The notes under the pieces: generated by a model
Databases searched by the model: none
What the model was told of the DNA's origin: nothing
What the model saw: the letters and a program-made list of their open reading frames with translations, nothing else
Part shown: in pieces, positions 1-64,000 of the stretch
Numbering within the stretch: position 1 is the stretch's first letter
Layout: the number at the start of each line of letters is the position of its first letter
NCBI GenBank assembly: GCA_017517705.1
Contig: JAFWYM010000030.1
Coordinates: 1 to 64,000 of the forward strand
Direction of reading: 5' to 3'
Length of the DNA stretch: 64,000 nucleotides
From: Alistipes sp.
GTDB taxonomy: Bacteria; Bacteroidota; Bacteroidia; Bacteroidales; Rikenellaceae
Position numbers and translations under genes: made by a program

Positions 1-66
1 CTAATGGTAACTACTGAATATTGGACATTGATTTTATCGTTATTTATCATCATTTATTAGTGTTTG

Positions 67-156
67 TTAAAATTCTTCGCCCCATTTCAGCCCGAAATCT
101 GTAATTAACTGATTATCAAGCAGTCTAACATTCTGCATCGGCAAGTAAGTGGTAGA
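67..156 (-). other. Short open frame, possibly a gene tail
   Basis: The first 190 bases hold no recognisable gene. The only feature seen is a 29-codon open frame on the minus strand that ends with residues KWGEEF and a TAA stop. It could be the tail of a decayed gene, but it is too short to judge. Confidence 0.12.
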
Positions 157-191
157 TTACCAAATAGTTAAATCAATCATAAATGATTAAT

Positions 192-218
192 ATAGCACTC
201 TTTACGGGTGCTATTTTT
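192..218 (+). terminator. Intrinsic terminator
   Basis: A 9-bp stem with one G-T pair (arms ATAGCACTC and GGGTGCTAT) closes a 5-base loop and runs into a T-tract. It probably ends a gene lying to the left of the window. Confidence 0.5.
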
Positions 219-235
219 GTTTGTGCGAGCTTGCA

Positions 236-325
236 GGACATAAGAATGTTGGCACCACCCAGATTTATGCTGACCTTGTGAACTCCAAGAAACGCGAAAC
301 AGCCAATAAGATTTCGTTAAAGTAG
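236..325 (+). pseudogene. Tyrosine recombinase C-terminal remnant
   Basis: Thirty codons in one frame read GHKNVGTTQIYADL and end with KISLK and a TAG stop. The GHxxxxTTQIYA pattern is the last catalytic block of Bacteroidetes tyrosine recombinases and carries the nucleophilic tyrosine. No start codon or upstream catalytic part exists here: a terminator hairpin sits immediately before it. This is therefore integrase debris. It differs in sequence from the recombinase at 31,319-32,237, so at least two integration histories are recorded. Confidence 0.65.
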
Positions 326-345
326 GGAGAAAATTCTATCAAACA

Positions 346-380
346 ACAGCGTCTGCACCGTAATACGATGCAGACGCTGT
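346..380. terminator. Perfect 12-bp hairpin between convergent units
   Basis: The arms ACAGCGTCTGCA and TGCAGACGCTGT pair perfectly around an 11-base loop, five bases beyond the stop of the HNH gene. The hairpin probably ends transcription coming from the right. The following T-tract is weak. Confidence 0.55.
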
Positions 381-384
381 CTAA

Positions 385-1557
385 CTAACAATAGTCATCT
401 ATGCTATCACCTCCAGTCCACTCTAAACCTTGAGCTAAAGTAAATCGTTTTCTTGCACCATCTTCTGCAAAAAATGTTCCTATACTCTCATGAATGATTT
501 TATCGTCAGATATATATATCTTTGAAAGAGCATATGGTTTAATTCCGCCCTCATTAACACTGAAAACAAGGATAGAATTATTATCATCTATGTATGCCTT
601 ATCAACTATTTTCTGAAAATCAGGCTTATCATTACCATAATACAAAGTGGAGTTGTAATTACATCCAATAATCAAATTATTAAAATACTCTGTGATAGTA
701 TTTTTGCTTACTTCTGATGGACAACATAAAAAATCTGTTGGAGTTTTCCATCTTTTCTGCCATGCAACAACTGGAGATTTAGCTTGTACTAATTCAGGTT
801 CAAATGATTCAATGGGAACTCTTTCCTCCTCCTTTGACACCTGTTCTAATTCTTTATATGGCTTTCTCAATGACCTAGTCATTCTTTCCCATTCCTCACT
901 AGATACATTTCCTTGAGAATTGTATTGGTCGTTATTTGAATTATCTATATTAGATTCACCTACCTGATGTAATGAAGATGTGCGTATTTCAGGAATTCGC
1001 TCACTAAATATCATTTCACTCATTTTACCCCCAGCCAATGGTTTGGGATTTGCAGCCTGTTCTTCCCAATATTGTTTGATATTATTATACGCTGTAGTAG
1101 CTTCTTCTCTGGTAACTGTACGCATCCATTCCAACGAAGGCTCTCCGATAAGACATTCTCTCAGAATGCTAGGATTCTCAATAAACGCTTCAATACTTCC
1201 ACAAATGTAGATAATCTTATTTCGGGTAATTTCGTTGTTCAAAACATTCTCCAAACGAGTAAACCAACGCAAATTTCCCACTCGATTATTACAACGATTA
1301 GTATCTATATGATCAACAACATATACTTTTGAATCTCGCGCACCAAGAAATGCGGTAGCAACAATTATATGTACCCTATGCTGACCAAGCATCATATAAC
1401 CGTTTTGTGGATTCTTTACGCCAAAAGTCCACACGCCATCATCTCTACGAGGCTTCTTACCATCACGCAGATGTCTCATTACCGCACCATTATCACGCAC
1501 AGAGTAGTGTTCTTCTTTATAAATACACTCTTTAATATCTTTATAGTCATTAATCAT
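385..1557 (-). CDS. HNH_3-type endonuclease-like protein
   Basis: The 390-residue product has an HNH_3 homing-endonuclease-like domain at about residues 15-110, with the core VHIIVATAFLG then VVDHIDTNRCNNR and NLRWFT. The family usually nicks or cuts DNA and often travels with phages or mobile elements. The middle (about 170-265) is polar and low in complexity. The C-terminal part (about 270-390) begins WQKRWKTPTDF and ends LEWTGGDSIDDYC; I recall this tail from other Bacteroides HNH proteins but cannot verify that here. The gene stands alone between two hairpins. A possible TAATTTTG -7 box lies at 1,581-1,588. The role is probably selfish or phage-derived; activity is not shown. Confidence 0.7.
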   Translation of the reverse strand: MINDYKDIKECIYKEEHYSVRDNGAVMRHLRDGKKPRRDDGVWTFGVKNPQNGYMMLGQHRVHIIVATAFLGARDSKVYVVDHIDTNRCNNRVGNLRWFTRLENVLNNEITRNKIIYICGSIEAFIENPSILRECLIGEPSLEWMRTVTREEATTAYNNIKQYWEEQAANPKPLAGGKMSEMIFSERIPEIRTSSLHQVGESNIDNSNNDQYNSQGNVSSEEWERMTRSLRKPYKELEQVSKEEERVPIESFEPELVQAKSPVVAWQKRWKTPTDFLCCPSEVSKNTITEYFNNLIIGCNYNSTLYYGNDKPDFQKIVDKAYIDDNNSILVFSVNEGGIKPYALSKIYISDDKIIHESIGTFFAEDGARKRFTLAQGLEWTGGDSIDDYC

Positions 1558-1626
1558 AATTTAGTTGAATTTGTCGTCTGCAAAATTACAACACCATTTT
1601 GACAATTGGTGTCAATCAACGATAAA

Positions 1627-1658
1627 AGATAACCCTCGACTTAAGCCAAGGGTTATCT
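1627..1658 (-). terminator. Intrinsic terminator after the lipoprotein gene
   Basis: A 10-bp stem (AGATAACCCT with AGGGTTATCT) lies 15 bases past the stop of the 1,673-2,344 gene and is followed on the minus strand by TCTTTTATCG. Confidence 0.6.
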
Positions 1659-1672
1659 GCATCAATTAATAT

Positions 1673-2344
1673 CTATAACAGATATTGAACGCCTCTTAAA
1701 TTATCCAACAACTCTTCATCAGATTCAGATTCAACAATATAATTGATTATTTTTGTAATAAACTCATATTGTTGCGACATCCAACCTTGACAATGATTAA
1801 ATTCCCAATCGCAGAAAAACACCATTTCTTGAGGAGGCAACTGCTCACCATTATCGCCCTTAGAACGATATCGATGAATAACAATCCAGCCATTATTTTC
1901 TGCATCATATAAATTTTCAGCAGCTACTCTAAGATCTTGGACTTTTGATTGTAACTTCGCCGTTGATTGTTGCAAATTAGTTTTATGTTTTTCGTATTCT
2001 GCTTTTGCGCGGTTATATTGTCCTCTCAGAAAATCTGAATAATAGTAACCATCTGGCGCATAAATCTCCATCGTTGATTGAGCAGATTCCACATCACACT
2101 CAAGAGATCTTATTTTTGAGTCCAAACTTGCCACCTCTTTTGTCTGCTCCAAAATGTCTTCAATTTTTGACACATTAACCCTTGTGCTATCAATTTTTGT
2201 TGAGATAGATTCATAACTATCAGGGTAAGTTAAATAATCTTTAATACGATCCGAAACTAATTTTTCAGCTCGTTCTTCATTAGTTGGAGCGCAAGAGGCA
2301 ATTAGTAACGCCATTGTGCAAAATAATAGATGTAAATTTTTCAT
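1673..2344 (-). CDS. Coiled-coil lipoprotein, unknown function
   Basis: The 223-residue product starts with a lipoprotein signal: hydrophobic residues 5-17 and a lipobox LIASC with the lipidated cysteine near residue 18, so it should be anchored in the envelope. Residues 60-150 are charged, heptad-like and probably coiled coil. The C-terminal 70 residues carry aromatic positions (GWIVIHRYR, VFFCDWEFN) that suggest a small globular domain. I do not recognise the family. It has its own downstream hairpin and no close partner, so it may be a single-gene unit. Confidence 0.6.
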   Translation of the reverse strand: MKNLHLLFCTMALLIASCAPTNEERAEKLVSDRIKDYLTYPDSYESISTKIDSTRVNVSKIEDILEQTKEVASLDSKIRSLECDVESAQSTMEIYAPDGYYYSDFLRGQYNRAKAEYEKHKTNLQQSTAKLQSKVQDLRVAAENLYDAENNGWIVIHRYRSKGDNGEQLPPQEMVFFCDWEFNHCQGWMSQQYEFITKIINYIVESESDEELLDNLRGVQYLL

Positions 2345-2445
2345 CTTATTTTAGTATTTAAGGTTAATAGATTCTCAAATTCATTGTAAAGTTAATTAAA
2401 ATTTATCAAATTAAGGTGACATAACTAAGATATTTAAAATGTGAT

Positions 2446-2907
2446 TTACAATTCCAATATTCTACAAGGTGTCGAGCTATGGGCAATACTATAATGTAAT
2501 GATGAAAGTTGGCTTGAGTTATCGAACGGTGCAAAGACAACCTCCGAGGCAATATCGGCTGTGAGCCAATTACGGGTTTGAGAGTTGATGAATGAGGGGC
2601 GTGAGTAGTCTCGGAATGATACGAACAATACCCTATTGCTATCATACGCCGTTTGCAAGTGCGTTGGTATTTTGCGGTATAGGGAACGCCCCAGAGCGAC
2701 CACGACAGAACAGCCATTGGCGAGCAGAATGTCAAGTACAGCTCGCTCGATTGGAGAGTGAAAACCGCTAATTACAATCTTATCAGTTTGAGCAATTTCG
2801 TGCGCCCACCGCTGGGCGAGGTCTAATGCCTCAGGCGGTGCTGTGCGGGATGCGAAGAAGGCAACCAAATATCTATCCAACAACTCTTTGTTACCAGATA
2901 AGTCCAT
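2446..2907 (-). CDS. DprA/SLOG-like Rossmann protein
   Basis: This 153-residue protein matches the Rossmann core of the DprA/SLOG superfamily: KIVISGFHSPIE (compare ISGxxxGID in DprA), then a hydrophobic strand SVVVALG and an RNW-containing segment where DprA has its RNR motif. It lacks the N-terminal SAM-like and C-terminal winged-helix domains of true DprA and is about half its length. SLOG domains bind nucleotides or single-stranded DNA. A stand-alone SLOG next to TIR genes could be a nucleotide sensor, as in Thoeris ThsA, but that link is inference. The upstream 465 bases contain a possible promoter and a long leader. Confidence 0.55.
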   Translation of the reverse strand: MDLSGNKELLDRYLVAFFASRTAPPEALDLAQRWAHEIAQTDKIVISGFHSPIERAVLDILLANGCSVVVALGRSLYRKIPTHLQTAYDSNRVLFVSFRDYSRPSFINSQTRNWLTADIASEVVFAPFDNSSQLSSLHYSIAHSSTPCRILEL

Positions 2908-2944
2908 AAAAAAGCGCAGGCCACTGCATTAACTTATCCCGTAC

Positions 2945-3058
2945 TCAGGCCTTGGCTGCCCACAAAACGAATAAGCAACACAGACAGCCCACGCCGGATG
3001 ATATATCACACACACCAAGCCAATGTCGGTGGTAAGGATATACACCTTGCGCGGACAT
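2945..3058 (-). CDS. Possible 37-residue leader peptide
   Basis: An open frame of 38 codons lies between a -7-like box (3,170-3,177) and the DprA-like gene. It starts MSAQGVYPYHRHW and ends LCCLFVLWAAKA. The frame stays open for about 18 further codons upstream of the ATG. Cysteine- and tryptophan-rich leaders of this kind sometimes sit upstream of mobile-element genes, but I cannot confirm a family. It may equally be non-coding leader RNA. Confidence 0.25.
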   Translation of the reverse strand: MSAQGVYPYHRHWLGVCDISSGVGCLCCLFVLWAAKA

Positions 3059-3169
3059 CTGATTGCGAATCTTCGTTTTGTCTAAACCGCCAAGTTCGAG
3101 TACGAAAGATTACGACAATAAATGTCTACAAATATGTATTGGCTTAACGCTTAAAGTCGTAAGCCGTAA

Positions 3170-3177
3170 CAAAGATA
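3170..3177 (-). promoter_or_regulatory. TATCTTTG -7 box
   Basis: The minus strand reads TATCTTTG, a full match to the Bacteroidetes TAnnTTTG element. A TTTG lies upstream at 3,191-3,194, closer than the usual 19-base spacing. If used, it gives the DprA-like gene a leader of roughly 250 bases. Apart from this and the leader frame, I see no gene in 2,908-3,318. Confidence 0.35.
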
Positions 3178-3308
3178 ATCAAAATTTCCTCAAATGTAGA
3201 ATATGGTGCAAAAATAGAGTTGCTATGACACGATAGAACGATCTATGACACGTGCGGTCAAAAAGCAAAAGAGCTATTTTTTGTGTTGATTATTCATATA
3301 TCTTTGCA

Positions 3309-3352
3309 TAAAAAAAGAGTCGGTTGTCCCAGATAACTCTTGGGCAACCGAC
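3309..3352 (-). terminator. Strong intrinsic terminator
   Basis: GTCGGTTG...CAACCGAC stem (3,319-3,352, about 12 bp with one mismatch) followed on the minus strand by seven T. It lies 20 bases past the stop of the 3,373-4,473 gene. On the plus strand a TATCTTTG box (3,299-3,306) sits just before the same hairpin, with no gene to serve. Confidence 0.75.
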
Positions 3353-3372
3353 CTGAATAGTTAAGTCTATTG

Positions 3373-4473
3373 TTAGTATCTTATCTCTTTTAACTCTACC
3401 AAGTCGCCATACAATCTCGTGTGCATCTGCTTAGTTATCTCTCGATAAGATTTCTGTTTCTCCTTCGGGAGCATAAGAGCTATTTGCTCTCGTACCTCTC
3501 GCCAATTAGTCAGAGCTGTTTCGTAATAGCGGAGCATCTCGGCAACTTTATCGAAGTCGAACCTTCCGGCAATGCGCTCTCGGGCAAAGTCGTAATCTTT
3601 TTCTGCCCAATCCGAGACCATCTCTTCGACAACCGTATCATTTGTTCGGGTATTGAAGTAAGAGAGTGTCTTCTCAAACTTCTTGGGAGAGATACTCTTC
3701 GCATCGCTCTCAAAGGGTTTCCAATTAGATGACCAATATATGTCCCTTTCAATCTCAAGTTCAGCAAGACGATCCCTTGACCATATCTCAAACGTGCCAT
3801 TCAAGTCCATCGAGAGGGCCGAATATCCGGCAGCAGCGTAGGTGTAGAAGTACATGATGCCATTCACCGCGTTGTTGATATCGAACCACTCCTTAAACTC
3901 TCGATAATAGAGGGCTCGCAACTGCAAATCCCAATCACTATCTTCCTCGTAATCGTCAATAAACTCAATAAGACGATAGTAGGCATACAGAGCTTTGTAG
4001 TGCATAAGAATGGACTCCACATAACTTGCCGTGTTTAGTTCGGGCTGGTTACCTGCATTGTAGATATCTATGAGCTCCTTAATAGCATTACAAGCTGCAT
4101 CAGCAGAACCGATATTACGACCAAGGCGAGCGTTATACTCCGCGATGCTCTCGTTCATCGCCAACATCCAAGCCCATGCATCATCTGCCGTCTGAACCAG
4201 CTGAACCATCTGCATCATTCGGTTCATCAGCCAATATGCGTGAGGATCCTGCGACTGGAACTCCGTATCATCCGAGAACCAGAAGTAGCCGACACTATCG
4301 GCAACTGCCAACATCTCCTGCTTCCTTTGCTCAATAGCTGTAGCATTAGCAGTATAATCACTGCCAACACTATCAATCTTTGAAGTAACATTCGTACCAT
4401 TGCCTTTTGCCACGCTTGGGCAACAAGAGGCAAAAAGAAGAATAACCGCGATTGTGCGTAAAAATACTTTCAT
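3373..4473 (-). CDS. Predicted exported helical protein
   Basis: The 366-residue product has a signal peptide ending in a lipobox-like FASCC near residue 17, so it is probably a lipoprotein. The rest is rich in charged and aromatic residues and looks mainly helical. I see no catalytic motif and do not recognise a family. It is the last gene of a minus-strand group that starts at or above the CreD-like gene and is followed by a strong terminator, so it is probably co-transcribed with those envelope genes. Confidence 0.55.
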   Translation of the reverse strand: MKVFLRTIAVILLFASCCPSVAKGNGTNVTSKIDSVGSDYTANATAIEQRKQEMLAVADSVGYFWFSDDTEFQSQDPHAYWLMNRMMQMVQLVQTADDAWAWMLAMNESIAEYNARLGRNIGSADAACNAIKELIDIYNAGNQPELNTASYVESILMHYKALYAYYRLIEFIDDYEEDSDWDLQLRALYYREFKEWFDINNAVNGIMYFYTYAAAGYSALSMDLNGTFEIWSRDRLAELEIERDIYWSSNWKPFESDAKSISPKKFEKTLSYFNTRTNDTVVEEMVSDWAEKDYDFARERIAGRFDFDKVAEMLRYYETALTNWREVREQIALMLPKEKQKSYREITKQMHTRLYGDLVELKEIRY

Positions 4474-4500
4474 AACCTATCTATCTCTTTGAAACTACAT

Positions 4501-4830
4501 TATCTTAGGCATTGTGCAGTAGACATTGTAGACAACATAACCGACCTCCTACGTACTACACTTGTCGGCATAGCCGAACTGGAACGGAATAACGACCTCG
4601 TTATTGGCATTGATAAGAGCAATCTTGCCCCCTTTCCTAACCGCGCCAAGCCTACGGTAACAATAACAATGATTGCAACAACGAGCAGCGAAGCTACCTC
4701 GAGCGGTTCTTCCGTCAGTTACGGATGGTTGCCAAGCAAGGCAACCAGCAGCAACCAAAGCCGTAAATATCAAGACCACTACACCAAACAGTGCCTGAAA
4801 GACTCGTTTAGATGTTTCATATTTTACCAA
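4501..4830 (-). pseudogene. Decayed small membrane protein with WG-like tail
   Basis: The longest frame (TTG at 4,830 to 4,549, overlapping the previous gene by 7 bases) begins with a good membrane helix, VVVLIFTALVAAG, and ends in the WG-repeat-like KIALINANNEVVIPF. The middle of that frame is implausible and cysteine-rich. A second frame there encodes a clean second helix, ASLLVVAIIVIVTVGLA. Moving frame near the TGACGGAAGAACC stretch and back at the GGGGG run near 4,632 would give a coherent two-helix protein with a WG-like tail. The simplest reading is two compensating indels, either in the genome or in the assembly. Confidence 0.4.
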
Positions 4831-5282
4831 AGTTTATGTTCTGGATAGTTCTCCACAATAAAGAGGAGGTCTTCACGTGTATAATCCATCTCTTCATCAT
4901 TTAGGAATACTCCGCGTACCTCATAGTTATCAACCTCCTTGGTATCCGGATTAACATAACTATATACCTGCGCATAGAACACCTTACGTGGTGCATCAAG
5001 GAAAGTGAAGTAGATAAATACGCCACCATAGATAGCTGGCTCTATATGCCCCATAATGAACTTGCTATCCAATATCTCCTTATGGGCAAGTAGCGTTTGG
5101 TCAGCAACCTTTCCCATAGAGCATGAGTCGATGTATCTACGCAATTCTCGTATATAATCATTGTCAAGCCACTCCTTTTCCGTCCAATCTTTGAAGCGGA
5201 TATCGTTAAGATTCTCTTGCGCAGAGCACAATGATGTTGCTGCGAAAATTGCTATTGCAACAAGTGTAATTAAGCGTTTCAT
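4824..5282 (-). CDS. Small secreted protein, unknown function
   Basis: The 152-residue product has a typical signal peptide (MKRLITLVAIAIFAA, cleavage probably after CSA near residue 20). The mature part is about 130 residues with alternating charged and aromatic positions. No cysteine pairs or catalytic motif stand out. It starts 3 bases after the CreD-like gene and its stop overlaps the next frame, so it belongs to the same transcript. Probably periplasmic; family not recognised. Confidence 0.6.
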   Translation of the reverse strand: MKRLITLVAIAIFAATSLCSAQENLNDIRFKDWTEKEWLDNDYIRELRRYIDSCSMGKVADQTLLAHKEILDSKFIMGHIEPAIYGGVFIYFTFLDAPRKVFYAQVYSYVNPDTKEVDNYEVRGVFLNDEEMDYTREDLLFIVENYPEHKLW

Positions 5283-5284
5283 GG

Positions 5285-6538
5285 TTATTCTGTTTTAGCA
5301 ATTTCTTTGTTATTGTTCATATTGGCTGTAAGATACATTACAACGCAGAGGAGCAGGAACAACACCACTGAGCCAGCGAGCAGTGCGTAAGTCTCCATTT
5401 GAAGCAGCATATAGTTCAGTGCATAGACAACTGCTACAAATCCTCCAAGCAGATAAGCACTACGGCTCTTCAAGATGGCTCGGAAATAGAACATCAAGGC
5501 ACATGTCGTCATCAAAGCGGCAATTATATACGCTATGCCAAAGGTCATAAACTCGGAGAAGGCAACCAGCAGTGAGTAGAACAACACGAGCGAAAGACCT
5601 ATTACTGCGTATTGGATAGGATTAATCTCCTTGCGAGTCAGGAACTCCACGAACAAACCTGCAACGAAGACGAGAACGATAATGAGCATTCCATACTTTG
5701 CCGAACGCATAGACTGCTGATAAGGATTAGCGGGATCTACGAACTTAACACCCATATCATCGTAGCTCGAGCTATTGAAACTTGATACACTCCAAGTGGC
5801 ATTGAATCCATCGTCCTTAACCTCTCTGGTATTTGGCAGCAACGCTCCCTGAAAACTTGGGTGCGGATAAGATGAACTTATAGCCACCGTGGTATTTCCG
5901 TATCCTGTTGGGTTAAAGAAGAGTGACTCTGTTCCTTTCAAGTCAAAAGTAAATGCAAAATCAATTACATCACCAGCCTTCGCACCCTTTGGAAATACGA
6001 CATTGGCAACAAACTCTTCTGACTGACGGCGGAATTCAAAGGTTTGGCCACCAAAAGTCAGCTGTGATGGGTTGCTGAACCCCTTAATGTCAGTTACCTT
6101 AAAGCGGAACTCATTATCCCTCGCAATGACTGATTTCTCAGTGATTGGTAGCTTGCCGGAGATCTGAACCTTGGAGTTGTAGACAATCACATCATAAATC
6201 GAGCGATGCAACACATCGGTTTCAACATCTGCCGTGTAATCCACCTGTGAGCAATATGAATCATAATCCTCCACATAGGTCTGTTCGCCGCTTGGTTCAA
6301 TCTTCTTGTCTACCGTTCTTGTCTCAACTACATACGATTCCAAATAAGGAGCAGAAACGGTTTGAGGCTTGGCATAAGAGTTTGCCACCTCCATTGTAAC
6401 AGAATCTTTTGTCTGTTCGCGGTCTTCAATTACACCCTTAATCATTGCCAAAGGGATCAGCAACAGAAGTGAAATAACAGCGACGAGGCTGACTTTTATC
6501 GCTGTGCGCTTTGCGTTTGATTTTACTTTTGTTTCCAT
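5285..6538 (-). CDS. creD: CreD-family inner-membrane protein
   Basis: The 417-residue product matches the CreD family. There is an N-terminal membrane helix (about 15-33) followed by KGVIEDREQ, equivalent to the conserved region after the first helix in CreD. A large periplasmic beta-rich domain covers about 60-270. A C-terminal block of five or six helices (about 285-405) includes the characteristic NPIQYAVIGLSLVLFYSLL and LLQMETYALLAGS. In Enterobacteria creD is induced by the CreBC two-component system and affects colicin tolerance. No creBC genes lie here; its neighbours are a secreted protein and a VWA protein. The family call is firm; the role in this organism is open. Confidence 0.85.
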   Translation of the reverse strand: METKVKSNAKRTAIKVSLVAVISLLLLIPLAMIKGVIEDREQTKDSVTMEVANSYAKPQTVSAPYLESYVVETRTVDKKIEPSGEQTYVEDYDSYCSQVDYTADVETDVLHRSIYDVIVYNSKVQISGKLPITEKSVIARDNEFRFKVTDIKGFSNPSQLTFGGQTFEFRRQSEEFVANVVFPKGAKAGDVIDFAFTFDLKGTESLFFNPTGYGNTTVAISSSYPHPSFQGALLPNTREVKDDGFNATWSVSSFNSSSYDDMGVKFVDPANPYQQSMRSAKYGMLIIVLVFVAGLFVEFLTRKEINPIQYAVIGLSLVLFYSLLVAFSEFMTFGIAYIIAALMTTCALMFYFRAILKSRSAYLLGGFVAVVYALNYMLLQMETYALLAGSVVLFLLLCVVMYLTANMNNNKEIAKTE

Positions 6539-6561
6539 ATCGGTTCTTCTCTATTGTTTAA

Positions 6562-7200
6562 CTATTTTCCCTCATCAAAGAAGTCTTCGTTAGCGTCTGC
6601 CGCACAGAATGAGCATCCGAGGTCAGCTATACGGTCAAAGAGACGAGCGCGAGCACTGCCTACTTTTGCACCCATAATGGCAGCACCTTCGCTTGTTGCC
6701 TCAAAGTTCAGCACGTTGGTAATAGAGATCGTCGCTGCCACAGCCTCGACATCCTGGTTAGCACCAATATATGCGAATATCCAGTTTTTCGACTTCAACT
6801 CGTCAACAAGAGCCTTAATAGCCTTGCCGCTATACTCCTTCGATGCGTTCTCGCAACCGTCGGTTACAACCGTTACAAGTACCTTATCATCCTCGGCAAC
6901 CTTCTTGCGAAGCGCATTGAGCGAAATACCCATTGCATCATACAATGCTGTGCAACAATCTGGTTGATAGGTCTCTGCCGTAAGCTCATTGACCTCATTC
7001 ACAGGCACACACTCATAGACTGTCTTAACATCGTCGTTGAAAGTCACGAGGCTCACAAAGTGCTCCTGCTCTTCGTGCTTCTTTTGAGCCGAACGAATTG
7101 TCTGTATAGTCTCGTTTACGCTGTCAATTGCCTCTTTTTTGATGCTCTGCATTGAGCCACTCTCATCAATAATTATGAGATTGAAAATGCTTGTCTTCAT
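6562..7200 (-). CDS. VWA-domain protein with intact MIDAS
   Basis: A 212-residue single von Willebrand factor A domain without signal peptide or membrane helix, so probably cytosolic. The metal-ion-dependent adhesion site is complete: DESGS at residues 12-16, a threonine in CCTALYD near 84 and an aspartate in VVTDG near 114. VWA domains mediate metal-dependent protein assembly, often with AAA or stress-response partners, but no AAA gene is adjacent. It lies 23 bases upstream of the CreD-like gene on the same strand. Confidence 0.8.
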   Translation of the reverse strand: MKTSIFNLIIIDESGSMQSIKKEAIDSVNETIQTIRSAQKKHEEQEHFVSLVTFNDDVKTVYECVPVNEVNELTAETYQPDCCTALYDAMGISLNALRKKVAEDDKVLVTVVTDGCENASKEYSGKAIKALVDELKSKNWIFAYIGANQDVEAVAATISITNVLNFEATSEGAAIMGAKVGSARARLFDRIADLGCSFCAADANEDFFDEGK

Positions 7201-7354
7201 AAGTTTATCGTTTGTTAAATTGTTCTTGCTCGATACAATGCCCGCTGTGCTTTTTCACTTAAATCTATCTTATCTATGATTGTTTTCTCACGAACGATAC
7301 ATAGTTAGATGGGTGACATATTGGGTAATATTACATCCAAACTACCACAATCCT

Positions 7355-7789
7355 CTATCCTTCAATATATTCATACTCGACACCGAACCACTCGTTAAGC
7401 GTATCCTCAACCTTTGCATTGATTTCGGGCGTAATCCTATCCTTAATCTTCTTGTATACAAAGAGCATTGCCACGCCATCATCTAATACACCTATAAACT
7501 TATAGATTGAGCGAGGCGGAAAATCCATAGGCAAGATAGTATAGATAATAGCCGCATAGATAAGGACACGGTCAAGTGTTGATGTATTCTCATCATCCAT
7601 CACATAGTAGAACTGCAACAGCGGACGAGTAGCTGCACGACCCGCTTTCAAGGCCCAAGGACGGAGTTTGTCCATAAGAGCGTTAATCTTACCACGCCAA
7701 TCGATGTTCTTAACGCGCTCTAAAAGAGAACTAATATCCTTGCCCATTATCAAGTAAGCAAGAATCAAAAGTGAAATTGTAATCAACAT
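7355..7789 (-). CDS. DUF1232 (YkvA-like) membrane protein
   Basis: The 144-residue protein has an N-terminal membrane helix (residues 2-15) and a DUF1232 core around DRVLIYAAIIYTILPMDF with PPRSIYKF and LDDGVAM. That matches the family's pattern of a short helical hairpin with a PxDxxP-like motif and a conserved DD. Function is not established for the family. It sits between a VWA gene and a small lipoprotein gene; gaps of 154 and 67 bases leave room for separate promoters. Confidence 0.75.
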   Translation of the reverse strand: MLITISLLILAYLIMGKDISSLLERVKNIDWRGKINALMDKLRPWALKAGRAATRPLLQFYYVMDDENTSTLDRVLIYAAIIYTILPMDFPPRSIYKFIGVLDDGVAMLFVYKKIKDRITPEINAKVEDTLNEWFGVEYEYIEG

Positions 7790-7856
7790 ATTGCTTAAAT
7801 ATTATTGTTCGTTTTATAGTATAGAGTGCAACTGTCATAAAATCTATCACTCTGCC

Positions 7857-8186
7857 TTATTGTTGTTTTGGTATCATTACCTCCACACGCTCGTTGGTAG
7901 TGCTTTCAATGGAGATCATACCTTCGTAGTTTCCCATTTCGCTCACCCATATGGTGAACACATATCCTCCCTCCGATGCCGTTCTGCCAAACCTCAACGC
8001 GTCATATTCAATAGCCGTAACAAGGCTATCGGCCTGAATGTCATACAAACCGCACTTGTTGTCTTTGTAAACAATGCTGTAGCGCTCAACCGATGTAGCC
8101 TCAACACGGTCAAACTTTCTCATACCTGAGCAAGAAACTACCATAACCGCAACCAGCAGCAACGAAAGAGTAAAATAGTTTTTCAT
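7857..8186 (-). CDS. Small WG-repeat-like lipoprotein
   Basis: A 109-residue lipoprotein: a hydrophobic signal and lipobox VVSCS with the cysteine at about residue 19, then a single WG-repeat-like unit (NKCGLYDIQADSLVTAIEYD), in which tryptophan is replaced. One repeat is much shorter than usual WG proteins. It begins 70 bases past the terminator of the large TIR/RyR operon, so it starts a separate transcription unit. Confidence 0.55.
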   Translation of the reverse strand: MKNYFTLSLLLVAVMVVSCSGMRKFDRVEATSVERYSIVYKDNKCGLYDIQADSLVTAIEYDALRFGRTASEGGYVFTIWVSEMGNYEGMISIESTTNERVEVMIPKQQ

Positions 8187-8255
8187 ATCTTCAATGTATT
8201 TGTTTTACAAAAGAGATGACAAATTGAGGTAATATCTATCGCATAAAACGAGAAA

Positions 8256-8288
8256 AATCCGTCAATCTGAGAAGATTTGACGGATTTG
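8256..8288 (-). terminator. Terminator of the large TIR/RyR operon
   Basis: A perfect 11-bp stem (AAATCCGTCAA with TTGACGGATTT, 11-base loop) lies 21 bases past the stop of the last RyR gene, followed on the minus strand by a short T-rich stretch. No equally strong hairpin is seen between genes of the operon upstream. Confidence 0.65.
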
Positions 8289-8309
8289 ATATTGGTTCTT
8301 ATGTATTCG

Positions 8310-8600
8310 CTACTCTTTTATAATCTTGAAACCTAATTTGCTAATGAGTTTTAATGTCCCAATAGCAGTATCTCGGTCGTACTCCTTCTCGGCCTCGGGA
8401 AGTTCCTCATAAGGTATCAAACAAGGATGTTGTTTCAAAGCATCACTACGCTCTTCTCCATAAGTCCATCCTTGCTCTATGCGACTTTGCGCCCACACCT
8501 CGTGAACATTCTTCGCCATATCCTCAACAAGAGTCATTAAATCATCTGGAAGCAATATATCATTTGTGTAAATTGGCTTTGGTGTGTAATTTGTTTTCAT
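8310..8600 (-). CDS. Stand-alone RyR-domain protein
   Basis: The 96-residue protein is almost entirely one RyR domain: HEVWAQSRIEQGWTYG at about 32-48, then HPCLIPYEEL and EKEYDRDTA. The W, GWxYG and PYxxLPxxEKxYDR positions are those of the ryanodine-receptor-type domain. Prokaryotic RyR domains have been predicted (Burroughs, Aravind and colleagues) to sense nucleotide-derived signals. It lies downstream of four TIR genes and has its own promoter-like sequence at 8,626-8,656, so it could be made in excess of its operon partners. Its C-terminal domain is clearly similar to that of the 26,352-27,350 protein. Confidence 0.85.
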   Translation of the reverse strand: MKTNYTPKPIYTNDILLPDDLMTLVEDMAKNVHEVWAQSRIEQGWTYGEERSDALKQHPCLIPYEELPEAEKEYDRDTAIGTLKLISKLGFKIIKE

Positions 8601-8625
8601 TATTGTTTCTGTTTTAAGTTTATAC

Positions 8626-8656
8626 CAAATATATTAGAGAAGAATATGAGTTTCAA
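8626..8656 (-). promoter_or_regulatory. Internal promoter for the RyR gene
   Basis: On the minus strand a TTGA (8,653-8,656) and a TATATTTG -7 box (8,626-8,633) are separated by exactly 19 bases, the Bacteroidetes spacing. The RyR start codon lies 26 bases downstream. Confidence 0.5.
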
Positions 8657-8699
8657 TCTATCAGTACTAATATAGTATAAAATATCTAACACAACATCT

Positions 8700-11396
8700 T
8701 TAGTCTAAATAGTAATCATGCATTTCATCTTGTGATAATTTTAATTTACTAAATCTATTCATGACAGGTTTATACACTTCATTTATTCTAGGGAGTTTAA
8801 ATTTCCACTTGTTGACAACAATATAATTCTCATCAGGAGTCAAACAAAAGTTTTTTTCAAATAGAGACTGTTTAAAATTTGGCATATAGTCCAACATATT
8901 GAACGAATAAAGAAAAGATAAAGTCATGGCCGAATATTCAGCAATAGTATAGTCCGTTTTCAATACTAATATAGAGCAATTGTCTGGATTATAGATTATA
9001 GACTGACCTTCACATGCTATATCTATTTTTTTTATCAACTTCATACTTTTTATATTAACTAAGGCCAAGTGAGCGCTACTTAATAATACAGCACATAAGT
9101 TTTTCCCACAATTAATTACTTCAATTACACCGTGATCCATTAGCAATTCACCAATTTTCTTTCTCAACTTAATAGACCAAAGAACAATATCACCACCCTT
9201 ACTGATTGAAAGAAGTATTTTTTTATCTTTTAAAAATAATAATGAATCTGCTGCCGAATGAGTACCTAGTTTGTATTCTTTTTCATGCTTAATATCTAGC
9301 ACCTTAATATCAGATGAAGGAAAAGTTAAGATGCTTATAAGACCATCATCTAATAGTCGCATATCTTGTAGTATATTGCCATCACTCTCAGAAAATGGAA
9401 AGTCGTTTGTAGTAGCTGGTGTAGGAAAATCAAAATTATATTTATATACGACATTTTTAACATTAACATCCCACCCTATTATTAGTCCACTCCTGTATGA
9501 AAGATATAGAATTTTTTCTTTATTATCATAATCATAATTCACCAAAGACCCATTTGATATTGAAGGAATACGGTATTTACGTAACTTCTTTTTATAATCC
9601 CATATTTCGATTTCTGTGGAATACCCATTGTTTAGAATAATAGAACAAATGACTAGCGAGGAATCCCGAATAAATTCACATCGCTTGAATGAATTATGTG
9701 AATGAAGAAACAATGATTTACGTTGTAAATCTCCTTTTTTAAGAAACATAATATTTCCACCACCGAAAGAACCGGCTAACATATTAGGTGGCAATTTTAC
9801 TAAACTATCAAATTTAGGGATAGAGTAAGTGTATTTAAAAGAAGAAGTAACAATAGAATGAATATCAATTTCATGAAAAGGGAAAGCCCGATAACCATAC
9901 CAATCAACATCTAAATTTGTTAAATCTAAATCTTTATTCGAACTTAATTCTTTATCATTATTTGCACATACCAGTTCTGTAGCTTTATTTATATCATAAC
10001 TTTGAAGAAATGAATTGGTTGAATAAAAAAATAAAACGGAATCATCTTCTGAGAAGAACAAGAATGGATTTGTAATGTCAGTGGACAAATCTTCGAATTG
10101 AAAGGAAGCTATTTTATTACCTTTTATATCAAACAATGTCAATTCTGCACTCACATCTAATACGGCGATTTGACTCATTGTGTGGTTCATCACTGCTCTA
10201 ATTGGGAAAAAGAACTCTTCTGTTGAATCAAATATCTCATAATATGTTGAATCTTCGATATTATAAATCAAAACGCTAGTTTCAGCTGTTAACACTAAAT
10301 ATTTATCATCACTACTATAAGAAATACTCTTTAAAGGCAAACCCTGTTCTAACTTAAACTCCTCTTTTTTTATTATTTTCCATGTATTTATATCCCGTAT
10401 CTCAAATCCGATATCGGTAGACACTGCGAAGTACCGCCCATTGTGGCTGAAATCTATATTGGTACAATTTAATGAGGGTATGCATACACCATCCTTGACT
10501 CTAATAAAATCTATTGAGTCTTGCCATTCGGATTTAATTCCTAAATAATCACCTTCATTACTAACATATAATTCAAAATGATGATTAAAAATCGGATTTC
10601 TCCATCTATGAACTGGTGTGTAATATAAGGAAAAAGCGAAAATATCGTATATTTCTCTTAATACACCAGCAACTTCTGCTACATATGCTCTATTAAGTCT
10701 GTTTAAATTAGTAGGAAACACAAACGAACATAATCTAGCAGCCAAGTAAACGTTTCCCTCGGCTATTTTGCTCCTTGCTATTGAAGCAATGACTCGTCCT
10801 TGATAAATTTGTAAAGACCTCTTTTCTTCTTTTAGTTTTCGTTTTTGAGCATTCTCCTCTCGTCGATGTCTCTGCCATAGTATATCAAAACGAATATCGA
10901 ACATACGGGCAATCACTTTAATTGCAGCTGCATCACGCCCCATCTCGTTAATATTCGCCGCAAGAAGTTCGTTACAACCTAAGAGGTTGAGGAGAGCTTT
11001 TGGATAGCACTCAGTTGCATCATTAGAGAATGGTTTACCCTCAATAACAAAAGGAATGATATGATCTGCACGACCAAGGTCAATAAACGTTTGTGCCTCC
11101 TTACATACCCATGGACTTTTGGCACTGCGAGGTGAGCAGATTACTATAAGCCATTCAGAACCACGTAAGGCTTTATTAATTTCTTCCGACAATAAGCCTG
11201 GATTTAGGTCTGTTACATCTCGGAATGTTGGACGGATATATTTCGGTAAATCAGGTCGTCCATTCAGATTTGTTGGGAATCTATAATACTCCAACTTATG
11301 CTGTAGCCATTTGGCCCATTTCTCGTCCTCTCGCTTATAGCTTATAAACGCATAGTATTCTTTAGTTCCCCTCATCACATAATCTGTAAAATACAA
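8700..11396 (-). CDS. TIR domain fused to beta-propeller repeats
   Basis: The 898-residue protein opens with a TIR domain (about residues 14-165): YAFISYKRED, a TFRD loop, LIVICSPRS and SPWVCKEAQ, where E100 is the position of the catalytic glutamate of NAD-cleaving TIR proteins. A charged linker (about 180-200, EENAQKRKLKEEKRS) leads into a long WD40/beta-propeller-like region (about 270-870), recognisable from recurring strand units such as IDFSHNGRYFAV and WDVNVKNVVYKY. Propellers often act as ligand or partner sensors that release the effector. It is 12 bases downstream of the kinase-TIR gene. Family and active-site residue are seen; NADase activity and trigger are inferred. Confidence 0.8.
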   Translation of the reverse strand: MYFTDYVMRGTKEYYAFISYKREDEKWAKWLQHKLEYYRFPTNLNGRPDLPKYIRPTFRDVTDLNPGLLSEEINKALRGSEWLIVICSPRSAKSPWVCKEAQTFIDLGRADHIIPFVIEGKPFSNDATECYPKALLNLLGCNELLAANINEMGRDAAAIKVIARMFDIRFDILWQRHRREENAQKRKLKEEKRSLQIYQGRVIASIARSKIAEGNVYLAARLCSFVFPTNLNRLNRAYVAEVAGVLREIYDIFAFSLYYTPVHRWRNPIFNHHFELYVSNEGDYLGIKSEWQDSIDFIRVKDGVCIPSLNCTNIDFSHNGRYFAVSTDIGFEIRDINTWKIIKKEEFKLEQGLPLKSISYSSDDKYLVLTAETSVLIYNIEDSTYYEIFDSTEEFFFPIRAVMNHTMSQIAVLDVSAELTLFDIKGNKIASFQFEDLSTDITNPFLFFSEDDSVLFFYSTNSFLQSYDINKATELVCANNDKELSSNKDLDLTNLDVDWYGYRAFPFHEIDIHSIVTSSFKYTYSIPKFDSLVKLPPNMLAGSFGGGNIMFLKKGDLQRKSLFLHSHNSFKRCEFIRDSSLVICSIILNNGYSTEIEIWDYKKKLRKYRIPSISNGSLVNYDYDNKEKILYLSYRSGLIIGWDVNVKNVVYKYNFDFPTPATTNDFPFSESDGNILQDMRLLDDGLISILTFPSSDIKVLDIKHEKEYKLGTHSAADSLLFLKDKKILLSISKGGDIVLWSIKLRKKIGELLMDHGVIEVINCGKNLCAVLLSSAHLALVNIKSMKLIKKIDIACEGQSIIYNPDNCSILVLKTDYTIAEYSAMTLSFLYSFNMLDYMPNFKQSLFEKNFCLTPDENYIVVNKWKFKLPRINEVYKPVMNRFSKLKLSQDEMHDYYLD

Positions 11397-11408
11397 TATT
11401 ATTTAGAA

Positions 11409-14400
11409 TTATATCACTTCAAAATTATATACTTCTTTCATGTCACTTGGCAGGTCAGCACGAGGCTCTATGCTGATAGGACAGATTTTAATCGTGGCAT
11501 CTCTTTGACTGAGTTGGGGATATGCTCGGAGCAATGCTCGACCTTTTTCTTTTGCAACATAATCACTTGCGGCAGCATTTTTTGACCAACATAGGACAAA
11601 CAAGTCTGATGAATCAATATAATCGAAGATCTTTTCCTCATAGACATCTCCAGGAGCAAGGCTATCTCTATCATAAAAATAATCCACACCCTGCGCTTTA
11701 TATGCTAATGCCAATAGTTTTATCTGTTGAGCATCTTGATGAGCGTATGAGATGAAAATTCTATTGAAGCGATGAGATAGAATTTCTGGATTAAGGTTGC
11801 GTGGAAATTCAACTATTTGAGTTAAGAATCTCATTTCACCAATCATAGCTCCATTGACGAATAAGTTGGCTTCACAACTCAATTCCTCCACATCAATGTC
11901 TTTTGGAACAAAGTAATCAAATGAACATTTTGTAAAAGAACCTTGCCATATTATAGATTTACGTTCGGACATCAAGCGAGTTTCCCCATAAACATTGAAC
12001 TCTACATCAACCTTATCACCTTTCTTTAACTTAAGTGATAGCGGTATATAGTCTCTTCTTTCTGCGTTTTTATCAGATTCTTGAGCGAGCGATTTAACTT
12101 TTTCTGACTCCTCATACAAATGCAGATACACCTGTACCTGTAAATGAGATTTTCGTTTCACTTCTGCTGGTGCAAATATAGAAGAATAGACTTCATTATA
12201 TTTGTTTTGCTCCTTTAAAACTGCAAGTTCTTTTTCAAGATTACTTTTCTGTTGTATGAATCCTTCAATCTGTTTCTCACATATTTGTGCTTGAGCCTTC
12301 TTCTCCTCTAATTCTTTATCACATTCTAATAGCTTTTCTTTAGCTTCATCAGATGAAGTAGATGTAGAACCAGCAAGTGCCCCTGCAATTCCCACAAAAC
12401 CTCCAATTATTGAAGACAAAAATCCTCCTACTGCACTTCTAATCATACCTGAAGAATTCATTAAGAGAATTTCTATCTCATTTTTTTTCTTTTTCAATTC
12501 GTCAATCTGACTCTGAACAGATTTTAATTGTTCCTGTTGTCGAGTCAAACATGTAATAGTCTTTTCGTATTCGTTTTTTAACTTCTTTAATCTTGTATTA
12601 TCAGACAAAGAACTTAATGGAACGAAAGACTCATAGCTATAACTAGAAATGGTTACGTTATGAATTGACTCAATTACAAATGCATCCATCCAATGCTCAT
12701 CAACATTACGCGAACTGTCGCTTTCAACAATATTGGCATCATGTGATGGAATGGGAAGTGATATAGAATTTGCTAAAGACTCTATTTCATCGACTCTAAA
12801 GTCAGAGCACCAATCATTATCAGAATAATCGTTCGATTCTGCAGATTCACAATCCACAATCCATCCTCCTCTGGTTCTGGCAAATTCCTCGACATCATCA
12901 ACTGATATAATTGAATCATCAAATACAATGTCGCTAGTATCGGCAGAAGTAGGCAAAGACATTGCAGTTGTACACATTTGCTCAACTTCGTCTCCCATTG
13001 CATACTGATGGTAGGCATCGCGAGAAATATAATGCCAACGAGCCTCAAGTCTATCCTCATTTCCTGCATTTAGTTCTAAATCTAAACTATAACCTTTGCG
13101 GTGAATGATATAATCACCATCTTCACAGTAAAAGGAGAGCCTTTCCAACTCATATATAAATTCAGCAACCCTGCTTACTCTTTCTTTTGGCAATGATGCA
13201 GATACTTTATTGAAGAACTTATCAAGTTTCGTCTTAATATGCGGTGGGAGATTGATGCAACCTGTAGGTGTAGGTAAGTTATCCCCATTCATCCGTTTCT
13301 GCAATGCTTCATCTTCACAACCTTGCACCAAAAATGCAGGGCGAAGGTTATTTAAGATAAAGTACATTACCATTGATACAGAGTACACTGCAGAGGCTTC
13401 TGTAAAAATACCCGACATAAAGGTTTCTGGAGCCATAAACCACTGATTACCTACAGCCTCTTTTAGATCGAACTTATTTGTACAACTTCCAAAATCACCC
13501 AATTTGAATGTGCCATCATTTGAACGATAGATATTGCAAACATGAATGTCACGATATAGTACTCCTCGCTCTTGACACTCTTTCCAAGCCTTCGCAACAT
13601 CTGTGGCCATTTTTATTAGTCCTTTCAAAGAAAGCTCATAGTAATGACTACACAGCAAATCAACAATAGGAGTAGACTGCTCAATTGCTACTATATTTTG
13701 AGTAATATCTGTATATTGCTCATTGCATTGCAGTAGGTGTTGACAGCCTTTTATTTGCTGTATATAATGGTATTCTTCTAAGCTTGTAGTTTTGCTGTTT
13801 GGACGAAATACCTTGAGTACTGTATTTTTATCTTTTGAACATAAATAGATATCTGCAGAGCTACCGATATGAGACAAAAGGCATCCCTTTATATCTTCAC
13901 GTTGTTTCAGTTTTATTAGTGCTAATGAATTTATCAAAGCCTTTGACCAAGAATTTGAGCAGTCTGGCAAAGTCGTAATATCTTCAATGGTTCTTGTCCT
14001 TAAGATCTCATCTGTAGAAACACATAAGAAATTATAGTTAACACCATCAATCTTGAATAACTCTTGAATTCCTGATTTGATTGCGACATTATCTAATATA
14101 CTATCTCCAAAACATGCATCAAAGTGATAATATTCATTGCTAACCTTAACAAGATTCCAACAATGCCTGCCATCATCTTTGTCGTTGTGTAATCGCCCAA
14201 ATACTAAACGAGATTCTATGCCTAACAGATTAAATAAATATTGAGCAGCTTTTGCATATCCGGTACAGACAGAATTTCTACGAACAAATACGCTGTAGAT
14301 GCTTTGATTGTAAGAGGAGTTTGCGTTATAGGTGCAATAAGTTACCAACCATTTATATACATAGGCTACTTGTTCTTGCCGAGTCAAATTCTTGGCATAT

Positions 14401-14672
14401 TCAATGCAAAAGTCATTTTCAATCACATCATTAATGCTCTGCTGAATCGTTTTTACCCTCTCAGCAGAAAATGTATATTGAAAGTGTATGGTAGAACTTG
14501 CCTCGTCATAATGATACTGATGTGCGAACCAAAATATATCTGGATTATCTCGCATTATCCAGCGGATTGCATTGCGAATTTCAGATTCTGGTATTGTATT
14601 ATCAATATGCAGCACTTTTTCTAACTGTCTGATACCATTTCTTATATTATTAAACTTCATATTATAGTTCAT
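11409..14672 (-). CDS. Transglutaminase-like / protein kinase / coiled-coil / TIR protein
   Basis: This 1,087-residue protein joins at least four parts. Residues about 95-195 are a transglutaminase-like fold with a complete triad: C136 in SVCTGYA, H170 in GRHCWN and D185 in HFDACFGD. Residues about 265-530 are a Ser/Thr-type kinase domain with TVLKVF (K287), YRDIHVCN (D375, N380), LGDFG (D393) and APE (414-416), so it looks active. Residues about 710-870 are coiled coil interrupted near 745-775 by a glycine-rich hydrophobic stretch (GGFLSSIIGGFVGIAGALAG). A beta-rich linker leads to a C-terminal TIR domain (970-1,087) with E1042 at the catalytic position. MNYNM offers two starts; the first is used here. 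Likely a signal-transducing effector; substrate unknown. Confidence 0.82.
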   Translation of the reverse strand: MNYNMKFNNIRNGIRQLEKVLHIDNTIPESEIRNAIRWIMRDNPDIFWFAHQYHYDEASSTIHFQYTFSAERVKTIQQSINDVIENDFCIEYAKNLTRQEQVAYVYKWLVTYCTYNANSSYNQSIYSVFVRRNSVCTGYAKAAQYLFNLLGIESRLVFGRLHNDKDDGRHCWNLVKVSNEYYHFDACFGDSILDNVAIKSGIQELFKIDGVNYNFLCVSTDEILRTRTIEDITTLPDCSNSWSKALINSLALIKLKQREDIKGCLLSHIGSSADIYLCSKDKNTVLKVFRPNSKTTSLEEYHYIQQIKGCQHLLQCNEQYTDITQNIVAIEQSTPIVDLLCSHYYELSLKGLIKMATDVAKAWKECQERGVLYRDIHVCNIYRSNDGTFKLGDFGSCTNKFDLKEAVGNQWFMAPETFMSGIFTEASAVYSVSMVMYFILNNLRPAFLVQGCEDEALQKRMNGDNLPTPTGCINLPPHIKTKLDKFFNKVSASLPKERVSRVAEFIYELERLSFYCEDGDYIIHRKGYSLDLELNAGNEDRLEARWHYISRDAYHQYAMGDEVEQMCTTAMSLPTSADTSDIVFDDSIISVDDVEEFARTRGGWIVDCESAESNDYSDNDWCSDFRVDEIESLANSISLPIPSHDANIVESDSSRNVDEHWMDAFVIESIHNVTISSYSYESFVPLSSLSDNTRLKKLKNEYEKTITCLTRQQEQLKSVQSQIDELKKKKNEIEILLMNSSGMIRSAVGGFLSSIIGGFVGIAGALAGSTSTSSDEAKEKLLECDKELEEKKAQAQICEKQIEGFIQQKSNLEKELAVLKEQNKYNEVYSSIFAPAEVKRKSHLQVQVYLHLYEESEKVKSLAQESDKNAERRDYIPLSLKLKKGDKVDVEFNVYGETRLMSERKSIIWQGSFTKCSFDYFVPKDIDVEELSCEANLFVNGAMIGEMRFLTQIVEFPRNLNPEILSHRFNRIFISYAHQDAQQIKLLALAYKAQGVDYFYDRDSLAPGDVYEEKIFDYIDSSDLFVLCWSKNAAASDYVAKEKGRALLRAYPQLSQRDATIKICPISIEPRADLPSDMKEVYNFEVI

Positions 14673-14814
14673 ATTACTATTTTGTTAGGGAAATGCTATT
14701 CTTTATATCAATAATATACGAAAGGTATGCGCATTGCGACGTGTACAGTAGCTCATTTTAACTTATACAAATATTTTTGGGAATGGGATGGCATATTTAT
14801 ACAATCTTCAACTA

Positions 14815-17800
14815 CTAGAATTTGCTTTCATCCCATTTTCTTTTCTTTTCTATAATTTCACTAAGTGTATTAATATTAATACCCCATTCTTTAAATCTTA
14901 ATCCAATCTGTCCAGCGGGGAAATTAAATTCTATAATATCTCCTAGACCTTTAAGTAACGAACCTTCGAGGGTTACAGGTAAAAGAACAAGATGTTTTGA
15001 CTGTTTTGCAGAATCTGCAATTATGTCTCCCAATTTTTCAGATTCATCTCCAAAACACCAATTATCATATTGCAAAATTATATATGTATTATGCAGACCT
15101 TGTTTCTTGCCATATCCATTGCCTTCAATGTTGCCCAAAACACAATCGAATATTGCACCGATTTGTCTAGGATTGAATGTTGTTGTTTTATTTCCTTGTT
15201 TCTTGAATTTTGTTAGCCATTTTTTTAGAAGTTTTACAAAACGCAGTTTGGGTAACACCTGATTGTTTTCCATATCTCTCCATATTCGAAACTGTTCGCC
15301 AGTCATATCTGTAATTATGTCACAGAAACAATAGCCATAATCATTTAAATGGCGGTCATATTTCTCGTTCAAACTAACAAGACGAACCATAGAACCATCA
15401 TCAGAGTGTAGAATCTCTGTACCATAATCTCCAACACTGTCAGCTATTGGTCTATTGTCTATATCAAGGAATTTATAAAAACGTAATTTGCCATCTTCAT
15501 AGAGTTCGTGTTTGATTGCGTAACCACATGCATTATTGGTGTAATTACCATCTTTGCCAAGACTTATAATTCGCCTCCAATTGTTTTCTGTGTCAATCGC
15601 ATAACCATACACTTTATTCTCATCTTCTAAAGATTGTGTATTATTTCTGTCTTTGTCATAATAGAATATTCTATGCATTCCGTTTTTTGGATTAAAACAT
15701 TCTTCTCGATAAGCATATCCATGTATATTCGTCGTTATTTCTCCATTCTCATTCAAATAACCTACTATTTTGTTATCTTCACTAGGATATTCATAGCTTA
15801 AACCATAGCACCCTAATAGGCTTGATATAGTTATAGGATTACCCTCGATTGAATAATACATACGCTTAATTTCCTTTCCTTCTTCATTCTTATATGAATG
15901 AATTATACCATAACCTAATTGATTATTATGAGGTTGTTCGTTCTCGTCAAGACACGTGATTATAGTTAACTGTTTCTCGTCATCATATTCGTAACTTAGT
16001 CCATAATCACCATCTTTGTCTGACAATGGCAATTTATTTGAATCCAGATACAAATTCCTGATTGTTCGGCCTTTATTATCATCTTCAAAATATTCGAATA
16101 CAGAACCATTATCATTATGTATAATATGACCTTGACCATCTTCATAATGAATATAATAAGCGCACTCTCTTTTTTCAGAGTCAATAAATTCACGTATACC
16201 TATAAGTCCATGAATATTACCATCAATAGTTACATCTTTTTGAGCAACAAGACGTCCGAAATTATCATACCAAGAGATTCGACGTGCAAAACCGTCTTTA
16301 TTGTTGCATGCTTCCCCCTTTGAATCTATAAATGATACTATTTTTTTGTTTTCCTCATCATAATACTCACAAATTTCACCGCTGTAGCCCCTTTCAAGTT
16401 CTTGATATTCGTTTCTATTATTGATGTATGACTGTTCCGTAATACGATTTTTACTGTCTTTCATAGTTTTAATACGAATTCTAAGTTCTCCATTAATATT
16501 ATACAAAGATGTGATTTCCTGATTATTATCGTCATATTCCCATGTTGTATAACTATTTCCGTCTGCATCTCCTACTAAATTACCTCTGGCATCTTTAAAA
16601 TATTCATTCAACGGTCTTCCCTTATTATCAAATGTTGTTTCCACAATCATACATGGTACTAATCCCAATCCTGGATCAGCTCGATGTGGTCGATGAATTA
16701 GTATCTGTTCTTTGCGTGAATTTAAAACTAGCATTCTTTCTAAATGCCCTTGATTGATAATTTCCTTCTCTAGGTGTACATAAACCCAATTATCGTTTGC
16801 ATGAGGAACACCTTCTATGTTATAATTGATTTGGACTAAACCTGACGAATTGTTAGTTTCGATAATGAAAGCAACACCGTTGTTGTCTTCAATCATGTTC
16901 CCATCTGCATCTAAATTGATACGTTTGGTTGTTTCAACATCTAAATACTCTACTTTTACGCCGAATACACCGCTATTACTTTTCATTGGTGTACCATCAA
17001 CATCATAGTATAATTGCTTAACAACTCTCTGTTTGTCATCTTCCCATGTTCTTACGGCATAGTAGCCATCATTACACTTCTTGAATTGTTTATACTCGTT
17101 GATAAATATTTGCAAAATTGGGAGATCGTCTTCTCCATTCAAAGAGTATTCCAATCCTTCTACATCAAAATCTTCATTTTTACTTATCCCATTTTCAGAC
17201 AAATAGTATTCGCGTATAATATGCGTGCCTTCTTTGTTGTAGTCAAATCTTTTTCCTAAGCCAAATAATCCATTCTTATTGTAGTATTTAACACTTTGCA
17301 ATCTATTCTGCTCATCATAACTCCATAATTGTATAGAATCATTATTTTCAGAATCAATAATATCGTCGTTTTTGTCTAGAGAGAACAATTCTGTTATTTG
17401 TCTTTTCTCATTAATCTTTGCGACAATTTTTTTAACACCATCTTTATCCTCAATACATGAACCATGTTCATCAACATTACACATTGTAATAATATTATTG
17501 AGAAAATCAATCTGGTCAATATTTCCGTATGTACCTGAAGGGGTTTTCCACGGTTCCCCGTTTTGGTCTAGAAAGTAATCCGATGTTGGCAACCCATTGT
17601 CATCATACACCTTATAATCAGTAACATAACCATCATTGTCCGCCATTAAACCTCCATTGGCATCTATGTTACTTATCTTTATTAGTCTGAACGTATCAAT
17701 ATCATATGTCATGCGCTTACCGTATACTCCAGAAACTATTGTTGTGGGCTTTCCATTTTCATCTACAAAATAACGTTCAATTTCATTTCCATTCTTATCA

Positions 17801-19899
17801 AAAACGGAGTCATAACCATGGTTCCCGTGTATATGTTTCGCAACTGATAAATTTCCGTTATTTAATATATAGTATCGAACTTTAATAGGATTATCCCTTT
17901 CATCGTAATCTGTTTGTATGACACTATAGCCATCCAACGTGATTATTGGATTGTTCAAATCATCTAGATAAACTCGTTGTACTTCTCTTTGTTTCTTGTC
18001 ATAATTGATATGAATACCACAGTATCCACCCAGTATATAGATAGGTTCATCAAATGACAAACTTCCATCCGAGAGAACTCTTTTTCCCTTAAAGAAGATA
18101 TCTGAAATCAAAGCTCCTTCATATTTCAAATCTACCCTATATATACCATCTATCGTCGGCGCATTTTTATCTTCTTTGTAAAAAGACAAAACAATATCTG
18201 AATTTTTGAGCAGGGGATCACTGAATACTTGCTGGTTTACAAATTTGAAATCAGATAAATCTTCAAAATAATCCTCATATGCACGTGTCATCAACTTTAC
18301 AAATGCTATAATTTTATCAACTGGGGTTTGTAAAGTAATGCTATTGATTGTTCTGAGTTCGCCAAAATCCAAAGCGTTATCTATAAGTCTGCGGCCTTTA
18401 TGAATAAGTACATTGCGTTCAGTTGCACGCTTCTTATGATTGTATTCTATATTTCTTGTAGTTCTTTCTCTTTCTCTTTCTTGAAGAAGTTCTTGTTTTT
18501 CCTTCTCCTGACGCTTACGTTCCAACTCTTGCTCCAAAATTAACTCGCGTTGTTCTTTGCGTTCTTTTACTTCTGGGCAGAGTATGTCATGGATATATTC
18601 AATACGTATGTCATTACCATGATTAAATTGTCGCAATAGTTTACGTTTTTCAATTAGGATATCCAATTCTTTATCTGTAATACCCTGAACAATGAGATCG
18701 TTACGTGAAACATTATTGCGGCGACCATCGTATGTTAAAAGTAAATTTTCAAGAAGGAAAATCGTTTTTTCAGATAGTATTTCATTTTCTTCTTCGTTTG
18801 ATTTGATAGAATCAATATAAAAATCGTGGATAATATGTCCACTATATTTCTCTACAAGCTCTGACGTTATCTTCTGTTGCTCGTTAGATTTCTTTACATA
18901 TAGACGACTAAGGAATAGAGACAAAATAGCAGCATCAACTTCAATCTCTGGGTTCCCATCAAGATCAAAATCTTTGCGCTCTGTTACGTGCTGTATAATC
19001 AGCTTTACCACTTCATCATCGACAAGACCTTTGCGTGGAAGGCGGATAATATCAGCTGCTTGTTCTTCGTTGATAGGTCGTAAGCCATATCTGTTTTGCT
19101 TTAATGATGGTATTGCTGCTGAATAATATTCAAACTCCGACAGGAAATCTTCTCTTATTGTAAAAACGAAATGGATATCATTATCTGCCACATATTCGGG
19201 TAAACTATTCTCAACACCCAAATTTAAATCATCAAATATGTTGTTAAAATCCCTCCCTTCATCTACAATTATCTCCTCTTGAGTTTCTGATGAGATTTCA
19301 ACTTTTTGTTGAAGTTCATCAGGCATAATATCATTAAGCAAATCTGCTAAATGAGTAAAAAAGTTTTTCTTCTTTTGAACATCATCCTGTAATGTGAATA
19401 TTTCCTCAAATTGATCGAAAATTATTAATAATTTTAGACGATCTCCATTGGCATTATGAAATGTATGTCTGTGGAAATATTCATAAAAACTTTCGGCTTC
19501 AGTATCCTTGCAGAATACAACCTCTCTTATCAGCGATTGGGCATCATTATGGGCATGGTCTCCATTTGTAATGGAAACATCTGTTCCAAAGTCACCTGTT
19601 AGAGAATGGAGAATCGCATTTAATATAGCTTGATTAATTTGGTGTAGATATGAATGCTTCTCCTTATGAGACAATCTTATAAGAACTGGTAAATATCCAT
19701 TCCTTCTTGCGGCGGGTAAAATACCGGCATTAAGGATAGAAGATTTTCCAATACCACTTTTTCCATACAATAAAGTATCAGTGTCATTTAATACACATTG
19801 AGACAAATCTCTAATGTCATCATCTCGACCATATAAAATTTCTCCTTCTTTATATGATTCAAGTCCTAACCACGGATTCTTTCGTACAAACTCTTCCAT
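14815..19899 (-). CDS. Giant STAND NTPase with WG/YD-like repeats
   Basis: The 1,694-residue product begins with a STAND-type NTPase of the group following an NPWLGLESY motif: GREDD-like YGRDDDI, Walker A GKSGIGKSS (46-54) and Walker B LLIIFDQFEE (156-165). Residues about 445-495 form a highly charged coiled coil. From about 620 to 1,540 runs a long array of WG/RHS-like units of roughly 45-60 residues, built around Y-x-YDD, DxxGxP and GYxxxxxYD motifs. The last 130 residues form a separate domain I do not recognise. STAND proteins are switch ATPases that recognise a trigger through their repeats. It starts 4 bases after the SIR2-TIR gene, so the two are translated together and may act as sensor and effector. 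Confidence 0.78.
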   Translation of the reverse strand: MEEFVRKNPWLGLESYKEGEILYGRDDDIRDLSQCVLNDTDTLLYGKSGIGKSSILNAGILPAARRNGYLPVLIRLSHKEKHSYLHQINQAILNAILHSLTGDFGTDVSITNGDHAHNDAQSLIREVVFCKDTEAESFYEYFHRHTFHNANGDRLKLLIIFDQFEEIFTLQDDVQKKKNFFTHLADLLNDIMPDELQQKVEISSETQEEIIVDEGRDFNNIFDDLNLGVENSLPEYVADNDIHFVFTIREDFLSEFEYYSAAIPSLKQNRYGLRPINEEQAADIIRLPRKGLVDDEVVKLIIQHVTERKDFDLDGNPEIEVDAAILSLFLSRLYVKKSNEQQKITSELVEKYSGHIIHDFYIDSIKSNEEENEILSEKTIFLLENLLLTYDGRRNNVSRNDLIVQGITDKELDILIEKRKLLRQFNHGNDIRIEYIHDILCPEVKERKEQRELILEQELERKRQEKEKQELLQERERERTTRNIEYNHKKRATERNVLIHKGRRLIDNALDFGELRTINSITLQTPVDKIIAFVKLMTRAYEDYFEDLSDFKFVNQQVFSDPLLKNSDIVLSFYKEDKNAPTIDGIYRVDLKYEGALISDIFFKGKRVLSDGSLSFDEPIYILGGYCGIHINYDKKQREVQRVYLDDLNNPIITLDGYSVIQTDYDERDNPIKVRYYILNNGNLSVAKHIHGNHGYDSVFDKNGNEIERYFVDENGKPTTIVSGVYGKRMTYDIDTFRLIKISNIDANGGLMADNDGYVTDYKVYDDNGLPTSDYFLDQNGEPWKTPSGTYGNIDQIDFLNNIITMCNVDEHGSCIEDKDGVKKIVAKINEKRQITELFSLDKNDDIIDSENNDSIQLWSYDEQNRLQSVKYYNKNGLFGLGKRFDYNKEGTHIIREYYLSENGISKNEDFDVEGLEYSLNGEDDLPILQIFINEYKQFKKCNDGYYAVRTWEDDKQRVVKQLYYDVDGTPMKSNSGVFGVKVEYLDVETTKRINLDADGNMIEDNNGVAFIIETNNSSGLVQINYNIEGVPHANDNWVYVHLEKEIINQGHLERMLVLNSRKEQILIHRPHRADPGLGLVPCMIVETTFDNKGRPLNEYFKDARGNLVGDADGNSYTTWEYDDNNQEITSLYNINGELRIRIKTMKDSKNRITEQSYINNRNEYQELERGYSGEICEYYDEENKKIVSFIDSKGEACNNKDGFARRISWYDNFGRLVAQKDVTIDGNIHGLIGIREFIDSEKRECAYYIHYEDGQGHIIHNDNGSVFEYFEDDNKGRTIRNLYLDSNKLPLSDKDGDYGLSYEYDDEKQLTIITCLDENEQPHNNQLGYGIIHSYKNEEGKEIKRMYYSIEGNPITISSLLGCYGLSYEYPSEDNKIVGYLNENGEITTNIHGYAYREECFNPKNGMHRIFYYDKDRNNTQSLEDENKVYGYAIDTENNWRRIISLGKDGNYTNNACGYAIKHELYEDGKLRFYKFLDIDNRPIADSVGDYGTEILHSDDGSMVRLVSLNEKYDRHLNDYGYCFCDIITDMTGEQFRIWRDMENNQVLPKLRFVKLLKKWLTKFKKQGNKTTTFNPRQIGAIFDCVLGNIEGNGYGKKQGLHNTYIILQYDNWCFGDESEKLGDIIADSAKQSKHLVLLPVTLEGSLLKGLGDIIEFNFPAGQIGLRFKEWGININTLSEIIEKKRKWDESKF

Positions 19900-19903
19900 A
19901 TCC

Positions 19904-21262
19904 TTAATCTTGATTCATTTTATGAATAATCTTTTCTACTACGATTTCAACGCCATCTTCAGTTGAGTAGAAAATAGCATTATGCTGTTGCATCCTTTCT
20001 GGGATAGCGGCTTTATAAAAATCAAAGTTGCTATCCGCCAATGGTATAATATATGTGCGCCCCATACTTATAGCGACCTCTATTGCTGTATCCCATTCAT
20101 TTCTATAAACATGTGACTCTCGTTTCTCTTTTTCGATATTAGGAGTTAATATGGGAACGAAATATTTAGCTGTTTTAATTGCTTTTCGAATTTCATCCAT
20201 AAAAAGTCCACCATCTGTAAGATTGTATTTGTCATACCAGACTCGTTTTCCTTGATCAGTCAAAGCTTTATATAATTGTTCTGCAACTTGTGTGTCCGAG
20301 CGAGAATATGAGATAAATACATCCATATTCTCTTCGGGCTTGTTGAATTTGGTGGCTTCATTTTCCTTCAACTTCTTGTCTAAACGGACTAAAATTTGAT
20401 CAATTACATCGGAAGTGTTTTGCTTTGTAAAGGTTTCGGTACGTTCCAAGAAGTTAATTAATGACTCGTCCAATGTGTCATAGGCCAACATTCCGTGACC
20501 TAAATCTGGTTTTCGCATTGAATACCAAATAAATCTAAACAACCAATCACTGTATGTATTGCCTAACATTAGTAGATATTTATCTTTAAGTTCGTTACAT
20601 AGATTTTTCGGGCGCGCTTTGTTGTCGTTCGAAAGCCAAGAAGAAACGAAATCTAATAAATCAATATCAGTCAAAACATATTTATGAGCACCGGCACCAA
20701 CCTTTCCAAACATATAATATATTGTAGGTTTCCTTAAGTCTGCTCCATTTTTAATATCACTATTTTCAGAAGGATTGTTGTTAAACTTCATAACTCTCAA
20801 CTCGTCCTTCCAAATATTTTGCATCGCTTGTTCAATTACAGGAGTAAAACTAGTCGTGATGATAAACGGGAATTGTTTAATAGACAGCAGTCTGCGTAAA
20901 CGTTCCGATGCGGGGAAGCGTTTAGCTGCAAAAATTTTATCAACTTGATAATATATGTTATCAAGTTTAAACTTATTTTTATATTCGGGAGCATATACTA
21001 GTTCGGAAAAGCTGTTTACTTGTTTACTGACCCCAAAAGTTTTGGCAAGTCCATCCATTATGAATTTGTGCAGATTATAACTATTATCAATTAACAAATC
21101 GGCACCAATCACAGGGATAACATTACCATCTATTATTTGCTGTATAAGTTTATCCCACAGAGGCTCGTCATTATTGTTGTCAAAGATGTTTGAATCAATG
21201 ATATCATCGAACGAAAAATCCATCATGTCTTTATTTGGTGTATCTTGACTAAGTTTTTCCAT
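19904..21262 (-). CDS. SIR2-like domain fused to TIR domain
   Basis: The 452-residue protein has a SIR2-like N-terminal half (about 35-260): NVIPVIGADLL at 47-57, FPFIITTSFTPVIE at 131-144, IYYMFGKVG near 181-189 and YLLMLGNTYSDW near 229-240. The C-terminal half (313-450) is a TIR domain: MDVFISYSRSD, VWYDKYNL and YRNEWDTAI with E389 at the catalytic position. In active SIR2 proteins the second motif is usually TTNYD and the third carries the catalytic histidine (LHG). Here both are changed (TTSFT and MFG), so the SIR2 part is probably a binding module and the TIR part the likely NADase. It is directly upstream of, and 4 bases from, the STAND gene. Confidence 0.8.
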   Translation of the reverse strand: MEKLSQDTPNKDMMDFSFDDIIDSNIFDNNNDEPLWDKLIQQIIDGNVIPVIGADLLIDNSYNLHKFIMDGLAKTFGVSKQVNSFSELVYAPEYKNKFKLDNIYYQVDKIFAAKRFPASERLRRLLSIKQFPFIITTSFTPVIEQAMQNIWKDELRVMKFNNNPSENSDIKNGADLRKPTIYYMFGKVGAGAHKYVLTDIDLLDFVSSWLSNDNKARPKNLCNELKDKYLLMLGNTYSDWLFRFIWYSMRKPDLGHGMLAYDTLDESLINFLERTETFTKQNTSDVIDQILVRLDKKLKENEATKFNKPEENMDVFISYSRSDTQVAEQLYKALTDQGKRVWYDKYNLTDGGLFMDEIRKAIKTAKYFVPILTPNIEKEKRESHVYRNEWDTAIEVAISMGRTYIIPLADSNFDFYKAAIPERMQQHNAIFYSTEDGVEIVVEKIIHKMNQD

Positions 21263-21284
21263 ATATGTATATTTTGATTATTCC

Positions 21285-21443
21285 TTAAACATAAATTATC
21301 TCAAAAGACATTTCAATTGTGCTTAATAATTTTCCCAATAGCACTATATCCCTACCAATGTAGATCTTTAATTCTCCATTTACTAACAACTCATTATCTA
21401 TCATCCATTTTTCATTCTTGGCAAAGAATTGAAGAAGAATCAT
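21285..21443 (-). CDS. Possible 52-residue protein in the gap before SIR2-TIR
   Basis: An ATG-started frame of 53 codons (MILLQFFAKNEKW ... EIIYV) fills most of the 208-base gap between the 246-residue protein and the SIR2-TIR gene. Its internal GELKIYIGRDIVLL reads like real protein. The ribosome-binding site is weak and the family is not recognised. It may be a small gene or the remnant of one. Confidence 0.3.
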   Translation of the reverse strand: MILLQFFAKNEKWMIDNELLVNGELKIYIGRDIVLLGKLLSTIEMSFEIIYV

Positions 21444-21470
21444 ATGGAAAGCGTGTTCTGCTGTAATGTT

Positions 21471-22267
21471 TTATACATTGCGGTAGTAGAAATCCGTCGG
21501 TACAAGACGATTGTATTCCTTGTCCCATTCTTCATTAGACTCGCAATCGACGATTGATGACTTTATCTCTTGAGCATATTGTGATAGACCGTTGAAGTTT
21601 GAGTGTAAACGCTCGAAAGTGTCATTGTTGGCAATGCAACCATATACTTCTTTGAGTTTAGCGTAGAGCATATTCTCGCAAGATACTCGAACATACTCAA
21701 CCAATGCGCTACGATACTCAATAATATCATCTATGTTGTTTCCTTGAATGCGTTCGAGCAAGATGTTTTCCTTTGCTTTATTGAACTTTTCAAATATCTC
21801 ATTTTCCGAAATTGGGACAGTATAGAAATTCCCATAACTTCTTGATGAATTTTTTACTCTTTCAACAAGTAGTTTAATCGCTTCCTGCATATTCACAATA
21901 CCATTACTCCAAGTTTGAAGTTCTACGCTTCTCTCTATTTTAGAGATAATGGCAGTTGTAATTTCATCTGTTGAATGGTTATCCAAATAGTTTTGATATT
22001 CAGCTATAATTCTATCTTTAAGGTCATAACCCAACTCTTGTGACAGTTCATTGGATAGCTTACCCTCAGCTTTTACTTTCTCAAATGAAAGATGCTTATT
22101 ACAAAAAGATTCTATCTCTTGCTTACCTTGACCAATCAACCAATTAAGGTCAATTACACTATATAACTTTTCTGCTATTTCTTTAGCAGGAAGAGAGTCT
22201 TCCTGCAGCAAGCTATGTGCAAGAAGTCTCTCTTAAATCTGTTTTTCAGATATTCCTTTTTATCCAT
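21471..22267 (-). pseudogene. Helical protein gene with a frameshift near its start
   Basis: A 246-codon frame opens only at a TTG (22,211), but two bases after the upstream stop an ATG at 22,267 starts MDKKEYLKNRFK in another frame, which stops after 30 codons. The main frame is open back to a TAA at 22,233-22,235 and reads ERLLAHSLLQEDSLPAKEI there. Restoring one A in the TTTAAGAGAG run would join the two into one protein of about 265 residues beginning MDKKEYLKNRFKERLLAHS. So there is one apparent 1-base deletion: a true mutation, an assembly error or a recoding site. The product is helical, with no recognised domain; it lies in the TIR operon between zinc-ribbon and SIR2-TIR genes. Confidence 0.55.
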
Positions 22268-22269
22268 AA

Positions 22270-22776
22270 TTATAGAGGTCTGCCACAGCCTGAGCAGAAG
22301 TTTGCAGATTCAGCATTCTGAGTACCACATCCTGTACAGAACTTGCTACCATTAGAAGTAGTAGCGCCTGCACCATTATTGTTATTCATATAAACTACGT
22401 CCTTTGCAATGTCCAAAGCCTTATCATCAAGCTTTGACTGTTCTACCATGCCCCAAATCTGAGTAATGAGAACAGGCCAGAAGAAAAGCATCGAAATCAC
22501 AGTAGGAATTGCCTGCTGTCCCCAAATACCAACACCGGCTTCAAAGTGGATGTTGCTACCTTGAGGAAGTAAGGTAACTTTCAATGCGGTTTTCATACCC
22601 AGTACAGCCTTGAATACGCCGCCCTTTGTGATAGAAATGTCGTAACCACCGCTGCTCAAAGCATCCATAGCCACTTCGTAGCCATCGTTCTGAAACTCCT
22701 CCTGAATACGGTTTGCAATAGTAGGTATCAAAGATGTTGAACCGTATAATATCTTTTTAGTGCTAAAAGTTGCCAT
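22270..22776 (-). CDS. Membrane-associated zinc-ribbon protein
   Basis: The 168-residue protein has an N-terminal alpha/beta part (about 1-85), one membrane or amphipathic segment (about 88-108, IPTVISMLFFWPVLITQIW), a short Asn/Gly linker and a C-terminal zinc ribbon of four cysteines, CTGCG and CSGCG, at about 147-166. Proteins of this shape often act as membrane-bound adaptors. It sits 5 bases after the 85-residue gene and 2 bases before the frameshifted gene, consistent with coupled translation. Confidence 0.7.
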   Translation of the reverse strand: MATFSTKKILYGSTSLIPTIANRIQEEFQNDGYEVAMDALSSGGYDISITKGGVFKAVLGMKTALKVTLLPQGSNIHFEAGVGIWGQQAIPTVISMLFFWPVLITQIWGMVEQSKLDDKALDIAKDVVYMNNNNGAGATTSNGSKFCTGCGTQNAESANFCSGCGRPL

Positions 22777-22781
22777 AGTTC

Positions 22782-23039
22782 TTATTTGTTAATGTTTTGA
22801 ATAGAATGAAAATTGTACACTGCGTACAACACGCTTGACTCTACAAGCAAATTTTTGATCTCTGCAAGTTGCTCTTCATTGTATTTTGCCTCCATATCGT
22901 GAAGCATTGCTACAACCTTATCAGACTGTGCCTTAATCTCCTCTTCGGTGATTACTCCATCTTCCATTATAGTCTTGAAAGATACATTGTTGGCGACCAT
23001 TTCGTCAATGTTCAAGATTCCTTCTTCGTTGAAAAACAT
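22782..23039 (-). CDS. Small acidic helical protein
   Basis: An 85-residue acidic protein (FNEEGILNIDEM near the start, then EDGVITEEEIKAQ, an EF-hand-like but not canonical pattern) with a mainly helical C-terminal half. No family recognised. It is part of a tight run of small genes with zinc-ribbon and M48 proteins, so it may be an accessory factor of the same complex. Confidence 0.6.
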   Translation of the reverse strand: MFFNEEGILNIDEMVANNVSFKTIMEDGVITEEEIKAQSDKVVAMLHDMEAKYNEEQLAEIKNLLVESSVLYAVYNFHSIQNINK

Positions 23040-23077
23040 AACTCTAAAATTTAAGTACCAATTTATCGTGCAAATAG

Positions 23078-23308
23078 TTAAAAAACATCTATTTCGAATT
23101 TTCGTCTACAGCTATCATTCAAGCAAATATATTTCTTTGTTTTGCATATACTTTCATGAACATTCTTCGCAGGATATTTTGCATCACCCCTCATAAATGG
23201 GGATAATAATGTAGCTGTTATACCACTTGCGGCACCAGCAATAATTCGCTTGCCCAAGTTTAGGCTTTTAATATCTTTACTACCACAATACGGACATTTT
23301 GTTGCCAT
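23078..23308 (-). CDS. Small zinc-ribbon protein
   Basis: The protein starts best at MATKCPYCGS (23,308), preceded by GGTGAG; an earlier ATG at 23,344 would overlap the M48 gene. About 76 residues: CPYC near the N terminus pairs with CLNDSC near the C terminus to form a zinc ribbon, separated by a glycine/alanine-rich hydrophobic segment (IIAGAASGITATLL) that may sit in the membrane. It follows the M48 gene by 19 bases. Confidence 0.65.
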   Translation of the reverse strand: MATKCPYCGSKDIKSLNLGKRIIAGAASGITATLLSPFMRGDAKYPAKNVHESICKTKKYICLNDSCRRKFEIDVF

Positions 23309-23327
23309 ACTCACCTTATTTTTTAGT

Positions 23328-24206
23328 TTACTGTTTTGTTCCACAATGCTTGCAATAAGCCCAATCAGCGCATACAGCTTTATTGCATTTAGGACATCTC
23401 TTGCCAGATGCTTCTGCTTTCAGATTCTGCATTAGATTCTTATACTGCGGGCTTTCTCCCCATTTGAGGATTTCGCGAACTCGAACTGCACTGAATGGAT
23501 GGGATTGACCGATTATGATAGAGAGTTGCAATGCTTTGTTCCACAAGCCATCATTCTTTATCTTCTCGTATTTATCTGCTTGCAGCGCCCATTCTTGCAT
23601 GTTCAAATTGCTTGTTATAGACTTCGGGCCACCTGATAAGCGAGCCATCGAGCGAGCAACAATCTCGGGTGAGGTTATGATACTACCACATCTATCGCAA
23701 GATAACTCACTCTTTCTGTACCAATACAAGATTGCGTACTGAATTGGAACTGTAAGTGAACCTAAAATTCCCATGGCATCAGCACCACTGAGTATATACT
23801 GGGCAATGCTATGATATAGCACATGGCGACAAAGAATATGACCACATTCGTGTGCAATTACAGCATCCAACTCTTCATCATTGAGTAATTCAACCAATCC
23901 CGATGTGATAGTGATGAAAATCTTAGTATCACCAAAAGTCCATGCATTTGGTACAGGATCCATTTGTAAGTAGAACTCAGGCTCAGGGATACCTAACTTC
24001 TCACAGATTGGAGGGAGGTGATTGTAAAGTTTGGGTAATTGAGTAGGAGAAAGGCGAATAGCTGTCGCCATATTCATACCATACCGCAATTGTTCAAATC
24101 CCAGAGCCATTATCTTCTTGACAAGAGCTGGGAATCCTGGGATACTTTCCAACTGACGCAATGCTGCTGCGTCCTCTGAATGAATAAATTCTGCTGGTTT
24201 AATCAT
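23328..24206 (-). CDS. M48-family zinc metalloprotease with zinc ribbon
   Basis: The 292-residue protein has the HEXXH zinc site (HECGH, 119-123) inside DAVIAHECGH, the third ligand glutamate in SELSCD (E167), and a hydrophobic segment between them (about 135-162). That is the Ste24/HtpX (M48) arrangement. A C-terminal zinc ribbon (about 268-290, RCPKC and CKHCG) is added, as in two other proteins of this operon. M48 proteases usually act at the membrane on misfolded or modified proteins. Located 12 bases after the TIR-LRR gene. It may be an effector or processing enzyme; the target is unknown. Confidence 0.85.
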   Translation of the reverse strand: MIKPAEFIHSEDAAALRQLESIPGFPALVKKIMALGFEQLRYGMNMATAIRLSPTQLPKLYNHLPPICEKLGIPEPEFYLQMDPVPNAWTFGDTKIFITITSGLVELLNDEELDAVIAHECGHILCRHVLYHSIAQYILSGADAMGILGSLTVPIQYAILYWYRKSELSCDRCGSIITSPEIVARSMARLSGGPKSITSNLNMQEWALQADKYEKIKNDGLWNKALQLSIIIGQSHPFSAVRVREILKWGESPQYKNLMQNLKAEASGKRCPKCNKAVCADWAYCKHCGTKQ

Positions 24207-24218
24207 AATACAAAATCC

Positions 24219-26216
24219 TTAAAAAGTGCATCCATAAATGTTATACTCCTTCCACTTTTGTGCATCTTTATATCGTGTTAGTGCCACATTTTCCACATAG
24301 ATAACAGTCGCTCTATCCAGTCCTAGCCCTTGAGAGGTATAGGGTGCGACTTTGGGGGGAGTGACTGGTTTGCAATATAAATTTGTAAGGCTACTGCACC
24401 CTTCAAACACATCTGCGCCAATTGAAATCACGCTATCAGGTATTTTTATATTTGTTAGGATACTGCAACCGCTGAAAACAAAACTGCCAATTTCTACTAT
24501 ACTATCACCCATAATTACACTTGCAAGTCTACTACAATTTCCAAATGCACTATCGCATATCGTGGTTACGTTATTACCAATAATAACACTTCTAAGATTG
24601 CAACAATTAAAGAATGCGCCACCGCCTATTACAGTTACGCTATCACCAATAGTTACGCTTGTTAGGTTGCTACAGCTGTGAAATGCGCCAACAGATATCA
24701 AATTTACGCTATTACAAATTGTTACGTTTACAAGACTGCTGCAACCATAAAAAGTCCTCGGGCCAATTTCAACTACATTGTCAGGAATAAGCAAGTCGAC
24801 AACCAACTCGTCATTTAAATATAGTTTGGCATTATTGTACAAAGGATTACCTGGGTAGTAACCGGGGAAATCTATCCCGCACCAAGCTGATAAATTGGTA
24901 ATATGTACCTCTTGGAGATTACCGCAACCATAAAAGGCAGAACCACCAATCTTCGTTATACTTTCAGGTATAGCAATGCTTGTAAGGTATCTGCAGTATT
25001 CGAATGCTTCTTCTCCAATTATTATTACACTATTGGGAATTGTTATACTTGCAAGTCCGCAACCATAAAAAGCTGAACCACCAATCTTGGTCACATAATT
25101 AGGAATAGTATATGTGGTTAATCCTGCAGAAGCAAATGCTTTCAACTCACCATCAACAATCAGACAACGATTATCAGCTGATGCCCATTTGCCATAAAAT
25201 GCAGATAGGTTCTCACAACAGTTGAACGCGCCATCACCAAACTGAATTACATTATCAGGTATAGTAATGCTTGTAAGACTAAGACAATCACAAAATGCCC
25301 TTTCTTCAATTGTTTTTACACTGCTGGGAATTGTTATACTTATAAGGTTTCGACATCCCATAAAGGCATCTCTCCCAATTCTAGCAATCTCCTCTTTGCA
25401 AGCAATCACCCCCTTACCATTCTCATATGTATGATTGAGAATTTCTATATCCCAATACTTTTTGCTCAAATTTAGCTTCTGACCATCCGAGGTTATATAC
25501 TCTATTCTCTTTCTCTTGTCAAGCAATTTCCGCTCAAGAGACACCTTCACTACACGCTGACAATCAGTGACATCAACTATCTCATCAGAGAATATAGTGT
25601 TATCAATAGTGCAAATAAATTTCAATGCATTCTCACCCTTCGGCAGGCTCAATTCGTAAAACTCATTCTTTAAAGCTATTCCAATCTTTTGCCCAAACAG
25701 ATATATTTCACAGTCCGTATCAGGATATATACGTGTCATCACCAATGATTCGCCTTCATTGGTGATATTGCTGTTAGGTTGGCTCTCCAAAAACATCCGC
25801 TTCAATTTGTCATAGAACGCATCAAAGTAATAGCGGTCGTAGACAGGGCCATTCCTTCTGGCAACATACGCGATATCATTGGGTAAATTGTCCGGAAAAC
25901 TGTTAATACCTGCAAGGAAAATAGGTATTATATTTTTATTATGCTTTAATGCGTGTGCTAACTCGCACCTGAGCCAATCCTTACAACGGTCAAAAGACTC
26001 GTCTAACGTTCTGTCGAAGCAATGAGCATCAACAATAAGTATAAAATCGGTACAATCCTCAATACGGGACAAAAGTTGAATGTCAAAATCTCCGTTTCTT
26101 AATGTGTCAATATCAAAACTTACTTTGTATCCATCTCTAACAAGCAAGTCATTGAGGTGTTTCGCTGTATCGTAACCACCATCTCGTCTATAACTTATGA
26201 AAACATCGTATTTCAT
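24219..26216 (-). CDS. TIR domain fused to BspA-type leucine-rich repeats
   Basis: The 665-residue protein starts with a TIR domain (about 1-140): YDVFISYRRD, FDIDTL, DFILIVDAHCF and WLRCELAHAL with E85 at the catalytic position. A beta-rich region (about 150-235) resembling PEGA-type surface domains follows. Residues about 265-640 are BspA-like (LRR_5) leucine-rich repeats of about 23 residues: units such as SITIPSSVKTIEERAFCDC, repeated some 13-14 times. LRRs probably recognise a partner and TIR is the output. No signal peptide precedes the TIR, so it is cytosolic, unlike most BspA proteins. A GGAGTG ribosome-binding site precedes the start. Confidence 0.85.
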   Translation of the reverse strand: MKYDVFISYRRDGGYDTAKHLNDLLVRDGYKVSFDIDTLRNGDFDIQLLSRIEDCTDFILIVDAHCFDRTLDESFDRCKDWLRCELAHALKHNKNIIPIFLAGINSFPDNLPNDIAYVARRNGPVYDRYYFDAFYDKLKRMFLESQPNSNITNEGESLVMTRIYPDTDCEIYLFGQKIGIALKNEFYELSLPKGENALKFICTIDNTIFSDEIVDVTDCQRVVKVSLERKLLDKRKRIEYITSDGQKLNLSKKYWDIEILNHTYENGKGVIACKEEIARIGRDAFMGCRNLISITIPSSVKTIEERAFCDCLSLTSITIPDNVIQFGDGAFNCCENLSAFYGKWASADNRCLIVDGELKAFASAGLTTYTIPNYVTKIGGSAFYGCGLASITIPNSVIIIGEEAFEYCRYLTSIAIPESITKIGGSAFYGCGNLQEVHITNLSAWCGIDFPGYYPGNPLYNNAKLYLNDELVVDLLIPDNVVEIGPRTFYGCSSLVNVTICNSVNLISVGAFHSCSNLTSVTIGDSVTVIGGGAFFNCCNLRSVIIGNNVTTICDSAFGNCSRLASVIMGDSIVEIGSFVFSGCSILTNIKIPDSVISIGADVFEGCSSLTNLYCKPVTPPKVAPYTSQGLGLDRATVIYVENVALTRYKDAQKWKEYNIYGCTF

Positions 26217-26237
26217 AACCGTTCACTCCCAATCCAT

Positions 26238-26351
26238 TTACAACTCAAAACCGCACTTGTCACAGAATACTTGATGTTTGTATATCACATTACCACATCT
26301 GCGACAATGTAACTCCTCATCCGAATTCTGAATGCGTTGTTTGAGTACTTT
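26238..26351 (-). other. Orphan zinc ribbon in frame after a stop codon
   Basis: Directly after the TAA of the 26,352-27,350 gene, the same frame continues for 37 codons (KVLKQRIQNSDEEL...) and encodes a complete zinc ribbon, CRRC ten residues before CDKC, then GFEL and TAA. There is no ATG, GTG or TTG in the segment. The tail therefore looks like a former C-terminal domain cut off by a nonsense mutation, or one reached by stop-codon readthrough. Two other proteins of the operon end in similar ribbons. Confidence 0.55.
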
Positions 26352-27350
26352 TTATAATTCTGTTTCTTCTCGCTTAATTAGATCATAACCGAGCTTCTTC
26401 AAAAGTTTTATGGTTTTCATTGCCATTTCTCGGTCATGCTCTTTCTCGCCTTCTGGTAGTTGAGAGTAGGGAACCATATCTGGCGTTTGTTTTAACTGGT
26501 CATCACGCTGAGGTCCATAAGTCCAGCCCTCTGCTTGACGGTTCTCTGCCCAGATTTCGTGAGCATTCTCTGCGATAGCTTCACGCAACTCGGTCAAATC
26601 TTCGGTTAATTCTACATCCGATAAGTCTATTGATTTCGGAGTATAGGTTTTCATACTGTTTGAAGTTATAGTTACTAAATAATTTTTCGAATCATTCCAT
26701 GCATCTTTGAATTGCTCCAAAGGATAAATATCCTCTACATTTGAAGAGTTAGGATCGTATATGGTTATTGTATCATTGTTTGGAATGAGAGATAATACTA
26801 CAACCGTATGGTCAGGTATTTGACCAATCACGAGATCTTCAATTATTTCATCAGCTTTATTACCCAATAACTCTCCGCCATCAACTGCTACAATTACACT
26901 CTCATCATCTTTCAGAGCAGTTGCAATATCTTCTATTGAAGCATTATATTGACGAGTTACGATTAATCCTTTATTCTCCAAATGCCTGCCGACATTGTGA
27001 AGTGCAGTGCCATTCTCTTTTTGCCAGCCGTTTTGAATGGCATTCTGGAGGAGTTGTTCCTCGTCAAATTCGATATTTAGTTTGCAAAGGATATATTTTT
27101 CACACTCCAAGCAGCAATAATTCTCCTCGTTGCAGGTGGCAGCCATTGCCGTCATCGGAATAAATTCACACTCTTGGGGTGTCATACCCAATTCCGCATC
27201 TACTGATTGAGAAATATGTATCAATTCTCTCAATTCAGCATCTTCAGTGAGAGCAGTGATTATTTCTTTGCTCTCCTGTGCAGTAGTATTGCCATCAAGG
27301 AACGCTGCCAATACCTCTGCCGAGATGTTATTTACTGATTTCTTTTTCAT
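26352..27350 (-). CDS. Anti-sigma-like / C39-like peptidase / RyR protein
   Basis: The 332-residue protein has three parts. Residues 1-70 are helical and begin ISAEVLAAFLDG, a pattern of anti-sigma-type N termini. Residues about 75-235 resemble a C39/papain-like peptidase: CCLECEK (C80 or C83), PDHTVVV (H181) and IYDPN (D199), spaced as a Cys-His-Asp triad. Residues about 255-325 are an RyR domain (HEIWAENRQAEGWTYG, VPYSQLPEGEKEHDRE). The start overlaps the sigma-factor gene by 23 bases, the usual layout of a sigma/anti-sigma pair. A model: ligand binding to RyR changes the hold on, or cleaves, the sigma partner. Domains are seen; the mechanism is inference. Confidence 0.75.
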   Translation of the reverse strand: MKKKSVNNISAEVLAAFLDGNTTAQESKEIITALTEDAELRELIHISQSVDAELGMTPQECEFIPMTAMAATCNEENYCCLECEKYILCKLNIEFDEEQLLQNAIQNGWQKENGTALHNVGRHLENKGLIVTRQYNASIEDIATALKDDESVIVAVDGGELLGNKADEIIEDLVIGQIPDHTVVVLSLIPNNDTITIYDPNSSNVEDIYPLEQFKDAWNDSKNYLVTITSNSMKTYTPKSIDLSDVELTEDLTELREAIAENAHEIWAENRQAEGWTYGPQRDDQLKQTPDMVPYSQLPEGEKEHDREMAMKTIKLLKKLGYDLIKREETEL

Positions 27351-27900
27351 ATTTCTCTACTTCTTTCAGTGCTATTGCTGTCAACGCTGCAATAGCACGC
27401 TTCTTAATGTTATACAAATTATCGACGTTGGTCCGTAGTTCTTGTGCCACAACTTTGGGCTCAGCCTCCTGCATAACCAATCTTCTGATGACATAAACAT
27501 AGCGTCTGTTAGGCATTAGGGGAAACAGACGCTCTATATCCATCTTTGCCGTCAGCTTCTTTTCTCCATCAACAAACATCTTTTGTACAACACTATCTAA
27601 AAGAGCGTCCTTAGACTCATTATCTATCATACTATCACGCTTCGCTATAAAGTAGCGAATGGCAATTACTTTCATCCACTGATAGATGGTGCTTCGACCT
27701 TGAAACTGTCTCAAACGATATGCATCATTCTCCATAAGGTGCAGATAGAATTCATTTACAAACTCATCATAATCCACCTCATATGAGAATACATAGCGAA
27801 TAATGCTCAAGAAAAGCGGACGGCAGTTCCCAAAGAAGAACTGCTGAGTCACTCGCTCATCCCGAGCAATCAAGGATTCAATTATTTGTTGGTCAGTCAT
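27328..27900 (-). CDS. ECF-type sigma factor
   Basis: About 190 residues from MTDQQII (27,900). An earlier ATG at 27,951 would lie inside the channel gene; the chosen start overlaps that gene's stop as TAATG, implying translational coupling. Region 2 is visible as FSYEVDYDEFVNEFYLHLME and RSTIYQWMKVIAIRYFIAKR. Region 4 is the C-terminal helix-turn-helix (RRLVMQEAEPKVVAQEL ... NIKKRAI). It probably directs RNA polymerase to a small regulon, perhaps this operon, under control of the overlapping anti-sigma-like protein. Confidence 0.8.
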   Translation of the reverse strand: MTDQQIIESLIARDERVTQQFFFGNCRPLFLSIIRYVFSYEVDYDEFVNEFYLHLMENDAYRLRQFQGRSTIYQWMKVIAIRYFIAKRDSMIDNESKDALLDSVVQKMFVDGEKKLTAKMDIERLFPLMPNRRYVYVIRRLVMQEAEPKVVAQELRTNVDNLYNIKKRAIAALTAIALKEVEKYEKEISK

Positions 27901-30470
27901 TAGCTTTTTTTCATTTTTTCTCGTAAGAACGGCATAGCCAAAGTAAAACAAATGTCATAGTTCTTATCATCCATAGGCAAACATTCAAATGGGCAAATAT
28001 TAGGATGCACCTTCATTGGCCCATCTTTGTAAAAGCCCTTTACTTTCTTGACTTTAAAACTTTCTTCCCTCCAGTCATAATAGATGTCCTTTTCATTTAT
28101 ACCTTCCTGAATTTTTACCAATTCTTCATTTTTTACTTTCAGATACTCCCTAACTATTTCTATTTCTTCTTTATTGAGAGTATGGTCTTCAAGAGGTCTG
28201 TAACCCATGAGAAGTTTTTCAACATTCCACCTATTGTGCTCGACCTTTGCAAAGAGTTCTTTAATGTTAGTATCATCCAATTTTGAAAAGTTTAATCCCA
28301 ATGAACGCATCTTAAATTCAATAGTGTTAACCTGATATATATTAGACCATATAGCCCACAATTTACCCAAGGATAAATCTATTTCTGACAAGACTGCTTC
28401 TTCTACATTTTTCCTATCCCAATGATTCCAATAGCAGGTGTTTTCATTATCAGACTTTTGTCTAAATTTGTTCACTAAGGCATCCTTTGCTTTATAGAAA
28501 TTACTGCAATACCAAATGGCTTCATTTTCCAATAATTTAGCATCAAATCCTAGACTAAGCATGCCAAATGGCTTTAGCTTTCTGTATGTTGTCATTTCCC
28601 AAATATGTTTAGCATCGTCAGCCCCCTTATTAATATCTATAAGCAATTCTCCACTTTGAGGTTGATAAACCCATATATCATTGGCTTTTTGTATTGCTAC
28701 TTTTGGGAGATATAGTGCAGCAGCCAAAGATTGGTGTGGTTGCGGCAAGCAGACTGCAATTGTTACAATCTCTGTATTCTTTTCATTAAAGCAAGATTCG
28801 ATATATTCTCTGTTTTCTTTCGACTCAACGCCACCACTCCTAAACTCCCATTCTATGTCTAAAAAGTTTTTTGCAAAGTATTGGTATTCATTACATGTTG
28901 GTGCATACCAATTATGCTCTTTGCCATCTACATCCGTCCACTTGCAAAGTTTAAATAGGTCTGGAAATCTTCCCATAAAGAAATCAGATTCCTCGCGGGC
29001 ATTTTTATCAATAAAGGTAATCTTAGTGCGTTTAGAATTATCTCTGACAAAATTTGGGAAATGAGCTAGATGAGCAGTTTCTATCGCCATTGCAGTGCCC
29101 ATTTTCGACATCCCGATAATAATTATATGTGCAATTTTATCAGAATCATACGAGATTCCATCCCCATCTATATTATTATATGTTATAGTTATATTGGTTT
29201 TGTCTGGAATAGTAATGTTTCCATTAACAAGAACGGTTTGTGCCCAATTTTCATAAGGGCTGAATGGTATAAAGGACAATAAATCTTTGCCATCTGGAGT
29301 TTTTATAATTCTGGATTGAGACGATGATTGAAAAGCCGCAAAAGATGTTTGGTATTCAAACATAACATAACATCTAATGGGTTCTTTGAATGAATTGCCC
29401 CCTTGCAATAATTGATTGATTAAATCAAAACATTGCATATTGACAGTGTCATGATAAGGCTCGAAATCATCCGTACGAGTTTGTTCTCCTAATATATAAA
29501 CTTCTATTGCTTGTTGCAAGCAGAGTTCCATCAGCTCCGTTTCAGAAGTACGACTGCCATAATATATTATTATATGCTGCTGCTGTTGTTCCGTTAACGT
29601 AGAGAACAACTCTCGTCTAAATTCTTCCACATCACGAGTTGTTTGGATTAATATGTATGGCATAACACCTTTGTTCGGCATAATCTGCCGTACAATGCCA
29701 AATGTCATATCATTGCCACCAATGATGACATAGTGTTTATACTTGTGTAGAAATCCTCGATATTTAACCTCGCCCTTCAGCCATTTCTCTTTTCTGGAAT
29801 CTATCCAGCCAATTATAGAAGATACTAACAATCCGTTTAACAGAAAAACTCCAAGTATTGCAATTAGAGCCGACCATCCTCGTCCACTTTGAGATGTGGT
29901 CATGTGCTGATTGCCTGGATCTATGAAATGATAATATACAGTCCAAAATATTGAAGTATCTTCTTGCTTTGAAATTATAGTTTTAGGCAATTTGTTTTTT
30001 TGTATTATGATTGAATCACTAAGTTCAAGATTGTGAGAGTTTAGAAATACCGAATCCGTAAAAAGTTGACATTTTGCAATACCTAGAGTGTCTGTTTCTG
30101 CATTGTTATATGAGTACAAATTTTCGTCATATACTAGATTTTGGGGAGAATACTTTGAATTTTTAGGACAGGAATTGTACAACAAAAAACAGCTAGCAAT
30201 TATTGATGGGAATAATAAAACCAATGCAACAACTTTAGCTAAATAATTACCATTTACTAAATGCCAATCAAATTTAGGTCTGTTAAAGAAAAATATATAA
30301 ACTGAAGTAGCGAAATAGTAAAAACCTATTGTTCCAGCGATAATGCATAAAGTATTGTTAAGACATTCGTGTTTAGTTGGTGTTAAGTTGCAAATCAATG
30401 CAGATAAAGCAATGATAATTGCCAAGATGTCAAGTAAACACCATATGTTTTTATTATTTATCTTCTTCAT
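27900..30470 (-). CDS. Castor/Pollux-like channel with Rossmann (RCK-like) and RyR domains
   Basis: The 856-residue protein has three N-terminal membrane helices (about 11-30, 41-62, 77-98), a loop, then a pore-like segment FIDPGNQH (182-189) and a fourth helix (198-222). The DPGN pattern before the last helix resembles the filter region of Castor/Pollux-type ion channels. Two Rossmann, TrkA-N/RCK-like domains follow (HYVIIGGNDMTFG at about 246 and HIIIIGMSKMGTA near 445). The C-terminal 120 residues are an RyR domain (EHNRWNVEKLLMGY, HPNICPFECLP). RCK and RyR domains would gate the channel by ligand. By analogy with eukaryotic ryanodine receptors, a cyclic ADP-ribose-type ligand from TIR enzymes is an attractive but unproven idea. 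Confidence 0.78.
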   Translation of the reverse strand: MKKINNKNIWCLLDILAIIIALSALICNLTPTKHECLNNTLCIIAGTIGFYYFATSVYIFFFNRPKFDWHLVNGNYLAKVVALVLLFPSIIASCFLLYNSCPKNSKYSPQNLVYDENLYSYNNAETDTLGIAKCQLFTDSVFLNSHNLELSDSIIIQKNKLPKTIISKQEDTSIFWTVYYHFIDPGNQHMTTSQSGRGWSALIAILGVFLLNGLLVSSIIGWIDSRKEKWLKGEVKYRGFLHKYKHYVIIGGNDMTFGIVRQIMPNKGVMPYILIQTTRDVEEFRRELFSTLTEQQQQHIIIYYGSRTSETELMELCLQQAIEVYILGEQTRTDDFEPYHDTVNMQCFDLINQLLQGGNSFKEPIRCYVMFEYQTSFAAFQSSSQSRIIKTPDGKDLLSFIPFSPYENWAQTVLVNGNITIPDKTNITITYNNIDGDGISYDSDKIAHIIIIGMSKMGTAMAIETAHLAHFPNFVRDNSKRTKITFIDKNAREESDFFMGRFPDLFKLCKWTDVDGKEHNWYAPTCNEYQYFAKNFLDIEWEFRSGGVESKENREYIESCFNEKNTEIVTIAVCLPQPHQSLAAALYLPKVAIQKANDIWVYQPQSGELLIDINKGADDAKHIWEMTTYRKLKPFGMLSLGFDAKLLENEAIWYCSNFYKAKDALVNKFRQKSDNENTCYWNHWDRKNVEEAVLSEIDLSLGKLWAIWSNIYQVNTIEFKMRSLGLNFSKLDDTNIKELFAKVEHNRWNVEKLLMGYRPLEDHTLNKEEIEIVREYLKVKNEELVKIQEGINEKDIYYDWREESFKVKKVKGFYKDGPMKVHPNICPFECLPMDDKNYDICFTLAMPFLREKMKKS

Positions 30471-30496
30471 AATCTTTACTTAAAAAATCACGATAT

Positions 30497-31078
30497 CTAA
30501 ATCAATTCCAAATTAATTTTCTCAATACTTACACATGCATACCCCAATCCATCTATTCTGATGGCAACGATAGGCTTATTTTCTTCAGCATAACTTAATT
30601 CTCCTTCAAGACCTTTCATCGGGCCTCTTACAAAGCGAACTCTATCTCCAACTTTAAGATTTTCCACAATTGAGACTTTTGCATCTGCATTGTGCAAAAG
30701 GAACTTTAGCTTTTCGATTTGTTCGTCAGGTATTGGAGTGGTTAATTCTTTAGAACCTGGATAAGTGATAAACTTAAGAATGAATGATAGTCTCCGAAAA
30801 TCGTCTTCCTCATCTTGGGAAAGACGGACGAATACAACCATAGGAATGACAACCCTATCTATCTTCTTTTTTCGGTCACTCCATTGATGTTCTTCCTGCT
30901 GAACTGGTACATAATTTGCTATACCCATCTTGTCAAGTTTGGCTGCAACTTTTTTTTCACAGTTCATCTGAACGAGAGCTGCGACCCAGCGTTTTTGGCA
31001 CGCTTCGCGGTCGTTTGTCCCATTGACAAACGAGCCTTTACTTGTACAATTAACACCCTCCATTGCTATCTTATTCAT
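30497..31078 (-). CDS. UpxY-like NusG paralogue (antiterminator)
   Basis: The 193-residue protein carries an NGN domain (about 30-125: RWVAALVQMNCEKKVAAKLDK and VVFVRLSQDEED) and a C-terminal KOW domain (about 140-190: GDRVRFVRGPMKGLEGEL). This is the Bacteroidales UpxY family. UpxY proteins are encoded first in capsule operons and act as operon-specific processive antiterminators. Here the gene heads a roughly 22-kb operon of TIR, RyR and protease genes, not a capsule locus. It probably allows RNA polymerase to read the long, A+T-rich transcript. A -7 box lies at 31,135-31,142. Confidence 0.85.
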   Translation of the reverse strand: MNKIAMEGVNCTSKGSFVNGTNDREACQKRWVAALVQMNCEKKVAAKLDKMGIANYVPVQQEEHQWSDRKKKIDRVVIPMVVFVRLSQDEEDDFRRLSFILKFITYPGSKELTTPIPDEQIEKLKFLLHNADAKVSIVENLKVGDRVRFVRGPMKGLEGELSYAEENKPIVAIRIDGLGYACVSIEKINLELI

Positions 31079-31134
31079 AGTAAATAGAGTCTATTTTGGA
31101 TATGTATTCTATCGAAGAACACTTTACAGATATA

Positions 31135-31142
31135 CAAATTTA
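31135..31142 (-). promoter_or_regulatory. Putative promoter of the TIR/RyR operon
   Basis: TAAATTTG on the minus strand matches the TAnnTTTG -7 element, about 57 bases before the UpxY-like start codon. The -33 element is poor at the expected distance, which fits a promoter needing an alternative sigma factor or activator. Confidence 0.35.
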
Positions 31143-31186
31143 TAACAAAAATCTCAAAATATACACATTTAGGTCAATTATTTTTT

Positions 31187-31207
31187 CATAATAGTTTAAT
31201 TATTATG
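31187..31207. repeat. Inverted repeat upstream of the operon promoter
   Basis: CATAATA and TATTATG are perfect inverted arms separated by 7 bases, centred about 60 bases upstream of the -7 box. A regulator-binding site is possible. Confidence 0.3.
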
Positions 31208-31318
31208 ATGTAAATTCTACGTTCGCTGAAAAATGTTTTAAAACATAAATTTTAATGAACTACGAACACATTGCTTATCAGCCACTTTGGAAACAATCAT
31301 AGTTCTTTGGTAGAACCC

Positions 31319-32237
31319 TTACCCCAAACCGCTGATTATCCCCTTATTTGCATCATCAATCACTGAATTTTCTAACATTGTTAGATAAATCTGCGTGGTC
31401 TGTTCTGAGGTGTGGCCCATGCCTTGGCTAATTACTGAGATGGGAACATTATGATTTCTTGCAGCGGTTGCCCAGCTATGGCGTGAGGAGTATGAGGTCA
31501 GTTTACAGCCGCATCCCAACATCTCTGATAATCTGCCGAGTAAGCGGTTGTGTGTGTTCAAGGCAACCTGATATTGCTTGTATGCTTCGTTGGCATCAAG
31601 CGAGGTTAAAATTGGGAATACGTAAGGTGAGTCGCCACCATAATATCGGTCAATTATTCGCTGGATGCTTGGCTCTATGCGAACACTCAGCAGTTGCCCG
31701 GTTTTACGGCGAGCGTAACAAATCATTCCATTTTGTAAGTTTGTCTTCTTGAGATAAGCTATATCCACGAATGCCATTCCGCGAGTGCAATAGCTGAAAA
31801 TAAACATATCGCGACACAAGGCAAGCGATGTTCCTGCCTCCAACTCCAAGCGGTGTAGTTGCGCTATAATTGATTCAGATACAGCACGCTTGCGTGTGCG
31901 GTCAATGCCTGTATAGACCTCTGTAAACGGGTGCTGTTGCTCGATAAGTTTTTGCCTTACCGCCTTGTTGTAGATAGCACGAAGCACCCGCATATAAAAC
32001 GACACAGAATTGCGCACCAAACCTCGCTGAATGAGGAATGAGTTATAATCTGTAATCACTTGCTCGGTTAGGGGCTTCCCGAACCAACTTTTCCTCGTCA
32101 GCATCCCAGTCGGATGGGCACACACGGAGCTTTGTTGTAATCTGTTGGGTTTTACGATTGTGGCTAATTTGATAGTAGATAACACCTGCTTTGCCCTCCA
32201 CTGATGATGGGCGTAGTTTTACTTTTACTGTTGCCAT
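31319..32237 (-). pseudogene. Tyrosine recombinase with internal deletion
   Basis: The N-terminal 50 or so residues (MATVKVKLRPSSVEGKAGV ... DWDADEEKLV) lie in one frame from 32,237. The rest, from about 32,085 (PLTEQVITDYNSFL) to 31,319, lies in another frame. In intact family members roughly 80-100 residues of the arm/core-binding region separate these segments. They are missing, with a frame change at the junction. The catalytic half is complete: TRGM, YSSRHSWA, GMGHTSEQTTQIYL with the nucleophile tyrosine. The element next to it is therefore probably no longer able to move by itself. Confidence 0.75.
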
Positions 32238-32271
32238 AGCATTTTCATTTAATCTATATCATTAACTAAAA

Positions 32272-32302
32272 AAGCCTCCATTCGCAGTGAATGAAGGCTT
32301 TT
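32272..32302 (-). terminator. Intrinsic terminator near the island boundary
   Basis: A 12-bp stem with one mismatch (AAGCCTCCATTC with GAATGAAGGCTT) is followed on the minus strand by six T. It lies downstream of the nucleotidase gene. The rest of 32,303-32,529 shows only a 64-codon plus-strand frame without recognisable content. Confidence 0.65.
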
Positions 32303-32529
32303 AGAACATCTAATGATTTTGTGTTGTGCTAAGCAGTGCGTGCTGATAGCAAATTAGGGTGCGACGGCATGTGTACATCTATCAAAAGTATAGGGCATCT
32401 TTGGGAACAGCTCAGACCGATGAAAGAAGCAGCCACTGCTTACGAATGTGCAACGGTGGTACGATTGTATAGGAGCAATGTCATCAATGTTTGCATCCTT
32501 CGGGGCCTCTACTCGAGGCAGGCATAGCG

Positions 32530-32979
32530 TCACTTATCTTTCGGGATAAGATACTCCAATACACTATTCCAGTCGGGAAAGCGCTCCGAGCCAAACTCTA
32601 TCCACTCGCCCTCGAACTCACTCGCGCCATTCTTACCTCTGTCGTCGATAAGAATATCGCCCTTACAGAGGTGCTTGCAGTGGGTGATAACCATTCGCTT
32701 ATGGAATACATCGTCGAGATACTTCGTAACCCACACCACCTTATCGCTCCATGCTGATGGGTTTTTCCACGGGGCAGTTGAGAGGATATAACAATCGTAG
32801 TGTTCCTGCAAGCGGTGTACCGCCTCGATGGCACCCTCGAGAGGTTTCATAGCGCCAAAAAGACCGGGGATTTCATCGAGACGCCCATCGTACTCCTTAA
32901 GTATCTTCTCATCTTGCTGGTCGAGGCCCGACTGAAAATCCACCAGCACACCATCCATATCAAAATACAATCTCTTCAT
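32530..32979 (-). CDS. 5'(3')-deoxyribonucleotidase-like HAD phosphatase
   Basis: A 149-residue HAD-superfamily protein of the NT5C type. Motif I is YFDMDGVLVDF near the N terminus. ILSTAPWKNPSAW is typical of the family's motif II region. HCKHLCKGDILIDDRGKNG contains the motif III/IV lysine and paired aspartates. The family dephosphorylates deoxynucleoside monophosphates in the cytosol. It follows the NUDIX gene by 60 bases on the same strand, so the two probably share control by the NUDIX protein. Confidence 0.8.
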   Translation of the reverse strand: MKRLYFDMDGVLVDFQSGLDQQDEKILKEYDGRLDEIPGLFGAMKPLEGAIEAVHRLQEHYDCYILSTAPWKNPSAWSDKVVWVTKYLDDVFHKRMVITHCKHLCKGDILIDDRGKNGASEFEGEWIEFGSERFPDWNSVLEYLIPKDK

Positions 32980-33039
32980 AACATCTATGTTTGTAAAATA
33001 GTTACCAATAATTATTCGACAACGATAATGCCTCTACGT

Positions 33040-33732
33040 TCAGAACTCCAACCTAAAACCCTTTTGTTTCAGCTCGGCATACTTCATGGCATTGAACCGA
33101 TACCTCAATGGCACACGGCGCGACGCTTGCGCCGGACGCGGCTCAGCCTCCGAGAGAATCCCCAACTTGAGCATCTTATTATAGAAGTTACGACGGTCGA
33201 ACTTAATGCCTAAAATAGCCTCATACAAGTTCTGTAGCTCTGTCATCGTAAATACCTCGGGTAGTAGCTCAAAGCCTATAGGCTCGAAACATATACGCTC
33301 CTTGAGCCGGCTTATCGCCATTCGTAATATATGGTCGTGATCGAATGCCAAACTCGGAATCTCTTCCTGCGCAAACCACCTCGCCATAGACGCATCGTCA
33401 CCACCCTTCACCTCCGATAGCCTAACAAGAGCATAGTGCGCCACGCTCACTACCCTCTCGCGGGGATCGCGCCCCACCTCCGAGAAGGTGTAAAACTGCT
33501 CCACGACGGTGTTCTTCAAACCCGTCTCCTCCTCCAGCTCGCGTCGCGCACACTCCTCAGCCGTCTCATCTATATTCATAAAGCCTCCGGGCAACGCCCA
33601 CTTACCCTTGAAGGGCTCTACGCCACGTTGAATAAGTAACACTCTGATACTCACGCCATCGAAACCAAAAATCACACAATCCGACGCCATCGCAGGATGT
33701 GGATACTTATACGAATACTTCAACTCATCCAT
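33040..33732 (-). CDS. NrtR-like NUDIX transcriptional regulator
   Basis: The 230-residue protein has an N-terminal NUDIX domain (about 15-145) with a full box, G50 followed by E56 and RELEEETG (64-71). A C-terminal winged-helix domain (about 155-225: EVFTMTELQNLYEAIL, DRRNFYNKMLKLGIL, RRVPLRYRF) completes the architecture of the NrtR family. These proteins bind ADP-ribose or sugar-type ligands through the NUDIX fold and repress transcription. Two matching 17-bp palindromes flank its own promoter, so autoregulation is likely. Its other probable target is the downstream nucleotidase gene. Confidence 0.85.
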   Translation of the reverse strand: MDELKYSYKYPHPAMASDCVIFGFDGVSIRVLLIQRGVEPFKGKWALPGGFMNIDETAEECARRELEEETGLKNTVVEQFYTFSEVGRDPRERVVSVAHYALVRLSEVKGGDDASMARWFAQEEIPSLAFDHDHILRMAISRLKERICFEPIGFELLPEVFTMTELQNLYEAILGIKFDRRNFYNKMLKLGILSEAEPRPAQASRRVPLRYRFNAMKYAELKQKGFRLEF

Positions 33733-33739
33733 ACTCTAT

Positions 33740-33756
33740 TGCGTTATTTTTACGCA
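33740..33756. promoter_or_regulatory. Operator 1 of the NUDIX regulator
   Basis: TGCGTTATTTTTACGCA overlaps the -7 region and likely transcription start of the NUDIX gene. It matches operator 2 in all but one arm position, and its downstream edge lies 8 bases from the start codon. Confidence 0.6.
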
Positions 33757-33785
33757 AAGGTAATAATAAAGAGCGTAACAACAAA
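33755..33785 (-). promoter_or_regulatory. NUDIX gene promoter
   Basis: Minus-strand TTTG (33,782-33,785), exactly 19 bases, then TACCTTTG (33,755-33,762): a textbook Bacteroidetes vegetative promoter. Confidence 0.75.
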
Positions 33786-33791
33786 ATATTA

Positions 33792-33808
33792 TGCGTAATA
33801 TTTACGCA
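33792..33808. promoter_or_regulatory. Operator 2 of the NUDIX regulator
   Basis: TGCGTAA-TAT-TTACGCA is a perfect palindrome with 7-bp arms just upstream of the -33 box. Its centre is 52 bp (about five helical turns) from operator 1, so looping between the two is possible. Confidence 0.65.
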
Positions 33809-33827
33809 ATAAGATAATGCTATAAAA

Positions 33828-33861
33828 AATAGCTGACTAAGCAGCAACTTAGTCAGCTATT
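33828..33861 (-). terminator. Intrinsic terminator of the rubredoxin unit
   Basis: A perfect 14-bp stem (AATAGCTGACTAAG with CTTAGTCAGCTATT, 6-base loop) followed on the minus strand by a T-run. It lies 28 bases beyond the winged-helix gene. Confidence 0.8.
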
Positions 33862-33888
33862 GACACATTAGATAGTGGGTATTGTGAA

Positions 33889-34080
33889 CTACTTTGCGGG
33901 CTCCCACTTGCAGCGCACGGGCGATACAATAGCGCCCTCATCCTTGAGCTGCTTCATAGCCTTATCAACCTCTTTGCGGTCTATACCACTGAGCTCTGCA
34001 ATCTTGCCAGCGTTGAGAGGCTCACCTGCAGCCTGCATCGTTGCCAATACCTTATTCTTTGTCTCCATAATCGTAATCAT
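33889..34080 (-). CDS. Small winged-helix protein
   Basis: A 63-residue protein, or 59 residues if it starts at the METKN methionine (34,068). [24 protein letters not shown] followed by [16 protein letters not shown] is a clear helix-turn-helix and wing. It covers little more than the DNA-binding domain, so it could be a minimal regulator. It lies 27 bases downstream of rubredoxin and shares its terminator. The closing CKWEPAK is typical of small Bacteroidales wHTH proteins found with rubredoxin, as I recall. Confidence 0.65.
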
Positions 34081-34107
34081 TCTTATAATAACCTTTCACT
34101 TAACTTT

Positions 34108-34266
34108 TTACTCCTTCTCAAAGAGATCCTTACCTACGCCGCATACAGGGCAAGTCCAATCATCGGGCAACTCCTCAAAGGGTGTTCCAGCTGGTATGCC
34201 ATTCTCAGGGTCTCCAATTGCGGGATCATACTCCCAACCACAAGGTACACATGTATACTTATCCAT
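34108..34266 (-). CDS. rub: Rubredoxin
   Basis: A 52-residue protein, [14 protein letters not shown] ... [14 protein letters not shown]. Both CxxCG knuckles that hold the single iron are present at residues 6-10 and 39-43, with the usual spacing and the aromatic core residues (Y4, W11, Y13, W37). It is a small cytosolic electron carrier, in anaerobes usually serving peroxide or superoxide reduction. A TATATTTG -7 box lies at 34,308-34,315, about 40 bases upstream of the ATG. Confidence 0.95.
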
Positions 34267-34307
34267 AATCTTTTAGTTTAAATTGTTAATGTTTTATTTT
34301 TACAGTG

Positions 34308-34315
34308 CAAATATA
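34308..34315 (-). promoter_or_regulatory. Rubredoxin promoter -7 box
   Basis: TATATTTG on the minus strand upstream of rubredoxin. The -33 region is A+T-rich without a clear TTTG. Confidence 0.5.
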
Positions 34316-34389
34316 ATACATATTTTTAATTATAAAGAATAATTTCAATCATTCTTTTTTATACGCATATCATCTTAAACTATAGAGCA

Positions 34390-35655
34390 TCACTTAACTG
34401 TCACACTCGGGATATCACTCCACAGCGTAGTATAGTGTGGCGATTGGTTTTCGCTCGCACTCTTAATACGACCGCTACCCTGCACAGCAAAGCGCACAGC
34501 ACCACGGCCATAGGCACGATTTACGGCATCGACAACGGTCGAGAGTTTATGCTCGCGCTCAACGGCAACCTCATCCTCGAAGAGCGAGTGCATGACGCTC
34601 TCTGCTGGGAGGATATGCGTAGCTACGACACCCGCCTTCTTATATCCGAAGCCTCGACGGTATAGTTCGCGCAGGGCGGCCACGGCACGTGTGACGATGG
34701 TACGCTGTTCGTTAGTAGCCACCGTAAAGTGTACGAGCTGCGTGCCATACATCTGCGGTGCAGAGTCTTTGAAGCGATTTGTATAGGCGAAGATGGTCAT
34801 TTCCGAGGTCACGGAACGCTGCTTACGTAGCTTCTCAGCAACCGTAGCAGCGAAGTTAGCCACCTGCTCTGCGAGCTCTGCAACGTCGTATATCTCCTTA
34901 GCAAAGCTACGCGACACACATATCGACTGTCGCGCCTCGAAGCCATCCTCGAACTCTATGCAGGGTTCACCCCTCAGTTCGCGCCACGTGCGCACGCCCG
35001 TTATGCCCGACATATTACGCACGACGCCCTCAGGCAGCATCGTATAGTCGTATGCGGTGGTTATGCCCATTGCCTTGAGCCTTGGAGTCAAGCGTCTGCC
35101 TATGCCCCACACATCCTCTATAGGGAACTTACACAGCACCTTCACGATATCCTCAGGGCGATACATATAGCAGCCACCGCGCAGCTTAGGATAGTGTTTG
35201 CACAGCTTCGAGGCTATCTTTGCGAGGGTCTTTGTCGGGGCTATGCCCACCGACACAGGTATGGCTGTCTGGCGCCAACACTCGCGCGATATCTCCTTAG
35301 CATAGCTATCAAAGTCGACACCCTCCATGCCACGCAGATCAAGAAAGGCCTCATCGATGGAGTAGACCTCGATAGATGGTGCATACTCCTCCAACACCCA
35401 ACGTACACGCTGCGACATATCGCCATAGAGTGCCATATTACCCGAGAATACAGCGATGTTATGCTGCTCCACTATATGGCGTATCTTAAAATAGGGGTCA
35501 CCCATCTTTATGCCGAGAGCCTTGGCCTCGTTGCTACGCGCAATGGCACAGCCATCGTTGCTCGAGAGCACGATGATGGGACACCCCTGGAGATCGGGGC
35601 GGAAGACGCGCTCACACGAGGCATAGAAGTTATTACAGTCGGCAAGGGCAAACAC
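34390..35655 (-). CDS. umuC: Y-family DNA polymerase UmuC
   Basis: The 421-residue protein is the catalytic subunit of an error-prone polymerase V. It has the N-terminal ALADCNNFYASCERVF with a metal-binding aspartate, VYSIDEAFLDL with the catalytic acidic pair, helix-hairpin-helix residues around WGIGRRL, and a C-terminal little-finger region. Length matches E. coli UmuC (422). It starts 2 bases after umuD, and the two form one unit. It copies past DNA lesions after UmuD is processed. Confidence 0.95.
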   Translation of the reverse strand: MFALADCNNFYASCERVFRPDLQGCPIIVLSSNDGCAIARSNEAKALGIKMGDPYFKIRHIVEQHNIAVFSGNMALYGDMSQRVRWVLEEYAPSIEVYSIDEAFLDLRGMEGVDFDSYAKEISRECWRQTAIPVSVGIAPTKTLAKIASKLCKHYPKLRGGCYMYRPEDIVKVLCKFPIEDVWGIGRRLTPRLKAMGITTAYDYTMLPEGVVRNMSGITGVRTWRELRGEPCIEFEDGFEARQSICVSRSFAKEIYDVAELAEQVANFAATVAEKLRKQRSVTSEMTIFAYTNRFKDSAPQMYGTQLVHFTVATNEQRTIVTRAVAALRELYRRGFGYKKAGVVATHILPAESVMHSLFEDEVAVEREHKLSTVVDAVNRAYGRGAVRFAVQGSGRIKSASENQSPHYTTLWSDIPSVTVK

Positions 35656-35657
35656 CG

Positions 35658-36086
35658 TTACATCTTCTTTATGGTATAGGTGACGACACCCCAGATTATA
35701 AAGTCATTATCGGGCGTAACCTCAATAGGCGTATACGCACTATTACTCTCATTCGCGGGCATAAGGCGTACACGCCCCGCCCCCATCTCCACACGCTTGA
35801 CGGTATACTCGCCATCGATGAAGCATACAGCCTTGCAGTTGTTGTAGGGGGCTATGGCACGATCAACGATGATGATGTCACCCTCATCAAGGGCGGCATC
35901 GACCATCGACACACCACTGACGCGAAAGAAGAAGGTCGAGGCCTTATGTTTTACAAGTAACTTTATGAGATCCAACTTCTCGCGAACATCCTCCGCAGGT
36001 GAGGGAAATCCTGCCCTAACATCGCCAAGCATGGCACTCTCGAACGACTCCTCAGAGTCGATGCTATGTGGTATAAATTGTTTCAT
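35658..36086 (-). CDS. umuD: UmuD-type S24 peptidase
   Basis: The 142-residue protein has the autocleavage site A25-G26 within DVRAGFPSP, catalytic S60 in SGVSMVDAALDEGD and K97 in YTVKRVE, as in LexA/UmuD family serine-lysine peptidases. RecA filaments normally trigger cleavage, and the product joins UmuC. No convincing SOS-box palindrome was seen upstream; a terminator of the preceding operon ends 18 bases before the start codon. Confidence 0.93.
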   Translation of the reverse strand: MKQFIPHSIDSEESFESAMLGDVRAGFPSPAEDVREKLDLIKLLVKHKASTFFFRVSGVSMVDAALDEGDIIIVDRAIAPYNNCKAVCFIDGEYTVKRVEMGAGRVRLMPANESNSAYTPIEVTPDNDFIIWGVVTYTIKKM

Positions 36087-36103
36087 TCTTAGAGTCTAAA
36101 AAA

Positions 36104-36129
36104 GGCGCATCAGGGTAACCTCACGCGCC
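36104..36129 (-). terminator. Intrinsic terminator after recQ-rsmA
   Basis: GGCGC...GCGCC arms (with an inner GGT/ACC pairing) followed on the minus strand by TTTTTT, 26 bases past the rsmA stop. Confidence 0.7.
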
Positions 36130-36154
36130 AAACTATACTTAATCAGAGTCGTCG

Positions 36155-36943
36155 TCACGCTCTATTCTCTGCCACCCATTGCGTAAGTTCCACAAAGTCG
36201 GCAACGGAGAGCTGCTCGGCACGCATCGTGAAGAAGCGATGCTCCCTACCTCCGAAGTTACCAAAGGCAGCCTTCAAGGAGTTGCGCAACATCTTACGGC
36301 GCTGGCCAAACGACGCCTTAACCACCTTAATAAAGAGAGCCTCGTCGCACTCCAAGCGCTCAACATCGTTACGTACGAGGCGCACAACGGCGCTCTTAAC
36401 CTTGGGTGGTGGGTTAAACACCTTCTCGCCTACCGTAAAGAGATACTCTATATCGTACCACGCCTGTAGCAACACGCTCAATATGCCATACTCCTTCGAG
36501 CCCGGGGGCTCGGCAAGGCGCACGGCAACCTCGCGCTGTATCATGCCGACACACTCGGGGACTATGTCTCTATTTTCGAGCACCTTGAAGAATATCTGCG
36601 ACGATATATTATAAGGGAAGTTACCTATAATCTTCAGTCTGTCGCCATACTCAGCGCGTAAGTCCATCTTGAGGAAGTCGCCCTCCGTGAGACGCTCTCT
36701 AAAGTCGGGATAGTGGTCGTGGAGATACTCTACCGACTCGCCATCAATCTCCGCGCCATAGGTGACGATGTCGTCCCTCTGGAGTAGAAACTGCGTGAGC
36801 ACACCCATACCACAACCCACCTCCAGCACCCTGTCCGGATTGTCGGACGTGCCACCCGAGAGCGACATGGCTATCTTACGGGCGATGTTAAGATCAGTAA
36901 GGAAGTGCTGACCTAAAGCCTTCTTTGCGCGTACCTCAGCCAT
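36155..36943 (-). CDS. rsmA: 16S rRNA dimethyladenosine transferase RsmA (KsgA)
   Basis: The 262-residue protein begins KKALGQHFLTD, the family's N-terminal signature, then has the SAM-binding EVGCGMGVLT and catalytic GNFPYNIS (the NxPY-type motif of N6-adenine methylases). It dimethylates two adjacent adenines near the 3' end of 16S rRNA during small-subunit assembly. Its ATG overlaps the recQ stop as TAATG, so translation is coupled. Confidence 0.95.
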   Translation of the reverse strand: MAEVRAKKALGQHFLTDLNIARKIAMSLSGGTSDNPDRVLEVGCGMGVLTQFLLQRDDIVTYGAEIDGESVEYLHDHYPDFRERLTEGDFLKMDLRAEYGDRLKIIGNFPYNISSQIFFKVLENRDIVPECVGMIQREVAVRLAEPPGSKEYGILSVLLQAWYDIEYLFTVGEKVFNPPPKVKSAVVRLVRNDVERLECDEALFIKVVKASFGQRRKMLRNSLKAAFGNFGGREHRFFTMRAEQLSVADFVELTQWVAENRA

Positions 36944-39135
36944 TAGTTTGCAACCTCCGAAATAAACTTTATGCGTACCAGACGAATCTCCTCCTCGCTA
37001 TACTCCGAGCCGAGCTCCTCGATAGCATCGTCCAACGAGTCGGTTTCGGCATCCTCCTTGAAGTAGAGGTATATGTCCTCCACCTTATCCTCATCCATAA
37101 GCGTATTGAGGTAGTACTGTATGTCAAGTCGTGTACCTGAGTTTACGATAGCCTCAATCTCGGTGAGCAGTTCGTCCATATCTAAATTACGCGCGCGCGC
37201 GATATCCTCAAAGTCCATCTTACGGTCAATAGACTGGATGATGAATATCTTGTTGTTCGACTTGTTCGCCACACCCTTAACCACAAGATCCTGCGGACGT
37301 ACAATCTCCTTCTCCTCGACATACGCCTTGATGAGCTTGATGAACTCGGCGCCGAACTTCTGCGCCTTACCGGCACCTACACCCGATATTGTCTGCATCT
37401 CCTCGATTGTAATGGGGTACTGTATCGACATATCCTCAAGCGAGGGGTCTTGGAAGATGACATACGGTGGCAGGTCGTTCTGCTTAGCCACCTTACGGCG
37501 CAAGTCTTTGAGCATGGCAAAGAGCTCCTCGTCGGCAGCACCACCGCCCTTCATCGGGCCACCCATCTGGCCATTCTCCTCCTCCGAGTCGTAGTCGTGG
37601 TCGAGGGTGATGGTCACGCTCTTAGGCGACTTGATGTACTCCTTACCCTTGGCATTAACCGATATAAGGCCATAGTTCTCGATATTCTTATCCACCAAAC
37701 CCATAATTAAGGCTTGACGTATAACGGCATTCCAGAAGCGGGCATCCTTACTCTCACCAGCACCGAAGAACTCCGACTTGTTGTGATTGTAGCTCTTGAC
37801 CATGGCCGTAACCTTACCCATAAGCACCGATACGAGATGGTCGATTTTGAACTTATCGCCTATATCCAACAGTGCCTCCAATGCTAACTGCATCTCCTTT
37901 TTAGCCTCGATCTTGGGCTTAGGATTACAACAGTTGTCGCAACTGCCACAGTTCGTCTCCTCGTACGTCTCGCCAAAGTAGTGCAGGAGCGACTTACGAC
38001 GGCACATCGAGCTCTCGGCATACGACACGGTCTCCAAGAGTAGTAACTTACCTATCTCCTGCTCCGCAACGGGCTTGCCCTGCATAAACTTCTCGAGCTT
38101 CTGTATATCCTTGTAGCTATAGTACGTAAGGCAGTAGCCTTCGCCACCATCACGACCCGCACGTCCCGTCTCCTGGTAGTAACCTTCGAGCGACTTGGGA
38201 ATATCGTAGTGGATAACATAGCGCACGTCGGGCTTGTCGATACCCATACCAAAGGCGATGGTCGCGACGATGACATTCACCCTCTCATGTAGGAAGGCAT
38301 CCTGATTGTCGGCACGCGTCTGTGCATCCATACCTGCATGGTAAGCCAAGGCTTTGATGCCATTGGCCACGAGTAACTCGGCAAGTTCTTCCACCTTTTT
38401 ACGACTGAGGCAGTAGATGATGCCGCTCTTACCATCGTGCTGCTTTATGAAGCGTATGATGTCGTGGTCCACGTTGTTCTTCGGGCGTAGCTCGTAGTAT
38501 AGATTGGGACGGTTAAACGACGAGCGGAATACCGTGGCATCGGTCATACCGAGGTTCTTCTGAATATCCATCTGCACCTTGGGCGTTGCCGTAGCCGTGA
38601 GGGCTATGAGTGGTGCCTGACCTATATCGTTGATGATTGGGCGTATACGTCGGTACTCAGGGCGGAAGTCGTGACCCCACTCCGAGATACAGTGAGCCTC
38701 GTCTATGGCATAGAACGACACCTTAATCTTACGTAGGAAGGCGATGTTATCCTCCTTCGTCAGCGACTCGGGGGCGAAGTATAGCAACTTGGTACGACCA
38801 TCCAACACATCCTGACGCACTTGCTGTATTGCTGACTTGTTGAGCGACGAGTTAAGGAAGTGAGCTATGCCCGACTCCGTCGAGAATGTACGCATCGCAT
38901 CAACCTGATTCTTCATAAGGGCTATAAGCGGCGAGATAACAATCGCCACACCATCCATAATGAGTGCCGGCAACTGGTAGCACAACGACTTTCCACCACC
39001 CGTAGGCATAAGCACAAAGGTATCCTTACCAGCCAAGACGTTCTTTATAACAGCCTCCTGGTTGCCTTTGAATGATGTAAATCCGAAATACTCACGCAGC
39101 TTATCGTGTAGTAATACTCCTTGTTCGGTGTCCAT
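36943..39135 (-). CDS. recQ: ATP-dependent DNA helicase RecQ
   Basis: The 730-residue protein shows the complete RecQ layout. Helicase motif I is MPTGGGKSLCYQLP and the DEAH-type motif II is AIDEAHCISEWGHDFR. Motif VI is QETGRAGRDG. A zinc-binding domain (CRRKSLLHYFGE, CGSCDNCC), a winged-helix RQC region and a C-terminal HRDC domain (about 520-600) follow. The C-terminal 100 residues extend beyond HRDC and are acidic. It unwinds DNA in 3'-5' direction for recombination and repair. A minus-strand TATATTTG box lies 28 bases upstream. Confidence 0.95.
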   Translation of the reverse strand: MDTEQGVLLHDKLREYFGFTSFKGNQEAVIKNVLAGKDTFVLMPTGGGKSLCYQLPALIMDGVAIVISPLIALMKNQVDAMRTFSTESGIAHFLNSSLNKSAIQQVRQDVLDGRTKLLYFAPESLTKEDNIAFLRKIKVSFYAIDEAHCISEWGHDFRPEYRRIRPIINDIGQAPLIALTATATPKVQMDIQKNLGMTDATVFRSSFNRPNLYYELRPKNNVDHDIIRFIKQHDGKSGIIYCLSRKKVEELAELLVANGIKALAYHAGMDAQTRADNQDAFLHERVNVIVATIAFGMGIDKPDVRYVIHYDIPKSLEGYYQETGRAGRDGGEGYCLTYYSYKDIQKLEKFMQGKPVAEQEIGKLLLLETVSYAESSMCRRKSLLHYFGETYEETNCGSCDNCCNPKPKIEAKKEMQLALEALLDIGDKFKIDHLVSVLMGKVTAMVKSYNHNKSEFFGAGESKDARFWNAVIRQALIMGLVDKNIENYGLISVNAKGKEYIKSPKSVTITLDHDYDSEEENGQMGGPMKGGGAADEELFAMLKDLRRKVAKQNDLPPYVIFQDPSLEDMSIQYPITIEEMQTISGVGAGKAQKFGAEFIKLIKAYVEEKEIVRPQDLVVKGVANKSNNKIFIIQSIDRKMDFEDIARARNLDMDELLTEIEAIVNSGTRLDIQYYLNTLMDEDKVEDIYLYFKEDAETDSLDDAIEELGSEYSEEEIRLVRIKFISEVAN

Positions 39136-39162
39136 AATTTTTCGTTATCAAGAAAATTTACC

Positions 39163-39170
39163 CAAATATA
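39163..39170 (-). promoter_or_regulatory. recQ promoter -7 box
   Basis: TATATTTG on the minus strand, divergent from the lptB promoter in the same 88-base intergenic region. Confidence 0.45.
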
Positions 39171-39194
39171 ATATATTTTTTTGAAAAATAGTAA

Positions 39195-39202
39195 TAACTT
39201 TG
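39195..39202 (+). promoter_or_regulatory. lptB promoter -7 box
   Basis: TAACTTTG on the plus strand, 21 bases before the lptB ATG; a T-rich stretch occupies the -33 region. Confidence 0.45.
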
Positions 39203-39223
39203 TGAAAAATTTGTAAAAAAAGT

Positions 39224-40078
39224 ATGCGACTATACACAAGCGAATTAGTAAAATCCTATAAATCACGCACTGTCGTGAACCATGTCACCATCGACGTCAA
39301 CCAGGGCGAGATCGTCGGATTGCTCGGCCCCAATGGTGCCGGTAAGACCACAACATTCTATATGATCGTGGGGCTCATCAAGCCCAACGAGGGTCGCATA
39401 TTCCTCGAGGACGACAATGGCAAGGTTAGCGACATCACCTCACTGCCTGTATACCGCCGTGCACAGATGGGCGTGGGCTATCTGGCGCAGGAGGCCTCTG
39501 TATTCCGCCACCTTACGGTTGAGGACAATATACGTGCCGTACTCGAGATGACCAAGTACTCGAAGAAGTATCAGAGGGAGCGCGTAGAGAGCCTTATCGA
39601 GGAATTTCGCTTGCAGAAGGTACGCAAGAGTTATGGTAACCAGCTCTCGGGTGGCGAGCGTCGCCGTACCGAGATTGCACGTGCCGTAGCCATCAACCCA
39701 TCGTTCATACTCCTCGACGAGCCCTTTGCGGGTGTCGACCCCATCGCCGTGGAGGATATTCAGAGCATCGTGGGCACGCTGAAGGATAAGAACATCGGCG
39801 TCATCATCACCGACCACAACGTCGACGAGACATTGGCTATTACAGACCGCACATATCTCCTCTATGAGGGTAAGATTCTAAAGACGGGTACCGCCGAGGA
39901 TCTTGCCAACGATGAGATGGTACGCAAGGTATACCTCGGCAGCAACTTCGAGCTTCGCACATCGCCACAGATGGCACGCGAGCGAAAGGAGCGCGAGGAG
40001 CGTGAGCGCCAGGAGGCATTGCGAGCCTTAGGCCACGTACACGAGCCCTCGGAGGATGAGTTGGACGATGAGGAATAA
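39224..40078 (+). CDS. lptB: LPS export ABC transporter ATPase LptB
   Basis: The 284-residue ATPase has Walker [10 protein letters not shown] (35-43), the signature [14 protein letters not shown], Walker [14 protein letters not shown] and switch histidine in [11 protein letters not shown], all close to LptB. The [11 protein letters not shown] segment is also characteristic. It powers lipopolysaccharide extraction from the inner membrane together with LptFG. A charged C-terminal tail of about 40 residues ([10 protein letters not shown] ... DELDDEE) exceeds the E. coli length of 241. First gene of a plus-strand group. Confidence 0.93.
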
Positions 40079-40101
40079 AAGAGAATAACGACACATAATA
40101 T

Positions 40102-41370
40102 ATGGATGATAGTACAGTCCCTCTTGGGAACCGTTTACGCGGAGAGGTAACTCCGCCCTGCTCAAAGAGCTATGCTCAGCGCGCTATGGCCGCAGCGCTT
40201 CTCACGCCTGGGCGCACAACACTTCGTGGCATAGAGTTTTGTCGCGACACACGCTCGGCAATAGCCACGATAGAACACCTCGGCGCCAAGGTCGTGATTC
40301 TCGACAACGACACGCTCATTATCGACGGAGGTCTCAAGCCTCAGACCGCAACCCTCAATGTTGGCGAGTCGGGACTTGCAGCACGCCTCTTCACCCCCAT
40401 AGCATCACTCCTATCTACACCTATTACCATCGATGGCGAGGGCACACTACTACATAGACCCATGTCTATGATGGTGGAGCCTCTAAAGGAGCTTGGTGTC
40501 ATGGTGCGCGATGGTGGTGGCAGACTACCTATCGAGGTGTGCGGCCCTATACGTGGTGGCCGCGTTACGGTCGACGGCAGTGTCTCGTCGCAGTTCGTCA
40601 CAGGACTCCTCCTTGCTCTTCCCGTTGCCCAGGGTGCCACGACCATCGAACTTCGCGGTGCCGTGTCGACGCCCTACATCGACATGACCCTCGAGACCCT
40701 CGATCGCTTTGGTGTGGAGGTCATGTACAACGATGGCGACTACACGGAGTTCTACATCGAGGGTGGCCAGGAGTACAAACCCACAGACTACACCATCGAG
40801 AGCGATTGGAGTGCCGCGGCGATGATAATGGTTGCCGCAGCAATTGCCGGCGAGGTCACCATCAACAACCTCTCTACCCTATCGCGCCAGGCCGACACAG
40901 CCATATGCCGTGCCTTGGAGCGCGCAGGCGCCTCACTCATCATCGAGGAGAATAAGATTACCGTAGCACACCGCGAGATTGAGGCATTCACTTTCGATGC
41001 CACACACTGCCCCGACCTCTTCCCCGCACTTGTAGCGCTGGCAGCTGCTGCCGAGGGGGTATCGACCATTTACGGTTTGGGACGTCTCGGTGGTAAGGAG
41101 AGTGACCGTGGCGAAGTACTCAAGGAGGAGTATGCCAAATTAGGTATAGAAATAGAGTTAGACTACGACGAGGATACCATGCGTATCATTGGTGGCACAC
41201 CCCATGCTGCCGAGGTCGACTCGCATGACGACCACCGCATTGCGATGTCGTTGGCCGTAACCGCCTTGCGCATCGACCAGGATGTCACCATCCGCAACAG
41301 CGAGTGCGTAGCCAAGAGCTACCCCTCGTTCTTCGACGACTTAGAATCATTGAAACAGCGCTGTGAATAA
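40102..41370 (+). CDS. aroA: 3-phosphoshikimate 1-carboxyvinyltransferase (EPSP synthase)
   Basis: The 422-residue protein catalyses the sixth shikimate-pathway step. It contains PPCSKSYAQRAMAAALL (substrate-binding KS...R), GESGLAARLF, SSQFVTGLLLALP and DDHRIAMSLAV, the expected EPSP synthase sites. It follows lptB by 23 bases and its end overlaps aroC by 8 bases, pairing two consecutive pathway enzymes. Confidence 0.93.
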   Translation: MDDSTVPLGNRLRGEVTPPCSKSYAQRAMAAALLTPGRTTLRGIEFCRDTRSAIATIEHLGAKVVILDNDTLIIDGGLKPQTATLNVGESGLAARLFTPIASLLSTPITIDGEGTLLHRPMSMMVEPLKELGVMVRDGGGRLPIEVCGPIRGGRVTVDGSVSSQFVTGLLLALPVAQGATTIELRGAVSTPYIDMTLETLDRFGVEVMYNDGDYTEFYIEGGQEYKPTDYTIESDWSAAAMIMVAAAIAGEVTINNLSTLSRQADTAICRALERAGASLIIEENKITVAHREIEAFTFDATHCPDLFPALVALAAAAEGVSTIYGLGRLGGKESDRGEVLKEEYAKLGIEIELDYDEDTMRIIGGTPHAAEVDSHDDHRIAMSLAVTALRIDQDVTIRNSECVAKSYPSFFDDLESLKQRCE

Positions 41371-42346
41371 CACGTTTGGAGATATATTGCGCCTCACGAT
41401 TTTTGGCGCATCACATGCCGACGAGGTGGGAGTCATCATCGAGGGTGTACCCAAGGGCATACACCTCACCCCTCAGATGTTCGCTGACGACATCAATCGT
41501 CGTCGTCCCTCACTCCATGGCGAGACTACACGCCACGAGGAGGACATACCCACTATCGATGGTCTCAATGCTGAGGGCATCACCACGGGAGAGGCTATAC
41601 GCATATCGTTTCGCAACAGCAATACGCGCTCCACAGATTATAGCCACCTTAAGTCGCATCCGCGACCCTCGCATGCCGACCTTGTGCAGCGCAGGAAGTA
41701 TGGCGAGGATTATAACCTTGCGGGCGGAGGCATGGCCTCGGGACGTATGACCGTAGCCCTTGTTGCTGCGGGCGTTGTGGCCAAGAAGATTCTCCCTAAC
41801 GTTATCTTCAACACCCACCTTGTGGAGGTAGGTGGTTGCAGCAACACCACTATGTTTGAGACCATCATCCATGAGGCTGCACGGCATGGCGACTCTGTGG
41901 GAGGCGTCATCGAGTGCTCGATTTCGGGTGTAGAGCCACTCCTTGGCGAGCCATTCTTCGACTCCGCAGAGAGTGTCATAGCACACCTACTCTTCTCCAT
42001 TCCCGCGGTAAAGGGCGTGGAGTTTGGCGACGGCTTTGCAGGCACACGTAAGCACGGCTCGGAGCGTAACGACACTATCATAGACCGCGAAGGTCGCACC
42101 CACACAAACAATGAGGGCGGAATAAACGGAGGCATAACAAACGGCAACGACATAGTGCTGCGTGTAGCTATAAAACCCACACCAAGCATCGCCTTAGGTC
42201 AGCGGACTTACAATTTTGAAGATGACAAAGTTACGGAGCTAACCATCGGTGGTCGTCACGATGCTTGCATAGCACGTCGTGCAGCTGTAGTTATTGAAGC
42301 TGTCACGGCTGTAGCCTTGGCCGACCTACACCTTAGAACTCGTTAA
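41363..42346 (+). CDS. aroC: Chorismate synthase, divergent
   Basis: The 327-residue protein converts EPSP to chorismate with reduced FMN. Family signatures are recognisable but altered: FGASHADEVGVIIEGVP where FGESHG is usual, RRRPSLHGETTRHEED, RPSHADLV (conserved histidine kept) and GGGMASGRMT where GGGRSSARET is usual. It is about 30 residues shorter than the common 355-360. Overlap with aroA supports the pathway role. The replaced residues sit near the FMN and substrate sites, so the enzyme belongs to a divergent branch. Confidence 0.85.
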   Translation: MNNTFGDILRLTIFGASHADEVGVIIEGVPKGIHLTPQMFADDINRRRPSLHGETTRHEEDIPTIDGLNAEGITTGEAIRISFRNSNTRSTDYSHLKSHPRPSHADLVQRRKYGEDYNLAGGGMASGRMTVALVAAGVVAKKILPNVIFNTHLVEVGGCSNTTMFETIIHEAARHGDSVGGVIECSISGVEPLLGEPFFDSAESVIAHLLFSIPAVKGVEFGDGFAGTRKHGSERNDTIIDREGRTHTNNEGGINGGITNGNDIVLRVAIKPTPSIALGQRTYNFEDDKVTELTIGGRHDACIARRAAVVIEAVTAVALADLHLRTR

Positions 42347-42347
42347 T

Positions 42348-43190
42348 ATGGCATCGCGACGCGAAATCCTTCGACTGCTTCAGAGTGCTGCTATGGAGTG
42401 CTATCCCGAGATGGAGGCGAGGCGTATTGCTGAGATGATTGTAACCCAACGTGGAGGCATCACGCTTAGCGACCTTATCATCGAGCCCAATGCCCCTCTC
42501 GACATCCCCGACATCGAGACGATATGTGCAGAGCTACGCGCGTGGCGTCCTGTGCAGTACATCCTGGGTAGTGCCTACTTTGCGGATATGGATCTCGAGG
42601 TTTGCTCGGGGGTACTCATCCCTCGCCCCGAGACCGAGGAGCTCGTAGAGTGGATAGCGACAGATATGCCACATGCCAAACGTATCTTAGATGTATGCAC
42701 GGGTAGCGGGTGTATAGCCCTCGCCTTGGCACGTAGGATTGCGCAGAGCGACGTCCACGGCATAGACATATCCTCAGAGGCACTCACCATAGCACGTCGC
42801 AATGCCGAGCGCTACGCCCCAAGGGTGGTGTTTCACGAGGCAGATGCGCTCGACGATTTTTCCAAGATTGTAGGCACGGAGTATGACGTCATAGTCTCCA
42901 ATCCCCCATATATCCCCGAGGCTGACAGGAGGCTTATGCGTCCGAATGTAACCGATTATGAACCACACATAGCGCTCTTTGTCCCCAACGGCGACCCGCT
43001 GCTATTCTATCGAGCCATAGCTCACACAGCATACGCAATGCTTGCCAATGGCGGACGCCTATATTTCGAGATATACGAATCGTTAGCCACGGAGATGACC
43101 GCCATGCTACGCGCTGAGGGTTATGACGTAACGCTACGCGAGGACTTTAGAGGTAAACCAAGAATGATATGCGCGACAAGAATAATATAG
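42348..43190 (+). CDS. prmC: Release factor glutamine methyltransferase PrmC (HemK)
   Basis: The 280-residue protein has an N-terminal helical domain (about 1-85) and a SAM methyltransferase domain with ILDVCTGSGCIAL and the catalytic IVSNPPYIP motif. It methylates the GGQ glutamine of release factors RF1 and RF2. It starts 1 base after the aroC stop and its end overlaps recX by 22 bases. Confidence 0.93.
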   Translation: MASRREILRLLQSAAMECYPEMEARRIAEMIVTQRGGITLSDLIIEPNAPLDIPDIETICAELRAWRPVQYILGSAYFADMDLEVCSGVLIPRPETEELVEWIATDMPHAKRILDVCTGSGCIALALARRIAQSDVHGIDISSEALTIARRNAERYAPRVVFHEADALDDFSKIVGTEYDVIVSNPPYIPEADRRLMRPNVTDYEPHIALFVPNGDPLLFYRAIAHTAYAMLANGGRLYFEIYESLATEMTAMLRAEGYDVTLREDFRGKPRMICATRII

Positions 43191-43687
43191 ATAGCAAACC
43201 GCGTGAACGACGCCCCAAGACGTCGGCCGAAGCATTGCAGTCGCTAATGAGGCTATGCTCGCGTGCCGAGAAGTCGTCGGGCGATGCCCTACGTCTGATG
43301 CAAAGGTGGGAAGTAGCTGTGGCTGAACGACAGGGAGTGCTTGATAAGCTTATCGCCCAGCGTTTTATCGACGACAAGCGCTATGCCGAGGCCTATGTTC
43401 GTGAGAAGTCGCAGCTGGCGGGCTGGGGCACACGCAAGATAGCCATGCAACTACGACAAAAGGGTGTAGAGAAGGAAATTATCACCGAGGTGCTGGCTAC
43501 ACTCGACAACGACGACCTGCGCCATCGCCTCAAGGAGCGCCTTGAGCGCAAGCTACGCACCACGAAGGCCGCGACGGAGTACGAGCTACGTGGCAAGCTG
43601 TTACGCCACGCCCTAAGTGCGGGCTACGACTACGACATCACCGTGGAAGTAATCGACGAACTCCGCAGAGAGAACTTAGATTATTAA
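43169..43687 (+). CDS. recX: Regulatory protein RecX
   Basis: The 172-residue protein shows the three-helix RecX repeats: ALQSLMRLCSRAEKSSGD, QRFIDDKRYAEAYVREKS and KGVEKEIITEVL. RecX limits RecA filament growth. The start lies within prmC; a later in-frame start would cut into the first conserved repeat. A short terminator follows. Confidence 0.88.
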   Translation: MRDKNNIDSKPRERRPKTSAEALQSLMRLCSRAEKSSGDALRLMQRWEVAVAERQGVLDKLIAQRFIDDKRYAEAYVREKSQLAGWGTRKIAMQLRQKGVEKEIITEVLATLDNDDLRHRLKERLERKLRTTKAATEYELRGKLLRHALSAGYDYDITVEVIDELRRENLDY

Positions 43688-43693
43688 GATATA

Positions 43694-43717
43694 GCACTCG
43701 TTCAAGTGCCTCTTTTT
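43694..43717 (+). terminator. Terminator after recX
   Basis: GCACT/AGTGC stem followed by TCTTTTT, 7 bases past the recX stop. Confidence 0.5.
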
Positions 43718-43745
43718 GCATCATTACCACCTTTTGCATCATTAC
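43714..43745. repeat. Tandem 14-bp direct repeat
   Basis: TTTTGCATCATTAC occurs at 43,714-43,727 and again at 43,732-43,745. The second copy runs into the left arm of the long inverted repeat. Confidence 0.6.
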
Positions 43746-43802
43746 AGAAATCCCGAATAGGAGATACTCTGACGTATTCCTATTCGGGATTTCTGTAATG
43801 AT
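43738..43802. repeat. Perfect 25-bp inverted repeat between recX and purB
   Basis: The left arm 43,738-43,762 and right arm 43,778-43,802 are exact reverse complements (ATCATTACAG ... AATAGGA) around a 15-base loop. Convergent genes recX and purB flank it, so it may serve as a bidirectional terminator, but no T-tract follows and the stem is unusually long. Confidence 0.8.
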
Positions 43803-43820
43803 ACGCACTTTCGCAAGAAC

Positions 43821-45116
43821 CTACTCAATGCCTACGCGGTCGAAGATGAAATCCACATTCTTGAGATAGTACTCGAGCGTGAAGCAGCTATCGAGCTCCT
43901 CGCGAGTGAGCACGGCCATAACCTCGGGACTCTCGGCAAGGAGTTCCTGATAGTCGGCACGCTCGCTCATTGCACGCATGGCTATAGGCTGCACAGTATC
44001 GTATGCCTGCTCACGCGAGAAGCCCTTTTCGATAAGGGCATTCATCACGCGCTGCGCAAAGATCACCTTACGTGTACGATAGATGTTCTCCATCATGACA
44101 TCCTTGAAAACAACGAGATTCTCGAGGATGCCACGGAAACGATTGAGCATATAGTCCAAGAGCATCGTAGCATCGGGGAGTATGATACGCTCAGTCGACG
44201 AGTGCGAGATATCACGCTCGTGCCAGAGGGCCACATTCTCGTAGAAGGCAGCCATATAGCCACGCATAACGCGAGCACAGCCACACATATTCTCGCTCGA
44301 GATGGGGTTACGCTTGTGGGGCATAGCACTCGAGCCCTTCTGACCCTTGCCGAACGACTCCTCCACCTCATGTACCTCGGTACGCTGGAGGTTACGTATC
44401 TCCATGGCCATCTGCTCAATGCTCGAGGCGATGACAGCAAGCGTAGCCATATAGTAGGCATGGCGATCGCGCTGTATTACCTGCGTAGATATGTTGGCGC
44501 TATCGATGCCGAGCTTCTCACATACATAGTCCTGGATGAAGGGAGGAATATTGGCGAAGTTACCCACAGCACCCGAAATCTTACCTACCTCCACGCCACG
44601 TGCCGCAGCAGCAAAGCGCGTGAGGTTGCGCTTCATCTCCTCATACCACAACGCCCACTTAAGGCCGAAGCAGGTGATGTCTGCGTGTATGCCGTGTGTA
44701 CGGCCGATGCAGGGCGTAGCCTTAAACTCTATGGCGCGACGACGCAACACCTCGAGCATCTTCTCGATATCCTCCATAAGGATGGTGTTAGCCTGCTTCA
44801 GAAGGTAGCCGTTGGCCGTATCCACCACATCGGTGCTCGTAAGACCATAGTGTACCCACTTGCGCTCCTCGCCAAGCGTCTCACTCACGGCACGTGTGAA
44901 GGCCACAATGTCGTGGCGTGTCTGCTGCTCAATCTCGGTGATGCGGTCGATGTTGAATGAAGCATTCTTCCACAGCTTCTCAACATCCTCCTTGGGCACT
45001 ACGCCGAGCTGGCTCCACGCCTCCGAGGCCAATATCTCTACTCTAAGGTAGGCGTCGAACTTATTCTGCTCGGTCCATACCCTACGCATAATCTCTCTGC
45101 TATATCTCTCAATCAT
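43821..45116 (-). CDS. purB: Adenylosuccinate lyase
   Basis: The 431-residue enzyme carries the fumarase/aspartase-superfamily signature [11 protein letters not shown] and the active-site regions GRTHGIHAD and [13 protein letters not shown]. It acts twice in purine synthesis, releasing fumarate from SAICAR and from adenylosuccinate. Length matches the short (B. subtilis-type) PurB. It is the last gene of the purine operon, 31 bases after folD. Confidence 0.96.
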
Positions 45117-45147
45117 AAGGCAGTAAGGTTAGTTAGTTTATATTTTG

Positions 45148-45999
45148 TTACTTACTCATTCTATTGATATACGCCTCTACGGTATTCTCCATAAGGCAGG
45201 TGATGGTCATAGGGCCTACACCACCGGGTACGGGGGTAATGGCAGCAGCGATATACTGAGCCTCCTCGAAGTCGACGTCACCACAAAGCTTACCATTGCG
45301 TGTGTCGCGATTTACGCCAACGTCAATAACCACAGCACCGGGCTTGATCATATCTGCCGTGATGAAGCGCTCCTTGCCTATCGCAGCAACAAGGATGTCG
45401 GCACGACGAGTGATGGAAGCAAGATGCTTCGTGCGCGAGTGAGCAACAGTAACAGTAGCATTGGCATCCAACAGAAGCTTAGCGACAGGCTGACCCACAA
45501 TATTACTGCGGCCGATGACTACAGCCTCCTTGCCGGCAATGTCTACACCCGCAAAGTGAAGCAGCTTGATAATGCCCTTAGGCGTACACGGGAGCATGCA
45601 GGGCTGCTTGAGCCATAACTTAGCCACATTAGCCGGATGGAAGGCATCGACATCCTTCTCAGGCGAGATGGCAGCGATAACCTTATTCTCGTTGATATGC
45701 TTCGGCAGAGGCAACTGCACGAGGATACCATCCACATCGTCATCCTGGTTAAGTTGTTCGATAAGCTCCAGGAGATCCGACTCCGGGATTGTAGCCTCAC
45801 GACGTATTGTCGTATTACGAATACCCACCTGGTCGGCAGCCTTAGCCTTACCCGTGACGTAAGATACGCTACCCGGGTCGTCACCCACAAGGATAACGAC
45901 AAGATTGGGCGTACGACCATACTGCTTACCAAGTACCTCTACGCGCACCTTGAGCGCCTCTTTAATAGACAATGATAGTTCTTTACCCTTTATAATCAT
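45148..45999 (-). CDS. folD: Methylene-THF dehydrogenase / methenyl-THF cyclohydrolase
   Basis: The 283-residue bifunctional enzyme has the family motifs VGDDPGSVSYVTGK-like near 38-51, VQLPLPKHI and PVPGGVGPMTI, and the NADP-binding VVIGRSNIVGQP. It makes 10-formyl-tetrahydrofolate, the one-carbon donor for PurN and PurH, which explains its place inside the purine operon. Confidence 0.96.
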   Translation of the reverse strand: MIIKGKELSLSIKEALKVRVEVLGKQYGRTPNLVVILVGDDPGSVSYVTGKAKAADQVGIRNTTIRREATIPESDLLELIEQLNQDDDVDGILVQLPLPKHINENKVIAAISPEKDVDAFHPANVAKLWLKQPCMLPCTPKGIIKLLHFAGVDIAGKEAVVIGRSNIVGQPVAKLLLDANATVTVAHSRTKHLASITRRADILVAAIGKERFITADMIKPGAVVIDVGVNRDTRNGKLCGDVDFEEAQYIAAAITPVPGGVGPMTITCLMENTVEAYINRMSK

Positions 46000-46024
46000 A
46001 GTTTTACGTTTTTAAATTAGACAA

Positions 46025-47269
46025 TTAGCGGAATGCCTTAGCACCTATATCCGTACGATGGAATAGGTTGTCGCACTCTATCTTTGCTATATCCTCGCGA
46101 GCCTTAGCCTGTGCCTGCTCGAGTGTCGGTGCCGTGGCTACGACAATCATCACACGACCTCCGGCCGTGACAAGCTCGCCATCCTTCATAGCTGTACCCA
46201 TATGGTATATCTTCGACTCTACGCGCTCCGTGCCATTTATGACAAAGCCCTTATCGTAACTACCGGGATACCCCTTCGATGCCAAAACAATACCGAGGGT
46301 AGCACCCTCCGACCACTCCACCGTAGGCTTCTCATTGTTCGCAACCGCCATAAAGGCATCCACAGCATCGCTCTTAAGACGGGGCAATACCACCTCCGTC
46401 TCGGGATCGCCAAAGCGGGCGTTAAACTCGATAACCTTGATGCCCTGTGGTGTCTTCATAAGGCCACCGTAGAGCACACCCGTGAAGGGACACCCCTCAG
46501 CAACCATAGCATCTGCCACACGCTGCATGATGTTCTCCATAGCATATGCATGATCCTCGTCGGTAACGAATGGCAACTCCGTATAAGCACCCATACCTCC
46601 AGTGTTGGGTCCCTCATCGTTGTCGTAGGCACGCTTATGATCCTGCGCCACGGGCATAGGCACGACCTTCGAGCCCGCAACAAAGCACATCAACGAAAAC
46701 TCCTCGCCCGTGAGGAACTCCTCGATAACGACCCTGCCCTCGCCATACTTCGTATCGAGAAGCATATCGCGCAGTGCCGCCTCGGCCTCATCCATCGTCG
46801 TTGCAATAACAACGCCCTTGCCAGCTGCCAAGCCGTCGTACTTAAGCACCGTGGGTAACGAACCCCTACGAACGTATGCCATAGCCTCCTCGTAGTCGGT
46901 AAACGTGGCGTAGTCAGCTGTAGGCACATCGTATTTCTTCATCAGTCGTTTAGCAAAATCCTTGCTCGACTCTATCTCCGTGGCTGCCTTCGTAGGGCCA
47001 AAGATCTTGAGCCCCTCCTCGCGGAAGCGGTCGACGACACCTACTGCAAGCGCTGCCTCGGGGCCCACAACCGTAAGGTCAACAGCCTCGCGCTTGGCAA
47101 AAGCCACAAGAGCCTCCACGTCAGTATCCTTTATAGCCACGCACTCAGCGAGCTGTGCTATACCCGCATTACCAGGGGCAGCGTATATTTTCTTGGCCTT
47201 GGGCGAGCGCGACACAGCCTCCACGATAGCATGCTCACGTCCACCAGAGCCGATTACTAATATCTTCAT
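46025..47269 (-). CDS. purD: Phosphoribosylamine-glycine ligase
   Basis: The 414-residue ATP-grasp enzyme starts KILVIGSGGREHAI, the N-terminal family signature, and includes GPNTGGMGAY and EFNARFGDPETEVVLPR. It joins glycine to phosphoribosylamine, step two of purine synthesis. It lies between purH (86-base gap) and folD. Confidence 0.96.
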   Translation of the reverse strand: MKILVIGSGGREHAIVEAVSRSPKAKKIYAAPGNAGIAQLAECVAIKDTDVEALVAFAKREAVDLTVVGPEAALAVGVVDRFREEGLKIFGPTKAATEIESSKDFAKRLMKKYDVPTADYATFTDYEEAMAYVRRGSLPTVLKYDGLAAGKGVVIATTMDEAEAALRDMLLDTKYGEGRVVIEEFLTGEEFSLMCFVAGSKVVPMPVAQDHKRAYDNDEGPNTGGMGAYTELPFVTDEDHAYAMENIMQRVADAMVAEGCPFTGVLYGGLMKTPQGIKVIEFNARFGDPETEVVLPRLKSDAVDAFMAVANNEKPTVEWSEGATLGIVLASKGYPGSYDKGFVINGTERVESKIYHMGTAMKDGELVTAGGRVMIVVATAPTLEQAQAKAREDIAKIECDNLFHRTDIGAKAFR

Positions 47270-47355
47270 ACCTTATCTACAAGTAGCGAGCAGATAGTTA
47301 CTGAGCGAAAACACGTTACCATCTCCCCTATCTCATTAATTTATATCTATCAATC

Positions 47356-48885
47356 CTAATGCTTGAAGTGGCGCATGCCGGTTACCAACATCGTCATACC
47401 AAACTCATCTGCCCTCTTTACCGAATCCTCATCACGGACACTGCCACCGGGCTGTACGAGAGCCGTCACGCCATACTTCTCCGCCAACGTCACAGTGTCG
47501 TCGAAGGGGAAGAAGCCATCCGAGGCGAGCACAAGACCCTCGGTGAAGCCTGCCGCCTGTGCCTGCTTGAGAGCTATCTCGGCAGAGCCCACGCGATTCA
47601 TCTGTCCGGCACCTACACCCACCGTGTGGCCATCCTTAACCACAACGATGGCGTTCGACTTAACGTGCTTGGCAATACGCCAACCGAAGTTCATATCCTC
47701 AAGCTCCTTAGCCGAAGGCTTACGCTTTGTAACGCACATCTCGGCAACAACCTCCTTGGTATTGGTGTCGAGCTGCTGAACGAGGAGTCCGCCATTTACC
47801 GACACATACTGTGTCTGTGGCGCCTCCAAAGCTGCCATATCCACCTGCAAGAGGCGTAGATTCTTCTTAGTAGAGAGCACCTCGAGAGCCTCAGCCGAGA
47901 ACGAGGGAGCCATGATAATCTCCAAGAACACAGGCTTCATCAACTCCGCAACCTCCTTCGTGAGTTCGCGGTTTACAGCTACGATGCCACCGAAGATGCT
48001 CACCTTATCAGCCTCGTATGCCTTCGTCCACGCATCCTTGATATCGACACCTATAGCCGCACCACAAGGATTCATGTGCTTCAGACCTACGCAGAAGGGC
48101 TCCGAGAACTCACGAGCAATGCAGAGTGCAGCATTGGCATCCTGAATATTATTATACGACATCTCCTTGCCGTTGAGTTGCGTTGCCGTAGCCAACGAGT
48201 AGGGCACCTCCTCAGCCGAACGGTAGAACTTAGCCGACTGATGGGGATTCTCACCATAGCGCAACGTCTGCACCAGGTCGAACGACGTAAAGAGTTTCTC
48301 GTTCAACTCAGCCTGCTTGCGCATATACGTAGCGATACACATATCGTACTCCGCAGTATGTGTATATGCCTTTGCCGAGAGCTTAAGACGTGTTGCGGGC
48401 TCGGTGTTGCCATTAGCCTCAATCTCGGCAATAATCTGAGCGTAATCCTCGGGATCGCACACAACCGTAACATCGCGGTAGTTCTTCGCTGCCGAGCGTA
48501 GCATCGAGGGGCCACCTATATCTATATTCTCGATAGCATCCTCCATCTTCACATCGGGCTTAGCGATGGTCTGACGGAAGGGGTAGAGATTTACGCACAC
48601 CATATCTATAAACTCAATGGCGTTATCCTTCAACGCCTTCAGATGGCTCTCATCATCACGACGTGCAAGAAGGCCACCATGAACCTTGGGGTGCAACGTC
48701 TTAACACGGCCATCGCATATCTCCGGGAAGCCCGTAACATCGCTGATGCCTATGGTCTCAACACCGCTATCCTCGAGGAGCTTCTGCGTACCTCCCGTGG
48801 CAATAATCTCCCAGCCCAAGCGTCGCAGGTTGCTGCAAAATTCCACAACACCCCTCTTATCGCTAACACTAACTAATGCTCTCAT
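47356..48885 (-). CDS. purH: Bifunctional AICAR formyltransferase / IMP cyclohydrolase
   Basis: The 509-residue protein starts with the methylglyoxal-synthase-like IMP cyclohydrolase domain (RALVSVSDKRGVVEF, RVKTLHPKVHGGLL; about 1-190). The formyltransferase domain follows, with LRYGENPHQSA, GLKHMNPCGAA and SDGFFPFDDTV. It catalyses the last two steps to IMP. The start is 3 bases after purN. Confidence 0.96.
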   Translation of the reverse strand: MRALVSVSDKRGVVEFCSNLRRLGWEIIATGGTQKLLEDSGVETIGISDVTGFPEICDGRVKTLHPKVHGGLLARRDDESHLKALKDNAIEFIDMVCVNLYPFRQTIAKPDVKMEDAIENIDIGGPSMLRSAAKNYRDVTVVCDPEDYAQIIAEIEANGNTEPATRLKLSAKAYTHTAEYDMCIATYMRKQAELNEKLFTSFDLVQTLRYGENPHQSAKFYRSAEEVPYSLATATQLNGKEMSYNNIQDANAALCIAREFSEPFCVGLKHMNPCGAAIGVDIKDAWTKAYEADKVSIFGGIVAVNRELTKEVAELMKPVFLEIIMAPSFSAEALEVLSTKKNLRLLQVDMAALEAPQTQYVSVNGGLLVQQLDTNTKEVVAEMCVTKRKPSAKELEDMNFGWRIAKHVKSNAIVVVKDGHTVGVGAGQMNRVGSAEIALKQAQAAGFTEGLVLASDGFFPFDDTVTLAEKYGVTALVQPGGSVRDEDSVKRADEFGMTMLVTGMRHFKH

Positions 48886-48888
48886 ATC

Positions 48889-49464
48889 TTAATAGTTCCT
48901 ATTTATCAGTTTGTTAATAGTCTTTACATAAAGCTTATGTTCAATCGAGTGTATCAACATCGTAAGCTCTTCAATGTCGTTACCTTCATAGACAATGGCA
49001 CCCTGGTCGATAATGCGACCACCGTCGAGCGTCTCGTCCACGAAGTGTGTCGTAGCACCAAAGATCTTGACGCCATACTCCACAGCATCCTGAATCGCAT
49101 GAGCACCCTTGAACGAAGGCAACAGCGAGGGGTGGATATTGACTATACGCTGGGCATAGCGCTCCAAGAGCACCTTGCCAACGATACGCATATACCCCGC
49201 CAAGCATACGAACTCCACACCACGCTCATCGAGCATATCGGCTAACACGGTCTCGTATGCCTCCCTCGAGGCGTAATCCTTAGGGTTGAACGCAAAGCTC
49301 TCCGTACCATAACGCTTAGCACGCTCCAAAACCTTCGCACCCGGCTTATCACACACAAGCAACACAACGTCGCCCGCGATGCGACCATCGCGACAGGCCT
49401 CGACAATAGCCTCATAGTTACTGCCACTGCCACTGGCAAAGACGGCAATCTTGGCTCTCTTCAT
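48889..49464 (-). CDS. purN: Phosphoribosylglycinamide formyltransferase
   Basis: The 191-residue enzyme has the nucleotide-binding VFASGSGSNYEAI, FVCLAGYMRIV and NIHPSLLPSFKG with the catalytic asparagine and histidine, and THFVDETLDGG. It uses 10-formyl-THF for step three. Folate dependence fits the folD gene in the same operon; no purT is seen. Confidence 0.96.
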   Translation of the reverse strand: MKRAKIAVFASGSGSNYEAIVEACRDGRIAGDVVLLVCDKPGAKVLERAKRYGTESFAFNPKDYASREAYETVLADMLDERGVEFVCLAGYMRIVGKVLLERYAQRIVNIHPSLLPSFKGAHAIQDAVEYGVKIFGATTHFVDETLDGGRIIDQGAIVYEGNDIEELTMLIHSIEHKLYVKTINKLINRNY

Positions 49465-49481
49465 AGTATCAGTTGTGCAGA

Positions 49482-50510
49482 TTAGATGATCATAACGCCC
49501 TCACCCTCGACAACACGACCGATAACCGAGGCACGCTCGCCACACTCCTCAAGGATGGCAATAGCACGTGCAGCATCGCTCTCCGGAAGGGCGATAACCA
49601 TACCGATACCCATATTGAAGATGTTGAACATCTCGCGGTGACCCACCTTACCATACTTCTCCAAGAGGCGGAATACGGGGAGTATCTCCCACGTGCCCTC
49701 CTTAACCTCAACGCCCTGGCCATCCTTCAAGATGCGGGGAATATTCTCATCGAAGCCGCCACCCGTAATATGGCTTATACCGTGAACGTCGCACTCGGCA
49801 ATAACCTTCAACACCTGCTTAACATATATACGTGTAGGCTCCAACAGCGCCTCACCAAGCGTGCGTCCGGGAATCTCGGGATAGCTCTCGCTGAGCTTCA
49901 GGCCATTATCGCTAACGACCTTACGCACAAGGCTGAAGCCATTTGAGTGAACACCGCTGGAAGCGATACCCACCAACACATCGCCAACCTTCACGCGCTC
50001 ACCGGCGTCGATGAGCTTCGAGCGCTCGACAACACCCACGGTGAAGCCCGCAATGTCGTACTCGCCATCCTGATACATACCAGGCATCTCGGCAGTCTCG
50101 CCACCGACCAATGCACAGCCTGCCTGACGGCAACCCTCAGCAACACCCGCAACGATAGCCTCGACCTTGGCGGGCTCGTTGTGGCCTACAGCCACATAGT
50201 CGAGGAACACCAGAGGCTCAGCACCCTGTGCCAAAACGTCGTTAACACACATAGCCACAGCATCGATACCTATAGTGTCGTGCTTATCCATCTCAAACGC
50301 AAGCTTTAGCTTCGTACCCACGCCATCGGTACCACTCACAAGCACGGGCTCCTTGATATTGAGCTCCGCAAGGTTGAACATACCACCAAATGCTCCGATG
50401 TTACCCATAGAGCCTACGCGCTTGGTCGATGCCACGTGCGACTTGATGCGTCGTACTACTTCGTAACCGGCCTCAAGATTTACGCCGGCAGCTTCATAAC
50501 TCTTTGCCAT
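49482..50510 (-). CDS. purM: Phosphoribosylformylglycinamidine cyclo-ligase
   Basis: The 342-residue AIR synthetase contains [26 protein letters not shown] and [14 protein letters not shown]. It belongs to the PurM/SelD ATPase family and closes the imidazole ring. The length is standard. It is 14 bases downstream of purF. Confidence 0.96.
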
Positions 50511-50524
50511 AATTATATCTGTAT

Positions 50525-51928
50525 TTATTCATTATTCAACTTATTCTGGTACAGCGATGTGGGATAACAGCCATTAAAACAAGCCATACACAATTCCGAC
50601 CTATTACCCGACTTCAAAAGCGACTCCTCCGAGAGGAACTCCAACGAGTCGGCCTCAATAGCCTTGCACGCCTCATCCTTCGACATACGCGCACAGAGCA
50701 GCTCATCGCGCGTAGACATATCGATACCGTAGAAACAGGGATTCGTGATGGCCGGGCTGGCGATACGCACGTGTACCTCCTTGGCTCCTGCCTCTTTTAA
50801 CAGACGCACGATACGTAGCGACGTAGTACCGCGCACGATAGAGTCGTCGATGAGCACTACAGACTTATCCTTGACCAACGAGCGCACGGCTGAGAGTTTC
50901 ATGCGTACACCCTTCTCGCGCATCTCCTGCGAGGGCTGGATAAAGGTACGTGCGATATACTTATTCTTAATAAGACCCATCTCGTAGGGTATGCCACTTG
51001 CCTCCGAGTAGCCGATGGCAGCACTTATGCTCGAGTCGGGCACGCCGATAACTACATCTGCCTTCGTGGGGCACTGCTCATAGAGAAGGCGTCCCGAGAG
51101 TTTACGGAAGGAGTGTACGTTGCAGCCCTCAATGTCGCTATCGGGGCGAGCAAAGTAGATATACTCCATGGCGCACATAAGATGGCGCTTATACAACGAG
51201 TAGTTGTTCGAACGAATACCGTGGTGGTCGATGGTAACAATCTCGCCAGGCTCGATATCGCGGATATACTCCGCACCGATGATGTCGAGAGCACATGTCT
51301 CCGAGCTTATGACGTAACCTTCGCCAAGCTTACCTATAGACAATGGTCTCAGACCGTGCTTATCGCGGCAGGCGTAGATACGATTCTTGGTCATGATGAG
51401 GAAGGCGAAGGCTCCCTCCAACATATTCAATGCCTCGATGATGTTATCGATGCGGTTACGCTCGCTCTTCTCCTTCTTAATGAGGTGAGCCAGAAGCTCG
51501 CTATCCGACGATGAATGGAACAACGAGCCACGCACCTCGAGGTAGTGAGCCAGCTCCTTAGAGTTTACGAGGTTACCATTATGCGCCAGAGCAAAATCAC
51601 CCGTATAGTGATTGAACGAAAAGGGCTGCACGTTATTAGCACCGCCACCACCCGTTGTCGAATAGCGTACGTGGCCAATAGCAATACGTCCCTTTAGTTT
51701 CGATAGTTTCTGCTGGTTGAACACCTCCGTAACAAGACCCTCGCCCTTGACCGTATTAAGTTTATCGCCATCAAAGGCCGAGATGCCGCAAGCCTCCTGG
51801 CCACGATGCTGCAGCGCATGAAGGCCATAGTAGGCAAGGTTGGGAGCATCGTCCACACCGAAGATACCAAAGACGCCACACTCCTCGTGCAGGTCGTCAC
51901 CATATATATCTAATGAATCCTTAAGCAT
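50525..51928 (-). CDS. purF: Amidophosphoribosyltransferase
   Basis: The 467-residue protein commits PRPP to purines. HEECGVFG places the N-terminal nucleophile at C17 after a short propeptide, as in B. subtilis PurF. The PRPP-binding loop is [14 protein letters not shown]. Cysteines in [15 protein letters not shown] and the LCMACF pair correspond to the 4Fe-4S ligands of the B. subtilis-type enzyme, so it is probably oxygen-sensitive. Confidence 0.96.
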
Positions 51929-51933
51929 ACCTA

Positions 51934-52650
51934 TTATCTATTACACAGGTTAGCGAGGCGCTGTGCCACCTCCTCGTATGTCTCGCGCACGCGACCGAAA
52001 TCACGACGGAAACGATCCTTATCCATTCTCTCGCCTGTGGCCACATCCCACAGACGACACGTGTCGGGCGTGAGCTCGTCGGCCAACACCAGCGAGCCAT
52101 CTGCAGCACGACCAAACTCAATCTTGAAGTCTACCAACTTGATGCCTGCATCGTCATAGAGCTTTGTAAGTAGCGTGTTTACCTTGGCCGACACGGCATA
52201 AATCTGCGCCAACTCCTCGTACGACACGAGGCCCAAAGCCACAGCGTGGTGGTCGTTGATAAGCGGATCGCCAAGCTCGCTATCGCGGAGGCATAGATCG
52301 AAGATCGTATTCTCCGGGACGATGCCCTCATCCAAGCCAAGGCGCTTAGCCATAGAGCCTGCTATGACATTACGCACGATAACCTCAATGGGTATATGCT
52401 TCACACGATGGCAACGCTGCTCCGTGTCGCTTACTTGCTCCACAAAGTGTGTCGCGATGCCATTGTCGTTGAGATAACGGAGCACCATCGACGATATACG
52501 GCAGTTCATAATGCCCTTATTCTCGATGTTGGCACCCTTAATGTTATAGAAGGCGGCAATATAGTCCTTGAAGCGAATGATGATATCCTCACCCTCGCCC
52601 TTGTACACCACCTTGCTGCTACCATTATATAATACTTCCTGCTCAGCCAT
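51934..52650 (-). CDS. purC: SAICAR synthase
   Basis: The 238-residue protein matches PurC: EVLYNGSSKVVYKGE near the N terminus, VEVIVRNVIAGS-type HIPIEVIVRNVIAGSM, and LVDFKIEFGR with LADELTPDTCRLWD near the C terminus. It couples CAIR with aspartate. Adjacent to purL with a single-base gap. Confidence 0.96.
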   Translation of the reverse strand: MAEQEVLYNGSSKVVYKGEGEDIIIRFKDYIAAFYNIKGANIENKGIMNCRISSMVLRYLNDNGIATHFVEQVSDTEQRCHRVKHIPIEVIVRNVIAGSMAKRLGLDEGIVPENTIFDLCLRDSELGDPLINDHHAVALGLVSYEELAQIYAVSAKVNTLLTKLYDDAGIKLVDFKIEFGRAADGSLVLADELTPDTCRLWDVATGERMDKDRFRRDFGRVRETYEEVAQRLANLCNR

Positions 52651-52651
52651 A

Positions 52652-55600
52652 CTATCGCTTCATAAAGTAGTTTACAGCATTTGAGAAGATATCCTGCACC
52701 TTCTCGCCATAGATATTCTTCATAAGGTCGCGCTCATAACGCTCCGTATGTCCCATCTTACCGAGAATCTGGCCTGTGGGGTCGATGATACCCTCGATAC
52801 CAAAGCTCGAGCCATTGGGGTTATAGGGCGAGTCGGTCGTAGGCCTACCCTCCGAATCGACATACTGGAATGCCACCTGACCATTGCGGAAGAGTTCCTC
52901 GGCAAGCTCATCGCTAACAACAAACTTACCCTCACCGTGGCTCACAGCGATAGAGTGGATATCACCCACCTCGAACGACTGCAACCATGGCGATGCCACC
53001 GTTCCCACACGTGTAGATACCACCTGCGAGATATGGCGGTTGATATCGTTGCGGAAGAGTGTGGGCGATGCCTTCGTAACCATACCCAAGCGACCATACG
53101 GCAACAGACCCGACTTAACCAAGGCCTGGAAGCCGTTACATATACCGAGCATCAAGCCACCACGGTCCAACAACGCGTGGATAGCATCTGCCACGCTCTT
53201 GTTATTGAGTACATTGGCGATAAACTTACCGCTACCATCCGGCTCATCACCTGCAGAGAATCCACCTGCAAGAGCCATGATATGGCAACGTCCAATGCAG
53301 GCCGTCATCTCCTCGATGGAGCGTAACACATCCTCGCCCGTAAGGTTCTTGAATACCGAGATCTCTACCTCAGCACCGGCGCGCTCGAAGGCTCGTGCTG
53401 TATCGTAATCGCAGTTAGTACCGGGGAATACGGGGATATATACACGCACCTTATCGACCCTCTCACCCTGATACTCCTTGGCATGCAGGCGACCATCACT
53501 AACACGTGTAGGCTCACCGGCCTTACCTCTATCGGCATATACGGCCGTATATCTCACCGTGTTGGCCTCGAGCAGCTCGTCAAGGGGCAGGCGAGTACCA
53601 TTAACAAAGATAGCCTCCTCATCGACAGTCTTACCTATAAGCTCTGCCGCGGTAAAGTTGAGCGTGCGGCGTGCCTCAACAACGATAGAGCCATACGACA
53701 AGTTATAGAGCATCTGCTCGTCACACTCCAACGCTGCACCTACCCTATTACCAAACGACATCTTCGACACAGCCTCCGCAACGCCACCGAAGCCTACGGC
53801 ATAGGCTGCTACGATGTCACCCGTCATAATCTTATCCGACACGAAAGTAAAGTTCTTCTTAAGCTGCTCCGTCGAGGGCATATAGTTTGCCTCGGGCGTA
53901 TGACGTATTACGTAGAGCTTATGTCCACCCCTCTTAAACTCGGGGCTGATGACCGTGCGGGCATCTACCGTAGTGATACCGAAGGCCATAAGCATAGGGG
54001 GCACGTTGATATCGCGGAACGTACCACTCATAGAGTCCTTACCACCGATTGACGGCAAGCCAAGCTCCACCTGCATCTTCAGCGCTCCGAGCAATGCCGC
54101 GAGGGGCTTACCCCACGACTTAGTGTCGGTCATACGCTCGAAGTACTCCTGATACGAGAAGCGCATATTATCGTAACGGGCACCCGCAGCCACAACCTTA
54201 GCACAGGCATCCACAACAGCATAGGCAGCACCGTGATAGGGGCTCCACTTAGCGATATAGGGATTATAGCCGTATGCCATAATACTTGCCGTATTGGTAT
54301 AGCCACCACCTACGGGCAGCTTCTGCACCGACACCTGAGTCTCGGTCGTCTGTGTCCTACCTCCATAGGGCATAAGCACCGTGGAGGCTCCTATGGTCGA
54401 GTCGAACATCTCGATAAGACCCTTCTGCGATACCACGTTGTCGTCCGCGAGGTTAGCCTTCATACGCTTCGTCGTAGTAGCACCCTCGACGCAGCGCTCA
54501 AAGGGATCTTTATCCTCGACAGCGCCGATGCAAGCCTTCGTGTAGTGCTTAGCACCTGCCGAGTCGATAAAGTCGCGCGAGAGGTCGACAACAACCTTGT
54601 CACCCCAGAACATGCGCATACGGCGCGTATCCGTAACATCTGCAACATACGTCACCTCGACATTCTCCTCGTGACAGAGTGCCATAAACGCTTCTACATC
54701 CTTACGCTCGACAACCACCGACATACGCTCCTGCGACTCCGAGATGGCTAGCTCCGAGAAGTTCAGACCATCGTACTTCGTAGGCACGCGATCGAGGTAT
54801 ATATCAAGGCCATCCGTAAGCTCACCAATGGCTACACTCACACCACCGGCACCAAAGTCGTTCGACTTCTTAATAAGTCGCGTAACATCGCCGCGACGGA
54901 ACAGACGAGCGAGTTTACGCTCCTCGGGAGCGTTACCCTTCTGCACCTCCGAGCTACACTCCTCCAGCGAGCTCAACGTATGCTCCTTAGACGAGCCCGT
55001 AGCTCCACCAACACCATCACGACCCGTGCGACCACCGAGCAACAATACTACATCGCCGGGTGCGGGGCTCTCGCGACGCACATTCTCCGCCTTGACAGCA
55101 CCCACAACAGCACCTACCTCCAGACGCTTAGCGACATAATCGGGGTGATATACCTCGCGCACATGCGTCGTGGCAAGACCTATCTGATTGCCATAGCTCG
55201 AATATCCTGCCGCAGCCTTTGTTGATATGATACGCTGTGGGAGCTTGCCCTCCATAGTCTGGTCAACGGGCTTATATATATCACCGGCACCCGTAACACG
55301 CATAGCCTGATATACGTAGCTACGTCCCGACAATGGGTCACGGATGGCGCCACCAAGACATGTTGAAGCACCACCGAAGGGCTCAATCTCCGTCGGGTGA
55401 TTATGTGTCTCGTTCTTAAACTGCAACAGCCAACGTTCCATCACGCCATCAACATCAACATTGACGAAGATGCTGCAAGCGTTATTCTCCTCGCTCTGCT
55501 CCATATCATCGAGCTTACCCTGCTTCTTAAGGTAACGAGCACCGATGGTAGCAAGCTCCATGAGGCATAGGCTCTTATTCTCACGGTTAAGCTCTCTGCG

Positions 55601-56359
55601 CACCTTGCGCATAAGCTCGAGCGACTCCTCCATCTCAGCCTTCATAAACGACTCTTCGAGCGTGATCTCCTCGATATCGGTCGTAAACGTAGTATGGCGG
55701 CAGTGGTCGCTCCAATAGGTATCGAGGATGCGAAGCTCCGTCTCCACGGGGTCGCGACCCTCCTTCTTAAAGTAGTTGACAACCTCGCGGAGGTCGTCGG
55801 CATTCATCGCAAGACCATTAGCCTTGCAGTAGGGAGCCAACTCCTCCTCCTTCATCTGACGGAAGCCCTCCAATACAGCCACGGGCTTTACCTCCGCACT
55901 CTCCATATCCGAGAGAATCTCGAGGTTCTTCTTGCGCGACTCCACTGCGTTGATAAGGTACTTCTCGATGCGTGCCATAGCCTCTTCATCGACACTCTTG
56001 TCGAAGATATAGAGGCGCGACGACTTAATCTTAACCTCGGCATTAGGCTCAATCAGATGCACGCAGTCTACAGCCGAGGCTGCACGCTGGTCGAATTGAC
56101 CCGGGAGAAACTCCACAGCCAACGAAGGCATACCCTCGGTATCGCACGCATCAGTAACAAGATCGGTGACAACCTCGCCAAAGACACTATAGCGGCTCTT
56201 CTCGAGAAGCTCATCCGAGAAGCCAAAGAGGTCATACACATTAACATAGCGTAGGTGCTCGATATTTAGACCCAAGTTCGTGTTCAGCTCCTTACGCAAC
56301 GTCTCGGCCTCGACCTGAAAACGTGAATATTTCTCAACAAATATACGACGATTCTTCAT
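52652..56359 (-). CDS. purL: Phosphoribosylformylglycinamidine synthase, single-chain
   Basis: The 1,235-residue protein is the long, single-chain form used by Gram-negative bacteria: an N-terminal PurS-like region, two PurM-like halves (YWSDHCRHTTF, FKNETHNHPTEIEPFGGA, SIGGKDSMSG) and a C-terminal glutaminase (about 970-1,235: PGTNCDYDTARAF, LGICNGFQAL with the nucleophile cysteine). Accordingly there are no separate purS or purQ genes. It follows purE by 32 bases. Confidence 0.97.
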   Translation of the reverse strand: MKNRRIFVEKYSRFQVEAETLRKELNTNLGLNIEHLRYVNVYDLFGFSDELLEKSRYSVFGEVVTDLVTDACDTEGMPSLAVEFLPGQFDQRAASAVDCVHLIEPNAEVKIKSSRLYIFDKSVDEEAMARIEKYLINAVESRKKNLEILSDMESAEVKPVAVLEGFRQMKEEELAPYCKANGLAMNADDLREVVNYFKKEGRDPVETELRILDTYWSDHCRHTTFTTDIEEITLEESFMKAEMEESLELMRKVRRELNRENKSLCLMELATIGARYLKKQGKLDDMEQSEENNACSIFVNVDVDGVMERWLLQFKNETHNHPTEIEPFGGASTCLGGAIRDPLSGRSYVYQAMRVTGAGDIYKPVDQTMEGKLPQRIISTKAAAGYSSYGNQIGLATTHVREVYHPDYVAKRLEVGAVVGAVKAENVRRESPAPGDVVLLLGGRTGRDGVGGATGSSKEHTLSSLEECSSEVQKGNAPEERKLARLFRRGDVTRLIKKSNDFGAGGVSVAIGELTDGLDIYLDRVPTKYDGLNFSELAISESQERMSVVVERKDVEAFMALCHEENVEVTYVADVTDTRRMRMFWGDKVVVDLSRDFIDSAGAKHYTKACIGAVEDKDPFERCVEGATTTKRMKANLADDNVVSQKGLIEMFDSTIGASTVLMPYGGRTQTTETQVSVQKLPVGGGYTNTASIMAYGYNPYIAKWSPYHGAAYAVVDACAKVVAAGARYDNMRFSYQEYFERMTDTKSWGKPLAALLGALKMQVELGLPSIGGKDSMSGTFRDINVPPMLMAFGITTVDARTVISPEFKRGGHKLYVIRHTPEANYMPSTEQLKKNFTFVSDKIMTGDIVAAYAVGFGGVAEAVSKMSFGNRVGAALECDEQMLYNLSYGSIVVEARRTLNFTAAELIGKTVDEEAIFVNGTRLPLDELLEANTVRYTAVYADRGKAGEPTRVSDGRLHAKEYQGERVDKVRVYIPVFPGTNCDYDTARAFERAGAEVEISVFKNLTGEDVLRSIEEMTACIGRCHIMALAGGFSAGDEPDGSGKFIANVLNNKSVADAIHALLDRGGLMLGICNGFQALVKSGLLPYGRLGMVTKASPTLFRNDINRHISQVVSTRVGTVASPWLQSFEVGDIHSIAVSHGEGKFVVSDELAEELFRNGQVAFQYVDSEGRPTTDSPYNPNGSSFGIEGIIDPTGQILGKMGHTERYERDLMKNIYGEKVQDIFSNAVNYFMKR

Positions 56360-56391
56360 AAATCAATAGTTAGTCGTTAGGGGTTAGTACT

Positions 56392-56859
56392 CTACAACTC
56401 AGCCTCGAGAACCTTCTCGGTCTGCGCCTTGCGGAAGGCTACGAGACGCTCCTCGAGAGCCTTATCCGTGAGGGCGAAGATTGACGCTGCGATGAGTGCA
56501 GCATTCTTAGCTCCATTGATTGCCGTGGTAGATACGGGGATACCACCGGGCATCTGCACAATAGAGAGCAATGAGTCCATACCTCCAAGCGCCGAGGTCT
56601 TGATGGGCACGCCGATGACGGGCACCGTTGTGAGTGCCGCCGTAACACCGGCAACGTGAGCAGCACCACCGGCACCCGCGATGATGGCACCAATGCCACG
56701 CTCACGAGCCGTAGTTGCATACTCAAACATCAAGTGGGGCGTACGGTGAGCACTGATTACGCGCTTCTCGTACTCGATACCCAACTCCTCCAAAGTCTCA
56801 ACTGCGGCCTTCATCACATCCCAGTCGCTCGTCGAACCCATAATAACTGCTACTTTCAT
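56392..56859 (-). CDS. purE: N5-CAIR mutase PurE
   Basis: The 155-residue enzyme has MGSTSDWDVM (phosphate binding), VISAHRTPH and GAGGAAHVAGV, the pattern of class I PurE, which normally needs PurK. No purK is found in the window, so it must lie elsewhere or bicarbonate chemistry is used differently. It is the first coding gene of the purine operon and starts only 36 bases past the terminator of the upstream RNA, with no separate promoter visible in that gap. Confidence 0.94.
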   Translation of the reverse strand: MKVAVIMGSTSDWDVMKAAVETLEELGIEYEKRVISAHRTPHLMFEYATTARERGIGAIIAGAGGAAHVAGVTAALTTVPVIGVPIKTSALGGMDSLLSIVQMPGGIPVSTTAINGAKNAALIAASIFALTDKALEERLVAFRKAQTEKVLEAEL

Positions 56860-56895
56860 AATCTCGATAATTTATTATTAATTTACACTTACTTT

Positions 56896-56936
56896 CAAAA
56901 ACAAAAGACCGCCAACACCTTATGTATCAGCGGTCT
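56896..56936 (-). terminator. Intrinsic terminator just upstream of purE
   Basis: Arms AGACCGC and GCGGTCT are followed on the minus strand by TTTGTTTTTG. It ends the upstream RNA or acts as an attenuator for the purine operon. Confidence 0.75.
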
Positions 56937-57117
56937 ACAATCTACCATTCTATATCATTCGCCACATGGACAGCCACAATATATGCGTCCGTGCACTCAC
57001 TCCCCTGCTCTCGACAAGGCGCCATCATCGAGCCCTGCATAGCGAGCCCGTGAGCCATCAACTCGCGCACATTTGCTGAGGTTGTCTGTCGGGGGTATGC
57101 ACCGTAGTAATTCATAC
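56896..57117 (-). ncRNA. Structured RNA upstream of purE (6S-like or attenuator leader)
   Basis: About 220 bases with their own promoter and terminator. The transcript can fold into one long interrupted rod. Pairs seen, from the outside inward, are GACAG with CTGTC, ATGTGCG with CGCATAT, CTCAC with GTGAG, and an apical CTCGA with TCGAG. An open bubble of about 11 and 8 bases lies between the second and third helices. Rod shape, central bubble, size and pur-gene neighbourhood recall 6S RNA (cyanobacterial 6S RNA lies next to purK). The alternative is a purine-operon attenuator, since purE has no other visible promoter. A 57-codon open frame from an ATG at the likely start site also runs through it. 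Confidence 0.5.
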
Positions 57118-57120
57118 CGA

Positions 57121-57151
57121 CAAAGGTAGCATTTATTTCGCAATTAGAAAA
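57121..57151 (-). promoter_or_regulatory. Promoter of the purE-upstream RNA
   Basis: TACCTTTG (57,121-57,128 on the minus strand) with TTTT at the -33 position 19 bases upstream. Transcription should begin at about 57,115-57,118. Confidence 0.65.
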
Positions 57152-57196
57152 GTGCCCGACACACTTTTTTCAACTTTTTTTTAACAATCTTCGCTC

Positions 57197-57787
57197 TCAG
57201 CTCATAACCTCCTCACGACATACTCTGCGCCAACGCATATATCCCGCCACAGCAAGGATGCAGTAGACCAGATATAGGCCAGCAGTAATGGGTATTCCCT
57301 TATAGAGGTAGAGACCTACGCTTATCATATCGACAACGAGCCATACGAGCCACTGCTCCACCAACTTACGCGATAGCATCCACATAGCCACAACGCTCAA
57401 GGCGGTGGACATTGCATCGAAGAGCGGCACCGTACTGTCGGTAAACTCCGTGAGTAAGAAGTATATCGCCACATGTAACACACCATAGACCGACACAAGC
57501 GGAAGAATCCACGCAACAGGGGTGTGCTGTATGCGTACAGAAGTTTTGCCCTCAGACTGGGACTTAGGCTTACGCCTCCACACCGCAAGGCCATAAACAG
57601 CAGCAAGAACATAGTATAGCTGCATCGCTGCATCGGCATAGACTCCCTCCGTAAGGTATAGCGTGCCATGAACCATAGGCATGATAGCACTCACCACCCA
57701 TAGCCAAATATTCGCCTTATACTCCAACCATAGGTATATAAGTCCAAGCGTCGCGCCCACGATTTGCAATATACAAGACCAATCCAT
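57197..57787 (-). CDS. pnuT: PnuC-family thiamine transporter (PnuT type)
   Basis: The 196-residue membrane protein shows PnuC-family organisation with about seven helices, a YLWLEYKANIWLW segment near residue 18 and LVEQWLVWLVVDMISVGLYLYKG near 140-165. PnuC proteins carry vitamin precursors by facilitated diffusion. Its position 3 bases after a TonB receptor gene behind a TPP riboswitch points to thiamine as substrate (PnuT) rather than nicotinamide riboside. Confidence 0.85.
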   Translation of the reverse strand: MDWSCILQIVGATLGLIYLWLEYKANIWLWVVSAIMPMVHGTLYLTEGVYADAAMQLYYVLAAVYGLAVWRRKPKSQSEGKTSVRIQHTPVAWILPLVSVYGVLHVAIYFLLTEFTDSTVPLFDAMSTALSVVAMWMLSRKLVEQWLVWLVVDMISVGLYLYKGIPITAGLYLVYCILAVAGYMRWRRVCREEVMS

Positions 57788-57790
57788 CGC

Positions 57791-60034
57791 TTAGAAATTA
57801 ATTGTCACATTAGCCAAAAAGTTGATAGGCGCCTGCGGGAAGTAGAAAGCCTCATCGTAGCGCTCGCCATCCCACATGTATGAATAGCCATAACCATTTG
57901 ACTCATAAAGGGTAGAAAATAAGTTTTCGATACGTAGACCGAAGCGCACGGAGCCCACCGATTGTCTCCTAAGCGTGTAACCCAAATCGATATTCGTAAC
58001 GCAGTAATCGTCGAGCGACAAAGCCTCTATCTCGTTATTGGTAAAATACTGCTTACCAACATATTGCGTGCGCCACACAGCGTCGAAGCCGCCAATATGG
58101 AAGTCGGCAGACACGGCACCCATAACCGACGGAGAGTATGATATAGTCATCGTACCGAGGTTTTGGCCAAAAGTTGGACTATCCTTCAACTGGTCGACAT
58201 AGTCCAAAATCTTATTCTGCGACAGCGTAGCATTTGCAGATAGAGTGAGCCATTTTGTTGTCCGCCACGAGGCCATAATCTCCACGCCACGACGGAAGCT
58301 ACGCTCCACATTCGTATTCAGTGCATCGTCGCCATCATTGACCATACCGGTGGCCACCAACTGGTTGTGATAGAACATATAGTATAGGTTTACACCAACC
58401 GTTAGTTGAGGTGCCACATAGGTATATCCCACCTCCACATCCGTGAGTCGCTCCGGCTTGGGATAGCTATCGTCTGCAGCAAACATATGACGATCGGTGA
58501 AGTCCGAGCGCGTAGGCTCGCGATGGGCTATGGCTGCCGATGCGAAGAGGTTATGACGATCGATAACATAGCTGAGGCCTAAACGAGGATTAAAGAAGTT
58601 ATATCTCTGGTCTACGTCTATGGGCTGCATCGTGACACCCTCATCGCCCCATATAGCGTTATCGTTAGTACCCCATGCCTTATAGTGGACATAGCGATAC
58701 TGCACATCGCCAAAGAGATTTACCCTTCCGCTCGCACCGCTATATACCTCCCAGTCGGCACGCGCAAAGATATTGGCATCCTGCTTTGCCACATCGTTAT
58801 CGTACCAACGCCCAGCAACAGCACCACTATCGAGGCCATCAACCCACGACAACGTGCCCCAGTGCGGACAGGTATAGTAACTCCACGACCCACCGAACGT
58901 AAGATCGAGAGTTGCGGTATTGTACGTAGCCGCACCATTCAAGCCACCGAGGTGGTTACGCATAACCTTACTACGTATAAGGTCGGCCTGCTCAATGGTT
59001 GTATTTAGGTTGGTATATCCCGCAAGCCACGCATCGTCCTTATACTGGTTGTAGTAGCCATAGCCGTATGTATAGAAGAGCGTAGCGGCCAACTGCCACT
59101 CACGGCTGAAGCGATGGTTAACAACGAGTTGATTGTTCAGTTGCAGGTAGTTATCTGTCTCATCGTCGTAGTAGTCCACATGTGTACCATCAGCCAACAC
59201 GTAGGGGCCATCCGACGTAACATACTGACCCGAGGTGTGATACCTACGACCATAGAGTCTCATATCCTCCTGCGACACGCCATTATAGGTAAGATAGGTC
59301 TTGGCCACACCACCAAACGAGAGCAACTTAACCTTCGTATTTGAGGCATAGTAGCCCGCCTGCAGCATATAACTCTTCAGATCCGTTGCGCCACGCTCGA
59401 TATAACCATCGGAGCCGATATGCGTAAGTCGAGCATCCACCACCCAGTGGTCGCGCATGAGACCCGAGGATATTTGTAACGCCTGCTTGTTGGTGTTATA
59501 GGAGCCATAGGAGAGCGACGCCGAGCCACCAAAGTCGGTCGTGAGGGCATCGGTAGTCATCGACACAGAGCCACCAAAAGCGCCCGTACCATTTGTCGAG
59601 ACACCCGCACCGCGCTGCACCTGCACGCTACCCACCGACGATATAAGGTCGGGCGTATCGTACCAATATACTGAGTGCGAGTCGGGGTTGTTCATAGCCA
59701 CACCATTGATGGTCACATTTATGCGCGTAGCATCCGTACCACGCAGACGAATAGAGGTGGCGCCAATGCCTATACCCGTCTCATTGGTCGCAATCATCGA
59801 GGGTGTCAGGGCTAATGCCGTAGGCAAATCCGTGCCATAGCTGCTGCGCACGATGGCCTCCTTCGTAAGGTCGTCGTATGCCACAGGCGTGGTAGCCTTA
59901 GCCCCCGTGGTTGTAATCTCCACAAGCTCTACCTCATAAATCTTTGTTGTGTCCAAGCGCTCACCGATAATCTGAGCACACGCGGCCGCATGAAAAACAA
60001 ACATAGCGGCAAGGAATAAAAAAAACCTTTTCAT
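57791..60034 (-). CDS. TonB-dependent outer-membrane receptor, thiamine uptake
   Basis: The 747-residue protein has a signal peptide (residues 1-20), a plug domain (about 45-170, with LRGTDATRINVTINGVAMNNPD) and a 22-strand barrel ending in the aromatic ANVTINF. It imports a substrate across the outer membrane with energy from TonB. The TPP riboswitch directly upstream and the PnuT gene downstream indicate thiamine or a phosphate ester as cargo. Confidence 0.9.
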   Translation of the reverse strand: MKRFFLFLAAMFVFHAAACAQIIGERLDTTKIYEVELVEITTTGAKATTPVAYDDLTKEAIVRSSYGTDLPTALALTPSMIATNETGIGIGATSIRLRGTDATRINVTINGVAMNNPDSHSVYWYDTPDLISSVGSVQVQRGAGVSTNGTGAFGGSVSMTTDALTTDFGGSASLSYGSYNTNKQALQISSGLMRDHWVVDARLTHIGSDGYIERGATDLKSYMLQAGYYASNTKVKLLSFGGVAKTYLTYNGVSQEDMRLYGRRYHTSGQYVTSDGPYVLADGTHVDYYDDETDNYLQLNNQLVVNHRFSREWQLAATLFYTYGYGYYNQYKDDAWLAGYTNLNTTIEQADLIRSKVMRNHLGGLNGAATYNTATLDLTFGGSWSYYTCPHWGTLSWVDGLDSGAVAGRWYDNDVAKQDANIFARADWEVYSGASGRVNLFGDVQYRYVHYKAWGTNDNAIWGDEGVTMQPIDVDQRYNFFNPRLGLSYVIDRHNLFASAAIAHREPTRSDFTDRHMFAADDSYPKPERLTDVEVGYTYVAPQLTVGVNLYYMFYHNQLVATGMVNDGDDALNTNVERSFRRGVEIMASWRTTKWLTLSANATLSQNKILDYVDQLKDSPTFGQNLGTMTISYSPSVMGAVSADFHIGGFDAVWRTQYVGKQYFTNNEIEALSLDDYCVTNIDLGYTLRRQSVGSVRFGLRIENLFSTLYESNGYGYSYMWDGERYDEAFYFPQAPINFLANVTINF

Positions 60035-60057
60035 ACTTTAAAGTTAATTAAGTTGAA

Positions 60058-60212
60058 AAGGGGCTCAAGATTGCCTTTCCCGGTCTCAGCATTACCCGTA
60101 TCCGGTACAATGGGTTTAATCTCAGCCACTACACTTCACTACCGTTTGTTTCGTGGCTGAAGCCAACAAAGTCGCCTCGTTTCGCACGGAAAGTGAAGGA
60201 GTAGCACCCCTT
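60058..60212 (-). promoter_or_regulatory. TPP riboswitch
   Basis: On the minus strand a THI-box is visible: closing helix AAGGGG with CCCCTT, the conserved GGCTGAGAT, then ACCC, then CGGATACGGGTAATGCTGAG and CGGGAAAGGCA. The P3 arm is long (about 60 bases), as often in Bacteroidetes. Closing helix P1 ends 24 bases before the TonB receptor ATG, so binding of TPP probably blocks translation or transcription there. Confidence 0.93.
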
Positions 60213-60221
60213 ATGTGAGGG

Positions 60222-60229
60222 CAAAGATA
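60222..60229 (-). promoter_or_regulatory. Promoter of the thiamine uptake operon
   Basis: TATCTTTG on the minus strand, about 10 bases before the first riboswitch helix. The -33 region is weak. Confidence 0.6.
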
Positions 60230-60332
60230 CGAAAAATTTCAATTCGTAATGAGTAATTAGTAAATTTTTAATTAGCAATGATTATTTTCCATCGTAACGA
60301 GCCATGTCCTACACCTAATTAAAGTCTCACGT

Positions 60333-60363
60333 GTTGCAATCTCACCAATTTTTTATACCTTTG
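60333..60363 (+). promoter_or_regulatory. rpe operon promoter
   Basis: GTTG at -33 and TACCTTTG (60,356-60,363) 19 bases downstream; rpe starts 40 bases further. The interval 60,235-60,332 is A+T-rich and empty. Confidence 0.7.
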
Positions 60364-60402
60364 CAGAAATATATAAATAAAGCCTAAAACAACCTAAATA
60401 GT

Positions 60403-61056
60403 ATGAGAAGAATTATTGCTCCGTCGGTACTCTCTGCCGACTTCGGGAATCTCAACCGTGACATGGAGATGCTTGATCGCTCACGTGCCGAGTGGGTACA
60501 TGTAGATGTTATGGATGGCGTCTTTGTGCCCAACATATCGTTCGGCTTCCCACTTATGAAGCCACTACGCAAGGGTACAACGAAGGTGCTCGATGTACAC
60601 CTTATGATCACAGCACCAGAGAAGTACGTAGAGCGCTTTGTGGAGGCTGGTGCCGACTACGTCACATTCCACTATGAGGCCACAGAGAACATACAAGAGT
60701 GCATAGATCTCATCCGCAAGGCTGGAGCTAAGGTGGGCATATCGATAAAGCCGGGCACCGAGCCCGACGTCCTCGACAAGTGGCTCACACAGCTCGACCT
60801 CATCCTCGTAATGAGCGTAGAGCCGGGATTCGGAGGTCAGAAGTTTATGCCCTCGTCTATCGCCAAGTGCGAGTATCTCAGTCGCAAGAAGGAGGAGCTC
60901 GGCCTCGACGACCTCATCATCGAGGTTGATGGTGGCATTTCGGCATCGAACTCACGTCTTCTGTTCGACGCGGGCGCCGAGGCCCTTGTTGCTGGCAGCT
61001 CGGTATTTGGAGCCCCCGACCCCGAGCAGGCAATTATAGATATGCTTAACTCGTAA
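60403..61056 (+). CDS. rpe: Ribulose-phosphate 3-epimerase
   Basis: The 217-residue TIM-barrel enzyme starts IIAPSVLSADFGNL and contains HVDVMDGVFVPNISFG, DVHLMI, MSVEPGFGGQKF and VDGGIS, with the metal-binding histidines and aspartates of the family. It interconverts ribulose 5-phosphate and xylulose 5-phosphate. First gene of a plus-strand operon. Confidence 0.96.
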   Translation: MRRIIAPSVLSADFGNLNRDMEMLDRSRAEWVHVDVMDGVFVPNISFGFPLMKPLRKGTTKVLDVHLMITAPEKYVERFVEAGADYVTFHYEATENIQECIDLIRKAGAKVGISIKPGTEPDVLDKWLTQLDLILVMSVEPGFGGQKFMPSSIAKCEYLSRKKEELGLDDLIIEVDGGISASNSRLLFDAGAEALVAGSSVFGAPDPEQAIIDMLNS

Positions 61057-61061
61057 CACAG

Positions 61062-62990
61062 ATGATATCGCTCGACAACCTAAGCATAAGCTACGGAGGG
61101 TGGACGCTCTTCGACGGCATATCGTTTATGATAAACCCCAAGGATCGCATAGGCCTCGTGGGTAAGAATGGTGCCGGAAAGACAACACTACTACGCGTAA
61201 TCACAGGCGAGCAGCAGCCCACCGAGGGTGCTGTGACCATAAATGGCGAGTGTACCATAGGCTACCTCCCGCAGCAGATGCGCGTGGCCGACACCACGAC
61301 ACTCGTAGCCGAGACCGCCAAGGCCTTCGACGAGGTGCTACGCATCGAGGCCGACATCGAGCGTCTCACAAAGGAGATAGCCTCACGCACGGACTACGAG
61401 AGCGACGGGTATGCCGAGCTGATACATCGTCTCAACGACGCCAACGACCGCTACCATATCCTCGGTGGCGACACGCGCGATGCGGACATTGAGCGCACAC
61501 TCCTCGGCCTCGGCTTCAAACGCACAGACTTCGAGCGTCCCACGCGCGAGTTCTCGGGAGGATGGCGCATGCGCATCGAGCTGGCAAAACTCCTACTACG
61601 CAGACCATCCATCTTCCTCCTCGACGAGCCCACAAACCACCTCGACATCGAGAGCATACAATGGCTCGAGGAGTATCTCAAAAACTACAATGGCGCCGTG
61701 CTCCTCATATCGCACGATAGGGCCTTCCTCGACAACGTGACAACACGCACGGTGGAGCTATCGTTAGGCAAGATATACGACTACAAGGTTCCCTACTCGA
61801 AGTATGTCGTCCTGCGTGCCGAGCGTCGCGAGCAGCAGATGGCAGCGTACGAAAACCAGCAGCGAATGATCGAAAAGACCGAGGAGTTTATCGAAAAGTT
61901 CCGCTATAAGCCCACGAAGAGTAATCAGGTGCAGTCGCGCATCAAGCAGCTCGAGAAGATCGACCGCATAGAGGTCGACGAGGAGGATCTATCGCGTCTG
62001 AACATCAAGTTCCCGCCCGCGCCACGCTCGGGACAGATTGTTGCCGACATCAAAGGTGTGGGCAAGGCCTTCGGCACGAAGCGCGTATTCAGCGATGCTG
62101 AGTTTACCATCGAGCGCGGACAGAAGATAGCCCTCGTGGGGCGTAACGGCGAGGGTAAGACCACGCTTGCACGCATGCTTATCGGCGAGCTCGACCCCAC
62201 AGAGGGAGAGATCAAGATTGGCGCCAACGTCAATATAGGCTACTACGCACAGAATCAGGACGACCTCATGGATGGTGAGTTCACCGTATTCGACACCCTC
62301 GACAGAGTTGCCGTGGGCGATATACGCACACGCCTCAGAGACATCCTCGGAGCCTTCCTCTTCCGTGGCGAGGATATAGACAAGAAGGTCAAAGTACTCT
62401 CGGGTGGCGAGCGCTCACGCTTAGCCATGGCACGTCTGATGCTTGAGCCCTACAACCTCCTTGTCCTCGACGAGCCCACAAACCACATGGATATGCGCTC
62501 GAAGGACATCCTCAAGAATGCCCTACAGAAGTATGACGGCACGGTGGTGGTTGTGTCGCACGACAGAGAGTTCCTCGATGGTCTTGTGGAGCGCATATAT
62601 GAGTTTCGTGATGGTGGCGTGAGGGAGTATCTTGGCGATATTTGGTACTTCTTGGAGAAACGCAAGGTGGAGTCGCTACAAGATATTGAGCGCCACGATA
62701 AGCCTACAACAAAGGCTGAGGAGAGCACCACAAATGGTGGCAAGCAGAGCTACGAGCAGAAGAAGGAGCAGGAGAAGCTACTGCGCAAGCTACGCAAAGC
62801 TGTGGAGACGATTGAGGCGGAGCTCGAGGCCGTGGAGAAGGAGATTGCCGCCTACGACTCGCGCTTTGCTGTGGCTACGGAGTACAATGCCGACGACTAT
62901 GCCAAGTACGATGCACTGAAGGGTCGCTACGACCACCTTATGCACGAGTGGGAGAAGGCATCTTATGAGTTAGAAATTAGTAATGAGTAA
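61062..62990 (+). CDS. ABC-F family ATPase
   Basis: The 642-residue protein has two ABC domains in one chain: Walker A GLVGKNGAGKTT and LVGRNGEGKTT, signature FSGGWRMRIELA and LSGGERSRLAMA, and Walker B LLDEPTNHLDIES and VLDEPTNHMDMRS. A linker coiled coil joins them and a C-terminal coiled coil (about 560-640) follows; there are no membrane helices. This is an ABC-F translation factor that acts on the ribosome, close to the Uup/YdiF subgroups. A resistance role is not indicated. Confidence 0.9.
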   Translation: MISLDNLSISYGGWTLFDGISFMINPKDRIGLVGKNGAGKTTLLRVITGEQQPTEGAVTINGECTIGYLPQQMRVADTTTLVAETAKAFDEVLRIEADIERLTKEIASRTDYESDGYAELIHRLNDANDRYHILGGDTRDADIERTLLGLGFKRTDFERPTREFSGGWRMRIELAKLLLRRPSIFLLDEPTNHLDIESIQWLEEYLKNYNGAVLLISHDRAFLDNVTTRTVELSLGKIYDYKVPYSKYVVLRAERREQQMAAYENQQRMIEKTEEFIEKFRYKPTKSNQVQSRIKQLEKIDRIEVDEEDLSRLNIKFPPAPRSGQIVADIKGVGKAFGTKRVFSDAEFTIERGQKIALVGRNGEGKTTLARMLIGELDPTEGEIKIGANVNIGYYAQNQDDLMDGEFTVFDTLDRVAVGDIRTRLRDILGAFLFRGEDIDKKVKVLSGGERSRLAMARLMLEPYNLLVLDEPTNHMDMRSKDILKNALQKYDGTVVVVSHDREFLDGLVERIYEFRDGGVREYLGDIWYFLEKRKVESLQDIERHDKPTTKAEESTTNGGKQSYEQKKEQEKLLRKLRKAVETIEAELEAVEKEIAAYDSRFAVATEYNADDYAKYDALKGRYDHLMHEWEKASYELEISNE

Positions 62991-63008
62991 ATTCGCAAAT
63001 AGTAATTA

Positions 63009-63740
63009 ATGGAAAATATTATCTTCGGTATTCGTCCCGTGGCTGAGGCTATCGAGGCACGCAGGCAGATAGAGCGCATATACATAAAGAAGGGGGCTGA
63101 TGGTCAGCTTATGACCGACCTTAAGGATCTCATGGCTCGCCACCGCCTACGCTGGCAGGAGGTGCCCATCGAGAAGCTCAACCGCCTCACACGTGGCAAC
63201 CATCAGGGCGTCGTGGCACAGATTGCCGCCATCGAATATGTTGAGCTCACGGATATCCTCGAGCGCGTACCCGAGGATGAGACACCGTTAATCATTGTCT
63301 TCGACGGCGTCACCGACGTGCGTAACTTCGGAGGCATAGCCCGCTCGGCAGAGTGTGCCGGTGCTCACGGCCTCATCACACCGCTTAAAAACTCTGCACC
63401 CGTAAATGCCGATGCCATACGCTCCTCGGCAGGTGCCTTGAACAACATCCCTGTATGTCGTGTGGGCTCTATCCGCAATACACTTAAGACACTGCAAACC
63501 GAGGGTTTCCAGATTGTTGCCGCAACAGAGAAGAGCAACCGTCTGCTCTACGATGCCAACTTTACGAAGCCCACGGCCATAGTTATGGGTGCCGAGGATA
63601 AGGGCATATCGAAGGAGGTTATGAAGCTCTGCGACGAGCAACTCGCCATACCCCTTATCGGCCGCACCGAGTCGTTGAACGTATCGGCTGCTGCCGCCGT
63701 TATGCTCTTCGAGGTTGTACGCCAGCGTATCGGCGACTAA
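63009..63740 (+). CDS. rlmB: 23S rRNA (guanosine-2'-O-)-methyltransferase RlmB
   Basis: The 243-residue SpoU/TrmH-family enzyme starts IIFGIRPVAEAIEA with a substrate-binding domain (about 1-75). The knotted domain carries DGVTDVRNFGGIARSAECAG, AIVMGAEDKGI and IPLIGRTESLNVSAAAAVMLFE. The layout fits RlmB, which methylates G2251 of 23S rRNA. Confidence 0.88.
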   Translation: MENIIFGIRPVAEAIEARRQIERIYIKKGADGQLMTDLKDLMARHRLRWQEVPIEKLNRLTRGNHQGVVAQIAAIEYVELTDILERVPEDETPLIIVFDGVTDVRNFGGIARSAECAGAHGLITPLKNSAPVNADAIRSSAGALNNIPVCRVGSIRNTLKTLQTEGFQIVAATEKSNRLLYDANFTKPTAIVMGAEDKGISKEVMKLCDEQLAIPLIGRTESLNVSAAAAVMLFEVVRQRIGD

Positions 63741-63744
63741 GCCT

Positions 63745-64000
63745 ATGAGTATAATTCACCATCCCAAGTTGGGAACGATAGAGTGTGTACGTTCGCTGCG
63801 TACACGCTCCATTCGTCTTGTCATAAAGAGCGATGGCAGCTTACGCCTCAGCTACCCTCTCTTCACGCTACAGAGCCAGGCTATAGCCTTTGCCGAGAGC
63901 AAGGCAGCATGGATAGAAAAGACCCGCTCACACATAGCCCGCAGAATCGAGGACTACCCCACCATCACCATCGAGGAGCGCGAAAGACTACGCCTTGAGG
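63745..64000 (+). CDS. YgjP-type (DUF45) metallohydrolase, start only
   Basis: The first 85 codons run off the window. RSIRLVIKSDGSLRLSYP followed by FAESKAAWIEKTRSHI matches the N-terminal region of YgjP/DUF45 zinc metallohydrolases. The HExxH site would lie beyond the end. It starts 4 bases after rlmB, so it is probably in the same operon. Confidence 0.75.
   Translation, partial: MSIIHHPKLGTIECVRSLRTRSIRLVIKSDGSLRLSYPLFTLQSQAIAFAESKAAWIEKTRSHIARRIEDYPTITIEERERLRLE

Follow-up and report, generated by a model that had tools for sequence, protein, structure and literature searches.

A TIR–RyR operon in Alistipes, apparently a bacterial immune circuit of an undescribed type

The analyzed stretch of DNA (hereafter the window) comprises the first 64,000 nucleotides of Alistipes sp. 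contig JAFWYM010000030.1. It carries 15 minus-strand genes that run from position 31078 down to 8310 as one long operon, and all features given below lie on the minus strand. The single-strand operon proposed in a preliminary description was retained, and its estimate of about 16 genes was revised on recounting. Its mention of mostly tiny gaps or overlaps agrees with the 14 intergenic distances, which are, in order, 26, -52, -23, 135, 12, -17, 38, 5, 58, 208, 4, 142, 12, and 99 bp and include four larger ones. Profile searches supported UpxY, four TIR_2 proteins, SIR2_2, a protein kinase (Pkinase) with transglutaminase, BspA-type leucine-rich repeats (LRRs), an nSTAND1 protein, and an M48 protein.

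The first gene (30497..31078) encodes a UpxY/NusG-type transcription antiterminator (NF033644, 2.2e-39). Located 56 bp before it is a TAnnTTTG box (31135..31142), which we take to belong to a Bacteroidota-type promoter; the operon end proposed earlier, 31142, coincides with this box. UpxY is 84% identical in locus L115 (the G313 contig), where it precedes a channel gene; besides this contig, the UpxY matches among related loci were two weak ones. Judged from sequence, UpxY is not a general component of the TIR–RyR system. An invertible promoter between an integrase remnant and UpxY was considered: the intervening stretch is flanked by one imperfect inverted pair (31054-31070 and 32345-32361, 82%), although chance also produces such pairs. 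At the other end, the stretch at 8235..8300 contains the intrinsic terminator of the operon, and folding (-17.8 kcal/mol, z -3.86) upheld the claim of a single terminator there. A simple consensus terminator scan did not report this hairpin because the loop limit of the scan is 8.

The gene at 27900..30470 encodes an 856-aa channel-like protein that, based on hydropathy and family profiles, has four transmembrane (TM) spans (aa 9-27, 41-59, 80-98, and 202-220), a DxGN pore, an RCK region, and a RyR domain. The RCK assignment was made because the Slo-like_RCK profile matches 11 of 18 channel relatives (best 9.7e-6). The pore motif is D-P-G-N (aa 184-187; codons 29910..29921) and resembles the CASTOR filter, AD265S(A)GNHA, as given in an excerpt of PMC6697748. 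Reading by eye, 17 of 44 channel relatives had D-x-G-N and 27 were without it; its retention throughout the aligned relatives is by construction, since those 17 were picked for DxGN. The C-terminal RyR domain (27936..28268; H745, W748, H822, and D839) has an inserted loop and scored below the Pfam cut-off (0.0029). It was recognized by family alignment, in which the RyR residues E-H-x-R-W, H, and D are invariant in all 18 members. No match was found between the channel family profile and sequences of solved structures, and the window channel as a single query matched only RyR chains, weakly. The preliminary description had counted three RyR proteins: the free and C39-linked domains lie above the Pfam cut-off, and the channel domain stands by family alignment only.

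A divergent ECF-like sigma factor is encoded at 27328..27951 (TIGR02937, 2.2e-5, below cut-off); among 12 members of its family, Sigma70_r4_2 (3.4e-6) and r2 (0.0039) each matched one member only. The next gene (26352..27350) encodes a 332-aa protein that combines an anti-sigma-like N-terminus, a C39-like peptidase (C79, H181, and D199), and a RyR domain (26379..26645; H264, W267, T289, and D306; PF02026, 4.9e-31), with no membrane span. Its C39 identity was assigned because the family matches: 34 of 58 relatives matched the C39_2 profile (E up to 0.05). The Cys and His of the triad are present in all 58 relatives, and the Asp in at least 90%. C39 peptidases usually have an oxyanion Gln, and none was seen in the C39-RyR sequences compared. 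The anti-sigma-like zf-HC2 match is weak (10 of 58 relatives at E up to 0.05, best 0.0036). In named genomes, the sigma gene lies immediately upstream of the C39-RyR gene in 74 of 76 relatives, and the C39-RyR protein apparently controls the neighboring sigma factor. No convincing sigma-specific promoter motif emerged from 94 upstream regions compared with 339 control regions. TAnnTTTG-like boxes are visible by eye before several sigma operons.

Several further genes lie among those encoding the TIR proteins. An M48 metallopeptidase (23328..24206; PF01435, 3.4e-19) possibly ends in a zinc ribbon, for which models scored below cut-off, and an 88-aa protein (23078..23344) is zinc-ribbon-like (Pfam 0.0053, below cut-off). 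Conserved proteins of 85 aa (G8, 22782..23039; 95% identity in related locus L113), 168 aa with a C-terminal zinc ribbon (G9, 22270..22776; Zn_Ribbon_1, 4.9e-7; 91% identity in locus L125), and 246 aa (21471..22211; 11 ORFs in eight loci including the window) follow. The nSTAND1 NTPase (14815..19899; PF20703, 1.1e-23) has a long C-terminus and is 60% identical to its counterpart in locus L165 over its full length. An nSTAND gene follows the SIR2-TIR gene in relatives as well as in the window.

The four TIR proteins differ in what accompanies the TIR domain. One carries BspA-type LRRs (24219..26216, TIR 25779-26216; TIR_2 3.3e-9, LRR_5 1.5e-83), one a SIR2-like domain (19904..21262, TIR 19907-20335; SIR2_2 2.5e-7, TIR_2 2.6e-19), and one a transglutaminase-like domain, a kinase, and a coiled coil (11409..14672, TIR 11412-11774; PF01841 6.2e-13, PF00069 7.2e-17, TIR_2 7.6e-14). 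The fourth (8700..11396, TIR 10896-11348) had been described as TIR-WD40; its TIR domain was recovered (TIR_2, 6.7e-14), and its repeats are better called beta-propeller-like, as propeller models reached 9.8e-14 at best and stayed below their curated cut-offs. The conserved TIR Glu, which we take to be the catalytic residue, is kept in all four domains, including that of the LRR protein. In an alignment of 135 sequences from which duplicates had not been removed, 134 have a residue at this position, and it is Glu in 131. Among loci, one TIR type is joined to different tails.

The last gene (8310..8600) encodes a free RyR-domain protein (H33, W36, H58, and D75; PF02026, 1.3e-34) that matched, among solved structures, 3nrt, a "putative ryanodine receptor" (3.4e-36). 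Excerpts of a 2026 preprint (PMC13232231) describe phage RyR domains that bind or cleave 2'/3'cADPR, which are Thoeris TIR products; RyDEP hydrolyzed, and of eight further homologs six bound signals, with hydrolysis seen in none. RyDEP lies outside our alignment, and its residues H75, W78, H100, and D117 were matched by spacing to the residue numbers in those excerpts. Of 74 short RyR proteins, 63 have the complete set, and the 18 aligned channels have it without exception. In the window, the free and channel RyR domains have all four equivalents and the C39 RyR three, with T at H100; across 77 C39-RyRs, the equivalents of H75, W78, D117, and H100 occur in 76, 77, 74, and 40, respectively. Ligand residues cannot separate reading from removal of a signal because phage RyRs that have them can be hydrolases or sponges (PMC13232231, excerpts). 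The partners of RyR also differ among loci and include the channel, C39, and a PrsW protease fused to RyR; in locus L146, a complete RyR is fused in front of a channel. Loci L032-L191 and the window contained no ORF in which TIR and RyR are fused. For 43 short RyR ORFs (41 regions), a channel-type ORF lay within 300 bp on the same strand in 21 and a TIR ORF in 12.

The link between TIR and RyR genes survived a check for co-occurrence across genomes. Of 55 RyR genomes, 27 had a TIR no more than 5 kb away from a RyR, against a chance expectation of 0.91. Taking both counts as drawn from the same 150 genomes of the source organism's taxonomic family, TIR was present in 17 of 19 RyR genomes versus 20 of 131 genomes without RyR. 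Flanks of at most 10 kb around 76 C39-RyR genes from named genomes contained TIR for 46 and a channel-type ORF for 52; TIR was absent from the flank in the other 30, which include 16 of the 43 loci spanning 18 kb or more. Many gut Bacteroidales metagenome-assembled genomes (MAGs), many of them from ruminants according to their titles, contain related loci, and the complete genome of an isolate, Prevotella communis E15-14 (L175), combines TIR, channel, sigma, C39-RyR, and RyR genes. The TIR–RyR linkage is conserved and not a one-off.

The operon has a GC content of 35.5%, compared with 51.9% in the right flank and 40.9% in the left, and a Muribaculaceae MAG encodes proteins with 84% (UpxY) and 92% (sigma) identity to those of the window. 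This contrast and these identities suggest that the operon was horizontally transferred. Two records titled "Bacteriophage sp." encode RyRs that are 64-68% identical, but both records read as bacterial DNA, one of them with a RyR-channel pair, and so they do not count as evidence for capture by phages. The remaining matches listed among 239 phage records are distant RyRs from named phages.

The four TIR enzymes probably make an alarm molecule, and the three RyR proteins probably sense it. We favor, with reasonable confidence, a mobile TIR–RyR immune-type signaling system in which TIRs make an NAD-derived nucleotide and RyRs gate a channel and trigger a protease on an anti-sigma. Each TIR protein would have its own sensing part: LRRs, a beta-propeller, a kinase/transglutaminase, or SIR2 with an nSTAND partner. 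Upon detection of an invader, presumably a phage from which the circuit would protect, TIR would turn NAD into a small ADP-ribose-type signal, and this one common signal would be bound by the RyR domains. The channel RyR would gate the four-TM RCK channel and disturb the membrane. The C39-linked RyR would cause the protease to release or degrade the anti-sigma region of its own polypeptide, and the freed neighboring sigma factor would increase transcription, possibly of the operon itself. Because tandem RyR repeats pair in animals, the free RyR would most likely pair with the channel's RyR domain. A more specific proposal is tentative and somewhat doubtful: interchangeable TIR sensors would feed one NAD-derived messenger, and RyRs reading it in parallel would open a cation channel of the CASTOR type and, by way of a self-contained protease/anti-sigma protein under RyR control, activate a dedicated sigma factor. 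Counted against the mechanism were the C39-RyR flanks in which TIR was absent, the occurrence of DxGN in only those 17 of 44 channel relatives, the lack of a match between the channel profile and solved structures, the T at H100 in the window C39 reader, the close relative of UpxY in one other contig only, and the result of the sigma promoter search.

The earlier idea that TIR writes and RyR reads is partly supported and well motivated by co-occurrence and kept residues and because phage RyRs bind or cleave Thoeris products (PMC13232231, excerpts). Counting against it, 8 of the 55 RyR genomes had neither a TIR_2 nor a ThsB_TIR match, and on a Priestia plasmid, where RyR is paired with a TIR too, it directly follows a nucleotide cyclase gene and has a Pycsar-effector-family gene in its neighborhood. 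These cases, together with RyR-channel pairs in genomes where no TIR was found and the adenine ligands bound by animal R12 domains (PMC13232231, excerpts), favor RyRs that sense another nucleotide (ADP-ribose, ATP, the NAD level, or a cyclic mononucleotide), with TIRs nearby through defense-island clustering. We regard this as distinctly unlikely: the control N6-methyltransferase was within 20 kb of RyR in at least one genome (by eye) versus TIR in 28 of the same 55, and 12 of the 43 short RyR ORFs have a same-strand TIR ORF no more than 300 bp away.

That same proximity to TIR would also suit a free RyR that acts as an off-switch, binding or hydrolyzing the TIR product like phage RyDEP and guarding against leaky signaling. 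Ring nucleases play a comparable role in type III CRISPR. Retention of H/W/H/D, and with it the RyDEP catalytic dyad, by 63 of the 74 short RyRs fits such a role, but close channel-type ORFs are commoner (21 of 43), which like the L146 fusion better fits a partner or sensor, and six of eight further RyDEP homologs bound signals while none was seen to hydrolyze them (PMC13232231, excerpts); we judge an off-switch unlikely, if worth serious consideration. An improbable reading is a regulatory or antagonism island that is not phage-directed, such as an envelope-stress circuit managing membrane damage via sigma, M48/PrsW, and the channel. The sigma/anti-sigma pair, M48, and PrsW in three related loci would accord with it, but immune loci typically have features such as several TIRs with swappable sensors, nSTAND proteins, and a kinase like the one here, which the PD-T4-6 and MAD6 models recognize, and presence is patchy (RyR in 19 of 150 genomes of the taxonomic family).

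Within TIR second-messenger immunity, the TIR–RyR operon seems to represent a bacterial immune circuit of a type not yet described. No TIR–RyR system of such composition was found in the open-access literature searched; Aravind-group surveys of nucleotide conflict systems may discuss prokaryotic RyR domains. We know of no nucleotide immune signal that drives sigma-factor transcription, and this would be the first. TIR immunity would gain RyR as a reader domain and two outputs, one through an ion channel and one through transcription, and host readers may be the origin of phage RyR sponges. A response of RyR domains to cyclic ADP-ribose has long been disputed; the operon would offer a small testable system for it and, in prokaryotes, a parallel to the way cADPR acts on ryanodine receptors.

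Like Thoeris, the window combines TIRs that keep the Glu, presumed to be NAD-consuming signal makers, with adjoining effectors that have a nucleotide-binding domain; unlike Thoeris, it has RyR readers and a sigma branch, and its single operon includes several TIRs whose sensors differ. PADLOC matches of nine window proteins were TIR-bearing or kinase models only, with no ThsA-type effector; a further defense-model scan gave only a weak mad8 match for one window protein and no ThsA, NCBIfam Thoeris models matched far below cut-off, and the SIR2_2-TIR protein had no SLOG profile match. The window RyRs share the PF02026 family and H/W/H/D spacing with RyDEP phage glycosidases and sponges (PMC13232231, excerpts), but they are encoded on the chromosome, are either joined to effectors or adjacent to them, and neighbor TIR genes rather than opposing them. 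Four predicted TM spans, a D-x-G-N pore, and an RCK-type soluble part recall CASTOR/POLLUX/DMI1 as presented in excerpts of PMC6697748, whereas the window channel is bacterial, has a C-terminal RyR and P for S/A in the motif, and has no sequence match to a solved channel, with 27 of 44 relatives (by eye) lacking the motif. As in ECF sigma/anti-sigma pairs, the sigma gene overlaps or touches a gene whose product is anti-sigma-like at its N-terminus (zf-HC2 weak), but the putative inhibitor has its own C39-like peptidase and RyR and no membrane span. Finally, the free RyR protein is closely homologous to R12 of the animal ryanodine receptor, whereas the window RyR is a small modular reader outside any giant channel.

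The preliminary description proposed a single-strand operon running from an antiterminator gene to a terminator, and this layout held. Fifteen genes were counted on the minus strand from 31078 to 8310 of the window, whose source genome is incomplete (1.99 Mb). The first gene encodes a UpxY antiterminator and starts 56 bp downstream of a TAnnTTTG box, and the last is followed by a hairpin with a folding z of -3.86, which was not among the results of a simple consensus terminator scan. The GC content of the operon is 35.5%, versus 40.9% in the left flank and 51.9% in the right flank. Upstream, at 31319-32237, the catalytic part of a tyrosine recombinase and a short ORF, presumably its N-terminus, lie in separate frames, and the recombinase looks broken. 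An imperfect inverted repeat (31054-31070 / 32345-32361; 17 nt, 82%) encloses the promoter and the recombinase remnant and may be due to chance. The gene at 33040-33732, which appears to encode a NUDIX and winged-helix regulator of the NrtR kind, has a relative near a RyR in another genome (G237).

Co-occurrence of TIR and RyR genes, which the preliminary description had named as a check in other genomes, was confirmed by profile searches. RyR domains were present in 37/393 genomes of the order Bacteroidales and 19/150 of the family Rikenellaceae. TIR_2 lay within 5 kb of RyR in 27 of the 55 RyR genomes versus 0.91 expected by random placement, and within 20 kb in 28/55 versus 2.63, with both expectations computed from rounded genome sizes. 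Because random placement is a weak null, N6_Mtase was searched as a control in the same 55 genomes and, among the matches listed, was found by eye within 20 kb of RyR in one. Within Rikenellaceae, TIR was detected in 17/19 RyR genomes versus 20/131 others (Fisher p 1.9e-10, kinship ignored). Against the link, profile matches to TIR_2 and ThsB_TIR were both absent in 8 of the 55 RyR genomes.

Locus-level data came from a C39-RyR alignment search, from which the best 80 of 112 matching named loci were taken; retrieval rests on the RyR part, so that RyR is present in these loci by construction. A full C39-RyR gene was found in 76 of them, and within flanks of at most 10 kb, often cut by contig ends, these 76 contained a TIR gene (46), a channel-type ORF of >200 aa with a profile match (52), a short RyR (31), or an M48 gene (33). 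Of the C39-RyR loci among the best 80 of 112, 43 span 18 kb or more, and in 16 of these no TIR was found, which also counts against the link. In a set of 43 short RyR ORFs, including two similar to the C39-protein RyR, a channel-type ORF lay within 300 bp on the same strand in 21 cases and a TIR in 12. The locus and genome sets are not independent, since they overlap (locus L115 is the contig of G313, a Muribaculaceae MAG). The operon is real, its parts are conserved, and it is more than a cargo island.

In the free RyR protein, the spacing of H33, W36, H58, and D75 equals that of H75, W78, H100, and D117 in the phage RyR-domain protein RyDEP, where these residues are described as ligand contacts (PMC13232231). 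All four equivalents were found in 63/74 distinct short RyRs. Among 77 C39-RyRs, H75 was conserved in 76, W78 in 77, and D117 in 74; the H100 position held H in just 40/77 and is T in the window copy. Identical sequences were dropped from these counts and relatives retained. The four residues were present in 18/18 aligned channel-like proteins, and a looser text search of 92 channel-like ORFs found the HxxW pair in 86 and an H...D tail after it in 68, at least some of the failing ORFs being cut by locus ends. For the free RyR gene alone, a live alternative to a reader role is that its product removes the signal in a ring-nuclease-like way.

The C39-RyR gene was directly preceded by a sigma gene in 74 of the 76 loci (gap, -58 to +16 bp; best 80 of 112); the other two are L163, at a contig start, and L167, with a sigma ORF overlap just past our rule. 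Among 58 family members, RyR matched in 58, C39_2 in 34, and zf-HC2, weakly, in 10. The N-terminus is anti-sigma-like and a further part C39-like, and C79 and H181 are invariant in the family alignment. A natural reading is that C39-RyR is a putative ligand-triggered switch releasing sigma. PrsW, a protease of the anti-sigma factor RsiW, occurs in three related loci, once fused to a RyR domain (L058 7823-8875), which points in the same direction. One further locus encodes a C39 protein without RyR after a sigma gene (L075 5811-6539), along with a free RyR and a channel. After the C39-RyR stop, a zinc ribbon with two CxxC pairs lies in another frame (26216-26352); the same ribbon forms the C-terminus of the protein in L057 and L056. 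The window protein has lost the ribbon or its frame. C-terminal zinc ribbons recur in the window (22270-24206) and its relatives, above the cut-off in a 168-aa protein and as weak matches in the M48 protein and in some relatives of C39-RyR; they may serve as a common docking or substrate tag.

The 856-aa channel-like protein carries four hydrophobic spans, the last two of which flank a D-P-G-N motif, and the compared channel CASTOR has four predicted TM segments and the filter AD265S(A)GNHA (PMC6697748). RCK profiles matched 11/18 channel relatives. Read by eye, 17 of the 44 relatives of >600 aa have D-x-G-N at the pore position and 27 do not. Genomes G003 and G201 each have a short RCK-RyR gene downstream of a separate membrane gene, which is assigned to the MscS type by Pfam in the former and by clustering in the latter. 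The relatives without D-x-G-N and these separate genes indicate that the membrane part of the channel is exchangeable. Because 27/44 relatives are without D-x-G-N, we rate slightly lower, as tentative and rather doubtful, the full reading in which a TIR messenger would act through RyR on a CASTOR-like channel and a sigma switch.

All four window TIRs have the conserved glutamate, which we take to be catalytic, as do 131 of 134 TIR sequences from these loci (letter in the column; 135 aligned, repeats kept). An nSTAND gene follows the SIR2-TIR gene in several loci. The TIR of the TIR-LRR protein clusters with eight others (single linkage, >=55% identity) whose tails differ, some being truncated where the locus ends. 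Identity to the Muribaculaceae MAG is 84% for UpxY, 92% for sigma, and 43% for the channel; parts of the system seem to be exchanged between families. UpxY is not a general part, since elsewhere in the loci it was found only on the Muribaculaceae contig and as two weak matches.

RyR domains also occur in other settings, two of which, in the wider phylum and on a Priestia plasmid, count against the proposed TIR-RyR link. In a sample of the phylum Bacteroidota, RyR was present in 27/395 genomes, 20 of the 27 in one family, mostly as two copies in ~900-aa frames; this is a different type. These frames resemble in size an 896-aa protein (L080 6169-8859) with two RyR domains and weak AAA/STAND-like matches. 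On a Priestia plasmid, outside Bacteroidota (L222 5509-7279), RyR directly follows an adenylate/guanylate cyclase gene, with a Pycsar-effector-family gene nearby and a TIR ~1.4 kb away on the opposite strand. Two RyR-bearing GenBank scaffolds named 'Bacteriophage sp.' (L192, L193) have DNA that looks bacterial, and they do not count as evidence of phage capture. Among known systems, we place the operon in TIR second-messenger immunity, as a probable variant with putative RyR readers.
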